DNA of 40,855 nt from an uncultured Butyricicoccus sp. (GTDB taxonomy: Bacteria; Bacillota; Clostridia; Oscillospirales; Butyricicoccaceae): contig CALWBL010000016.1 in the NCBI GenBank assembly GCA_944376065.1, forward strand, positions 1-40,855. The letters are read 5' to 3'. Each line of letters starts with the position of its first letter. The first letter of the stretch is position 1. The notes under the pieces are model-generated. The model worked only from the letters and a program-made list of their open reading frames with translations. It was not told where the DNA came from and did no database searches. A program made the position numbers and the translations under genes. Shown piece after piece: positions 1 to 40,855 of the stretch.

Positions 1-2
1 TC

Positions 3-2882
3 ACGCACGGTGTGGACGGGGGGAAAAGATGGAGATTATATCAAAGTCTTACCTATCCGTATCGTACACCGTATGAGCATTTTTATGCTTGGCGTAAGGT
101 GAATGATGGAGATGCTATATCTACACTTCCTTTTGCTGAAACTGAAACAATGATAAAAGGCGTGTATTCTCCTGAACGTTTTTTGGAAATTTTTAGAGAT
201 TATATTTATTTTCAAGACAGTATCTATGATAGTGCCGAAGTAGAAATCGTGTGCAGATATCCACAATTCTTTGCTGCAAAACTTTTGAAACAAAGTATTG
301 TCAATTCAGTTGTTACTAAGAGTGGTAAAGGCGGTACATATTTTGGTGCAACAGGATGCGGAAAAACATATACTATGGTTTTTCTTGCTCGTCAGCTTGC
401 ACTTCGTTGTACTGATATTCCTGAAATTGGTTCACCGACAATTATTTTAATTGTTGACCGAGAAGAATTACAAAAACAAGGTGCAAAGCTGTTTACAAAG
501 AGTAAGGAATTTTTGAATCTTGGAGAAGTATCTATTGTAAATAGCAGAGCACATTTAAGACAGGAACTTGGTGCAAGACAAAGTGGCGGTCTTTATATCT
601 GTACCATTCAGAAATTCTGTGATAGAAAAGAAGATAAAATAGGTCTTATCAATGACCGACAGAACATTATATGTTTCTCAGATGAAGCACATAGAACCCA
701 GCTTGAACATTCTAAAAAGATTCAGTTTAGCAAGGATGCTGATGAAAATATGAAAGCGATGGTTTCAAAGCCATATGCAAAGGTATTGAAAGAAGCATTT
801 CCACATGCTACTTTTGTTGGATTTACTGGAACTCCTATTGCTGAAACTTATCAAACTTTTGGCGATGAAATTGACCGATATACAATGGATCAAGCTGTTG
901 CAGACGGACTTACTGTTTCAATTAAGTATCATCCTCGTATTACAAAGGTATTGCTTGATAAGAAAAAGATAAAGGAAATTGAAGATTATTACAAAAAATG
1001 TGCTGATGATGGTGCAACACGTGAAGATATTGAAGCAAGCAAAAAAGCAATGAGTTCTATTGAAGTAATAATTGGTGAACCTTCCAGACTTGAGCGTCTT
1101 GCTACAGATATTCATGACCACTATGTTTCATCGTGTGCAGGTGACCCAGATAGAATACAGAAAGCAATGATAGTATGTTCAAATAGAAAGATTGCTTATT
1201 CGTTACTCCAGAAATTCAAAGAAAAATATCCTGAATGGTTTGAAGAAAAGAAGTCACCAGATGGCGTATTTGTTTTTGAGGACGAATTAAGGGAATTAAA
1301 GCCTATGCCTTTTATTGCTATGGTATCCAGTGTAAGTAGTAATGATGAACAAGATATGTATAATTATCTTGGCGGTGTTAAGAATGACAAGCGTTCAGAA
1401 GAGTTAGACGCTGCTTTTAAACAGGAAAAATCTAATTTTTGCATTGCTATTGTTGTAGATATGTGGATTACGGGTTTTGATGTTCCTTGTTTGACATATC
1501 TTTATAATGATAAGCCTATAAAGAAACATTTGCTTATTCAGACTATCAGTCGAGTGAACAGAAAATATCCGGGTAAGGATTATGGAATGGTTATCGATTA
1601 TATCGGTATTCGTGACAATATGCGTGAAGCTATGAAAGTCTATGGCGGTGATACTTCTGTAGCTCCGACAACCGATGATGTTGAACAAGCAACTACTGTA
1701 TTTAGAGAGGAACTTGAGATATTAAAAACACTATTTATAGATTATGATTTAAAACCATTTTTGAATCCTGAGTGTGACCCTATTGAAAGATATAGACTTC
1801 TTTCAAAAGCTGCAGAATATGTATTTGCTTCAACACAAGAATTACAGACTGAGAGTAACAAAGGCTCTCAAAAGGTGTCATTTAAGACATATTTCTTAAA
1901 GACTGTAAAAAGAATGAGGACTGCTTTTGATATTTGTCAACCTTCGGGTGAACTTGGTGAAGAAGAATCTGCTTTGGCACAATGTTTTATGGCTATTGCA
2001 GGTTTTGTTCGTAAGATGAGCGGGACAAGTGAAGTTGATACCGAAACAATGAACCGTAAAGTATCAAAGATGGTTGAGGAAGCTTTAAAGTATAATCAAG
2101 TGGAAAATGTTCTTGAAAGTGATGAGGAAGAGGATATTTTTTCACCAGAATACTTTGAAAAGTTATCTGATGTTAAAATGCCTGCTACAAAGCTTGAACT
2201 TCTTGTTAAAATGATTCGTAAACAGATTAAAGAATACGGAAAAGTTAATCGGTTAGCGGCTAAATCATTCCAAGAAATGCTTGAAAAAACGATTGCTGAA
2301 TATCACGAAAGACGTAAAAATCTTACAGCTGAAGAGGCTGGGGAAACACAGGAACAAGTATCTGAAGATATTATTAAAACTGCAACAGAACAAGCATTGG
2401 CTATTCTTCGTCAAATGAACGAAAATAGAGGAAGTTTTAGAAAAATCGGATTAACTTTTGAAGAAAAAGCTTTCTATGATATTTTGATTGCTATGCGTGA
2501 CCAATATAACTTTGAATATGGTACTGACAAGGAAATTGATGGTGTTATCGTCAATGATAAGTGTAAAGCATTGGCAAAGAAAGTTAAAGAAATCATTGAT
2601 ATGAAATCTTCGTTTGCAGATTGGCTTAATAATATGAATGTCCGTAACCAATTGAAACTTGATATAAAGATTTGTTTAGTAAAGAATGGTTATCCACCAC
2701 AGTATAGTCCTGAAGTATTTACTAAGGTTATGGAACAGGTAGAAAATTTCGAGGAATATTCAGATATGACCACAGCTAATGTGAGCGAGAATACAAGGCT
2801 TTATCAGTATGCTTCTGTTGATACTACTTTAAAGGTTTCAGAAGATATTACTACTTATGTTGCAAAGAAAGATGGTGAATAA
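3..2882 (+). CDS. hsdR: Type I restriction enzyme R subunit (HsdR), 5' end outside window
   Basis: Motor and restriction subunit of a type I restriction-modification complex: it translocates DNA and cuts unmodified DNA together with HsdM and HsdS, neither of which is in the window. The reading frame is open to the window edge, so the gene starts further left; the visible part is about 960 residues against roughly 1000-1100 for the family. Superfamily 2 helicase motifs are clear. Counting from the GTG at 12, Walker A GATGCGKT is at about residues 112-119, the DEAH box at about 224-227, a GFTGTP motif near 270, and a QTISRVNR motif further on. The N-terminal PD-(D/E)XK nuclease domain must lie upstream and cannot be checked. 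The stop codon is one base before the ATG of the next, broken gene, so the two were probably translated together. Confidence 0.93.
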   Translation, partial: THGVDGGKRWRLYQSLTYPYRTPYEHFYAWRKVNDGDAISTLPFAETETMIKGVYSPERFLEIFRDYIYFQDSIYDSAEVEIVCRYPQFFAAKLLKQSIVNSVVTKSGKGGTYFGATGCGKTYTMVFLARQLALRCTDIPEIGSPTIILIVDREELQKQGAKLFTKSKEFLNLGEVSIVNSRAHLRQELGARQSGGLYICTIQKFCDRKEDKIGLINDRQNIICFSDEAHRTQLEHSKKIQFSKDADENMKAMVSKPYAKVLKEAFPHATFVGFTGTPIAETYQTFGDEIDRYTMDQAVADGLTVSIKYHPRITKVLLDKKKIKEIEDYYKKCADDGATREDIEASKKAMSSIEVIIGEPSRLERLATDIHDHYVSSCAGDPDRIQKAMIVCSNRKIAYSLLQKFKEKYPEWFEEKKSPDGVFVFEDELRELKPMPFIAMVSSVSSNDEQDMYNYLGGVKNDKRSEELDAAFKQEKSNFCIAIVVDMWITGFDVPCLTYLYNDKPIKKHLLIQTISRVNRKYPGKDYGMVIDYIGIRDNMREAMKVYGGDTSVAPTTDDVEQATTVFREELEILKTLFIDYDLKPFLNPECDPIERYRLLSKAAEYVFASTQELQTESNKGSQKVSFKTYFLKTVKRMRTAFDICQPSGELGEEESALAQCFMAIAGFVRKMSGTSEVDTETMNRKVSKMVEEALKYNQVENVLESDEEEDIFSPEYFEKLSDVKMPATKLELLVKMIRKQIKEYGKVNRLAAKSFQEMLEKTIAEYHERRKNLTAEEAGETQEQVSEDIIKTATEQALAILRQMNENRGSFRKIGLTFEEKAFYDILIAMRDQYNFEYGTDKEIDGVIVNDKCKALAKKVKEIIDMKSSFADWLNNMNVRNQLKLDIKICLVKNGYPPQYSPEVFTKVMEQVENFEEYSDMTTANVSENTRLYQYASVDTTLKVSEDITTYVAKKDGE

Positions 2883-2883
2883 A

Positions 2884-4184
2884 ATGTTATTTGATGAAAA
2901 AGATTTTCGAGTGTTTGACAATTCTGATTGACGTAATTACTTTAAGGAAATACTTCAATCATATTATAGTCAGAATTATCGTGCTACTATAGTCTTGCTT
3001 TACTCATTTGTTATTTATGATTTATTTATAAAACTCCAGACCATGGCAAATGAAGGAGATAAAAAGGCTGATAAAAAACTTAAAGAAATAAATACGATGA
3101 TTGAGGATGATGAAAAATACTCAAAGGTTGAAAATGAGATAATACTATTTTTCAAAGATAATTGTCCTTTGTATTTCGATAAATTTATTGAGGATATTGA
3201 TTATCTGAAAAACTGTAGAAACAAATGTGCACACTTAAAAGTTAATGATAATTCATTGTTTGTACCTAGTGACTATCATTCAAGAATGATTATATGTTCC
3301 ATGTATGATCACATACTTTCAGTAAAAGCACCGTTCATTATGGATTTATTTTCTATCGCTCAACCAGATGTAGAAAAATATACCAAGTCAATATCTCATA
3401 TTTCATCCAAAGGTTTAGATATAATGCTATAGAGAAAGCTATCGTCGAAAAATATTTAAAACGAATGACATATGATTCATTCAAAAAATCATACAAGACA
3501 TTTATTCGATTGTTATTAGTATCTGATGATAAAGAATGTGTGAAAAATGTCTATGGATTATATGCATTCGCATTTTCAATGACTGATTATGCAATAAAAA
3601 ATGGATATATTTCCTTGTTTAAAGAAGAAACTATAGTAGAAATTTTCTCTAAAATTACCGAAGACTCGCTTAAAGATAGTTCATCAAGAGTAAAGGCTAT
3701 GATTTCAATTATCACATCATATCCAATAGTTATGGATATCGTAAGAGAAAATGAAGAAGTCTTTAATTATGTCAGTAATCGAGTATTGAAAAATCCTCAT
3801 GGTCTAAAATTTTACAGAGCTTTTTTCCCTCGTGAAAGTATGAGTGTATACTCTTATTTCAAAGAAAACTCAGTTATTCATGAAGCTTCATATTCTGGAA
3901 TTATATATGAAGTAGTTAAAGATTGTGATGATTTCGATTTGTCAGAATATGCAATGATTATAGCAAAAGCAATTCCAAAATTTAATGGTTTTTCTGATGC
4001 AGATTGCTTTATGAGTTTCTTTAAAGAACATTTGAATGAATTGTCAATTGAAGACATCGAATCTGTAATGGAAGTTTATAGAAATAATAATCAATGCACA
4101 AATAGAGCACGCCATGGTGTCGATTTAGCAGAAGTTAAGAAATATATAGATGAACATACTTTTGTAACAGATGACAGTGAGTAA
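2884..4184 (+). pseudogene. HEPN-motif (RX4H) accessory gene of the type I operon, broken by a stop and a frameshift
   Basis: Starting at the ATG one base after hsdR, the frame runs 15 codons, meets TGA at 2929-2931 (probably from TGG), and continues in the same frame to 3429. It then needs one extra base near 3423 to join the frame that ends at 4184. Corrected, it encodes about 433 residues. The segment at 3214-3234 reads CRNKCAHL, an R-X4-H motif typical of HEPN ribonucleases (conceptual R112 and H117). Several HEPN nucleases (PrrC, RloC) are known companions of type I restriction systems, but this protein shows no ATPase motifs and is not one of those. The rest has no motif I recognise. 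The two lesions are visible in the sequence; whether they are real mutations or assembly errors is open. Confidence 0.7.
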
Positions 4185-4214
4185 AAGACTTGGTATAAAT
4201 TTAAAACATAAGAA

Positions 4215-4262
4215 AACGACCAAACAGGAGTATTTCCACTCTTGTATGGTCGTTATTTTTTA
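4215..4262 (+). terminator. Intrinsic terminator of the restriction operon
   Basis: Inverted repeat AACGACCA ... TGGTCGTT, with a partly paired inner arm, followed by a T-run. It lies 30 bases after the broken HEPN gene. Confidence 0.8.
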
Positions 4263-4315
4263 TTGACTTTAGATAGTCGGTGACGCTACTATAATAAAAA
4301 AGGCGGTGATTAGTC

Positions 4316-4714
4316 ATGAAAGCGTATGATGTGCTATACAAAGGTTTTAAAAAGTGGTATGGCGTTTTTGTAGGTATACAGATAAAGTATATTGGTACTA
4401 CTTATATTGATTTTAATGGATTTTGGAAGGACATCCAAGAATTAAGAATGGACGGTCTTGTGATAGATACAGAGCCGCCTAAAATCATAGGTTTAGCTGG
4501 CTTAGAAGGTATAACCTATTCAAAATGGGAAGTGCTTGAAAGACTTAAAAACAAAACATTTTCTGATGAGTATAGATATTTTACTTTAAGCACAAGTCAG
4601 TATGACGAAATGTTTTTGCTATATGGGTATAAAACAAAACAAGAAATGCTAAAAAGTTTTAAATTACAGGAAAAATCACACGAGTTTTATATTTCAATAT
4701 TCTTTAAAGTATAG
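4316..4714 (+). CDS. Hypothetical protein, first gene of a two-gene unit
   Basis: A 132-residue protein that I do not recognise. It is soluble-looking, with no signal peptide or membrane segment, many aromatic residues, and no obvious catalytic motif. The start is supported by the GGCGGTG ribosome binding site just upstream. A TATAAT box at 4290-4295 precedes it, with only a poor -35 element. It sits between the terminator of the restriction operon and a second small gene that begins about 12 bases after its stop, so the two are probably co-transcribed. Its place next to restriction and TIR-like genes makes a defence or immunity role possible, but nothing in the protein shows it. Confidence 0.6.
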   Translation: MKAYDVLYKGFKKWYGVFVGIQIKYIGTTYIDFNGFWKDIQELRMDGLVIDTEPPKIIGLAGLEGITYSKWEVLERLKNKTFSDEYRYFTLSTSQYDEMFLLYGYKTKQEMLKSFKLQEKSHEFYISIFFKV

Positions 4715-4726
4715 GAAGTGTTAAAT

Positions 4727-5071
4727 ATGAGTTTTAGAGCAGACTTGGAGCAATTTTTTGAGAGTGAACAGACGAATTATGATTATAAGTTCGTCTATAA
4801 TGTGGAAAATTTAGTTAGTATAGACTATTTGAAATACATAAAGCTATTAAATAAGAAGAATAACAACAATACATATGATAATTTTCTTTTTTGGAAGATT
4901 GAGGGTGAGATTAGGAAAGGTTTGAGCATTTATGGTGACTTAGAACCAGAATGGGAGTGGCTACGTTATTACTATAAGATAGAAACAGAAAAAGAAAGAG
5001 ATTTTTCTGCGTATGAACCGTTTAGGCTGTGGGTACTACTAGATTTTATTTTAAAATTAAAAAAAGAATAG
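4727..5071 (+). CDS. Hypothetical protein, second gene of the two-gene unit
   Basis: A 114-residue acidic protein rich in Tyr and Trp, with no recognisable domain. I place the start at ATG 4727 because AGGAAG sits 8 bases before it; an in-frame GTG at 4718 overlaps that ribosome binding site. It is closely spaced after the gene at 4316 and ends before a 200-bp AT-rich gap. That gap holds a distant inverted repeat (GACTTTG near 5110, CAAAGTC near 5195) of unknown meaning. Function unknown. Confidence 0.55.
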   Translation: MSFRADLEQFFESEQTNYDYKFVYNVENLVSIDYLKYIKLLNKKNNNNTYDNFLFWKIEGEIRKGLSIYGDLEPEWEWLRYYYKIETEKERDFSAYEPFRLWVLLDFILKLKKE

Positions 5072-5278
5072 ATAAATAAAAGCATCATATTCTATATAGT
5101 ATAAAATAAGACTTTGTTAGAACATTAATCAATAGAATGATTGTCAGGATATGCGATAATAATAATTAATTTCTAAATAAGCAGCTATTAGCAAAGTCAG
5201 AAAATCAAACTTAGACGAACAGGTAGAGGGGTATGGAGAAACATTATCTATGCTTCTGTGTTAGAATGAGATAACTCA

Positions 5279-6775
5279 CTATTTTATATTAAGTACACCT
5301 TTTACAATATCAGGGTTATTTTTCGAGGTAATCTTATATTTAATTTCAGTCAAATCATCTTGAACAAACAGAACAGTAGGAAATGCAACGGTTGTATGAT
5401 GCTTAATATAATCAATTTTAAGTTTCAATATACAATTATCGCCACTATTATAATATTCATAACAGAAAATATCATTCAATTCTTCGACATAATCTTTCAT
5501 ATAGTCTGATTTATATCCCCAAAACTCATATGAGCGAGGCGTGTAATACCTTGGTGTAGATTTTTTGGATGCTGAAAATTCGATATATTCGGCGGTGCTG
5601 TTGATGCCAAATAAAGTTTCCATATCACAATCTTTCACTAAATATTTGATACTATTGTCTTCCAACTCAGGAAATTCCTCTGTAGATAAGAAAGATGTTT
5701 TAGGAATAGTAAGTGTAATTTCTACATCTTCATCAACAGCTGTACCATAATTTTGAACAGCAAGACGGAGACATTTTTTATAATTATAAGCTTTTTCTAT
5801 TGGACCCCAGTCAAGTGCTTGGATTATTGTTTTATGGAGTTCCTTGATTTTCCAGTACTTGTCTTTTTCTTTATCTGTACCATTTAGATTAGGTCCACTA
5901 AAAACAGTAGAAGAAAATGAATCCCTACACAAATTCCCCAGTTCAAAGAAATCATCTTGCAAATTAAGACCTAATTGTGTCGCAACTGAACTGATAAACT
6001 CTCGTTCGTTAGCATTAATTTCGACGGGAGTGTTAAATTTAGCAAGTAAAGTGTTGTTTACTGCATTTCTCTTTCCGACACTCATACCAGAAATTTCATG
6101 ATACATAGAGTAAATGGAATCAGTGTATTGTCGTACAGTAGTTTTGGAATTAAAAATAAATTGATATATGGATGCGTTGTCACTCAATTTACCATTCTCG
6201 TCAATTCCCATTAATCTCAATTGAGAAGATTTTTCGTTTTTTTCTTCTTTTAATTTCTTATCGGAAAGAAAGTGCATCGACAAATGTGCAAAAAATAGTT
6301 TTTTAAATTCTTCATCTGATGAGTATGTAAAATAGATTCCTCTATCTTTATATTTTTCTCTGAAAGCTTGTATCTTTTTGTAACCTTCTTCATTCATTTG
6401 AGATGGTGAAATAGGCTTATCAGAAAAATACATAAAGACTTGTTTTCCAGATTGAAGCATAATTTCAATTTCTTCTTCGGTTCCAGAACCGTATTCATCT
6501 GTAGGCGAACCAAATTTAGTCCACATAATTGCAACAGCAGCATCACATTTGTTTACAAATTGTTGATTTAACAAAGCCTGTGGTTTGCCACCTGATTGTG
6601 CATAAGAGCTTTTACTCCAATGACGAGTTTTTAACGTTATTCCTAAAGTGTAAGCATAAAACTCATTAAATTCATCAACCACAGATTCTATTAAACTTAC
6701 TTCACTTTTTATATCGCTAGGACACGATATAAGAATATTATACAGCGTAACACTTTGAGCCATATATTTTTTCAT
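5279..6775 (-). CDS. TIR-like / DUF4062-type protein, probable defence effector
   Basis: A 498-residue protein. The first ~160 residues look like a TIR-like or DUF4062 nucleotide-hydrolase fold: a beta strand ending in LISCPSD, a helix with spaced acidic residues, then a strand AAVAIMWTKFG followed by GSGTEEEIE and a strand QVFMYFSD. In related folds the Glu after GT is the catalytic or ligand-binding residue, so GTEEE (about residues 98-102) is the candidate active site. The remaining ~330 residues are a separate domain I do not recognise and may be the sensor. No membrane segment or signal peptide is seen. The gene is monocistronic and convergent with the unknown pair on its right-hand end. 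The domain call is by pattern; the defence role is inferred from the fold and from the restriction genes nearby. Confidence 0.6.
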   Translation of the reverse strand: MKKYMAQSVTLYNILISCPSDIKSEVSLIESVVDEFNEFYAYTLGITLKTRHWSKSSYAQSGGKPQALLNQQFVNKCDAAVAIMWTKFGSPTDEYGSGTEEEIEIMLQSGKQVFMYFSDKPISPSQMNEEGYKKIQAFREKYKDRGIYFTYSSDEEFKKLFFAHLSMHFLSDKKLKEEKNEKSSQLRLMGIDENGKLSDNASIYQFIFNSKTTVRQYTDSIYSMYHEISGMSVGKRNAVNNTLLAKFNTPVEINANEREFISSVATQLGLNLQDDFFELGNLCRDSFSSTVFSGPNLNGTDKEKDKYWKIKELHKTIIQALDWGPIEKAYNYKKCLRLAVQNYGTAVDEDVEITLTIPKTSFLSTEEFPELEDNSIKYLVKDCDMETLFGINSTAEYIEFSASKKSTPRYYTPRSYEFWGYKSDYMKDYVEELNDIFCYEYYNSGDNCILKLKIDYIKHHTTVAFPTVLFVQDDLTEIKYKITSKNNPDIVKGVLNIK

Positions 6776-7411
6776 ATTTTTTATTATAAAGAGGTGATTT
6801 AATGTATTTATTCAATCCCAATTTGGTTGAGGATAGTTTATGATTATTTCTTAATTGTTGACAGTACAGATGTAATTATATATTGAGTAGAATATCTATG
6901 ATATTTATAAGATTGTTATAGATACCAATTTATTTTTGAGTATCTCTAAAGATTAAAAATGTTCTTTTCTGGATCGAATATATATGAATTCATTGATTTA
7001 TTTAATATTTCTTTGTTAAGTTATATGCGATACTTAAGATAATCAAAAAATAAAAACAATCTTTTTAAGAAAAATTTAGAAAGTAGATGTTATTTTTTGA
7101 TTTTTTTTTTGCAGACCACATATAAAATCAATTACATATGGGGGTTATATAGCAACATGAGATATGATAGTTTTTGGATTATCAGCAACAAAATCTGAAA
7201 TTTTTGAAATCTCTTCATATTTACAGAAAGCATTATTTAGGATTTTTACTTTATTCAAAAGCGTCCACAACTTTCTGCATACATTTTTTAAAAATTGAGT
7301 GCTCTTATTATATCATTAAAGGTCAAAACTTACAATCAGTTATAGTATACAAGTTACAACTACAATTAAATAAAACAGATATAAATTTATTAATTATTAT
7401 GTTATTTTATT

Positions 7412-7437
7412 GAACCGCCTTTTTAGGGCGTTTTTTT
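7412..7437 (+). terminator. Orphan intrinsic terminator
   Basis: CGCC-TTTTTAG-GGCG followed by seven T. No convincing coding gene lies upstream on the same strand, so it may end a non-coding transcript or be a relic. Confidence 0.6.
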
Positions 7438-7453
7438 ATGCTCAGTTATAATA

Positions 7454-7489
7454 ATACACATGTAATATGACAAAAGAGCATATGTGTAT
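7454..7489. promoter_or_regulatory. Candidate operator: inverted repeat ATACACAT-N20-ATGTGTAT
   Basis: Perfect 8-bp arms at 7454-7461 and 7482-7489, about 60 bases before a small RHH-like gene. A second perfect palindrome, TTCATATGAA, is at 7515-7524. Small RHH proteins commonly bind such repeats and repress themselves; the link here is inferred. Confidence 0.35.
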
Positions 7490-7550
7490 CCAAATGACCA
7501 CAGTTGATTTTATGTTCATATGAAATCAATAAAAAGGTGGTAGATGAATA

Positions 7551-7685
7551 ATGAAATCTAAAAAAATATATGTGTGTGTAAGCGATGAACGCTATGAGTT
7601 TTTGTTAAAAAAATCTAAAGAGAATGAAGTAACGGTAAGTGCATTGATAAATATTTTGCTTACTGATTATATAAATAAAGTATAA
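7551..7685 (+). CDS. Small ribbon-helix-helix (Arc/CopG-like) protein
   Basis: A 44-residue protein beginning MKSKKIYVCVSDERYEFL. It has a short beta strand with alternating residues, then two helices separated by a turn (KENEVTVS), which is the ribbon-helix-helix pattern of small DNA-binding proteins. Ribosome binding site AAAGGTGG lies upstream at 7533-7540. The stop is 12 bases before the HNH nuclease gene, so both probably form one transcript. It may autoregulate through the palindromes just upstream. It is shorter than most annotated RHH proteins. Confidence 0.55.
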   Translation: MKSKKIYVCVSDERYEFLLKKSKENEVTVSALINILLTDYINKV

Positions 7686-7697
7686 TAAGAGGATAAT

Positions 7698-8804
7698 ATG
7701 ATGATAAACTTAAATACTTGTGATAGTTTTAAAGGCAATATGTCGATTATAAAAACAGAGTTTAGAAGAGATCGTATGATTGACGATTTAAATTGTTTAC
7801 GTGATGTTGTGCCGGCGAAATATGATGATAATTTTGTTAATTGTTGCTTAAACCTTATAGAAGAGGCACATTTAAGAGTGTGCGGTGAATATTTTATCAG
7901 AGAAACAAATAAAGAAAAGTCAAATCGTATAAATAAATGTATGACGAATATATCAAAATATCTTTCTTTTAACACATCAGAAGAAGCGGCAAAAGGATTG
8001 CTATCTACACCGTACATAAATGAAGATTTTATTTTTAATATTTTGACATATACTTATTACGCTTTGGTGTTGATTGATAAAAAAATATATCGTCGTTTTG
8101 AAGTCGCATACAAATTATGGCAGCATTCGGTTAAAGTTGGAATGGCAGGTTATAGTGAAAAGTTTAATAGATTTTTTCCGTACTACGTAACTTATTTCGG
8201 AAATAAGATTTTCTTGGTAAATCCTGTTGAAGGTTGGGTTAAGGCATTTAAAAAAAGCGGAAAATTAAGAAAAAGGAAAATAAATGGTATTTTAACAGGT
8301 GTTATCAATCATAAACGTGTAGTTTTAGCAGCAACAAGCGAAGGGTTATATGTACCGCTTATTGAAGAAAATACTTTTTTGGGTTTAAAAGAAATACAGC
8401 CTACATATTTAGCACAAAAAGATAATAAAAAATCGGAACGTAAGAAAAAACGTGAGAAAGGTTTAAAGTCAAAGGAAAAACCTTGGCTTACAACAACGTT
8501 AGACAAGATAGATAATTCCACATACACCATAAAAACACATTCCATGATAGCACTCATGGTATATGGGCTTGAGGTTATGAAATACGGTGTAATGGAAGGA
8601 AATAGTATTTTTACTATAGATCATATAAATGGAATACATAATGATAACAATATCGAAAATCTACAGTTATTAACAAGGATATCGAATGATAAGAAAAGGA
8701 ATAAACCACAAAATTGGTATTTAGATTATTTTATTTATTGGGATACAAAAGTAAGACAAGCAAGGATAAATCAAGAATATTTAGATTTTAGAAGAAGAAT
8801 ATGA
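7698..8804 (+). CDS. HNH endonuclease of a mobile element
   Basis: A 368-residue protein. The C-terminal part carries a phage-type HNH motif: the DH pair at about 308-309 is followed by NGIHNDNNIENLQLL, with the spaced Asn residues that complete the beta-beta-alpha metal site. The segment at about 250-260 is very rich in Lys and Arg, as expected for DNA contact. The first ~240 residues match nothing I recognise. Adjacent ATG codons at 7698 and 7701 are both possible; AAGAGG lies 5 and 8 bases before them. The gene follows a small RHH protein and faces a phage-type repressor across a shared terminator. It could be a homing-type nuclease or an element-encoded DNA-processing enzyme. Confidence 0.75.
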   Translation: MMINLNTCDSFKGNMSIIKTEFRRDRMIDDLNCLRDVVPAKYDDNFVNCCLNLIEEAHLRVCGEYFIRETNKEKSNRINKCMTNISKYLSFNTSEEAAKGLLSTPYINEDFIFNILTYTYYALVLIDKKIYRRFEVAYKLWQHSVKVGMAGYSEKFNRFFPYYVTYFGNKIFLVNPVEGWVKAFKKSGKLRKRKINGILTGVINHKRVVLAATSEGLYVPLIEENTFLGLKEIQPTYLAQKDNKKSERKKKREKGLKSKEKPWLTTTLDKIDNSTYTIKTHSMIALMVYGLEVMKYGVMEGNSIFTIDHINGIHNDNNIENLQLLTRISNDKKRNKPQNWYLDYFIYWDTKVRQARINQEYLDFRRRI

Positions 8805-8828
8805 TTAAAATTTAATTTAGGAAATGAA

Positions 8829-8870
8829 AAAAGTGATTATTGCCGATTTGCGTTGCAGTAATCACTTTAA
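8829..8870. terminator. Bidirectional terminator between convergent genes
   Basis: AAAGTGATTATTGC and GCAGTAATCACTTT form a long stem around an 11-base loop, with A-runs and T-runs on either side. It serves both the HNH gene (+) and the repressor gene (-). Confidence 0.8.
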
Positions 8871-8882
8871 TATTTGATAAAT

Positions 8883-9809
8883 TTAAACCTTTCCGGAAGA
8901 GTAAAAGTTGTATAGCGTTTGTAATGCCCTGTATTTATAATCCGTGTCAATATCCAGTTTCGATGTGATTTCTTCTGATAAAGGTACATCTATATTAACA
9001 TTTTTTTCTTTAGTAATTTGGGCTGTAATAACTTGTAGTTCCTCTTTTATTTTTATTAGTTTATACGTTTTTAATATTTCATTTATTTCTGATAATTTAT
9101 TTAAATCGGTTTCAATGGCATTTAAAGGTATACATGCTTGCCGAATATTTTCAATCAAAATATTTTTTAAATCATCTATATTAGAATTACTTTCTGAAGT
9201 TATTTTATCAGCAAGCCATTCAAAATGAGTGTTTTCAAATATATATTTTGGAAAGTAATTTAATGAAAAGAAATCTTCAATAATACCTATAATCGGTAAA
9301 TATATTTTACTATTTAACCGAGTATCAGTTTTATAAGTTCTAACATTAAAACCGTTTTCTTGTGATAACTCAAGTATAATATTTAACCCATTTAGTAGAT
9401 CTTTCATATGAGAAGTTACTTCTTCTGGTGTATAACCTTTATTTTCATAATAATTTTTAGCGTCGTCTAATGCTTTCCATGCACGATATGAGAAACCATA
9501 CTTTTCAAAAGGTGCATACTTAGAAGAATCATCATGTATTGCAGCATTGTCATAACCTAAAAGCCAACTTTCAGATACTCCAAATACTTCCACTATTTTT
9601 TGTATATGTTTTTTACGTGGTTGTATATCTTTATTTAGCCAGTTATCAACTGCTTGAGGAGAAACACCAACTAATTTACCGATATCATTATACGATAATC
9701 CTTTTTTCTTATTTAATTTTTCTAATAACTTGGGGTTATTGGGTTTATATTGAGATTTCGGGGACATTAAGGATATTAGATTTTTTGCAAAATCACTATT
9801 TTTTTTCAT
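8883..9809 (-). CDS. XRE/CI-type repressor of a mobile element
   Basis: A 308-residue regulator. Residues about 35-75 form a Cro/CI helix-turn-helix: GLSYNDIGKLVGVSPQAVDN followed by WLNK, then a conserved FGVSESWLLG stretch. The ~235-residue remainder has no peptidase motif that I can see, so it is not an obvious LexA-like self-cleaving repressor; it may bind a ligand or partner. I start at ATG 9809 because GAGGTG lies 6 bases before it; an in-frame GTG at 9818 overlaps that site. The gene is transcribed away from the pair at 10072-11377. The two identical palindromes between them are the likely operators. Confidence 0.8.
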   Translation of the reverse strand: MKKNSDFAKNLISLMSPKSQYKPNNPKLLEKLNKKKGLSYNDIGKLVGVSPQAVDNWLNKDIQPRKKHIQKIVEVFGVSESWLLGYDNAAIHDDSSKYAPFEKYGFSYRAWKALDDAKNYYENKGYTPEEVTSHMKDLLNGLNIILELSQENGFNVRTYKTDTRLNSKIYLPIIGIIEDFFSLNYFPKYIFENTHFEWLADKITSESNSNIDDLKNILIENIRQACIPLNAIETDLNKLSEINEILKTYKLIKIKEELQVITAQITKEKNVNIDVPLSEEITSKLDIDTDYKYRALQTLYNFYSSGKV

Positions 9810-9855
9810 ATTAAACACCTCTTTTCAATAAGAATAACAGACATATACAATTACG

Positions 9856-9870
9856 TCAATAAAAAATTGA
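9856..9870. promoter_or_regulatory. Putative repressor operator 1, TCAATAAAAAATTGA
   Basis: Inverted repeat TCAAT-N5-ATTGA, 46 bases upstream of the repressor start. An identical 15-mer occurs 99 bases further right. Confidence 0.55.
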
Positions 9871-9954
9871 TAATATATAATATATCTACTATAAATTGAA
9901 TATTAGCCTTCCTTACAATGAAATATAAATTTTAATTTTAAATTATAAAAAATA

Positions 9955-9969
9955 TCAATAAAAAATTGA
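9955..9969. promoter_or_regulatory. Putative repressor operator 2, identical copy
   Basis: Same 15-mer as at 9856, lying about 100 bases upstream of the gene at 10072. Two identical sites on either side of a divergent promoter region suggest that the repressor controls both directions. Confidence 0.55.
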
Positions 9970-10071
9970 AGAAAAGAGTTGCAGAGCAAAATACCGTATG
10001 ATATCATAAACACATCAAGAACGTTTTGGTGAAAATAACTAAAATAAAACTATAAGAAAGGAGTGGAAATT

Positions 10072-10713
10072 ATGAATAGTGTTATTTTAGAGGCAAAAGA
10101 TGTACTGATAGATTATTCGGAGATGTTAAAAAATGCTAATTCAAAGCAAAAAGGTATCAAGATGATAAATAATGAGTGGAGAAAATTAAGTGCAGATATT
10201 ATTGACCAATCTTTTTATAATATCATTTATGCTGGAGTTAGAGTTCTAAATGCTTGCAGAAAACGTTTCGATTTTCAAAAATATTTTGATAGTTTTGATA
10301 TAAAACTGGCTGATAGTTATGAAGGTCGTAAAAGTTTACATGATTTTAAGGTTCTTTGGGATTTTTATTCAGATGAAAAGACTCAATATGTTGTCGATAT
10401 TTTTATGGAATATATAAATGATAATATAAATGATATATATGAGTTTAATAAACAAACATTTGCAATTTGGATTTCAGATAAAGTAAAAGAAGATAATTAT
10501 AATTTTGACCGTACTTATAACGATTACTTTAAGGCAACTGTTTCTGAAATACTTAATTTGTTGGAGGTAAATCGTTTTTGTAGTAACAATAATTGTGAAT
10601 ATTTTGACACGGTTTGGCATAATTTCACCTGTGATGAAGATTGCGTGGATATTATTGAGTACCATTATCCAGAAGTTTATCAGAAAATCGTTAATAGTGC
10701 ATTGAATGTATAA
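10072..10713 (+). CDS. Hypothetical protein, first gene of the repressor-controlled pair
   Basis: A 213-residue protein with no family that I recognise. It looks alpha-helical and soluble, with many Asp, Asn and Tyr. A C-terminal cluster of four Cys (FCSNNNCE and FTCDEDC, around residues 165-190) could bind a metal. The start is ATG 10072, with AAAGGAG 8 bases before; an in-frame GTG at 10063 is inside that site. It is divergent from the phage-type repressor and precedes a second unknown gene by 16 bases. The repressor, operators and pair form a compact unit. The pair's function is not visible. Confidence 0.6.
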   Translation: MNSVILEAKDVLIDYSEMLKNANSKQKGIKMINNEWRKLSADIIDQSFYNIIYAGVRVLNACRKRFDFQKYFDSFDIKLADSYEGRKSLHDFKVLWDFYSDEKTQYVVDIFMEYINDNINDIYEFNKQTFAIWISDKVKEDNYNFDRTYNDYFKATVSEILNLLEVNRFCSNNNCEYFDTVWHNFTCDEDCVDIIEYHYPEVYQKIVNSALNV

Positions 10714-10729
10714 TAAGGAGGATATTTTT

Positions 10730-11377
10730 ATGAAAAAGTTAAATTATGAGCAAAAAATGATGGTTTTTGAATATTGTATATCACAACTTAGCATATTTCT
10801 TTGGGGATATATAATAGAACTTACCGATATAATTGATGAAGTAAAAGCAGAGTATGATAATAGAGATTATATTAAACTTGCTTATGCAGCTGCAGATAGT
10901 TTATTCCAAACACTAGATATTGATACAAGTTTTATGAATAACCCACAATATAAAAATTGTATTGATGAATGCCATAGTGAGTTTGCAGATACCCCAAAAT
11001 GGGTCAAAGATAATCTGTTACTTTTAATTGAAGAAATGTACATCTATAAAGATTTAATGCAAGCATATGTAAAAAAATACGCTGATAATATTGATTGGTT
11101 TTGGGATAATATAAATCTTGTTATCCATAAGGACAGAAAATGTAAAGAGTTATGGTCTTTAGGTAGAATTATTCAAGAAAAAGCCGGAAGACATCCGCTT
11201 CAGTTAAAAGAGTTTTTTGATAAATGTAGTGATGTTGAAAAGGTAAAATATTATATGGGTTTTGTATCGCTATGTGCATTTATAAGTTGTTTTCATATCG
11301 GAGGCTGCATAGGAGAACTTAGAGAAGATAGTAATTTTGAGGACTATGCAGTTATTTTAGGACATGAAAACTTATAA
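10730..11377 (+). CDS. Hypothetical protein, second gene of the repressor-controlled pair
   Basis: A 215-residue, probably helical protein beginning MKKLNYEQKMMVFEYC. Its C-terminal third has a hydrophobic stretch (FVSLCAFISCFHIGGCIG), but it is too short and Cys-rich to call a membrane segment with confidence. The start at ATG 10730 is set by AAGGAGG at 10714-10720. It is transcribed with the gene at 10072 and followed by a strong terminator. It shows no similarity to its partner by eye and no known motif. Confidence 0.6.
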   Translation: MKKLNYEQKMMVFEYCISQLSIFLWGYIIELTDIIDEVKAEYDNRDYIKLAYAAADSLFQTLDIDTSFMNNPQYKNCIDECHSEFADTPKWVKDNLLLLIEEMYIYKDLMQAYVKKYADNIDWFWDNINLVIHKDRKCKELWSLGRIIQEKAGRHPLQLKEFFDKCSDVEKVKYYMGFVSLCAFISCFHIGGCIGELREDSNFEDYAVILGHENL

Positions 11378-11416
11378 TTTGATTATATATAATCTTTATT
11401 ATAGAGTAAAAATGCG

Positions 11417-11453
11417 AAAACTAGATGGTTTATTATAATCATCTAGTTTTTTT
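11417..11453 (+). terminator. Intrinsic terminator after the unknown pair
   Basis: AAACTAGATG and CATCTAGTTT pair around an AT-rich loop and are followed by a T-run. Confidence 0.8.
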
Positions 11454-11553
11454 ATATCTGTAAATAATTTTTAGCTAAAAATATTTTAAATCTACAGTTA
11501 TAACTACAGTTAAAATAATATTAATGTGAAATTATATGAAGAAGGTGTTCGAT

Positions 11554-11712
11554 ATGAATAATCAAATTGATTCATTACATGATTTCGCATATATCGGTAT
11601 TACTTATATGGGTATGGGTGAAGAAGAAAGTTATAAATGGGCTAATGATATGATAGAACTCATAAGAAATTGTATGATAAAGTATATAAATGGTGATAAT
11701 CAAAGTTTATAA
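11554..11712 (+). CDS. Small hypothetical protein (52 aa)
   Basis: Begins MNNQIDSLHDFAYIGITYMG and is preceded by GAAGAAGGTG 5-6 bases before the ATG. It is acidic, with a Met- and Tyr-rich middle and a helical C-terminal half. No known family. It is the first of three very small genes (11554, 11739, 11940) that run in the same direction with short gaps, typical of an element's early region. Confidence 0.5.
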   Translation: MNNQIDSLHDFAYIGITYMGMGEEESYKWANDMIELIRNCMIKYINGDNQSL

Positions 11713-11738
11713 ATTGTATTTGTGAAAGCGGTGATTTT

Positions 11739-11891
11739 GTGGGACGTTTTTTTGAAGTTAATTGTCCATATTGTGGTTATGTGTTGTCGGCGTTGCCACA
11801 CTATAAAAATCAAGGACTAATTTTAGTACTATGTAAAAAATGTGGTCAGTCTTGTTATATTAATAAAGGAAAAGTACTAAAGCGGTTTTAA
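11739..11891 (+). CDS. Small zinc-ribbon protein (50 aa)
   Basis: Starts at GTG 11739 after a GCGGTG site. Two knuckles, CPYC at residues 9-12 and CKKC at 32-35, are spaced as in a four-cysteine zinc ribbon. The protein is otherwise basic and small, similar in size to the small zinc-ribbon proteins of phages and plasmids. A DNA- or RNA-binding role is likely from the fold. It lies 26 bases after the previous small gene. Confidence 0.6.
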   Translation: MGRFFEVNCPYCGYVLSALPHYKNQGLILVLCKKCGQSCYINKGKVLKRF

Positions 11892-11939
11892 AATTAGGAA
11901 TTATATTAAAAATAAAATGAATTATGGAGGGTTAGTGTT

Positions 11940-12200
11940 GTGGAAGAGAAAGATTTAGATTATTTAGGTTTATTGGAAGACGAAGATTGTTTAGTTGATG
12001 AAAAAGAGATACTTCCGTCGTTTAGCTGTAATATAGGATTATTGCACCGTTTGGCATATATAAAGCGTTGTTTGAGGATGTTAGCGTTAAATACTATGGA
12101 AGAACATACCAAAATAGACGCAATTCGTTTGCAAGATGAAATTGATAAAATAGTTGTAATGTATAGTCTTGATTGTGTTGATGACTATCTTTTGGGATGA
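11940..12200 (+). CDS. Small acidic protein, weak Spo0E-like helical hairpin
   Basis: An 86-residue protein starting at GTG 11940, 9 bases after GGAGG. The N-terminal third is strongly acidic. The C-terminal half forms two likely helices, the second reading IRLQDEIDKIVVMYSLD, which vaguely resembles the SQELDxLIxxY helix of Spo0E-like phosphatases. The signature serine is missing, so this resemblance is weak. It is the last of three small same-strand genes and is followed by a terminator. Confidence 0.5.
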   Translation: MEEKDLDYLGLLEDEDCLVDEKEILPSFSCNIGLLHRLAYIKRCLRMLALNTMEEHTKIDAIRLQDEIDKIVVMYSLDCVDDYLLG

Positions 12201-12204
12201 TATA

Positions 12205-12243
12205 AAAAGCACTTAGTGGAATTAAAATCCTATTAGGTGCTTT
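12205..12243 (+). terminator. Intrinsic terminator of the small-gene run
   Basis: AAAGCACTTAG and CTATTAGGTGCTTT form an imperfect stem around an AT-rich loop. Confidence 0.6.
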
Positions 12244-12469
12244 ATTTATTTGCAATGAGTAGCATGTATAAACTATTATATAGACAATATACACAAAAAC
12301 ATATATGCATATATAAAAAATATTCTACTTTTGATGGGTAGAAAAGGACATAAATTATAACTGTTAGAGACATATATATAAGGAATAGTATAAAGTATAA
12401 TATAAAACTTTATTTTATTTATGATTTATGTTATACTGAATGCCTTAATAAGTAGTTAAAGGTGAAATG

Positions 12470-13240
12470 ATGAAAAATATAATAGACGCTATAATAAATC
12501 TAGTAACCAATCCAAAAGTAGAATTGATTCGTCATTACTCTTATATTAACCGTGTCAATAATATCGGTGACACTTTTGAAGAATATATAAAAGATTTGTT
12601 CGCAGGAACCGTAGATGAAATTGATCATAATATAAGAAATTGTAAGTTATCCAAAGTTTTTTCATATATTGGTAATCAAACAAATCCTCCTCATATTATG
12701 CTGAAAAATGGCGGTGATGCAATAGACGTAAAAAAATTGAAAAGTGTTAATGACTTAACATTTAATTCATCAAATACTAATTGTACATTAAAAATAGATA
12801 ATCCTAAAATCAATAGTTATTGTCGCAATTGTGAAAAATGGTCAGAGCGTGATATGCTTTATGTATTCTGTGTATTGGAAACAAATAAAATAAAACAGTT
12901 GTGTATGATATATGGTACAGAATATTTTTCAGATATTGAAACATATAAGACAATAGAAAGCGTTGACCCTTTAGGTATAATAAATATTCAAATAAGAGGT
13001 ATGAGAGTTATATCAACACCGTTAAAAGTTTTTAATTATATCTATATGCCAGATTGTTCTAAAACATTTAATTTAATGTGCTTGATTAATTGTGATAAGT
13101 ATGCTACGTTAGTCAATGCTAAAGAGTTAGAGTATTTAACAAAGCAAATATCGGATTTAAATATGAAAGATGTTAAGGTTAAAAACCCTAATAGTCCTGT
13201 TGAGTTAATAGATTGTAAATTGATAACATTTGCTATATAA
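12470..13240 (+). CDS. NgoPII-family type II restriction endonuclease, without a neighbouring methylase
   Basis: A 256-residue protein that I recognise as related to R.NgoPII, a GGCC-cutting type II enzyme. Shared features are the N-terminal NIIDAIINL and EEYIKDLFAGT stretches, KVFSYIGNQTNPP, the GGDAIDVKK segment holding the PD-(D/E)XK catalytic residues (Asp, Asp, Lys), CRNCEKWSERDMLY, and the late VDPLGIINIQIRGM and KVFNYIY segments. It is about 20 residues shorter than I remember for R.NgoPII; the gap lies before VDPLG. I start at the second of two adjacent ATG codons because AAAGGTG is only 2 bases before the first. No DNA methyltransferase gene lies in the window next to it, which is unusual for a live type II enzyme. 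The cut site is inferred from the family only. Confidence 0.75.
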   Translation: MKNIIDAIINLVTNPKVELIRHYSYINRVNNIGDTFEEYIKDLFAGTVDEIDHNIRNCKLSKVFSYIGNQTNPPHIMLKNGGDAIDVKKLKSVNDLTFNSSNTNCTLKIDNPKINSYCRNCEKWSERDMLYVFCVLETNKIKQLCMIYGTEYFSDIETYKTIESVDPLGIINIQIRGMRVISTPLKVFNYIYMPDCSKTFNLMCLINCDKYATLVNAKELEYLTKQISDLNMKDVKVKNPNSPVELIDCKLITFAI

Positions 13241-13317
13241 GTAGAGTGTTATCAGTTCTGGAATTATAATTTCATATGCAATTTGTTGTTAGGAATAAAA
13301 TATAGTTATATAAATAT

Positions 13318-13357
13318 AAGATGATAAAAATCAAAAGTTTTTATCATCTTATTTTAA
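13318..13357 (+). terminator. Intrinsic terminator after the restriction gene
   Basis: AAGATGATAAAAA and TTTTTATCATCTT form a perfect stem around a short loop, followed by ATTTTAATTTT. It lies between convergent genes and may serve both. Confidence 0.8.
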
Positions 13358-13405
13358 TTTTGGGGTTTATTTAATTGTATTTGTTAAAATTGAATATCGT
13401 TATAT

Positions 13406-13969
13406 TCAGTTAGAATGATTTTCGTATTTTTCAAAAATTGAGTATAATGTTTGGCGGCTTATCCCTAACTCACGAGCCAAGGCGGTTTTAGAAATCTCAT
13501 GGTTTCGCCAGCGCTTGTAATGATGTTCAAAGTTATCAACTTTTACAGGTTTACGTCCTTTGTATACTCCCTTAGATTTTGCAATTTTTATGCCTTCAAG
13601 TTGACGTTCACGTAAGTTTTCACGTTCAAATTGAGCAATAGCAGCGATAACAGTCAAAAGTAATTTTCCAGTAGCGGTTGAAGTGTCGATATTTTCTTTA
13701 CTGCTGACAAGATGAATACCTTTGTTATTGAGATTTTCAACGATGTTCAGTAAGTCTTTGGTATTTCTTGCAAGGCGGCTAAAGTCGTGAATATAGATTG
13801 TATCGCCTTCTCTTGCAAAATCGAGAAGTTCATTAAGTTTATGGCGTTGGGTATTCTTTGCACTTATCTTTTCGGAGAAGATTTTTTCGACTCCGTAGAG
13901 TTTCATTGTTTCAAGTTGACGGGACTCATTTTGTTCTACCGTACTTACTCTAACATAACCGAGTTTCAT
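13406..13969 (-). CDS. Small serine recombinase (resolvase/invertase type)
   Basis: A 187-residue protein of the Tn3 resolvase/Hin group. The catalytic domain starts with GYVRVSTVEQN (nucleophile Ser9) and holds the conserved IYIHDFSRLAR and LLTVIAAIAQFERE segments. A C-terminal helix-turn-helix, KTALARELGISRQTLYSIF, binds the recombination site. The start is the second ATG (13969), because GGAGG ends 7 bases before it; the ATG at 13975 is one base from the same site. The protein is complete and of normal length. It is divergent from the large recombinase module and separated from it by a repeat array. It probably resolves or inverts part of the local element, though a target site is not proven. 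Confidence 0.9.
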   Translation of the reverse strand: MKLGYVRVSTVEQNESRQLETMKLYGVEKIFSEKISAKNTQRHKLNELLDFAREGDTIYIHDFSRLARNTKDLLNIVENLNNKGIHLVSSKENIDTSTATGKLLLTVIAAIAQFERENLRERQLEGIKIAKSKGVYKGRKPVKVDNFEHHYKRWRNHEISKTALARELGISRQTLYSIFEKYENHSN

Positions 13970-14180
13970 AGCCATACCTCCGATATTATGTAAAACTTTT
14001 TGAGTTTTGTTATTTTGACATGTGCATGATACATCCGATGTATATTTAGAGTCAAGACTTTATATACAATCTGTCAAAAAATAAAAATGGCAAGTTTATT
14101 TAGACGATTTTTATTTATAGTAATATCGTTGAAAATGGGTATAGCCTAAATAGACATATATTATATGTAAAAAGTTGTAA

Positions 14181-14263
14181 GTTTTATAAAACATTAAACA
14201 TTTTTTATAAAACAAATAACATGTGTTATAAAAAAGTATGACATATTAATTTTTTTATAGGAC
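14181..14263. repeat. Phased short repeats (TTTTATAAAAC) between two recombinase modules
   Basis: GTTTTATAAAAC (14181-14192, a perfect palindrome), TTTTTATAAAAC (14202-14213) and a shorter copy with ATAAAA at 14228 are spaced exactly 21 bases apart. A degenerate fourth, TTTTTATAGGAC, is at 14252-14263. They lie upstream of the gene at 14322, in the gap shared with the divergent resolvase. Possible roles are protein binding on one DNA face, such as an operator or a recombination accessory site. Confidence 0.5.
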
Positions 14264-14321
14264 ATAAATGGAGACAGTTAAGCCTATATAAGTAAACCAA
14301 AGAATTAGGAGGGTTACTTAT

Positions 14322-14522
14322 ATGGGTATAAAGAGAGATAAAGTGCCATATACCTTTAAAGAGGAAGTGGTGCCATTGAGTGTTAAACTTAGTAAGAGTG
14401 AAAGAGAAATGTTAAGGCATAGGATAAAATTAGGTATATATAGGGATTTACATAGAAAAAATCTTTTGACAACTTATGAATACCAGACTTTAGTTGAAAA
14501 TGAGAGGAAAAGAAGAGTGTAA
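14322..14522 (+). CDS. Small basic protein upstream of recombinase, SHOCT-like
   Basis: A 66-residue, very basic protein. Its second half (GIYRDLHRKNLLTTYEYQTLVENE) resembles the short SHOCT helix pair in which an aliphatic turn is followed by a TxxEYxxL helix; such small proteins often precede serine recombinases in clostridial elements. AGGAGG lies before the ATG with normal spacing. It lies 44 bases before the recombinase and may be an accessory or directionality factor, but this is an inference from position only. Confidence 0.55.
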   Translation: MGIKRDKVPYTFKEEVVPLSVKLSKSEREMLRHRIKLGIYRDLHRKNLLTTYEYQTLVENERKRRV

Positions 14523-14524
14523 TG

Positions 14525-14533
14525 TGGTATAAT
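14525..14533 (+). promoter_or_regulatory. Extended -10 promoter for the recombinase
   Basis: TGGTATAAT matches the extended -10 consensus TGNTATAAT, 33 bases before the recombinase start. No good -35 element is present, as is usual for extended -10 promoters. Confidence 0.5.
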
Positions 14534-14566
14534 CATACTATTAACTAATACAGGGAGATTAGTAGA

Positions 14567-16162
14567 ATGAAAAAAGTTGCTGCATATGCACGTGTAAGTA
14601 CAGATAAGGATGACCAAGTAAACTCATTTGAATCACAGATTAAGTATTTTAATGATTATATAAAGAGAGAAGAAGATTGGGAGTTAGTTAAAATCTATTC
14701 TGATGAAGGATTATCGGGTACTCAAACCACAAAGCGTCAAGGTTTCAATGAGATGATAAATGATGCGTTAGCGGGTAAGATTGATTTAATAGTTACAAAG
14801 GAAGTTTCCCGCTTTGCACGTAATGTACTGGATTCAATTAAATATACAAGAAAATTAAAAGAGAATGGTGTTTCTGTTCGTTTTGTGCTCGACGGTATTG
14901 ATACTGAACAGGCAGATGCTGAGTTGAGATTGACTATCATGTCAGCGTTAGCACAAGAGGAAAGTCGTAAAACGTCTGAGCGTGTTAAATGGGGTCAAAA
15001 GCGTCAGATGGAGAAAGGCGTAGTTTTTGGTCGGTCATTACTTGGTTATAAGGTTGAAAATGGTAAATTATATTTGGTAGAAGAAGAAGCGGAAATTGTG
15101 CGGTTAATATTTCACAAATATTTAGTTGAGGGAAAAGGAACTCATATTATTGCTCGTGAGTTAAAAGAAGCGGGTATTGAGCCTTACAATCCTAATGGTC
15201 ATAAAAAGTTTAAAAACAGTTGGTCAAATACGGTGATTTTAAGGATTTTAAGAAATGAAAAATACGTTGGTGATTTATGTCAAAAAAAGACATTTACACA
15301 AAATTATCTTGATCATAAAAAGCGATATAATCGTGGCGAAGAAGATATGGTGTATATAAAGGACCATCATCCAGAAATAGCAATAATAGATAGAACAACT
15401 TGGAATGAAACACAGCAGGAGTTACAGCGTAGAAGTCCATCAGCGGAGCAAAAGTCAAAGCATAGTAACAGGTATTGGGCAAGCGGTAAGATTTTTTGTG
15501 GGGAGTGCGGTCAGAGTTTCATAGGACGAAAGAAAAAAACATCGTCTGGTTATACAAAGGCTTGGGCTTGCAGTACACATGCTCACGCTACAGGTTTTAG
15601 AAAAACTGAATGTAATATGAGCGAGTGGGCGAGCGATAAAAGTTTGAAAACGTGTGTATTATATGCTTTAAATCTGCTAATTGATGATAAAGATGCTATT
15701 TTAAAAGAGATTAAGCGTGAAATATTGGGTATACAAACAAAAGCCCAAAATAAACCAGAACACATAGAGAGTAAAATTAATGTATTAGAGAACAAAAAAG
15801 TCAAGTTAATAGATTTAAGATTAGCGGGTGAAATAACTTCAGATGAGTTAAAAGTTCAAAAAGAACATATAGACAATGAGATTGATGAACTTAAAGATAG
15901 ACTTAATAATAACAATACGTCGGGTATATTACATCTAAACCGAATTCAAGCGATTTTTTCTGAAATAGAGAAAATATTAAGTTTCGACTATCAAAATGTG
16001 GATTCAGTTTTGGGTACAGTTCTTGAAAAAATTATGGTATATGAAGGACATATATTAAAAATATATTTGAAGGATATACCTTTCGGGTTTGAGATTGTAT
16101 ACAAGTCAACAGGACGACTGGAAACGTATCGAACAGAAATATTAAGTTGTGAAATAATATAA
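14567..16162 (+). CDS. Large serine recombinase (integrase)
   Basis: A 531-residue site-specific integrase. The resolvase domain begins AAYARVSTDKDDQ with nucleophile Ser11 and continues through DEGLSGTQTTKRQGF, EVSRFARN and ALAQEESRKTSE. It is followed by the recombinase domain (about 165-285, with GRSLLGYKV), then a zinc ribbon with CGEC at 311-314 and later Cys pairs, and a coiled-coil region (about 390-450) rich in Lys, Glu and Leu. Its length is normal and no lesion is seen. It ends directly at the first copy of a 46-bp terminator repeat. It is a good candidate for the integrase of the element whose right edge lies in cotJC near 18350. The SLH gene pair now separates it from that edge. 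Confidence 0.92.
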   Translation: MKKVAAYARVSTDKDDQVNSFESQIKYFNDYIKREEDWELVKIYSDEGLSGTQTTKRQGFNEMINDALAGKIDLIVTKEVSRFARNVLDSIKYTRKLKENGVSVRFVLDGIDTEQADAELRLTIMSALAQEESRKTSERVKWGQKRQMEKGVVFGRSLLGYKVENGKLYLVEEEAEIVRLIFHKYLVEGKGTHIIARELKEAGIEPYNPNGHKKFKNSWSNTVILRILRNEKYVGDLCQKKTFTQNYLDHKKRYNRGEEDMVYIKDHHPEIAIIDRTTWNETQQELQRRSPSAEQKSKHSNRYWASGKIFCGECGQSFIGRKKKTSSGYTKAWACSTHAHATGFRKTECNMSEWASDKSLKTCVLYALNLLIDDKDAILKEIKREILGIQTKAQNKPEHIESKINVLENKKVKLIDLRLAGEITSDELKVQKEHIDNEIDELKDRLNNNNTSGILHLNRIQAIFSEIEKILSFDYQNVDSVLGTVLEKIMVYEGHILKIYLKDIPFGFEIVYKSTGRLETYRTEILSCEII

Positions 16163-16207
16163 TTTTAGAGTAATAATGGCTGAATTATGCTATTATTACT
16201 CTTTTTT
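16162..16207 (+). repeat. Copy 1 of a 46-bp direct repeat that is an intrinsic terminator
   Basis: Stem GAGTAATAATGGC / GCTATTATTACTC followed by six T. It follows the recombinase stop. It matches the sequence at 18261-18306 at 45 of 46 positions (G/A at 16182). Confidence 0.85.
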
Positions 16208-16307
16208 ATTTAATAATTACAAAATATGTTATTTATTGTAGCGTAATGATTCGCTTGAATGTTAATATTTTTTATGATAGACTGAGATTGGTAAAAGCAT
16301 TTTAAAA

Positions 16308-17552
16308 ATGCAAAGAAAGTATGTAAGGAGAATGAAAAAACAAATCACAGCATTTGCATTAGGTTTGCTCATGGCGACAAATCTTATGCCACAAATGACC
16401 GCATCAGCGGCAAGTGTACCAACAAGTAAAACCATAACATTACCATCAGAAAGTATATGGTCAACAGTTGGAGATGTCAAAGTTGAGGTAACTTATACCG
16501 GCTTCATTGGTGAGTTAGATGCAGCAGCAAACGGACTTAGTGATAATGATGGTACTATTAACGGTAAAATACCTGTCTTAAAAGAAGGTTCAGAGATTAA
16601 ATTCAAGATTATTGCTGATGACCCAGCAGCGTATTATAATTTCTGTTATGAAAAGACCCGTTATGATGATTCAGTAACAAACGGTGAATACGGTTGGGAC
16701 GATGCTGGCGGAGGAAGATTTTATTATGATGCACAAAACAGTTATTTTGATGTGCAAGTTTATGGTCAAGCCGATGGTACAAGCAAATTTGCAGCAGGTC
16801 CTTTATTCCAAGATAATTTAAAAGCATTTGGTCGTAAAATAAGCACAAATGAATATTCATATCAAGCAGTAAACGGACTTATGAACTATCAATTTACTGC
16901 AAAGGATAAGCCGGTTGATAACGTTTATATACCACAAGGCGGTGTAGCAGGATATACATTAGGTACAGCACTTACTATCAATGATGAGCAGATTAAAGAA
17001 TTTGAGCAAACTGGAACAATGACATTCTTAAAAGGTGTTAAGGTAATTGGTGAAAATTCGGTTGAGTATCAGCATGTGTACAAAGGTTTAGCTGAATTGC
17101 TTAGATCGAATGTTGAAAAAAAGCCACTGACATTTATTGTGGAAAAAGATGACTCTGGAGTTGCATCTGGTGATGAGCATAATTATGATAATGGTGTAGC
17201 ATATAAAGCAACTGTTACTAATAATACAAATGAATCTGCCAATAACTATTATGCTTTAATATCGTATATTCCAAATGCTGTTAATGGTTATGAGTTTTCA
17301 GGTCAAAGTCACTATTTTGATATAAAATTAAATGCACTTGAAAGCAAAGAATATAAATTCAATTCATTTTTTCCTGCACTTGCAAGCGGAAGTTTTAAAT
17401 TTGTATGGGTAAAATTTGATAGTTTATCAGACAAAGAACAGTTTGATAAAGGTGTTCCATATGCAACTGATATAAACCTTGAAAATCGTCTTCTAAGTGC
17501 AACTAAATCCATTGATTGGATGAAAGAAAATTTTGGTATTGAAATTAAATAA
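16308..17552 (+). CDS. Secreted hypothetical protein with signal peptide
   Basis: A 414-residue exported protein. The start at 16308 has no clear ribosome binding site; ATG 16332 gives a cleaner signal peptide (MKKQITAFALGLLMATN) but has TAAGGAG only one base before it, so either may be right. Cleavage is likely after ASA around residue 34. The mature part is rich in Asn, Asp, Gly and Tyr, looks beta-rich, and has no repeat, cell-wall motif or catalytic signature that I recognise. It lies immediately before an SLH gene, so it is probably a surface protein. Both are enclosed between two terminator repeats as a 2.1-kb unit. Confidence 0.7.
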   Translation: MQRKYVRRMKKQITAFALGLLMATNLMPQMTASAASVPTSKTITLPSESIWSTVGDVKVEVTYTGFIGELDAAANGLSDNDGTINGKIPVLKEGSEIKFKIIADDPAAYYNFCYEKTRYDDSVTNGEYGWDDAGGGRFYYDAQNSYFDVQVYGQADGTSKFAAGPLFQDNLKAFGRKISTNEYSYQAVNGLMNYQFTAKDKPVDNVYIPQGGVAGYTLGTALTINDEQIKEFEQTGTMTFLKGVKVIGENSVEYQHVYKGLAELLRSNVEKKPLTFIVEKDDSGVASGDEHNYDNGVAYKATVTNNTNESANNYYALISYIPNAVNGYEFSGQSHYFDIKLNALESKEYKFNSFFPALASGSFKFVWVKFDSLSDKEQFDKGVPYATDINLENRLLSATKSIDWMKENFGIEIK

Positions 17553-17570
17553 TAATGTGGGTGAACAAAA

Positions 17571-18235
17571 TGAAAAAATAATAAGTCTTATTATTACATG
17601 CTGTATGCTATGCACAAGTGCAATGGCATTTACATTCGAAATTCTAGAAAATAATGATATTTTTACACAAGAAACAATAGAAAATGATAAAGTTTCTGAT
17701 TGGGCGAGAGAAGAATTTGACAAAGCAAATGCACTTGGTCTAGTTCAAGCACTTACTGATAATCCAGCATTTACAGGAAAGATAACCAGAGAACAATTTG
17801 CAGAACTTGTAGTAAATATGACATATGACCGAAAAAGCACTTGATAAAGAAATTGAAGCAGCAGCAAATAACACTTTTACAGATACAACAAATGAAGCAG
17901 TTTTAAAGGCATATAAAGCGGGTATTATAACTGGTGTTGGCGAAAGCAAATTTGACCCAAAAGCAACAACCAATCGTGAGCAGATTGCAACAATGATTTA
18001 TCGTGCAACAGAATACTTAAAAACACAGACAAATAAAGATTTAACACCAAATGCAGGAAATATTGAAAAGTTTACAGATAAAGCTAATATTTCAAGTTGG
18101 GCAGTAGAAGGTGTAGGCAAACTTGCAGCAAATGATATTATGAATGGTACATCTGCTACAACTGCATCTCCTAAGGATTCATGCACAGTAGAACAAAGCA
18201 TACTGCTTATCTATCGTGTTTACGGCAAAGTATAA
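17571..18235 (+). pseudogene. S-layer homology (SLH) surface protein with two A-tract frameshifts
   Basis: The normal start is ATG 17571 after GGGTG, but its frame stops after MKK. One more A in the tract at 17573-17578 would join it to a good signal peptide (IISLIITCCMLCTSAMAF). The frame then runs into an SLH repeat (DWAREEFDKANALGL ... ITREQFAELVVNM) and stops at 17842. Removing one A from the tract at 17831-17835 joins it to the second part (18235). There, two more SLH units are visible: FTDTTNEAVLKAYKAGIITG ... TTNREQIATMIYRA, and FTDKANISSWAVEGVGKLAA. A read-through reading from GTG 17556 would avoid the first lesion. SLH domains hold proteins on cell-wall polymers. Real decay, slippage-based phase variation and sequencing error cannot be separated here. 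Confidence 0.7.
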
Positions 18236-18260
18236 AAACTTTATTTGATAAATAAATATC

Positions 18261-18306
18261 ATTTTAGAGTAATAATGGCTAAATTATGCTATTATTACTC
18301 TTTTTT
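18261..18306 (+). repeat. Copy 2 of the 46-bp terminator direct repeat
   Basis: Same hairpin as at 16162-16207 with one base different, now following the SLH gene. It ends about 40 bases before recognisable cotJC sequence, like the gap between the other recombinase stop and its cotJC junction. Confidence 0.85.
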
Positions 18307-18342
18307 TTGTTTGTATTCTTATTTTATTTATAAAGGTGCATT

Positions 18343-18701
18343 ATAGACAATGATATAGGTACTGAAGAACTTGCTCATCAAGAAATGATTGCTGCTATTG
18401 TGTATCAATTAACAAGAAACCTTACTCCAGAGCAAATTAAAAGAGATGGATTTGATGCATATTTTGTAGACCATACAACAGGAATTTTTCCACAGTCAGC
18501 ATCAGGTTTGCCATTTAGTACAGCTTCACTTCAATGCAAGGGTGACGCTATTACAGACCTGTTTGAGGATTTAGCAGCAGAACAAAAAGCGCGTACAACT
18601 TATGATAATTTACTAAGGCTGATTGATGACCCAGATGTTAGAGACCCTATAAAGTTTCTTCGTCAGCGTGAGGTTACTCATTTCCAACGTTTTGGTGATG
18701 C
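18343..18701 (+). pseudogene. cotJC: Spore-coat Mn catalase CotJC, middle segment (gene interrupted on both sides)
   Basis: Encodes the central two thirds of a CotJC-type manganese catalase of the spore coat. It runs from DIGTEELAHQEM through YFVDHTTGIFPQSASGLPF and EDLAAEQKARTTYDNLLRLI to REVTHFQRFGDA. The metal ligands Glu and His of TEELAH, Glu of AEQKA and His of EVTH are present; the first ligand Glu, in the N-terminal GELAA-like motif, is absent with the missing ~57 codons. After the core at 18689-18701 the frame runs into foreign DNA and adds 20 residues before TAG at 18760. The true C-terminus lies at 33837-33955 in the matching frame. As it stands the gene cannot give a working enzyme. 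Confidence 0.85.
18689..18701 (+). other. Left attachment core (attL), GTTTTGGTGATGC
   Basis: Thirteen bases identical to 33837-33849. Both copies lie in cotJC coding sequence and in the same codon phase (TTT GGT GAT), so recombination between them rebuilds the gene exactly. Confidence 0.85.
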
Positions 18702-18851
18702 AAGTCAGGAAGATTGTAGCAAAATTCTAAGCGACAAATCGGAAGTTGCAGCAGCAAAATAGTAGGCATATGGGAATATTATCGTAGTCTTGTTTTGCAC
18801 TCTGCTTGACGAGACATATAGATTATAACAAAAGTTAAAGGAGGAACAGAA

Positions 18852-19445
18852 ATGAAAAGGAAAATGATTGCTATGCTGGTGGCAATGTTGCTTCTATCTG
18901 GTTGCGGTGGGAATGAAAAAGATGAAGGAAAAGAACAAATCGATTCTTCGGTAAGCTCACTGATGGACAAAAAGCAGGTCGACCAAACAGATATAGCAAA
19001 ACAAGAAGAAACTGCGTTTCCAGGAAGCTATACTGTACCAGATGGGTGGATAAAATCTGATGAATATTCTACGGAAGAAAAGATTTTCTACTTTGAGGAA
19101 GGTCATGAGCAGGACGAATTTCCGGATAATATTTCTATCAATGTTGGAACAAACCAATACAGTTTGGAAAATCACACAGAGTTCAGAAATGCCATTGTTC
19201 AACAGCTTCTTATGCAGCTAGACGGTGTGGATGCTCAGTTAAACGGGGATGGCACCTATACAGAACAGGGTTATGTGCTTTATATTTTTACGATAGATGA
19301 TGGTGATGCAGTAACAAAGCAATATTACATTGTTAAAGATTACGGATTTTGCTTAGTTCACCTTACAAACTTCACAGGCTCAGAAAGCACATATGGGGCA
19401 GCTCAAACCATAGTGGACAGCTTTGTTTGGAAATCTGAAGATTGA
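18852..19445 (+). CDS. Lipoprotein of unknown function
   Basis: A 197-residue exported lipoprotein. AAAGGAGG precedes the ATG. The signal peptide MKRKMIAMLVAMLLLSGC ends in a clear lipobox (LLSGC), so Cys18 is lipidated and anchors the protein outside the cell membrane. An acidic linker to about residue 50 is followed by a domain (FPGSYTVPDGWIKSDE ... AAQTIVDSFVWK) like the small alpha/beta domains found in many Firmicute lipoproteins, of unknown function. It is the first gene inside the cotJC element, and the attL junction is 150 bases upstream. Confidence 0.8.
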   Translation: MKRKMIAMLVAMLLLSGCGGNEKDEGKEQIDSSVSSLMDKKQVDQTDIAKQEETAFPGSYTVPDGWIKSDEYSTEEKIFYFEEGHEQDEFPDNISINVGTNQYSLENHTEFRNAIVQQLLMQLDGVDAQLNGDGTYTEQGYVLYIFTIDDGDAVTKQYYIVKDYGFCLVHLTNFTGSESTYGAAQTIVDSFVWKSED

Positions 19446-19555
19446 TGAGAGCGATTTTGTCAGTTTTATTATACTTGAACACTATGAGAAATTCAACCAT
19501 ACCAAAGTAAGGTAACAATGATACTAGGAAGATAGCAAAAAAAGTCTAAAACTTG

Positions 19556-19573
19556 ATAGCCTAAATTAGACAT
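19556..19573. repeat. Short sequence resembling one at 14141-14157
   Basis: ATAGCCTAAATTAGACAT here and ATAGCCTAAATAGACAT at 14141 differ by one inserted base. GTCTAA at 19543 also pairs with TTAGAC at 19566-19571. Significance unknown. Confidence 0.3.
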
Positions 19574-19690
19574 GTCTTAAAAAATCCCGTATCCATAAAA
19601 ATCGCTATTGAGAATAAGAAAAAAATATAGTAAACTGTTAATAAGATGAGAGGGTTTTCCTTATGATATAAAACAGAAAGGGTGGGAAAT

Positions 19691-20347
19691 ATGTTCGGTT
19701 TTAATCCCATTGGAGTAGGTTTAACCTATACCTATTTATCCGGCACAACACAAAATAATGTCAATCCTAGCAGTATGAAAATACAGGAGCAAGTAAATAC
19801 TGCCAAGACTAATCAGTCATCTGTCAATCAAGGTTCTTCACAATTCACTCTGTCCAATGAACCACAACTTCCTACTATTCGCGAAGGTGTAGACCCTATT
19901 GAATTTGCGGTTAGAAGTCGTATTAAAAACTTGAATAATGATAGTACTCTGAATGCTCAAGAGAGTCAGAAAATGCAACAAACCAAATCTCCTCAAGAAG
20001 TTATGGAAGATGCTGAGTGTCAGACCTGTAAAAAACGTAAATATCAAGACGGTTCAGATGACCCAGGTGTCTCCTATCAGACACCGACCAATATTGCACC
20101 TGAGCAAGCGGCATCTGCTGTAAGAGGTCATGAACAAGAGCATGTAGTTCGAGAGCAAGCGAAAGCTAAGCGTGAAGGCAGAGAGGTTGTTAGTCAGTCT
20201 GTCACCATTCACACGAGTATTTGTCCCGAGTGTGGAGATGTCTACGTCTCTGGAGGTACTACACGAACTACCACCCGAGCAAGTGACATTGCGCAACGGT
20301 TTCAACAAAAGCAACCTGAATCCAGCATTTTCCAAGGAGTTGCTTAA
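19691..20347 (+). CDS. Putative zinc metalloprotease with HEQEH motif
   Basis: A 218-residue protein. The C-terminal half is a conserved unit found widely in bacteria as 'putative metalloprotease': AECQTCKKRKYQDGSDDPGV, then QTPTNIAPEQAASAVRGHEQEH, where HEQEH matches the HEXXH zinc site, then ICPECGDVYVSGG. Cys pairs CQTC and CPEC could bind a structural metal. The N-terminal ~80 residues are Gln-, Asn- and Ser-rich and probably disordered. The start is ATG 19691 after AAAGGGTGGG; an in-frame GTG at 19682 lies in that site. Relatives are often SprA-related. Protease activity is inferred from the motif only. Confidence 0.7.
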   Translation: MFGFNPIGVGLTYTYLSGTTQNNVNPSSMKIQEQVNTAKTNQSSVNQGSSQFTLSNEPQLPTIREGVDPIEFAVRSRIKNLNNDSTLNAQESQKMQQTKSPQEVMEDAECQTCKKRKYQDGSDDPGVSYQTPTNIAPEQAASAVRGHEQEHVVREQAKAKREGREVVSQSVTIHTSICPECGDVYVSGGTTRTTTRASDIAQRFQQKQPESSIFQGVA

Positions 20348-20510
20348 TAAATTATTATATTACGCATAAAGAAACCATGTATAAACTAGACTTTACTGTA
20401 TATCATAATGATATAAATATGAAGTTTGCCGCTGGATGGAATATGACCAGCTTTTGAGATATAGCTAATTATTATTCCTATATAAAAAAAGAGCATAATT
20501 AGATAAACTG

Positions 20511-20534
20511 AACCGCACAATAAATTGTGCGGTT
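20511..20534. terminator. Bidirectional hairpin between convergent genes
   Basis: AACCGCACAA and TTGTGCGGTT pair perfectly around a 4-base loop, with TTTTCTCATTT on the + side. It separates the metalloprotease gene from the DUF4230 gene. Confidence 0.7.
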
Positions 20535-20537
20535 TTC

Positions 20538-21167
20538 TCATTTATATATAAACTTTATCTCATATTTATTCATATCATACTCAGCGCTAAAAAAACTTGT
20601 CAATATTGTTTCTGCGTTAATTTTAGCATTGTCATATAACCCATTTTTAATTGCATTATTTTGTGCATTTTGTTTTAGTTTTTCTTGAGCTTTATTATTT
20701 TCAGATAAAGAAATTTTAGTAAAAATACTTTCGTATTCATGGTATACTTCAAATGAACCATCAACTATTTGATTGCTTAAAATTTTAACTTTAGGTAATG
20801 TAACTGTTATAATATTATCTTTTATATTCCATTTTATATCTTGAAAATCAAAACCCGCTTTTATTATTACATCGTAACTGTAAATATATTTACTCTGTGT
20901 AAATGGTATTTCTATTCCCCATAATTCTCTAGCACTTTGGATCACATTAACTTCAGTGCAGTAAACCGATTGAGTCACTAACTCACCAATATTTTCAAAT
21001 CCTATTTCTGTTGTTTTTGTTTTGCTTATTATATAGTTCCCAGTTTCTGCTGTAAGTAACATAATGACGATAATTGCTATTAAAAATATAATAATATATT
21101 TTTTGGCAGTTTTTTTTATAATATATTCAACTTTTCGTTTAGAATATATAAGTTTATTTTCTTGCAT
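20538..21167 (-). CDS. DUF4230 membrane-anchored protein
   Basis: A 209-residue protein with a short basic N-terminus, one membrane segment (YIIIFLIAIIVIMLLT, about residues 25-42) and an extracytoplasmic domain matching DUF4230: ELVTQSVYCTEV near the start, YSYDVIIKAGFDFQDIKWNI, then ITVTLPKVKIL, and a C-terminal helix. The start is ATG 21167, with CAGGAG 9-10 bases before; a TTG two codons upstream is less likely. Single gene, convergent with the metalloprotease and upstream of the thi terminator. Function of the family is unknown. Confidence 0.75.
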   Translation of the reverse strand: MQENKLIYSKRKVEYIIKKTAKKYIIIFLIAIIVIMLLTAETGNYIISKTKTTEIGFENIGELVTQSVYCTEVNVIQSARELWGIEIPFTQSKYIYSYDVIIKAGFDFQDIKWNIKDNIITVTLPKVKILSNQIVDGSFEVYHEYESIFTKISLSENNKAQEKLKQNAQNNAIKNGLYDNAKINAETILTSFFSAEYDMNKYEIKFIYK

Positions 21168-21341
21168 AAACAAACTCTCCTGTCGCTTATTAAAACAAAT
21201 CCTTATATTAAATTATAGCAACCATATGCAGAATATATGTTGTTTATAATTGTTACTTTTTATATTCCTGGCATACATATGTTTTTTTACATTTTGTAAC
21301 TTCACCATATTCAATAGCACTTATTGATTGTATGACTTAAA

Positions 21342-21383
21342 AATTAAAGGTTTGCTGTCTATACAATACAGACAGCAAACCTT
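21342..21383 (-). terminator. Intrinsic terminator of the thi operon
   Basis: On the minus strand AAGGTTTGCTGTCT pairs with AGACAGCAAACCTT and is followed by TAATTTTTAAG. It lies about 90 bases after the last thi gene. Confidence 0.8.
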
Positions 21384-21470
21384 CTGCTTATCAAGTTATA
21401 TAAAATTTATAAATTTAATTGAAGATAAAAGTTTATATTATATGACTTATATCAAATTAAACATCTCATA

Positions 21471-22040
21471 TTAAATATTCAATTCATTCATATAATACTG
21501 CATCATACATATTCCATATGCACCATTATTTAAAGCTAGATGTTCATTTTCTGGATTTATTCCGCCAATAGCATAAACGGGAATACGAACATTTTGACAT
21601 ATATCTTTTAAAAACTCCAGCCCTCTTGCGGGTAAATCATGCTTACAAGCAGTGTTAAAAATATGTCCTGCTATTATGTAATCTGCACCTAGTTTTTGAG
21701 CTGTAATTGCCTCATCAATAGAGTGAACTGAAACACCCAAAAGTGCAACATTTTTTTTAATTTCTGGATTTTCTATAAGCTTGTAAAGTGGCACATGCAA
21801 GCGATTGATATTTAATGCTTGACAGGCTTTAAAATAAGAATGAAGTATGAGCCTATCTTTTAAAATAGGTTTTATTTTACTTGCAAAGCTTATATATTCA
21901 TCTAAAGTTAAATCCTTTTCACGCAGAATAAAATATTCAATATCATTTCTATGGGAAAGTGATTTCAATCGCTCTATAAAATTATCTTTGCAAAGTTTTC
22001 TATTGGTAATACAAATTCTTTTACACATAAACATAATCAT
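21471..22040 (-). CDS. tenI: TenI-type thiazole tautomerase (ThiE paralogue)
   Basis: A 189-residue TIM-barrel protein of the ThiE/TenI family. I call it TenI rather than thiamine-phosphate synthase for three reasons. The ThiE signatures ND and DGVHLGQ are replaced (LHSYFKAC, NRLHVPLY). The stretch SVHSIDEAITAQKLGADYII closely follows TenI. The catalytic His of TenI is conserved in AGHIFNTACK. TenI aromatises the product of ThiG to the usable thiazole carboxylate phosphate. It is the last gene of thiS-F-G-H-tenI. The start overlaps the end of thiH; ATG 22040 and ATG 22028 are both possible and translation is probably coupled. ThiE activity is not excluded without structure or assays. Confidence 0.75.
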   Translation of the reverse strand: MIMFMCKRICITNRKLCKDNFIERLKSLSHRNDIEYFILREKDLTLDEYISFASKIKPILKDRLILHSYFKACQALNINRLHVPLYKLIENPEIKKNVALLGVSVHSIDEAITAQKLGADYIIAGHIFNTACKHDLPARGLEFLKDICQNVRIPVYAIGGINPENEHLALNNGAYGICMMQYYMNELNI

Positions 22041-23175
22041 TCATAACTGGTTGCAAGCCACGCTCACAAATTGCTTGTAAAACCTCATCAACATTTCTTG
22101 TATCTGCAATTTCAAACTGGTCATCACCTTGTTCCGCTTCATCAGTATGACCGCCAATACCAGTTGATACACCAGCAGAAATTTTAGTTGCACAGATATT
22201 TATAACATTATCTCTAAATTCTGCGCGTTCACGGGTGGATATAGTTATATTTGCAAATGGTAAAAACAATCTATATGCACACATAACCTGTAAAAGTTGG
22301 CGCTCATGCACATCTTTAGGATTTATTTTATCGTTATTTATTATTGGGCGAAGTCGTGGGCATGAAATAGAAATTTCTGCATGAGGATACTTTCTTTGCA
22401 GTAAATAAGCATGCATACCTGTTGCAAAAGCATCTTTTCTAAAGTCATCTAGCCCTAAAAGCGCAGCAAAAGCAACTCCACGCATACCTCCCATTAAAGC
22501 ACGTTCTTGAGCCTCAATTCTATATGGAAAAATACGTTTATGTCCTGCTAAATGCAAGGTTTCATATTTATCTGAATTATATGTTTCCTGAAAAACGGTT
22601 ACATAATCTACACCGCATTTATGTAAATATTCATATTCATTTGAATTCATTGGATAAACTTCTATTCCAACCATTTTAAAATATTTTTTTGCTATTTCGC
22701 ATGCTTTACCTATATACTGAACATCACTCATATTTCGGCTTTCACCGGTTAAAATAAGTATTTCCTCGAGTCCTGTTTTAGAAATTGCCTGCATTTCTTT
22801 TTCTATTGCATCATAATCGAGTTTGGCACGTCTAATTTTATTATGGCAGTTAAAACCACAATAAACACAGTAGTTTTCGCAGTAGTTAGAAATATAAATC
22901 GGTGTAAAAACATAAATATTATCGCCAAAGAATTGACGTTTCTTTTCTCTTGCACGTTTTGCAATCTGTTCTAAAAATGGCAAAGCAGCAGGTGAAAGTA
23001 AAGATCCAAAATCATGGGGGGCTAAAACATCAGCTTTTAAAGCATTTTGAACATCTTTTTCTGTATATTTATTTTGATTATAGCATTTATATGCGTTTAT
23101 GACTTTATTTCTAATTTCAGGATTTATCTGCTCCATATCAGGCAAATATTCCATATGATTTAATCGTTTTTCCAT
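22021..23175 (-). CDS. thiH: 2-iminoacetate synthase ThiH
   Basis: A 384-residue radical SAM enzyme that cleaves tyrosine to dehydroglycine (2-iminoacetate) for thiazole synthesis; it replaces the oxygen-dependent ThiO in anaerobes. The iron-sulfur cluster motif CX3CX2C is seen as CENYCVYC around residue 95. The downstream GEIEVYPMN-type segment and the C-terminal biotin/thiamin-synthesis-associated region (SISCPRLRPI, STRERAEFRDN) are intact. The start is ATG 23175 because GAGGAG lies 7 bases before; this site overlaps the stop of thiG. A longer frame from 23190 begins inside thiG and is less likely. Confidence 0.93.
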   Translation of the reverse strand: MEKRLNHMEYLPDMEQINPEIRNKVINAYKCYNQNKYTEKDVQNALKADVLAPHDFGSLLSPAALPFLEQIAKRAREKKRQFFGDNIYVFTPIYISNYCENYCVYCGFNCHNKIRRAKLDYDAIEKEMQAISKTGLEEILILTGESRNMSDVQYIGKACEIAKKYFKMVGIEVYPMNSNEYEYLHKCGVDYVTVFQETYNSDKYETLHLAGHKRIFPYRIEAQERALMGGMRGVAFAALLGLDDFRKDAFATGMHAYLLQRKYPHAEISISCPRLRPIINNDKINPKDVHERQLLQVMCAYRLFLPFANITISTRERAEFRDNVINICATKISAGVSTGIGGHTDEAEQGDDQFEIADTRNVDEVLQAICERGLQPVMNDYVYV

Positions 23176-23186
23176 ATTTTCACTCC

Positions 23187-23954
23187 TCAATCTGCAAGAA
23201 ATCCAGTTAGCGGAGAAGATGCAGCCGCACCGCTATCAAGCACACGGCCTAAGCCAGCAAGATATGCAGTTCTTCCTGCCTCTATTGCCTTGCCAAAAGC
23301 CTCAGCCATTTGAGGAATATTGCCTGCTGTTGCAATTGCAGTATTTGCCATAACAGCTGCACAACCCATTTCCATAGCTTCACATGCTTGACTAGGTCTG
23401 CCAATACCTGCATCAACAATAATAGGTAAATCTATTTCATCAATTAAAATTTTTATGAAATCACGAGTAGCTAAGCCTTTATTAGATCCAATAGGTGCAG
23501 CAAGCGGCATAATACAGCTCGCACCTACATTTGCTAAATCTCTTGCAACATTTAAATCAGGATACATATAAGGCATTACAACAAAACCATCATTTGCCAA
23601 GATTTCAGTGGCTTTTATTGTTTCTGTATTATCTGGTAAAAGATATTTAGAATCTCGCATAATCTCAACTTTTACAAAATTACCGCAACCACAAGCCCTT
23701 GCAAGTTTTGCAATTCTTACTGCTTCTTCTGCTGTTCTTGCACCAGATGTGTTTGGAAGTAAGGTTATGCCCTCGGGAATATAATCTAAAATATTATCTG
23801 TTTCAGAGTTTGCACGTCTTAAAGCCAGTGTTATAATTTGTGCTTTTGCATGTTTTATGGCTGCGTCTATTAGATCAAGTGAATATTTGCCAGAACCTAA
23901 AACGAATCTTGAAGTAAATTCATGTCCACCTAGCTTAAAAACATCTTTATTCAT
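23187..23954 (-). CDS. thiG: Thiazole synthase ThiG
   Basis: A 255-residue TIM-barrel enzyme that forms the thiazole ring from deoxyxylulose 5-phosphate, dehydroglycine and the ThiS thiocarboxylate. The Schiff-base lysine lies in NFVKVEIM (about residue 95). The phosphate-binding loops ([37 protein letters not shown]) are normal, as is the length. AGAGGTG precedes the ATG. Operon order thiS-F-G-H-tenI, with 14 bases to thiF. Confidence 0.95.
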
Positions 23955-23968
23955 AAAAAATACACCTC

Positions 23969-24601
23969 TTAAACATTATTTTCATTTAATAATAATCTCA
24001 TTATCATAGTAGCCTGATGAGATGCACAAACAGCAACTCTGGGTGACATAAGTCCTAAACCATCTGAAATATCACTTTGGCCATCTCCGCAGATATATAA
24101 ATTTTTAATTGGATTTGTAGTTTTTATAAGATTTGCAGTGTTAAAACCGGCCATTCCATTGCCCGAAACAATTTTTACATCTTTTAAAGTGCTTAAAAGA
24201 GTTTGTATAAGCATGGCTTTTTGGTCTGGCTTATCAAATGCTTCACATATAATATCGCAACCAGAAAATAAGCTTACCGCATTTTCACTTGTAATTTTAA
24301 CTTGGTGTAACTGATAGTTTAAATATGGATTTATCTTAATTAAATGTTCATATAAAGCGGTGGTTTTAGGTCTACCAATATCAGAAAGAACATAATTTTG
24401 ACGGTTTATATTTGTTATATCCACATTATCAAAATCAACTAAAATCAGTTTGCCTATTCCCAGTCTAGTAAGATAAACAGCTATATTTGAACCTAAACCA
24501 CCTAAACCTGCAATACCTACACAGGAATTTGCAAATTTTTTCTGGATTTCAACTCCATGACGCTCAGCCAAAGCATTAAATAATTCTTTTTCTGTAACCA
24601 T
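23969..24601 (-). CDS. thiF: ThiS adenylyltransferase ThiF
   Basis: A 210-residue E1-like enzyme that adenylates the C-terminal glycine of ThiS so that sulfur can be loaded. The nucleotide-binding loop [11 protein letters not shown], the acidic strand [10 protein letters not shown] and the NINRQNY segment are as in the family. This is the short ThiF form common in clostridia, without the long C-terminal extension. Its ATG overlaps the stop of thiS by one base (TGATG), so translation is coupled. No CXXC zinc pair is evident. Confidence 0.9.
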
Positions 24602-24798
24602 CAGCCACCACCTACAAAATGCACTATTTCTACTACATCACCATCTTTTAAAAATATGTTATTAAAATTTTCTCTTGATAGTATCTCGCCATTATATTCA
24701 ACTGCTACTCTGTCGGCTGATAAATTTTGTTTTTGTAAAAGCTCGGATATATTTCCCGAAAAATCGGTTAAAAATTCACCATTTACTTTAATTTTCAT
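24601..24798 (-). CDS. thiS: Sulfur carrier protein ThiS
   Basis: A 65-residue ubiquitin-like protein ending in Gly-Gly, the end that becomes a thiocarboxylate and donates sulfur to ThiG. Typical stretches are MKIKVNGE, VAVEYNGEILSRENF and DGDVVEIVHFVGGG. The start is ATG 24798, with AAGGGG just upstream; a longer frame to 24831 would begin inside the leader hairpin. First gene of the thi operon. Confidence 0.93.
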   Translation of the reverse strand: MKIKVNGEFLTDFSGNISELLQKQNLSADRVAVEYNGEILSRENFNNIFLKDGDVVEIVHFVGGG

Positions 24799-24814
24799 AT
24801 GAAAACCCCTTTCT

Positions 24815-24871
24815 AAAATAAAAAGCACCACAAAGAAACTACACCCGTGGTGGTGTACCCCTTTGTGATGC
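24815..24871 (-). promoter_or_regulatory. thi leader hairpin with terminator features and an alternative pairing
   Basis: On the minus strand GCATCACAAAG pairs with CTTTGTGGTGC (one G-U) and is followed by TTTTTATTTT, 17 bases before the thiS start codon. An inner stem TACACC/GGTGTA forms inside it. CACCAC in the loop can instead pair with GTGGTG of the 3' arm, which would break the terminator. No TPP riboswitch consensus is seen here. A weak promoter (TTGACA at 24918-24913, poor -10) lies just upstream, so the hairpin is close to the transcript start. Confidence 0.5.
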
Positions 24872-25000
24872 TTTAATCACTCTACTAATAAATTAACATA
24901 ACAAACTTTAATTGTCAAGAATTAAAAAATTTCTGATGCCAAGTTACACGGTGAATAAACTGATAACATAATAGATTTAAAATATAAGAATAAAAAACCA

Positions 25001-25029
25001 TTGACAAGCATAAAAAATAGTGATATAGT
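25001..25029 (+). promoter_or_regulatory. Sigma-A promoter of the trp operon
   Basis: TTGACA (25001-25006), 17 bases, TATAGT (25024-25029). The T-box leader begins a few bases downstream. Confidence 0.85.
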
Positions 25030-25035
25030 TTAATC

Positions 25036-25370
25036 AGTTAAACCGTTGAGGCGGGGATAACGGCGATGATGCCTTTACAGAGAGTCCGTTAAGCTGAGAG
25101 TCGGGCAAGAAACAAGTCGTCAAATGGGCCGCTGAGGGTGCAGTCAAATGTGTTTCTTATAACACAGAGTATTCTGCAACGTGTAGACATACGTTAGTTG
25201 TCAGGGGTATGATAGTACCCTGTTAAGTGCATGGTGTTTTTATACCCATGAATCAAGGTGGTACCGCGGATAAGTGATTTTATTCGTCCTTGACAGAAAG
25301 TGTTTATTTCTGTTGAAGGGCGTTTTATTACACTCCTTTAACAGAAATGTTAAAGGAGTTTTTTATTTTT
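25036..25370 (+). promoter_or_regulatory. Trp-specific T-box leader with two tandem terminators
   Basis: The T-box sequence AAGGTGGTACCGCGG is at 25255-25269. Stem I carries AGAGAGTC and the GCTGAGAGTC region. The most likely specifier is the UGG in AAATGGGCC near 25120-25125, matching tRNA-Trp. CAAGG (25254-25258) and CCTTG (25288-25292) form the antiterminator. Terminator 1 pairs 25285-25299 with 25307-25322. Terminator 2 is a perfect 11-bp stem, 25333-25343 with 25348-25358, followed by T6-A-T5. Uncharged tRNA-Trp should let transcription through. Confidence 0.93.
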
Positions 25371-25383
25371 GGAGGTCGTTAAA

Positions 25384-26850
25384 ATGAATTTTTTACCAAG
25401 TATCGAGAAAGTAAAACAAATTGCAAGCACAGGTAAATATAATATTTTGCCTGTTAGTTGTGAAATTTTATCTGATTGCTGTACTGCCATTGAAGTTTTA
25501 AGAAAACTTAAAAATATATCAACCCACTGTTATATGCTTGAATCAGTAGAAAATAAAGAAAAATGGGGTCGTTATTCTTTTTTAGGTTTTGACCCTAAAC
25601 TTGAAATTACTTGTATTAATGGTGAAATCAAAGCTGGAGATATTTCCTTAAAAACAAAGCAGCCATCAAAATTTATTCGTGATATACTTTCACAATATAA
25701 AAGCCCTAAATTTGATTATTTACCATCATTTACAGGTGGTTTAGTTGGTTATTTCTCATATGATTTTATAAAATATAGTGAGCCAACTGTTAAAACTGAT
25801 AAATGCGAGGATATTGATTCTTTTAAAGATATTGATTTAATGCTTTTTGATAAGGTTATTGCATTTGATAATTTTTCACAGAAAATAATTTTAATATTTA
25901 ATATTTCACTTAATGAACCAGAAGTAAATTATAATAAAGCTATCTTTGAACTAAAAAAACTAAGTGAACTTATTAAAAATGGTGAAAAAAATCAAGAAAA
26001 AGCAGGAAAACTTCTTGGAGAAGTTACTCCTCTTTTTGACAAAGAAACCTACTGCAATATGGTTGAAAAAGCAAAACTAAATATAAAAGAAGGAGATGTT
26101 TTTCAAATTGTCCTGTCAAACTTACTCTCTGCACCATTTAAGGGAAGTTTATTAAATACCTATCGTATTCTAAGAACAACAAACCCATCACCATATATGT
26201 TTTATTTTTGTGGTACCGATGTAGAAGTGGCTGGGGCATCGCCTGAAACTCTTGTAAAACTTGAAAATGGTGTTTTAAATACATTCCCACTTGCGGGCAC
26301 TCGAAAACGAGGAAAAAATGAAGACGAAGACAAGCAACTAGAAATAGAGCTTTTAAATGATGAAAAAGAACTTGCTGAGCACAATATGTTAGTTGATCTA
26401 GGTAGAAATGATTTAGGAAAAATAAGTAAATTTGGAACCGTAAAAGTAGAAAAATTTCATTCAATTGAAAAATTTTCACACGTTATGCATATTGGTTCTA
26501 CTATCACTGGTCAAATAGATGAAAAATATGATGCATTAGACGCAATTTCTGCTGTGTTACCTGCTGGAACTCTGTCTGGTGCACCTAAAATTCGAGCTTG
26601 TCAGCTTATAAGTGAACTTGAGAAAAATAAGCGCGGAATTTATGGTGGTGCAATTGGTTATATAGATTTCGCCGGAAATATGGACACTTGTATAGCAATT
26701 CGCATTGCATATAAAAAGAATAACAAAGTTTTTGTTAGAAGTGGTGCCGGAATTGTCGCAGACTCAAACCCTGAAAGTGAATATCAGGAATGTATAAATA
26801 AGGCTATGGCAGTTGTAAATGCATTAAAACTTGCAGAGGAGATGGACTAA
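25384..26850 (+). CDS. trpE: Anthranilate synthase component I TrpE
   Basis: A 488-residue enzyme that converts chorismate to anthranilate with TrpG. The N-terminal Trp-feedback site region is seen as YMLESVENKEKWGRYSFLG. The chorismate-binding part holds GDVFQIVLS, NPSPYMFYF, ASPETLVKLENG, PLAGTRKRG, DLGRNDLGKIS and LPAGTLSGAPKIRA. The start is ATG 25384 because GGAGG lies 8-9 bases before; the longer frame to 25369 starts in the terminator T-run. The stop overlaps the start of trpG by one base. First gene of a complete trpEGDCFBA operon under T-box control. Confidence 0.97.
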   Translation: MNFLPSIEKVKQIASTGKYNILPVSCEILSDCCTAIEVLRKLKNISTHCYMLESVENKEKWGRYSFLGFDPKLEITCINGEIKAGDISLKTKQPSKFIRDILSQYKSPKFDYLPSFTGGLVGYFSYDFIKYSEPTVKTDKCEDIDSFKDIDLMLFDKVIAFDNFSQKIILIFNISLNEPEVNYNKAIFELKKLSELIKNGEKNQEKAGKLLGEVTPLFDKETYCNMVEKAKLNIKEGDVFQIVLSNLLSAPFKGSLLNTYRILRTTNPSPYMFYFCGTDVEVAGASPETLVKLENGVLNTFPLAGTRKRGKNEDEDKQLEIELLNDEKELAEHNMLVDLGRNDLGKISKFGTVKVEKFHSIEKFSHVMHIGSTITGQIDEKYDALDAISAVLPAGTLSGAPKIRACQLISELEKNKRGIYGGAIGYIDFAGNMDTCIAIRIAYKKNNKVFVRSGAGIVADSNPESEYQECINKAMAVVNALKLAEEMD

Positions 26851-27416
26851 TGATTTTACTTATAGATAATTATGATAGCTTTTCTTATAATCTTTATCAG
26901 CTTATAGGAGAATTTGAGCCAAATATTAAAGTTATAAGAAATGATGAGATGACAATAAATGAAATTTTAAAATTAAAACCTGATGGAGTTATCCTTTCTC
27001 CCGGTCCTGGACGTCCACAGGATGCAGGAATAACAGTTAAGGCAGCTTTAGAGCTTGGTAAATATATGCCTGTTTTGGGTGTGTGCTTAGGTCATCAAGC
27101 TATATGTGAAGCGTTTGGAGGTGTAGTTACTTATGCTGATGAACTTATGCATGGCAAGGCCTCAAATATTAAACTTGATTTAACGTGTAATTTATTTAAA
27201 AATTGCCCTCAAACAACACAAGTCGCAAGATATCATTCACTTATAGCAAAAAACTTGCCTGAATGTTTAAAAATCACCGCTTTAACTGATAAAAAAGAAG
27301 TCATGGCGGTTAAACATAAAGAATATCCTGTCTATGGTGTACAATTTCATCCCGAATCCATTTTAACTCCATACGGAAAGAAAATGCTTGAAAATTTCAT
27401 AAGGGAGTGTAAGTAA
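26850..27416 (+). CDS. trpG: Anthranilate synthase component II TrpG (glutamine amidotransferase)
   Basis: A 188-residue class I glutamine amidotransferase that supplies ammonia to TrpE. It begins [14 protein letters not shown]. The oxyanion strand is [12 protein letters not shown], the nucleophile Cys lies in [10 protein letters not shown], and the His-Glu pair in [10 protein letters not shown]. It overlaps trpE and trpD by single bases, so translation is coupled and production matched. It may also serve a folate synthase if the genome lacks pabA. Confidence 0.96.
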
Positions 27417-28432
27417 TGATTAAACAAGCTATTGAAAAAATAGTAAATAAAGAAGATTTAAGCTACGATGAAGCGTATACAGTTATGAATGAAATCATGA
27501 CTGGACAGACAACCGCAACACAAAACGCCGCTTTTCTCGCTGCACTTTCAACAAAAAGCACCAAAGCAGAAACAAAATTTGAAATTGCAGGCTGTGCAGC
27601 TGCTATGCGTGATAATGCGACAAGGCTGGAAACAAATATGGATGTTTTCGAGCTTGTTGGCACTGGTGGAGATGGTGCAAATAGTTTTAATATTTCCACA
27701 ACATCGGCTATCATTGCGGCATCTGGGGGCATGAAGGTTGCAAAACACGGCAACAGAGCTGCATCTTCTAAATGTGGTACAGCTGATTGCTTAGAGGCTT
27801 TAGGTGTAAATATTGAGCAAAGCCCTGAAAAATGCTTGGAGCTTTTAGAAAAAGCTAATATGTGTTTCTTTTTCGCTCAAAGATATCATATATCTATGAA
27901 ATATGTTGGTGCAATCAGAAAAGAGTTAGGTTTTAGAACTGTTTTTAATATTTTAGGACCTCTTACAAACCCAGCAAGCCCTAAAATGCAACTTTTAGGC
28001 GTTTATGATGAGTATTTAGTTAAACCACTTGCAGAAGTTCTAATAAATTTAGGTGTAAAACGTGGCATGGTGGTCTATGGTCAAGACAAACTAGATGAGA
28101 TTTCGCTAAGTTCTGCAACAACTATTTGCGAATTTAAAGACGGTTGGTTTAAAACATATGAGATAAAGCCAGAAGATTTTGGTTTTTCGCGTTGTACAAA
28201 AGCCGATTTATTAGGAGGTACACCAGAAGAAAATGCACAAATTACACTTTCTATTCTAAAGGGTGAAAAATCACACAAAAGAAATGCTGTTTTATTAAAT
28301 GCCGGTGCAGCTCTTTATATAGGTGGTAAAGCGCAAAATTTAGCAGATGGTATAAAGATGGCTGAAAATTTGATTGATTCAGGCAAAGCACTTGCAACTC
28401 TTGATAAGTTAATAGAAATTAGCAACAGGTGA
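27416..28432 (+). CDS. trpD: Anthranilate phosphoribosyltransferase TrpD
   Basis: A 338-residue enzyme that joins anthranilate and PRPP. The [14 protein letters not shown] loop binds [33 protein letters not shown] and the late DEISLS segment are conserved. Length is standard and no N-terminal amidotransferase is fused, since trpG is separate. It starts at the last base of trpG. Confidence 0.97.
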
Positions 28433-28436
28433 TAAA

Positions 28437-29219
28437 ATGACAATTTTAGATAAACTTGCAGACCATGCAAAAGAGCGTGTTAAGCTTTCAAAACAAAAAA
28501 TATCTCTGGAAGATATAAAAAAACAGGCTTTTTCAATACCAAAAGGTGATTTTGCATTTGAAAGAGCATTAAAAAATAAAGATTTTGCATTTATCTGCGA
28601 ATGTAAAAAAGCGTCACCATCTAAGGGAATTATTGCACAAGATTTCAATTATTTAGAGATTGCAAAAGAATATGAAAAATCTGGGGCTGATTGTATTTCT
28701 GTTTTAACCGAACCTAAATGGTTTTTAGGCAATGATGAGCATTTAAAACAAATATGTCAAAGTGTTTCAATTCCTTGCATTAGAAAAGATTTTACCGTTG
28801 ATGAATATATGATTTATGAGGCAAAAATTCTTGGTGCATCAGCTGTACTTCTTATATGCTCGATTTTAAATGAAACTCAAATTGAAAATTATATAAAAAT
28901 ATGTGATGATTTGGGAATTTCCGCACTTGTAGAGGCTCATAACAAAGAGGAAATACAAACCTCTATAAATGCAGGTGCTAGAATAATTGGTGTTAATAAT
29001 AGAAATCTAAAAGATTTTACTGTTGATACTAAAAACAGTGAAAATTTACGTAGGTTTGTACCAGAAAATATAATTTTTATAGCTGAAAGCGGTATAAACA
29101 ATTCAAGTGACATTAAAAATCTCAAAGATAGCAAAGTGAACGGCGTACTAATTGGTGAAACGCTTATGAAGGCCAAAAATAAACAACAAAAACTATTAGA
29201 ATTAAAATCACTACTATGA
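28437..29219 (+). CDS. trpC: Indole-3-glycerol-phosphate synthase TrpC
   Basis: A 260-residue TIM-barrel enzyme that closes the indole ring. Landmarks: ICECKKASPSKGII with the catalytic Lys, SVLTEPKWFLGNDEHL, IRKDFTVDEYMIYEA, NNRNLKDFTVD and AESGINNSSDIK. It starts 4 bases after trpD and overlaps trpF by 4 bases (ATGA). Confidence 0.97.
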   Translation: MTILDKLADHAKERVKLSKQKISLEDIKKQAFSIPKGDFAFERALKNKDFAFICECKKASPSKGIIAQDFNYLEIAKEYEKSGADCISVLTEPKWFLGNDEHLKQICQSVSIPCIRKDFTVDEYMIYEAKILGASAVLLICSILNETQIENYIKICDDLGISALVEAHNKEEIQTSINAGARIIGVNNRNLKDFTVDTKNSENLRRFVPENIIFIAESGINNSSDIKNLKDSKVNGVLIGETLMKAKNKQQKLLELKSLL

Positions 29220-29827
29220 CAAAAATAAAACTTTGCGGCTTAAAAAGCCTATCAGATATAGAGATAGTAAATAAATATCTGCCAGAATATATAGGTTTTG
29301 TATTTTGCGAAAAAAGCAAACGTTATATAAATATTAAAACAGCAAAACAGCTTAAAAACGCTTTAAATAACAATATTTCTGCTGTTGGTGTATTTGTAAA
29401 TGAAAGCCTTGAAGTAGTGGCACAGCTTTTAAATAATAATATTATAGATGTTGCTCAACTTCATGGAAATGAAAGCGAAGACTATATAAAAAATTTAAAA
29501 TCACTTACCAATAAACCCATAATTAAGGCTTTTAAGATTGAAAATACATCTGATATTAAAAGTGCAGAGAAAAGTTCAGCAGATTTTGTGCTTTTAGACT
29601 CTGGTACAGGTGGCACAGGTACAGCTTTTAATTGGTTACTTATAAAAAATTTTAACAGACCATATTTTTTAGCTGGCGGTTTAAATATAAATAACATAAA
29701 AACAGCACTGGATACACTTTCGCCTTATGCAGTAGATGTAAGCTCAGGCATAGAAACAAATAATATAAAAGACTTACACAAGATTAAAAATTTTATAAAA
29801 ATAGTAAGACAGCATGAAAGGATTTAA
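29216..29827 (+). CDS. trpF: Phosphoribosylanthranilate isomerase TrpF
   Basis: A 203-residue barrel enzyme catalysing the Amadori rearrangement before TrpC. It begins KIKLCGLKS with the catalytic Cys and has IGFVFCEKSKRYI, VAQLHGNESEDYI, LLDSGTGGTGTAFNW with the catalytic Asp, FLAGGLNINNI and AVDVSSGIE. Separate from trpC, as in most Firmicutes. It overlaps trpC by 4 bases. Confidence 0.96.
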   Translation: MTKIKLCGLKSLSDIEIVNKYLPEYIGFVFCEKSKRYINIKTAKQLKNALNNNISAVGVFVNESLEVVAQLLNNNIIDVAQLHGNESEDYIKNLKSLTNKPIIKAFKIENTSDIKSAEKSSADFVLLDSGTGGTGTAFNWLLIKNFNRPYFLAGGLNINNIKTALDTLSPYAVDVSSGIETNNIKDLHKIKNFIKIVRQHERI

Positions 29828-29833
29828 GCTGAA

Positions 29834-31024
29834 ATGACAAATAAAAATGGACGTTTTGGTATATATGGGGGTCAATATATTCCTGAAACGCTTATGAATG
29901 CGGTTATTGAGCTTGAAAAAGCATATAATTTTTATAAAAATGACGAAAATTTTAATAAAGAGTTAAATCATCTATTCAACGAATACGCTGGCAGACCATC
30001 AAGGTTATATTTTGCGGAAAAAATGACAAACGATTTAGGTGGTGCAAAAATATATTTAAAACGTGAAGATTTAAACCATACAGGTGCTCATAAAATAAAT
30101 AATGTACTAGGTCAATCTTTGCTTGCTAAAAAAATGGGTAAAACCCGTTTAATAGCCGAAACTGGAGCTGGGCAACATGGTGTCGCAACTGCTACAGCTG
30201 CCGCACTTATGGGCATGGAATGTGTGGTTTTTATGGGCAAAGAAGACACAATCAGGCAGGCACTAAATGTTTACCGTATGAAACTGCTTGGAGCTAAAGT
30301 TATACCAGTTACAAGTGGCACAGCGACACTAAAAGATGCTGTTTCTGAGGCAATGCGTGAATGGACTAACCGGATCGATGACACACATTATTGCTTAGGC
30401 TCAGTTATGGGACCTCATCCTTTCCCTACTATGGTACGTGATTTCCAAGCGGTAATATCTAAGGAAATAAAAGAGCAAATGCTTGAAAAAGAAGGACGTT
30501 TACCAGATGCGGTTATAGCTTGTGTTGGTGGTGGTTCTAATGCAATCGGAAGTTTTTATCATTTTATTGATGATAAAACTGTAAAACTTATAGGCTGTGA
30601 GGCTGCGGGTAAAGGTATAGACACTTTTGAAACTGCTGCAACTATAAATACCGGCACTCTTGGTATTTTCCATGGAATGAAATCTTATTTTTGTCAGGAT
30701 GAATATGGTCAAATTGCACCTGTTTACTCAATTTCTGCAGGACTTGATTACCCTGGAATTGGTCCAGAACATGCATATTTACATGATATCTCTCGTGCGG
30801 AATATGTTGCCGTTACAGATGAAGAGGCGGTTTGTGCATTTGAATATCTAGCGAGAATCGAAGGCATTATTCCTGCTATTGAGTCGGCTCATGCGGTGGC
30901 TCATGCTATAAAAATAGCACCTGAAATTGATAAAAACCAAATTATAGTTATTACAATATCTGGTAGAGGTGATAAGGATTGTGCAGCTATCGCCCGTTAT
31001 AGAGGAGAATATATAAATGAGTAA
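29834..31024 (+). CDS. trpB: Tryptophan synthase beta chain TrpB
   Basis: A 396-residue PLP enzyme joining indole and serine. The PLP lysine lies in [14 protein letters not shown], and the phosphate loop is [12 protein letters not shown]. Other marks are [28 protein letters not shown] and the C-terminal SGRGDKD. This is the standard TrpB1 type that pairs with TrpA. It overlaps trpA by 8 bases, which fits matched alpha and beta synthesis. Confidence 0.97.
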
Positions 31025-31787
31025 TATAAAATCAGCTTTTGAAAATGGTAAAGCATTTATAGCATTTATAACCTGCGGTGACCCAGATTTAGCAACAACC
31101 AAAAAAGCAATAAAAGAGGCTGTTGAAAACGGTGCAGATTTAATAGAGCTTGGAATACCTTTTTCTGACCCAAAAGCAGAAGGTGTTGTTATTCAAGCGG
31201 CGAATATAAGAGCCTTAGAAAACGGCATCACAACAGATAAAATATTTGATTTTGTGCGTGAAATAAGAGAGGAAATTAAAATACCACTTGTATTTATGAC
31301 CTATGCAAATGTTATATTTTCATATGGTGCAGAAAAGTTCATTTCACTTTGTAAAGAAGTAGATATTGACGGAATAATTTTGCCTGATTTGCCTTTTGAA
31401 GAAAAGGACGAATTTGAGCCTATTTGCAAACAGTATGGAGTTGATTTAATTTCTTTAATTGCACCCACATCTAAGGATAGAATAAGTAAAATTGCAAAAA
31501 ATGCAAGTGGATTTTTATATATTGTATCCAGTTTGGGTGTTACAGGCACAAGAACAGAAATAAAAACCGATTTAAAATCTATTATGAAAGTTGTAAGAGA
31601 AAATACAGATATACCATGTGCGATAGGCTTTGGAATATCCACACCAGAGCAGGCAAAAAAAATGTCAAATATTGCAGATGGTGTTATTGTTGGCTCAGCC
31701 ATTGTAAAACTTTTAGAAAAGCATGGAAAAGATGCACCATCTTATATAGGTCAATATGTTAAAAGTATGAAAAACAGCATACGTTAA
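31017..31787 (+). CDS. trpA: Tryptophan synthase alpha chain TrpA
   Basis: A 256-residue barrel enzyme that releases indole from indole-glycerol phosphate and passes it to TrpB. The catalytic Glu is in [10 protein letters not shown]. The second acid, usually Asp in DPxADGP, is Glu here ([10 protein letters not shown]), a conservative change that I have seen in clostridial TrpA, although the following Pro is also replaced. [18 protein letters not shown] and GFGIS loops are intact. Last gene of the operon, followed by a terminator. Confidence 0.95.
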
Positions 31788-31877
31788 AAATGAGTCTTTA
31801 TATGTTACTGTGCTTCTTTAGGAAATACATTTATTGCTATCATATAAACTTGACAATAAAAAGCAAAAGTAAAAGAC

Positions 31878-31911
31878 ATAGGCGTGTATTTAAATATACG
31901 CCTATTTTTTG
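31878..31911 (+). terminator. Intrinsic terminator of the trp operon
   Basis: ATAGGCGTGTATTT and AAATATACGCCTAT pair (one G-U) and are followed by six T. Confidence 0.88.
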
Positions 31912-31989
31912 TTGCATTATACTTTGTAGCGATACATAAAAAGTATAATTCAGACTCAATACATTTGTAATAGAATACTTATTGTTATT

Positions 31990-31998
31990 CATACGATA
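31990..31998 (+). promoter_or_regulatory. Candidate mother-cell sigma -10 element (CATACGATA)
   Basis: Fits the CATAnnnTA pattern of sigma-K and nearly the CATACAnT of sigma-E, 34 bases before the small accessory gene and recombinase. The -35 region is poor. Such short AT-rich motifs arise often by chance. Confidence 0.25.
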
Positions 31999-32031
31999 TA
32001 GTATCACAATTAAACAGAGGAGAGAAGCACT

Positions 32032-32196
32032 TTGACAAATAATACTTATTATCAAACCAACAATGAAACTATATCATTGGAAAAAATGCAATTTAATGTT
32101 ATAAGCAGGCGTCCGAAATATGATAAAAAAGAGTTTGAATCAATTAAAATGGATATTGAAAAAGAGCTTTTTTCAGTTTTTCAAAAATATGAATAG
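32032..32196 (+). CDS. Small accessory protein upstream of the element recombinase (54 aa)
   Basis: Starts at TTG 32032 after GAGGAG. Begins MTNNTYYQTNNETISLEK, then a basic stretch ISRRPKYDKKEF and an acidic helical tail. No known domain. It sits about 80 bases before the large serine recombinase, the position where many such elements carry a small accessory or directionality protein. Without experimental data that role is only a guess. Confidence 0.5.
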   Translation: MTNNTYYQTNNETISLEKMQFNVISRRPKYDKKEFESIKMDIEKELFSVFQKYE

Positions 32197-32278
32197 TATA
32201 ATCAAGAACTTCTATATAATAATATACCTTTTTGGGGCTGAATTGATTGTATAATGATGGAGGCAAATGAGTTAAATA

Positions 32279-33796
32279 ATGTATGATGCGCTTTATTCAC
32301 GTCAGTCAGTGGAGAAAGTTGACAGTATATCTATTGAAAGTCAACTAGAATATTGTAAATATGAAGCACATGGACACCCTTATAAAGAATATATAGACAA
32401 AGGATATAGTGGTAAAAATACAAATCGTCCTGCTTTTGAACAAATGTTAGAAGATGTCAAACAGGGTCTTATTTCAAGAGTTATTGTGTATAAACTTGAC
32501 CGTATTAGTCGTTCAATATTAGATTTTGCGAATATGATGGATATATTTATGAAGCATAATGTAGAATTTATTTCATCTACTGAACGCTTTGACACCTCAA
32601 CACCTATAGGTAGAGCAATGCTTAATATATGTATTGTATTTGCACAGCTAGAACGTGAAACAATTCAAAAACGTGTAACTGATGCCTATTATTCAAGATG
32701 TAAACGTGGATTTTATATGGGTGGGCGTATTCCTTATGGATTCACTAAAACTAACACTATTATAGATGGAATTAAAACATCTATGTATGTTCCGGTAGAT
32801 GAAGAAACCAAGCAAATACAACTTATGTTTTCGTTATATAAAAATCCTGCAAACTCATTAGGCGATATTATAAAGTTTTTCAAAGAAAATAGTATAAAAC
32901 ATTTGAGAGGAGGGACATGGAATACTGCGCGAATAAGTGAGATTCTTAAAAATCCTGTATATGTTAAAGCAGATGCAGATGTGTATGACTTTTTTAAAAG
33001 CAGAGGAGTAAATATTATAAATCCTGTATCGGATTTTACTGGGTATAATGGTTGTTATTTATATAAAGGAACAAAATCAAAGTCAAGAAAACAAAGTGAT
33101 TTAACAGAAAAAGAAATAGTACTTGCACCGCATGAGGGAATAATATCATCAAGTGATTGGATAAAATGCAGAATACGTTGTTTAAATAATCGTCAGTCAA
33201 CTCGCACTTGCAAAGCTAAAAATTCATGGCTTGTTGGCAAAGTTAAATGTGGAAAATGTGGCCACAGCCTAACCATTGCAAAATCAAATACTAAATGGCA
33301 TAGATATTTTATTTGTGGCACATCATTATCTACAAAAAAAGTAAAATGCATTGGAACAGGTGGTACAGTCTATGTTGATGTATTAGAAGAATATATGTTG
33401 AATGAAGTCAAAAGACGTTTAGCTGAATTTAAAACTCTTTCAAAATACGAAAAAAAGAAAAAAAATCCAAAAATAAATAAAAATAAGATACGTATTGCTG
33501 AACTTGATAAGGAAATAGAAGGTTTGCTTTCAAGAGTAATTAGTGCAAATGATATTCTGATGGAATATATCAATAGTAAGATTGAAGAACTAGATACAGA
33601 AAGAAAAAGATTACAAGAGGAAACTATATCACTTATACATAGTCAAAATAATAGTTCATCTAATGTAAATATAATATCAGATCATGTTCAGAAGTGGGAA
33701 CAAACTACATTTGAAGACAAACAAGCAATTGTTGATATTCTTATAAAAGTTATAACTATATCTGATGGAAATATAGTTATAACATGGAATATATAA
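32279..33796 (+). CDS. Large serine recombinase of the cotJC element
   Basis: A 505-residue integrase/excisionase. The catalytic domain begins DALYSRQSVEKVDSISIESQ with nucleophile Ser10 and has DKGYSGKNTNRPAF, VYKLDRISRSILDFANM and IVFAQLERETIQKR. It is followed by the recombinase domain (GGRIPYGFT), a zinc ribbon (KCGKCGHS ... YFICGTS ... KVKC) and a Lys/Glu-rich coiled coil near 390-450. The start codon overlaps a 10-codon frame (32254-32286) that carries the only GGAGG, 18 bases upstream, so translation may be coupled to that tiny frame. It ends 40 bases before the right attachment core, exactly where the integrase of the element should be. It should recombine the two GTTTTGGTGATGC cores and restore cotJC. 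Confidence 0.92.
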   Translation: MYDALYSRQSVEKVDSISIESQLEYCKYEAHGHPYKEYIDKGYSGKNTNRPAFEQMLEDVKQGLISRVIVYKLDRISRSILDFANMMDIFMKHNVEFISSTERFDTSTPIGRAMLNICIVFAQLERETIQKRVTDAYYSRCKRGFYMGGRIPYGFTKTNTIIDGIKTSMYVPVDEETKQIQLMFSLYKNPANSLGDIIKFFKENSIKHLRGGTWNTARISEILKNPVYVKADADVYDFFKSRGVNIINPVSDFTGYNGCYLYKGTKSKSRKQSDLTEKEIVLAPHEGIISSSDWIKCRIRCLNNRQSTRTCKAKNSWLVGKVKCGKCGHSLTIAKSNTKWHRYFICGTSLSTKKVKCIGTGGTVYVDVLEEYMLNEVKRRLAEFKTLSKYEKKKKNPKINKNKIRIAELDKEIEGLLSRVISANDILMEYINSKIEELDTERKRLQEETISLIHSQNNSSSNVNIISDHVQKWEQTTFEDKQAIVDILIKVITISDGNIVITWNI

Positions 33797-33836
33797 AATA
33801 AAATATACAATAAATTTATTCTACTTGATAGTGCAT

Positions 33837-33849
33837 GTTTTGGTGATGC
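33837..33849 (+). other. Right attachment core (attR), GTTTTGGTGATGC
   Basis: Identical to 18689-18701. The following bases encode the C-terminus of CotJC in the matching frame. Confidence 0.85.
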
Positions 33850-33955
33850 GCTGCGTACTGTTCAAGAAAATTTGGATTCTAAAAACTACTATGCATATAA
33901 TCCAGAATTTGACATTCAGCCAGTACCACAGCCAAGAAATATGCCTAGAATTTAA
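33837..33955 (+). pseudogene. cotJC: Spore-coat Mn catalase CotJC, C-terminal segment
   Basis: Encodes FGDALRTVQENLDSKNYYAY and a short Pro-rich tail ending NMPRI, then TAA at 33953-33955. This is the normal continuation of REVTHFQRFGDA at 18701. It has no start codon or ribosome binding site of its own and no function unless joined to the upstream part. Downstream lies a Cys-rich coat-like gene, consistent with the original chromosomal context of a spore-coat locus. Confidence 0.85.
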
Positions 33956-34051
33956 AATAGACATTATTTGTCAGGCACATTTTAGATGGCCATTTCATAG
34001 TCTGATAATGAAAAGGTTATATGCCAATCTCAATTATGGAGGTTTTATTTT

Positions 34052-34894
34052 ATGTCCGAAAGAATGTCACCAGGCCCTGTAAACTCAAATAATTGTTTCC
34101 GTGAGGCCGTGTGTGTTCACACTAATAAAGTCTATGACTCATGCAAGAGTAAGGAATGTGTACGTGACCTTAGGGTATATTTAACTACAGAGTCACAAGC
34201 ATTTATAAATAACAATTGTGTAACTGTTAAGCCAAGATGTGCTGAACTTTTATACGCTAATATAGATGTGGAAAAAATTCAATATAATAAAGGTTTTTAT
34301 TCGGTTGATGTAAGATTTTTCTATCGTATCACTGTTGAGGCAAGTACTGCAGTTGGTTGTCCAAGACTTTTAAGTGGTCTTGCTGTTTATGATAAGCGTG
34401 CAGTTTTGTTCGGTAGTGATGGCGGTGCAAGAATATTTAGTTCAAGATATTGCCAAAATGGTGCTGATTTTCAATATTTACAGTCTGCTAACAAGCCAAT
34501 TGCCGTTGTAGAAACCGTAGAGCCTGTTATCCTAGAGGCTAAAATAGTTGAGCCTAGTTATTGCTGTGGTTGTTGCTGTGATGTTAATACTGTGCCTAAT
34601 TGTGTAGGTCAGTGTTTCGGTGGGGAAGATATTGCTCTTGATAATGATGGAAACAAGCTTTATGTAACATTAGGTCAATTTTCAATTATGCGTTTAGAGC
34701 GTGATATTCAACTGCTTATGCCTGCATATGATATTTGCATGCCAGAACGTGATTGCAGTTGCTCCGATGATGGTAGTTGTGATGACCCATGTGAAATTTT
34801 TGAAAGATTTGAATTTCCAGTAGATGCCTTTTTCCCACCAAGGAAAGAAACACATACTAATGATTCTTGTGATTGCAGAAACAAATGTAGATAA
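34052..34894 (+). CDS. Cysteine-rich, probable spore-coat/exosporium protein
   Basis: A 280-residue protein with more than 20 Cys, including CCGCCCD and a C-terminal CSCSDDGSCDDPCE and CDCRNKCR, and with no signal peptide. The N-terminal SPGPVNSNNCFREAVCVHTNKVYDSCKSKECVRDL pattern (quoted here only in outline: paired Cys around a VYDSC motif) is one I associate with conserved clostridial proteins of spore-forming gut species. Cys-rich, signal-less proteins next to cotJC are typical of coat layers, where disulfides crosslink the shell. TATGGAGG precedes the ATG with good spacing. The coat assignment is inferred from composition and position. Confidence 0.6.
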   Translation: MSERMSPGPVNSNNCFREAVCVHTNKVYDSCKSKECVRDLRVYLTTESQAFINNNCVTVKPRCAELLYANIDVEKIQYNKGFYSVDVRFFYRITVEASTAVGCPRLLSGLAVYDKRAVLFGSDGGARIFSSRYCQNGADFQYLQSANKPIAVVETVEPVILEAKIVEPSYCCGCCCDVNTVPNCVGQCFGGEDIALDNDGNKLYVTLGQFSIMRLERDIQLLMPAYDICMPERDCSCSDDGSCDDPCEIFERFEFPVDAFFPPRKETHTNDSCDCRNKCR

Positions 34895-34901
34895 AAAATT
34901 T

Positions 34902-34931
34902 ATGCGGTGAGTTTTTCTCACCGCATTTTTA
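34902..34931 (+). terminator. Intrinsic terminator after the Cys-rich gene
   Basis: ATGCGGTGAG and CTCACCGCAT pair perfectly around TTTTT and are followed by a T-run. Confidence 0.9.
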
Positions 34932-35026
34932 TTTGAGAAAACATAATTTATACACAAAATATTTTTTTTGTGTAATTGATTCTATATATAAAAATAAAAT
35001 ATAAAAAACAATAGAAACAAAAAATC

Positions 35027-35055
35027 TTGACTTTATTGATACTCAATAATATACT
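35027..35055 (+). promoter_or_regulatory. Sigma-A promoter of the padR gene
   Basis: TTGACT (35027-35032), 17 bases, TATACT (35050-35055). An inverted repeat ATCAA-AC-TTGAT lies just downstream and could be the PadR operator. Confidence 0.8.
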
Positions 35056-35096
35056 TTAATTATCAAACTTGATTATCGAGAATAAGAGGTGATTAA

Positions 35097-35414
35097 ATGG
35101 CAAGAGCCAAATTCCAAACATTGACTGAGCAGATGTTTTATACTCTGTTATGTCTTAAAGATGAGTGCTATGGTATGGATATTCTTAATAAAATTCCAAA
35201 TATGACAAATAATCATGTAAACATAGGTTCAGGTACACTTTACACTCTTTTAAAGCAATTTTTAGATGAAAATATTATAAAACAAACAAAAGCAGAAGGC
35301 AGAAAACAAAGTTATATTTTAACACAAAAGGGTAAAGAAATGCTGGATAAAGAATATAAACGAATATTAGCCCAAATAACAGATTATAAGAGAGCATTTA
35401 AAAGTGAAATTTAA
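35097..35414 (+). CDS. PadR-family transcriptional regulator
   Basis: A 105-residue winged-helix regulator. The family core is plain: LTEQMFYTLLCLKDECYGMDI, then the IGSGTLYTLLKQFLDENII recognition helix and wing, EGRKQSYILTQKGKEML, and a short C-terminal helix. AAGAGGTG precedes the ATG. Small PadR proteins usually repress themselves and an adjacent membrane or transport gene in response to a drug-like ligand. Here the expected partner seems lost, as only a short hydrophobic remnant follows before a terminator. Confidence 0.9.
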   Translation: MARAKFQTLTEQMFYTLLCLKDECYGMDILNKIPNMTNNHVNIGSGTLYTLLKQFLDENIIKQTKAEGRKQSYILTQKGKEMLDKEYKRILAQITDYKRAFKSEI

Positions 35415-35542
35415 ACTATTAAATATACTAATTATAAAAGCATAAATATAACAATTTCTAGTTTCTGCAATATCTGTGGTTGCACTTATATTTATGATTG
35501 CAGTAACATTTTTCATCATTTCTCATTGTTAATAGTATTATG
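35408..35542 (+). pseudogene. Remnant of a membrane protein after padR
   Basis: A short frame from GTG 35408 stops after 13 codons. In another frame, 35450-35530 encodes a hydrophobic stretch (FLVSAISVVALIFMIAVTFF) ending in TAA, like the last membrane segment of a protein. This suggests a decayed PadR-linked membrane gene, but the piece is too short to name. Confidence 0.3.
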
Positions 35543-35577
35543 CAGATAGCTTGTTTCTACGGGTTATCTGTTTTTTT
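35543..35577 (+). terminator. Intrinsic terminator of the padR unit
   Basis: CAGATAGC and GGTTATCTG pair around a short loop and are followed by seven T. Confidence 0.8.
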
Positions 35578-35626
35578 ATTTTTATATTGACTGAAATGCA
35601 TCACTTAATAAAATTTATAAAATTAC

Positions 35627-35655
35627 TTGACAATTTAAAATATTTAACCTAGAAT
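35627..35655 (+). promoter_or_regulatory. Sigma-A promoter of the marR-ABC operon
   Basis: TTGACA (35627-35632), 17 bases, TAGAAT (35650-35655). The repeat GTAG-TATG-CTAC at 35659-35670 overlaps the expected transcript start and is a candidate MarR operator. Confidence 0.8.
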
Positions 35656-35692
35656 TATGTAGTATGCTACTTAAATTTCGGGAGGTGAATAT

Positions 35693-36145
35693 ATGAAAAA
35701 TGAGCTACCATATGGGCTTAAAATTGCGATAATAAACAGAACTTTTAAACGCATGATGGATGACTGGGCAAGTAATATGAAATTAACATTTGCACAGGTA
35801 AGAGTATTGGCTGAGATCAGTAATATGGAAAATGAAGGGATATCAGAAATAAATCAAAAAGACTTAGAAAAATATGATAAAGTTTCACATCCAACCATGA
35901 CAGGAATTCTGCAACGACTAGAAAATAAAGGTTTTGTCAAATGTTGCCCTAGCTCAATGGATAGACGACTTAAAAAAATAAGTTGTACAGAAAAATCTAT
36001 TGGAATGTACAAAAAATTAGAGAACAAAGATAATCAAATTTTTATAGAAATATGCAAAGGATTTTCTGAAAATGAACTTGAACTTTTCAATTCACTTTTA
36101 GATAGAATACTTCATAATATTTCAAAAGATAAATTTGATGTATAG
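35693..36145 (+). CDS. MarR-family regulator of the ABC exporter
   Basis: A 150-residue winged-helix repressor. The core is MKLTFAQVRVLAEIS, then INQKDLEKYDKVSHPTMTGI as recognition helix, then RLENKGFVKCCPSSMDRRLKKIS as the wing with its conserved DRR. GGAGGTG precedes the ATG. It is first in an operon with two ABC half-transporters; this arrangement usually means that the exporter is induced by a compound bound by the MarR protein. Confidence 0.92.
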   Translation: MKNELPYGLKIAIINRTFKRMMDDWASNMKLTFAQVRVLAEISNMENEGISEINQKDLEKYDKVSHPTMTGILQRLENKGFVKCCPSSMDRRLKKISCTEKSIGMYKKLENKDNQIFIEICKGFSENELELFNSLLDRILHNISKDKFDV

Positions 36146-36172
36146 TAATTATAGAAAGGAGTATATAAAACC

Positions 36173-37906
36173 GTGATTAAAAAACTGATAAAAAGTGTTC
36201 GTGAATTTAAAAAAGAATCACTTCAAACTGCTTTATATGCATGTCTTGAGGTTGTAATGGAAATTATAGTTCCATTTTTAATGTCACTTATAATCGATAA
36301 AGGTATCTATGGAGGAAATCTAAATATTTTAGCCAAACTTGGAATAGCTATGATTATATGTGTTTTATTTGGTATGCTTTTTGGTTTGCTTGCAGGCAGT
36401 AAAGCGGCAAAGGCAGCCACTGGTTTTGCTAGAAATTTACGTAAAGATATGTATTTTCATATACAAAATTTCTCATTTTCAAATATTGATAAATTTTCCT
36501 CTGCTGGTCTTGTAACTCGTTTGACAACTGATATAACAAACATGCAAAACGCATATCAAATGATAATTCGTATTGCTGTTAGAGCACCTTTATTATTACT
36601 TTTTTCCCTTTGCATGTCTTTTACTATCAGTGTAAAATTAGCGCTTGTGTTTCTTATTATGATTCCAATACTTGGTGGTGGACTTGCGCTCATAGTACAT
36701 AAAGCTCACCCTGTTTTTGAACAAGTTTTTAATACTTATGATTACTTGAATAGTGTGGTACAAGAAAATTTAAGCGGTATAAGAGTTGTTAAGTCTTTTG
36801 TTAGGGAAGAACATGAGAAAAAGAAATTCAGTAAAGTTTCAACTGATTTATATAACAAGTTTTTAAAAGCCGAGAGGTATGTCTCTCTTAATGCTCCTTT
36901 AATGCAGTTTGTTGTATACACTTGTCTAATTTTGGTTTTCTGGCTTGGTGCTAGAATTATTGTTCTTTCTGGTGGTGTAGAGCTTACAACCGGTCAGCTT
37001 ACAAGTCTTATCACTTATGCAATGCAGATTATGATTTCTCTTATGATGCTTTCTATGGTGCTTGTTATTATTACTATTGCGCAAAGTTCCTGCGAGCGTA
37101 TTGTAGAAGTGCTTGACGAAAAAAGTGATATCACTAATCCAAAAAATCCAGATATGGAAGTCATAAATGGCTCTATATGCTTTGAAAATGTAGACTTTAG
37201 CTACTATAAAGGTAAAGATATATATGCACTGGAAGACGTTAATGTTTCAATTCCATCGGGTGCAACAGTCGGAATAATAGGTGGAACTGGGTCTGGTAAA
37301 AGTAGCCTTGTTCAGCTTATACCTAGACTTTATGATACAACTCATGGTAGAGTTTTAGTTGGCGGAAAAGATGTAAGAAATTATGATATTGAAACTCTTA
37401 GAGATAATGTTGCAATGGTTCTTCAAAAAAATGTATTATTCTCTGGAACCATTGAAGAAAATCTAAGATGGGGCGACGAAAATGCAAGCCGCGAGAATAT
37501 AGTTCATGCATGTAAACTTGCTCAAGCTGATGAATTTATTCAAAGTTTTCCAGATAAATATGATACTTACATAGAGCAGGGTGGTACCAATGTATCTGGT
37601 GGACAAAGACAACGTCTATGTATTGCTAGAGCGTTGCTTAAAAAGCCTAAAATCTTAATTCTTGATGACTCCACATCAGCGGTTGACACAAAGACTGATG
37701 CTCTTATTCGTAAGGCATTTCGTGAAGAAATACCAGATACAACCAAAATTATTATTGCTCAGCGTATTTCTTCAGTCGAGGACGCAGATATGATTATTGT
37801 TATGGACGATAATAAAATTGATAGCATAGGTACTCATGAAGAGCTTTTAAAGTATAATAAAATCTATCAAGAGGTTTATAAATCACAGCAGAAAGGGGAG
37901 GAGTAA
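36173..37906 (+). CDS. Heterodimeric ABC exporter, subunit with degenerate ATPase site
   Basis: A 577-residue half-transporter with six membrane segments (about residues 15-300) and a C-terminal ATPase domain. Walker A is GGTGSGKSS and the signature is VSGGQRQRL. The Walker B residue after the Asp is Asp instead of Glu (LILDDSTSAVD), and the switch His is Gln (IAQRISSV). These changes are typical of the non-catalytic half of TM287/288- or BmrCD-type exporters. The GTG start follows AAAGGAG. It lies 4 bases before its partner. Likely role: drug or peptide export at the cell membrane; substrate unknown. Confidence 0.93.
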   Translation: MIKKLIKSVREFKKESLQTALYACLEVVMEIIVPFLMSLIIDKGIYGGNLNILAKLGIAMIICVLFGMLFGLLAGSKAAKAATGFARNLRKDMYFHIQNFSFSNIDKFSSAGLVTRLTTDITNMQNAYQMIIRIAVRAPLLLLFSLCMSFTISVKLALVFLIMIPILGGGLALIVHKAHPVFEQVFNTYDYLNSVVQENLSGIRVVKSFVREEHEKKKFSKVSTDLYNKFLKAERYVSLNAPLMQFVVYTCLILVFWLGARIIVLSGGVELTTGQLTSLITYAMQIMISLMMLSMVLVIITIAQSSCERIVEVLDEKSDITNPKNPDMEVINGSICFENVDFSYYKGKDIYALEDVNVSIPSGATVGIIGGTGSGKSSLVQLIPRLYDTTHGRVLVGGKDVRNYDIETLRDNVAMVLQKNVLFSGTIEENLRWGDENASRENIVHACKLAQADEFIQSFPDKYDTYIEQGGTNVSGGQRQRLCIARALLKKPKILILDDSTSAVDTKTDALIRKAFREEIPDTTKIIIAQRISSVEDADMIIVMDDNKIDSIGTHEELLKYNKIYQEVYKSQQKGEE

Positions 37907-37909
37907 AAC

Positions 37910-39772
37910 ATGAAGAGAGGATATAGTGGAGCTACTATTAAACGTCTTCTAAACTATATTGTAAGTCATGCTAAAATTATATTTATAATAGCTTGTATAT
38001 GTGTTTTAATCTCAACAGCAGCAAATGTAATCGGTTCAATGTTCATTCAAGTTTTAGTTGATGAATTTATCGAACCCCTACTGCTGGAGCAAAATCCTGT
38101 TTTTACTGAGCTTGCCAATATGCTTTTAATGCTTGCAGGTATTTACTTAATAGGTGTTTTATGCACATTTACATATAACCGTTTGATGATTAAAGTTTCT
38201 CAAGGCTGCCTTAAAAATATTCGTGATGATATGTTTAATCATATGCAGGCGCTGCCAATTCGTTATTTTGATACTCATACACATGGCGATATTATGAGCC
38301 ATTATACAAACGATGCTGATACACTTCGACAATTTATCTCTCAGGCACTTCCACAGCTTATATCATGCTCTGTAAGTGTAATTGCAACCTTTATGGTAAT
38401 GCTACACTATAGTCTTATGCTTTCAGCCTTAGTTGCAATAATGTCTATTATTGTCTTTTGGGTAACAAGATTCATTGGCGGAAACAGTACAAAGTATTTT
38501 ATACGTCAACAAAAATCTTTAGCAGATATAAATGGTTATATAGAAGAAATGATTGGTGGTCAAAAAGTAGTAAAAGTATTCTGCCATGAAAAAAAAGCTG
38601 AAGAAATGTTTGTAAATAAAAATGATGCTCTATTTGCTGAAGCTCAACACGCAAATAAGTTTGCCAACATTTTAATGCCTATATTAGCTCAAATAGGTAA
38701 CTTGCAATATGTATTAGTTGCAATGCTTGGTGGTTATTTAGCTATTTCAGGAAATGAAAATATTACAGCTGGTGTGGTAGTAGCATTTTTGACTCTATCC
38801 AAATCTTTTTCTATGCCAATTCAGCAAATTTCCCAACAAATCAGCATGGTTGCTATGGCTCTAGCTGGTGCAGAACGTATTTTTAAACTTATTGATGAAG
38901 AAGTAGAAACAGACAATGGCTATGTCACTCTGGTTGAAATTAAAGAAGAAAATGGTCAAATTATTGAAACTAATGAGCATACAAGAAACTATGCTTGGAA
39001 ACATCCACATGGCGATGGTACATTAACTTATACAAAGTTAATGGGCGATGTAAGAATGTTCGATGTGGATTTTGGTTATGAGGAAAACAAGTTGGTATTA
39101 AGAGATGTTACACTTTATGCCGAACCAGGTCAGAAAGTTGCATTTGTTGGTGCAACAGGTGCAGGAAAAACCACAATTACGAACCTTATCAATCGTTTTT
39201 ATGATATAGCTGATGGCAAGATTCGCTATGATGGTATAAATATAAACAAGATTAAAAAGGCTGATCTTCGTAAATCTCTTGGCATAGTTCTTCAGGATAC
39301 CTATTTATTCACTGGTACAGTTATGGATAATATTAGATATGGTCGTCTGGATGCAACTGATGAAGAATGTATTGCAGCAGCAAAACTCGCAAATGCTCAT
39401 GGATTTATAAAACATTTATCTGATGGATATAATACAGTTCTTACTGGTGCGGGCGCTGGGCTTAGCCAAGGTCAAAGACAGTTGCTTGCCATTGCACGAG
39501 CAGCTGTTGCTGACCCTCCAGCAATGATTCTCGATGAGGCAACCTCTTCAATTGACACAAGAACAGAAAAGCTTGTGCAAAATGGCATGGACTCACTTAT
39601 GCATGGTCGTACAACTTTCGTTATTGCGCATAGACTTTCTACTATTCAGAATTCTGATGTTATTATGGTGCTTGACCATGGTCAAATTATTGAACGTGGT
39701 GACCATGACAGTCTAATAGAAAAGAAAGGTACATATTATCAGCTTTATACTGGAGCTTTTGAACTTGAATAA
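37910..39772 (+). CDS. Heterodimeric ABC exporter, catalytic subunit
   Basis: A 620-residue half-transporter with six membrane segments and an ATPase domain. Walker A GATGAGKTT, Walker B AMILDEATSSID with the catalytic Glu and the switch His in IAHRLSTIQ are canonical. The signature is altered (LSQGQRQLLAIARA instead of LSGGQ), as in TM288-type partners. The pair therefore has one full and one degenerate site. An extra ~35-residue stretch between membrane and ATPase parts (about 345-385) is also usual in this subunit. AGGGGAGG lies before the ATG. Followed by a terminator. Confidence 0.94.
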   Translation: MKRGYSGATIKRLLNYIVSHAKIIFIIACICVLISTAANVIGSMFIQVLVDEFIEPLLLEQNPVFTELANMLLMLAGIYLIGVLCTFTYNRLMIKVSQGCLKNIRDDMFNHMQALPIRYFDTHTHGDIMSHYTNDADTLRQFISQALPQLISCSVSVIATFMVMLHYSLMLSALVAIMSIIVFWVTRFIGGNSTKYFIRQQKSLADINGYIEEMIGGQKVVKVFCHEKKAEEMFVNKNDALFAEAQHANKFANILMPILAQIGNLQYVLVAMLGGYLAISGNENITAGVVVAFLTLSKSFSMPIQQISQQISMVAMALAGAERIFKLIDEEVETDNGYVTLVEIKEENGQIIETNEHTRNYAWKHPHGDGTLTYTKLMGDVRMFDVDFGYEENKLVLRDVTLYAEPGQKVAFVGATGAGKTTITNLINRFYDIADGKIRYDGININKIKKADLRKSLGIVLQDTYLFTGTVMDNIRYGRLDATDEECIAAAKLANAHGFIKHLSDGYNTVLTGAGAGLSQGQRQLLAIARAAVADPPAMILDEATSSIDTRTEKLVQNGMDSLMHGRTTFVIAHRLSTIQNSDVIMVLDHGQIIERGDHDSLIEKKGTYYQLYTGAFELE

Positions 39773-39778
39773 CATAAA

Positions 39779-39810
39779 ACACCTGCTATAAAAGCAGGTG
39801 TTTTAATTTT
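39779..39810 (+). terminator. Intrinsic terminator of the exporter operon
   Basis: ACACCTGCT and AGCAGGTGT pair around a short AT loop and are followed by TTTAATTTT. Confidence 0.88.
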
Positions 39811-39815
39811 ATATA

Positions 39816-39844
39816 TTGACTTTTTTGAACTTAATATACATAAT
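39816..39844 (+). promoter_or_regulatory. Sigma-A promoter of arsC
   Basis: TTGACT (39816-39821), 17 bases, CATAAT (39839-39844), 43 bases before the ATG. Confidence 0.7.
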
Positions 39845-39887
39845 AAATTCAAAACGTTTTAAAAATATCAGATAAGGAGTAGTAGAA

Positions 39888-40349
39888 ATGAATCAAAATT
39901 ACTATTGTGAAGTTGGTTGTAATGATAAAACATATAAACCTAATATAAAATGCGAAGGTAAACCAAAGGTTGCATTTATTTGTGTGCATAATTCTTGTCG
40001 CAGCCAAATGGCAGAAGCTCTAGGCAAAAAACTTGCAAGCGATGTTTTTGAAAGCTATTCAGCTGGCACAGAGCTTAAAAGTCACATAAATCCCGATGCG
40101 GTTCGTATGATAAAAAAACTTCATGGCATTGATATGCAGAAAACGCAGTTCAATAAATTGATTACTGATATTCCAGAGCCTGATATAGTAATTTTTATGG
40201 GGTGTAATGTTTCTTGTCCTAATATTTTATTTCAATATGCAGAGAATTGGGGGCTTGATGACCCATCAGGTAAAGATGATGAAGTTTTTGCTGAAACCAT
40301 CAAGAAAATTGAGGAAAATATCATTGCATTAAAAAATAAACTAAAATAA
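39888..40349 (+). CDS. arsC: Arsenate reductase / low-molecular-weight phosphatase ArsC
   Basis: A 153-residue protein of the thioredoxin-coupled arsenate reductase family. The P-loop CX5R is seen as Cys32 to Arg38 (ICVHNSCRSQMAEA). The shuttle cysteines lie in MGCNVSC (106 and 110), and the acid Asp in DDPSGKDDE. The first ~25 residues form an unusual extension with Cys7, Cys11 and Cys22 before the fold begins at KVAFIC. No arsR, arsB or acr3 gene is beside it, so it is an isolated reductase here; a protein-phosphatase role cannot be excluded. Confidence 0.85.
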   Translation: MNQNYYCEVGCNDKTYKPNIKCEGKPKVAFICVHNSCRSQMAEALGKKLASDVFESYSAGTELKSHINPDAVRMIKKLHGIDMQKTQFNKLITDIPEPDIVIFMGCNVSCPNILFQYAENWGLDDPSGKDDEVFAETIKKIEENIIALKNKLK

Positions 40350-40355
40350 TTAAAA

Positions 40356-40401
40356 TAGGAGTTGTATTTATGTAACTAAGTGCAGCTCCTAAATTATTTT
40401 A
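40356..40401 (+). terminator. Probable terminator after arsC
   Basis: TAGGAGTTGTA and TGCAGCTCCTA pair with two G-U pairs and are followed by AATTATTTTA. Confidence 0.5.
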
Positions 40402-40575
40402 TGGTTGACTTTTTCATCATATTTTTGTATACTAGATTTGTCACATATACAAGTTTTTTATTGGGTATTTATATATGTGTCTGATGGCGTAGTATGATTT
40501 CACTTTAAGAAAACTTAAATCGCTCTCTTTTAGATTATTGCTCAATTATTATCCACTTGTAAAAATTTAATATAT

Positions 40576-40615
40576 GCGTCAGTAGCTCAGTTGGATAGAG
40601 CACATGCCTCCTAAG
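40576..40615 (+). pseudogene. 5' half of a tRNA-Arg-like gene, truncated in the anticodon loop
   Basis: Contains an acceptor strand, a normal D arm (TAGCTCAGTTGGATAGAGC) and the loop CTCCTAA with anticodon CCT. After this the sequence no longer pairs or resembles a tRNA. The D arm and loop resemble those of the intact tRNA 100 bases downstream, but the acceptor strand (GCGTCAG) differs. Confidence 0.75.
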
Positions 40616-40678
40616 GTCGCGTTACAACAAACACCTTTAGGAAAAAGGCAATAGTCAACAACTTAATATTTTATAGAT

Positions 40679-40755
40679 GTCCCTGTAGCTCAGCTGGATA
40701 GAGCGACCGCCTCCTAAGCGGTAGGCCGGAGGTTCAAATCCTCTCAGGGATGCCA
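40679..40755 (+). tRNA. tRNA-Arg (anticodon CCU)
   Basis: Acceptor GTCCCTG with CAGGGAT (first pair G-U), D arm TAGCTCAGCTGGATAGAGC, anticodon stem ACCGC/GCGGT around CTCCTAA (anticodon CCT, reads AGG), T arm GGAGGTTCAAATCCTC, discriminator G and encoded CCA. Confidence 0.95.
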
Positions 40756-40784
40756 GCTGAAAAGCCAGAAAACCCCCATAAATA

Positions 40785-40834
40785 CAAGGCTTTGATAAGG
40801 ATGGTAGCAAGAAACCAGTAAAATCAAGGCTTTG
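40785..40834 (+). repeat. Direct repeats CAAGGCTTTG beside the tRNA, possible integrase arm sites
   Basis: The 10-mer occurs at 40785-40794 and 40825-40834, 40 bases apart, just after the tRNA-Arg 3' end. Such repeats next to a tRNA are typical of the end of an integrated tyrosine-recombinase element; the element itself would lie beyond the window. Confidence 0.4.
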
Positions 40835-40855
40835 TGGACAGCAACAGGCAATGCG

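What the first reader, a model, noticed from the sequence alone, without database searches (positions are those of the whole stretch)
18689..33849. A 15.1-kb recombinase element splits the spore-coat catalase gene cotJC and can be removed precisely in silico
The 13-mer GTTTTGGTGATGC is present at 18689-18701 and 33837-33849. The left copy follows the CotJC sequence REVTHFQRFGDA and the right copy precedes LRTVQENLDSKNYYAY, in the same codon phase. Joining them gives a normal CotJC C-terminus and removes 15,148 bp. A large serine recombinase ends 40 bp from the right core. This is the layout of skin-type elements that interrupt sporulation genes and leave during mother-cell development. I do not know of one described with this cargo.
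Basis: partly seen in the sequence, partly recalled or inferred. Interest (0 to 1): 0.93.

Follow-up and report, generated by a model that had tools for sequence, protein, structure and literature searches.

The report
Spore-coat gene with four recombinase docking sites
A short spore-coat enzyme gene in this bacterium is cut into three pieces by two DNA elements, and in dozens of related species the same gene is cut at one or more of the same four spots by elements whose recombinases fall into five families, each found at one spot only; the elements are predicted to leave when spores form, which would restore the gene.

Summary
The 13-mer repeat, reading frame, 15,148-bp removal and recombinase 40 bp from the right core all check. 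But cotJC is in three pieces: a second element (about 23 kb plus a contig gap, with defence genes) cuts it after codon 62, and its first 62 codons lie on contig C18. Joining all three pieces gives an intact 210-residue CotJC.

The pattern recurs. In the window's family 38 of 87 genomes have split cotJC, at four fixed positions (58 junctions, 10 seen from one side only; 13 genomes with two to four positions). Each position lies within 8 codons of a metal-site residue. Forty-nine adjacent large serine recombinases form five clades, each confined to one position. Other families of the order show matches broken at the same places.

Split genes stay under purifying selection (omega 0.055; uninterrupted 0.048). 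A sigma-E-like motif precedes the small recombinase-adjacent ORF in 9 of 18 cases (13 of 395 controls; exploratory). Excision during sporulation is likely but untested. The genome's only TrpA and only full-length ThiG lie inside the 15.1-kb element.

Closest precedents: skin, vfbin, gin and yin in spore formers, and multiply interrupted nifD in cyanobacteria.

The parts
1..18351 (.). Right part of element 1 (inserted at site B of cotJC); its left part is C18:4628-1 of the same genome, with a contig gap inside hsdR
   Evidence: defence-type matches; weak group II intron end at window 1-62 (22.8 bits, gathering 40) suggests why the contigs break; the C18-C16 join is inferred
14322..14522 (+). 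Small ORF (66 aa) before the element-1 recombinase; candidate recombination directionality factor
   Evidence: conserved in G002 and, more loosely, other site-B relatives; function inferred
14567..16162 (+). Large serine recombinase of element 1 (site-B clade), 2.2 kb from its junction in this genome
   Evidence: Pfam Resolvase, Recombinase, zinc ribbon; tree; distance
18352..18361 (+). Right core of element 1, GATATAGGTA (other copy C18:4628)
18352..18701 (+). Middle piece of cotJC (about codons 60-176)
18689..18701 (+). Left core of element 2, GTTTTGGTGATGC
18702..33836 (.). Element 2 (site D of cotJC), between its two cores
21471..24831 (-). Cargo: thiS, thiF, thiG, thiH and a TenI/ThiE-type gene
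   Evidence: the only full-length ThiG match in the genome
25369..31787 (+). Cargo: trp genes trpE, G, D, C, F, B, A
   Evidence: trpE (just under its NCBIfam cut-off) and trpD, TrpA; the other trp genes named by reading the translations; the only TrpA match in the genome
31970..31997 (+). Sigma-E-like site: ATA, 17 bases, CATACGAT, 62 bases before the small ORF
   Evidence: promoter activity inferred
32032..32196 (+). Small ORF (54 aa, TTG start) before the element-2 recombinase; candidate recombination directionality factor
   Evidence: similar small ORF in 5 of 10 site-D regions; coordinates; no PHROGs match; function inferred
32279..33796 (+). Large serine recombinase of element 2 (site-D clade)
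33837..33849 (+). Right core of element 2, GTTTTGGTGATGC
33837..33955 (+). 3' piece of cotJC with its stop codon

Best explanation
In this genome cotJC, the gene of a spore-coat manganese catalase, is cut into three in-frame pieces by two serine-recombinase elements, which would likely be excised in the mother cell during sporulation to rebuild the gene. Shown by sequence: the cuts lie at two of four positions (after residues 31, 62, 135 and 176 of 210) at which cotJC is cut again and again in relatives; each recombinase clade is found at one position only; the genes that are split today show no relaxation of purifying selection. Inferred: each recombinase integrates its element at a conserved attB that overlaps codons near a metal ligand, so the target is present in most sporulating relatives and its loss costs little during growth, because CotJC is made in the mother cell (recalled from B. 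subtilis). Inferred: a small protein encoded just upstream of the recombinase acts as directionality factor, is switched on by a mother-cell sigma factor, and turns the recombinase to excision in the mother cell only; the forespore keeps the elements. Inferred: the cargo is exchangeable (defence genes in element 1; thi and trp genes in element 2) and passes on through the spore although the mother cell discards it.
For: Three pieces join to an intact 210-residue frame. Uninterrupted orthologues exist: 17 verified in the family. 38 of 87 family genomes are split at four positions (count). All 28 junctions whose two sides lie on one contig are in gene order on one strand, as excision needs. A recombinase lies within 700 bp at 49 of the 53 junctions scanned, counting the window's element 1 at 2.2 kb. 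49 recombinases: site label needs 3 changes on the tree, the least possible, shuffled mean 26.5. Omega 0.055 for 32 split and 0.048 for 17 uninterrupted genes; no stop in the columns of the pieces in 32 split genomes. G000 and G002: cotJC dS 0.90, omega 0.025, site-D recombinase dS 0.69, which fits a split as old as the species pair. SpoIVA in 69 of 87 family genomes, the window's included; 35 of the 38 split ones. Sigma-E-like motif before the small ORF in 9 of 18 windows, 2 of 18 antisense, 13 of 395 control ORFs, 0.76 expected from GC-matched controls.
Against: No direct evidence of excision. Several split genomes (G004, G011, G032, G040, G050) also have an uninterrupted, 33-38% identical paralogue that might stand in. 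B. subtilis without CotJC is said to show no apparent defect (PMC12122855, passage). Motif evidence is mixed: only 5 of 48 recombinases have a sigma-E-like site in the 160 bp before them; in 450-bp windows the antisense strand is nearly as rich (24 against 23 for the -10 pattern, 30 against 21 for the two-part pattern); the cotJ upstream region itself holds the pattern in 10 of 30; 9 of 18 small ORFs lack it; the pattern window was narrowed after earlier looks. The site-B recombinases of G000 and G002 (dS 0.34) are younger than the species pair, so some insertions are recent and could not yet show decay. Outside the family, G224 (pieces on opposite strands) and G171 (pieces 674 kb apart, reversed order) cannot be repaired by simple excision. 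Four of 53 scanned junctions showed no recombinase (G005 C, G017 C, G044 C, G050 D). Small ORF seen in 5 of 10 site-D regions only.
Confidence: 0.68

Rival explanations
1. Safe-harbour reading: cotJC is only a conserved and dispensable target; the elements leave when they transfer, not on a developmental cue, spores form without CotJC, and the pieces look intact because the insertions turn over fast and are young.
For: Paralogue present in some split genomes; no apparent B. subtilis phenotype (passage); site-B recombinases younger than the species pair; both element orientations occur within a clade, which suggests repeated integration; motif evidence mixed.
Against: Omega is nearly the same in split and uninterrupted genes; the G000/G002 site-D pair and several site-A pairs have recombinase dS close to cotJC dS (for example G015/G025 0.93 against 1.11, G012/G015 0.88 against 0.90), so some splits look old; no stops in 32 split genes.
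Confidence: 0.24
2. The pieces are made and work as separate polypeptides, or the gene is on its way to decay.
For: The pieces keep their frames.
Against: Every piece lacks some of the metal-ligand residues (alignment); inner pieces such as window 18352 follow an element end with a stop or no start; selection is as strong as in whole genes.
Confidence: 0.06
3. Assembly artefact: the splits are misjoined or fragmented drafts.
For: Many of the genomes are drafts; the start of the window's cotJC is on another contig.
Against: 28 junctions lie within single contigs, including G011 (1 contig, 4.0 Mb), G007 (2 contigs), G003 (10 contigs) and G030 with all five pieces on one 480-kb contig, spans 4.4 to 52.7 kb between neighbouring pieces; the same positions recur with related recombinases.
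Confidence: 0.02

Closest known systems
skin elements in sigK: B. subtilis, and C. difficile skinCd with CD1231 and CD1234 (PMC5025042; abstract and passages read)
   Same: Element with a large serine recombinase inside a mother-cell sporulation gene, precise excision restores it; in C. difficile a small directionality factor under sigma-E and SpoIIID confines excision to the mother cell.
   Different: One element at one site in a regulator gene; here four sites in a coat-enzyme gene, several elements at once, five recombinase clades, exchangeable cargo. Excision not shown here.
SPbeta in spsM, and vfbin (spoVFB) and vrin (spoVR) (PMC4191935; abstract start and passages)
   Same: Intervening elements in mother-cell genes; the SPbeta factor gene sprB has a mother-cell type promoter with an imperfect -35.
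   Different: SPbeta is a prophage; element 2 has no phage match beyond its recombinase among the ten ORFs tested. One element per gene in these cases, as far as read.
gin in gerE of B. cereus ATCC 10987 (PMC5595907; abstract and passages)
   Same: Non-phage gene-intervening element, restored at sporulation; recombinase GirC with partner GirX.
   Different: 28.6 kb with three recombinases in one element at one site; here separate elements at separate sites.
yin in yabG of C. botulinum (PMC10747680; abstract read)
   Same: Prophage-like element in a sporulation gene, with integrated and excised forms in culture.
   Different: Described as not found in other strains or species; the cotJC pattern is spread over an order.
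Interruption elements of heterocyst-forming cyanobacteria, nifD with up to four elements (PMC4874684; abstract start and passages)
   Same: Several elements in one developmentally used gene at fixed positions; xis genes tend to group by position; orientation of the xis gene can vary.
   Different: Cyanobacterial nitrogen-fixation and other genes and their xis genes; here a spore-coat gene and large serine recombinases.
phi027 prophage beside a cotJC homologue in C. difficile (PMC11222575 and PMC12122855; passages)
   Same: A mobile element integrated next to a cotJC-type gene.
   Different: The homologue is described as lying downstream of attR, not as split.

Membership tests
Sporulation gene-intervening (skin-type) element | Lies inside a sporulation gene, and precise removal restores one reading frame | tested here: met
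   Both elements together: 210-residue frame; element 2 alone restores only the C-terminal part
Sporulation gene-intervening (skin-type) element | Carries its own site-specific recombinase near an end | tested here: met
   32279-33796, 40 bp from the right core; element 1: 14567-16162, 2.2 kb from its junction
Sporulation gene-intervening (skin-type) element | Host has sporulation genes | tested here: met
   SpoIVA in G000; only this sporulation gene was searched
Sporulation gene-intervening (skin-type) element | Directionality factor or recombinase under mother-cell control | tested here: inconclusive
   Motif before small ORFs in 9 of 18, mixed controls
Sporulation gene-intervening (skin-type) element | Excision in the mother cell during sporulation | not testable with these tools
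   No reads or cultures
Prophage | Phage structural genes | tested here: not met
   Element 2: of its ORFs 18852, 19682, 20538, 32032 and 32279 only the recombinase matches PHROGs; the thi and trp ORFs were not given to PHROGs. Element 1 was tested in part only
Integrative conjugative element | Relaxase and transfer genes | not tested
   None noticed on reading the ORF list of 18702-33836, but no conjugation models were run
Multiply interrupted developmental gene (nifD type) | Several elements in one gene at fixed positions, recombinases grouped by position | tested here: met
   works like it, but the recombinases are large serine recombinases of a different host group

The most novel reading that the evidence does not exclude
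cotJC is a shared docking gene of spore-forming bacteria of this order: five recombinase families each own one of four sites over its metal-ligand codons, four or even five elements can sit in one 630-bp gene, and the mother cell rebuilds the gene by several independent programmed excisions. The elements use the doomed mother cell as a place where they can leave without being lost from the lineage, which has made the gene a depot for exchangeable cargo, including a genome's only TrpA and only full-length ThiG.
Probability: 0.55. Interest if true: 0.92.

Novelty: new variant of a known kind. Interest (0 to 1): 0.86.

Why it matters
If true, it turns a handful of single cases (skin, vfbin, gin, yin) into a common habit of one large group of spore formers, with many natural replicates (58 junctions in 38 genomes here). 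It offers five recombinase clades with defined target sites in one gene, so one can test how large serine recombinases choose and keep a target and what their directionality factors are. It also warns that cotJC will look truncated or absent to annotation pipelines, and that defence and biosynthesis genes can ride on DNA that a mother cell discards.

Tried and rejected
One element in an otherwise whole gene: rejected when the 5' piece was found on C18. Element 2 as two tandem elements, because its left end differs from that of G002: no third core was found in the window, so it is treated as one. Sigma-E sites directly before recombinases: 5 of 48, not used. 450-bp windows: enriched against shuffles but nearly as much on the antisense strand, so not relied on. 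Riboswitches of the cargo: Rfam at gathering threshold listed only a tRNA in the window. Phage or plasmid origin: all recombinase matches are under 60% identical in both collections.

Rows dropped or mended: the automatic site call marked too many D splits because Pfam matches end early; corrected by reading the frames. Of 32 loci first taken as uninterrupted, 14 were a 33-38% identical paralogue and were left out, and G001 was moved to the split set because it breaks at D. G035 was left out of the omega run (over half gaps), so 32 of 33 split rows. Three recombinase ORFs under 350 residues were left out of the tree (48 of 51 kept, plus L052). Ten of the 58 junctions are seen from one side only (G005 C, G013 A, G031 C, G032 C, G084 C, G035 B and C, G081 B, G001 D, G012 D). 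Five of the 58 junctions (G001, G013, G031, G032, G084) were not given to the recombinase scan. The 49 family genomes not counted as split were not all read as whole genes. The order-wide match table was cut off, so only 18 further genomes, picked for signs of splitting, were listed in detail, and their cuts are known from match ends only; they give no frequency. Pieces were found by matches to open frames, which favours undamaged genes.
Full report
Check of the observation. GTTTTGGTGATGC occurs twice in the window (18689 and 33837), and none of 100 shuffles gave two matches. The join keeps the reading frame and removes 15,148 bp. The recombinase ORF 32279-33796 ends 40 bp before the right core.

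The gene is in three pieces. A search of the window's own genome (G000, 1.80 Mb in 18 contigs; the window is all of contig C16) with the Mn-catalase family found the middle of cotJC at 18352-18705 and its start on C18:4620-4805, minus strand. The two sides share GATATAGGTA; start, middle and 3' piece join to 210 residues without a stop. On C18 the start follows ORFs that look like cotJA and cotJB (by eye). Element 1 runs from C18:4628 to that contig's end and from window 1 to 18351, about 23 kb plus a gap. hsdR is broken at the gap, its first part at the end of C18 and its second part at the start of the window; window 1-62 is a weak group II intron match (22.8 bits, gathering score 40). The join of C18 to C16 is therefore inferred. 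Element 1 carries type I restriction-modification genes, a type II restriction enzyme and a few weaker defence-type matches.

Four fixed positions. In the genus (7 genomes) and the family (87 genomes) the same search showed cotJC in pieces again and again. Reading the pieces and searching 13 genomes for the short 3' piece gave four positions in the 210-residue frame: A after residue 31 (GG|PDGE), B after 62 (DIG|TEELAH), C after 135 (LAA|EQK), D after 176 (HFQRFGDA|LR). Of 87 family genomes 38 are split, with 58 junctions (A 11, B 16, C 20, D 11); 13 have more than one position (count). Ten junctions are seen from one side only. G030 has all four positions, its five pieces in order between 205,516 and 288,987 of one 480-kb contig, and recombinases of two different clades at B. 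All 28 junctions whose two sides lie on one contig are collinear and on one strand.

Beyond the family. An order-wide search (297 genomes) and a closer listing of 18 genomes picked for signs of splitting showed matches broken at the same profile positions in families f5, f11, f18, f21 and f22; these were not read base by base. Two of the 18 do not fit simple excision (G224, opposite strands; G171, 674 kb apart in reversed order), and G182 looks frameshifted rather than split. A Lachnospiraceae MAG (L052) with a recombinase 60% identical to that of element 2 has a cotJC piece that is bounded by non-cotJC sequence at B and at D.

Positions and metal ligands. Aligned to the solved Mn catalase 1jku, CotJC residues E35, E65, H68, E136 and H169 correspond to Glu35, Glu66, His69, Glu148 and His181. 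PMC11796326 lists His69 and His181 among the active-site residues of 1JKU, type EEEEHH (passage); which glutamates bind the metals is recalled. The four cuts lie 0.5 to 7.5 residues from the nearest of the five; random cuts do as well in 0.6% of draws, a measure chosen after seeing the sites. The likely reason is that these codons are the most conserved DNA of the gene.

One recombinase clade per position. Recombinases were sought within 700 bp of 53 junctions (and at 2.2 kb for element 1 of the window); 49 of the 53 have one. Of the 51 ORFs found, 49 lie within 160 bp and 49 have their 3' end towards the junction. A tree of 49 recombinases (48 of those 51, plus L052) has one clade for A (10), one for C (13), one for D (9) and two for B (11 and 6); the site label needs 3 changes, the least possible, against a shuffled mean of 26.5. 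The order of the deepest branches is unsure, but each of the five clades has full support. Within a clade the recombinase may sit at either end of the element. The site-D family is large: 5244 proteins at E <= 1e-30 among the 7997 candidates scored.

Selection. In 32 split genomes no stop occurs in the columns that the pieces own; since pieces were found as matches to open frames, badly damaged genes could have been missed. The codon-model omega is 0.055 for 32 split and 0.048 for 17 uninterrupted genes, junction codons masked. Between G000 and G002, both split at B and D, cotJC has dS 0.90 and omega 0.025; their site-D recombinases have dS 0.69 and their site-B ones 0.34. So the site-D split may be as old as the species pair, while the site-B element is younger or was exchanged. 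Several site-A pairs also have recombinase dS near cotJC dS, though some of these pairs differ in element orientation.

Host. SpoIVA is found in 69 of 87 family genomes, in 49 of 52 good-quality ones and in G000; 35 of the 38 split genomes have it (the exceptions G015, G019 and G022 are 90%, 81% and 78% complete).

Control of excision. Small ORFs lie upstream of many recombinases: one of a shared pattern in 5 of 10 site-D regions (G000, G002, G036, G046, G085), and others at site C and at part of site B. In 18 windows of 110 bp before such ORFs, 9 hold ATA-N14-17-CATA (at -56 to -62 for C and D, -77 to -79 for B), against 13 of 395 other ORFs and 2 of 18 on the antisense strand; a nineteenth ORF was not found and is not counted. 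Against this stand the wider windows, where the antisense strand is nearly as rich, the 160 bp before the recombinases (5 of 48), and the cotJ upstream region itself (10 of 30). The result is exploratory, as the windows were narrowed after those looks. It resembles skinCd, where the recombinase is expressed broadly and the directionality factor is under sigma-E and SpoIIID (PMC5025042, abstract and passages).

Cargo. Element 2 carries thiS, F, G, H, a TenI/ThiE-type gene and trpE to trpA, among them the only TrpA and only full-length ThiG matches of G000. Of the six other genomes of the genus, four have full-length ThiG (G002, G003, G004, G006) and four have TrpA (G003, G004, G005, G006), on contigs or places without cotJC pieces nearby; only in G003 and G004 does the assembly show that these lie outside the cotJC elements. 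TrpA of G000 is 85% and 89% identical to those of G005 and G006, and 63% and 64% to those of G003 and G004. In G002 the site-D recombinase lies beside a homologue of ORF 19682-20347 with no thi or trp genes between. The cargo was thus probably captured by the element in the lineage of G000.

Literature. Nine full-text searches of the open PMC library (one search listed 8 of 22 papers) gave no paper that by title or abstract start describes cotJC as split. Most listed papers were not opened, and preprints and most subscription papers are not held, so this is weak evidence of absence. The nearest case of several fixed sites in one gene is nifD of cyanobacteria, interrupted by up to four elements (PMC4874684, passages).

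Verdict. The finding is real and larger than stated. Positions, recombinase specificity and selection are shown by sequence; excision in the mother cell and the role of the small ORFs are inferred.

Noticed in passing
window 16163-16207 and 18262-18308: A terminator-like sequence of about 45 bp occurs twice, flanking a 2.1-kb stretch (ORFs 16308-17552 to 17825-18235) that separates the element-1 recombinase from its junction; in G002 the related recombinase is 95 bp from the junction, so the stretch looks like a later insertion.
   Followed up: partly
window 1-62 and L004 1-120: hsdR is broken at the contig ends with a weak group II intron match on the window side.
   Followed up: partly
window 40577-40752: A tRNA at 40679-40752 is preceded by what looks by eye like a truncated tRNA copy.
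   Followed up: no
window 18702-18850 and G002 L081: The left ends of the site-D elements of G000 and G002 differ although their recombinases are 82% identical.
   Followed up: partly
G003, L127 and L054: The three cotJC elements of G003 carry, by eye, a translation-factor-like GTPase and a transporter (D), a two-component system (C) and a very large repeat protein (B); not tested with family models.
   Followed up: no
G006: A congener, 97% complete, shows no cotJC orthologue at all, only a weak match to a distant paralogue.
   Followed up: no
C. difficile R20291, literature only: Prophage phi027 is integrated just before a cotJC-type gene, which may mean that cotJC-like genes attract integration in other clostridia too.
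   Followed up: no
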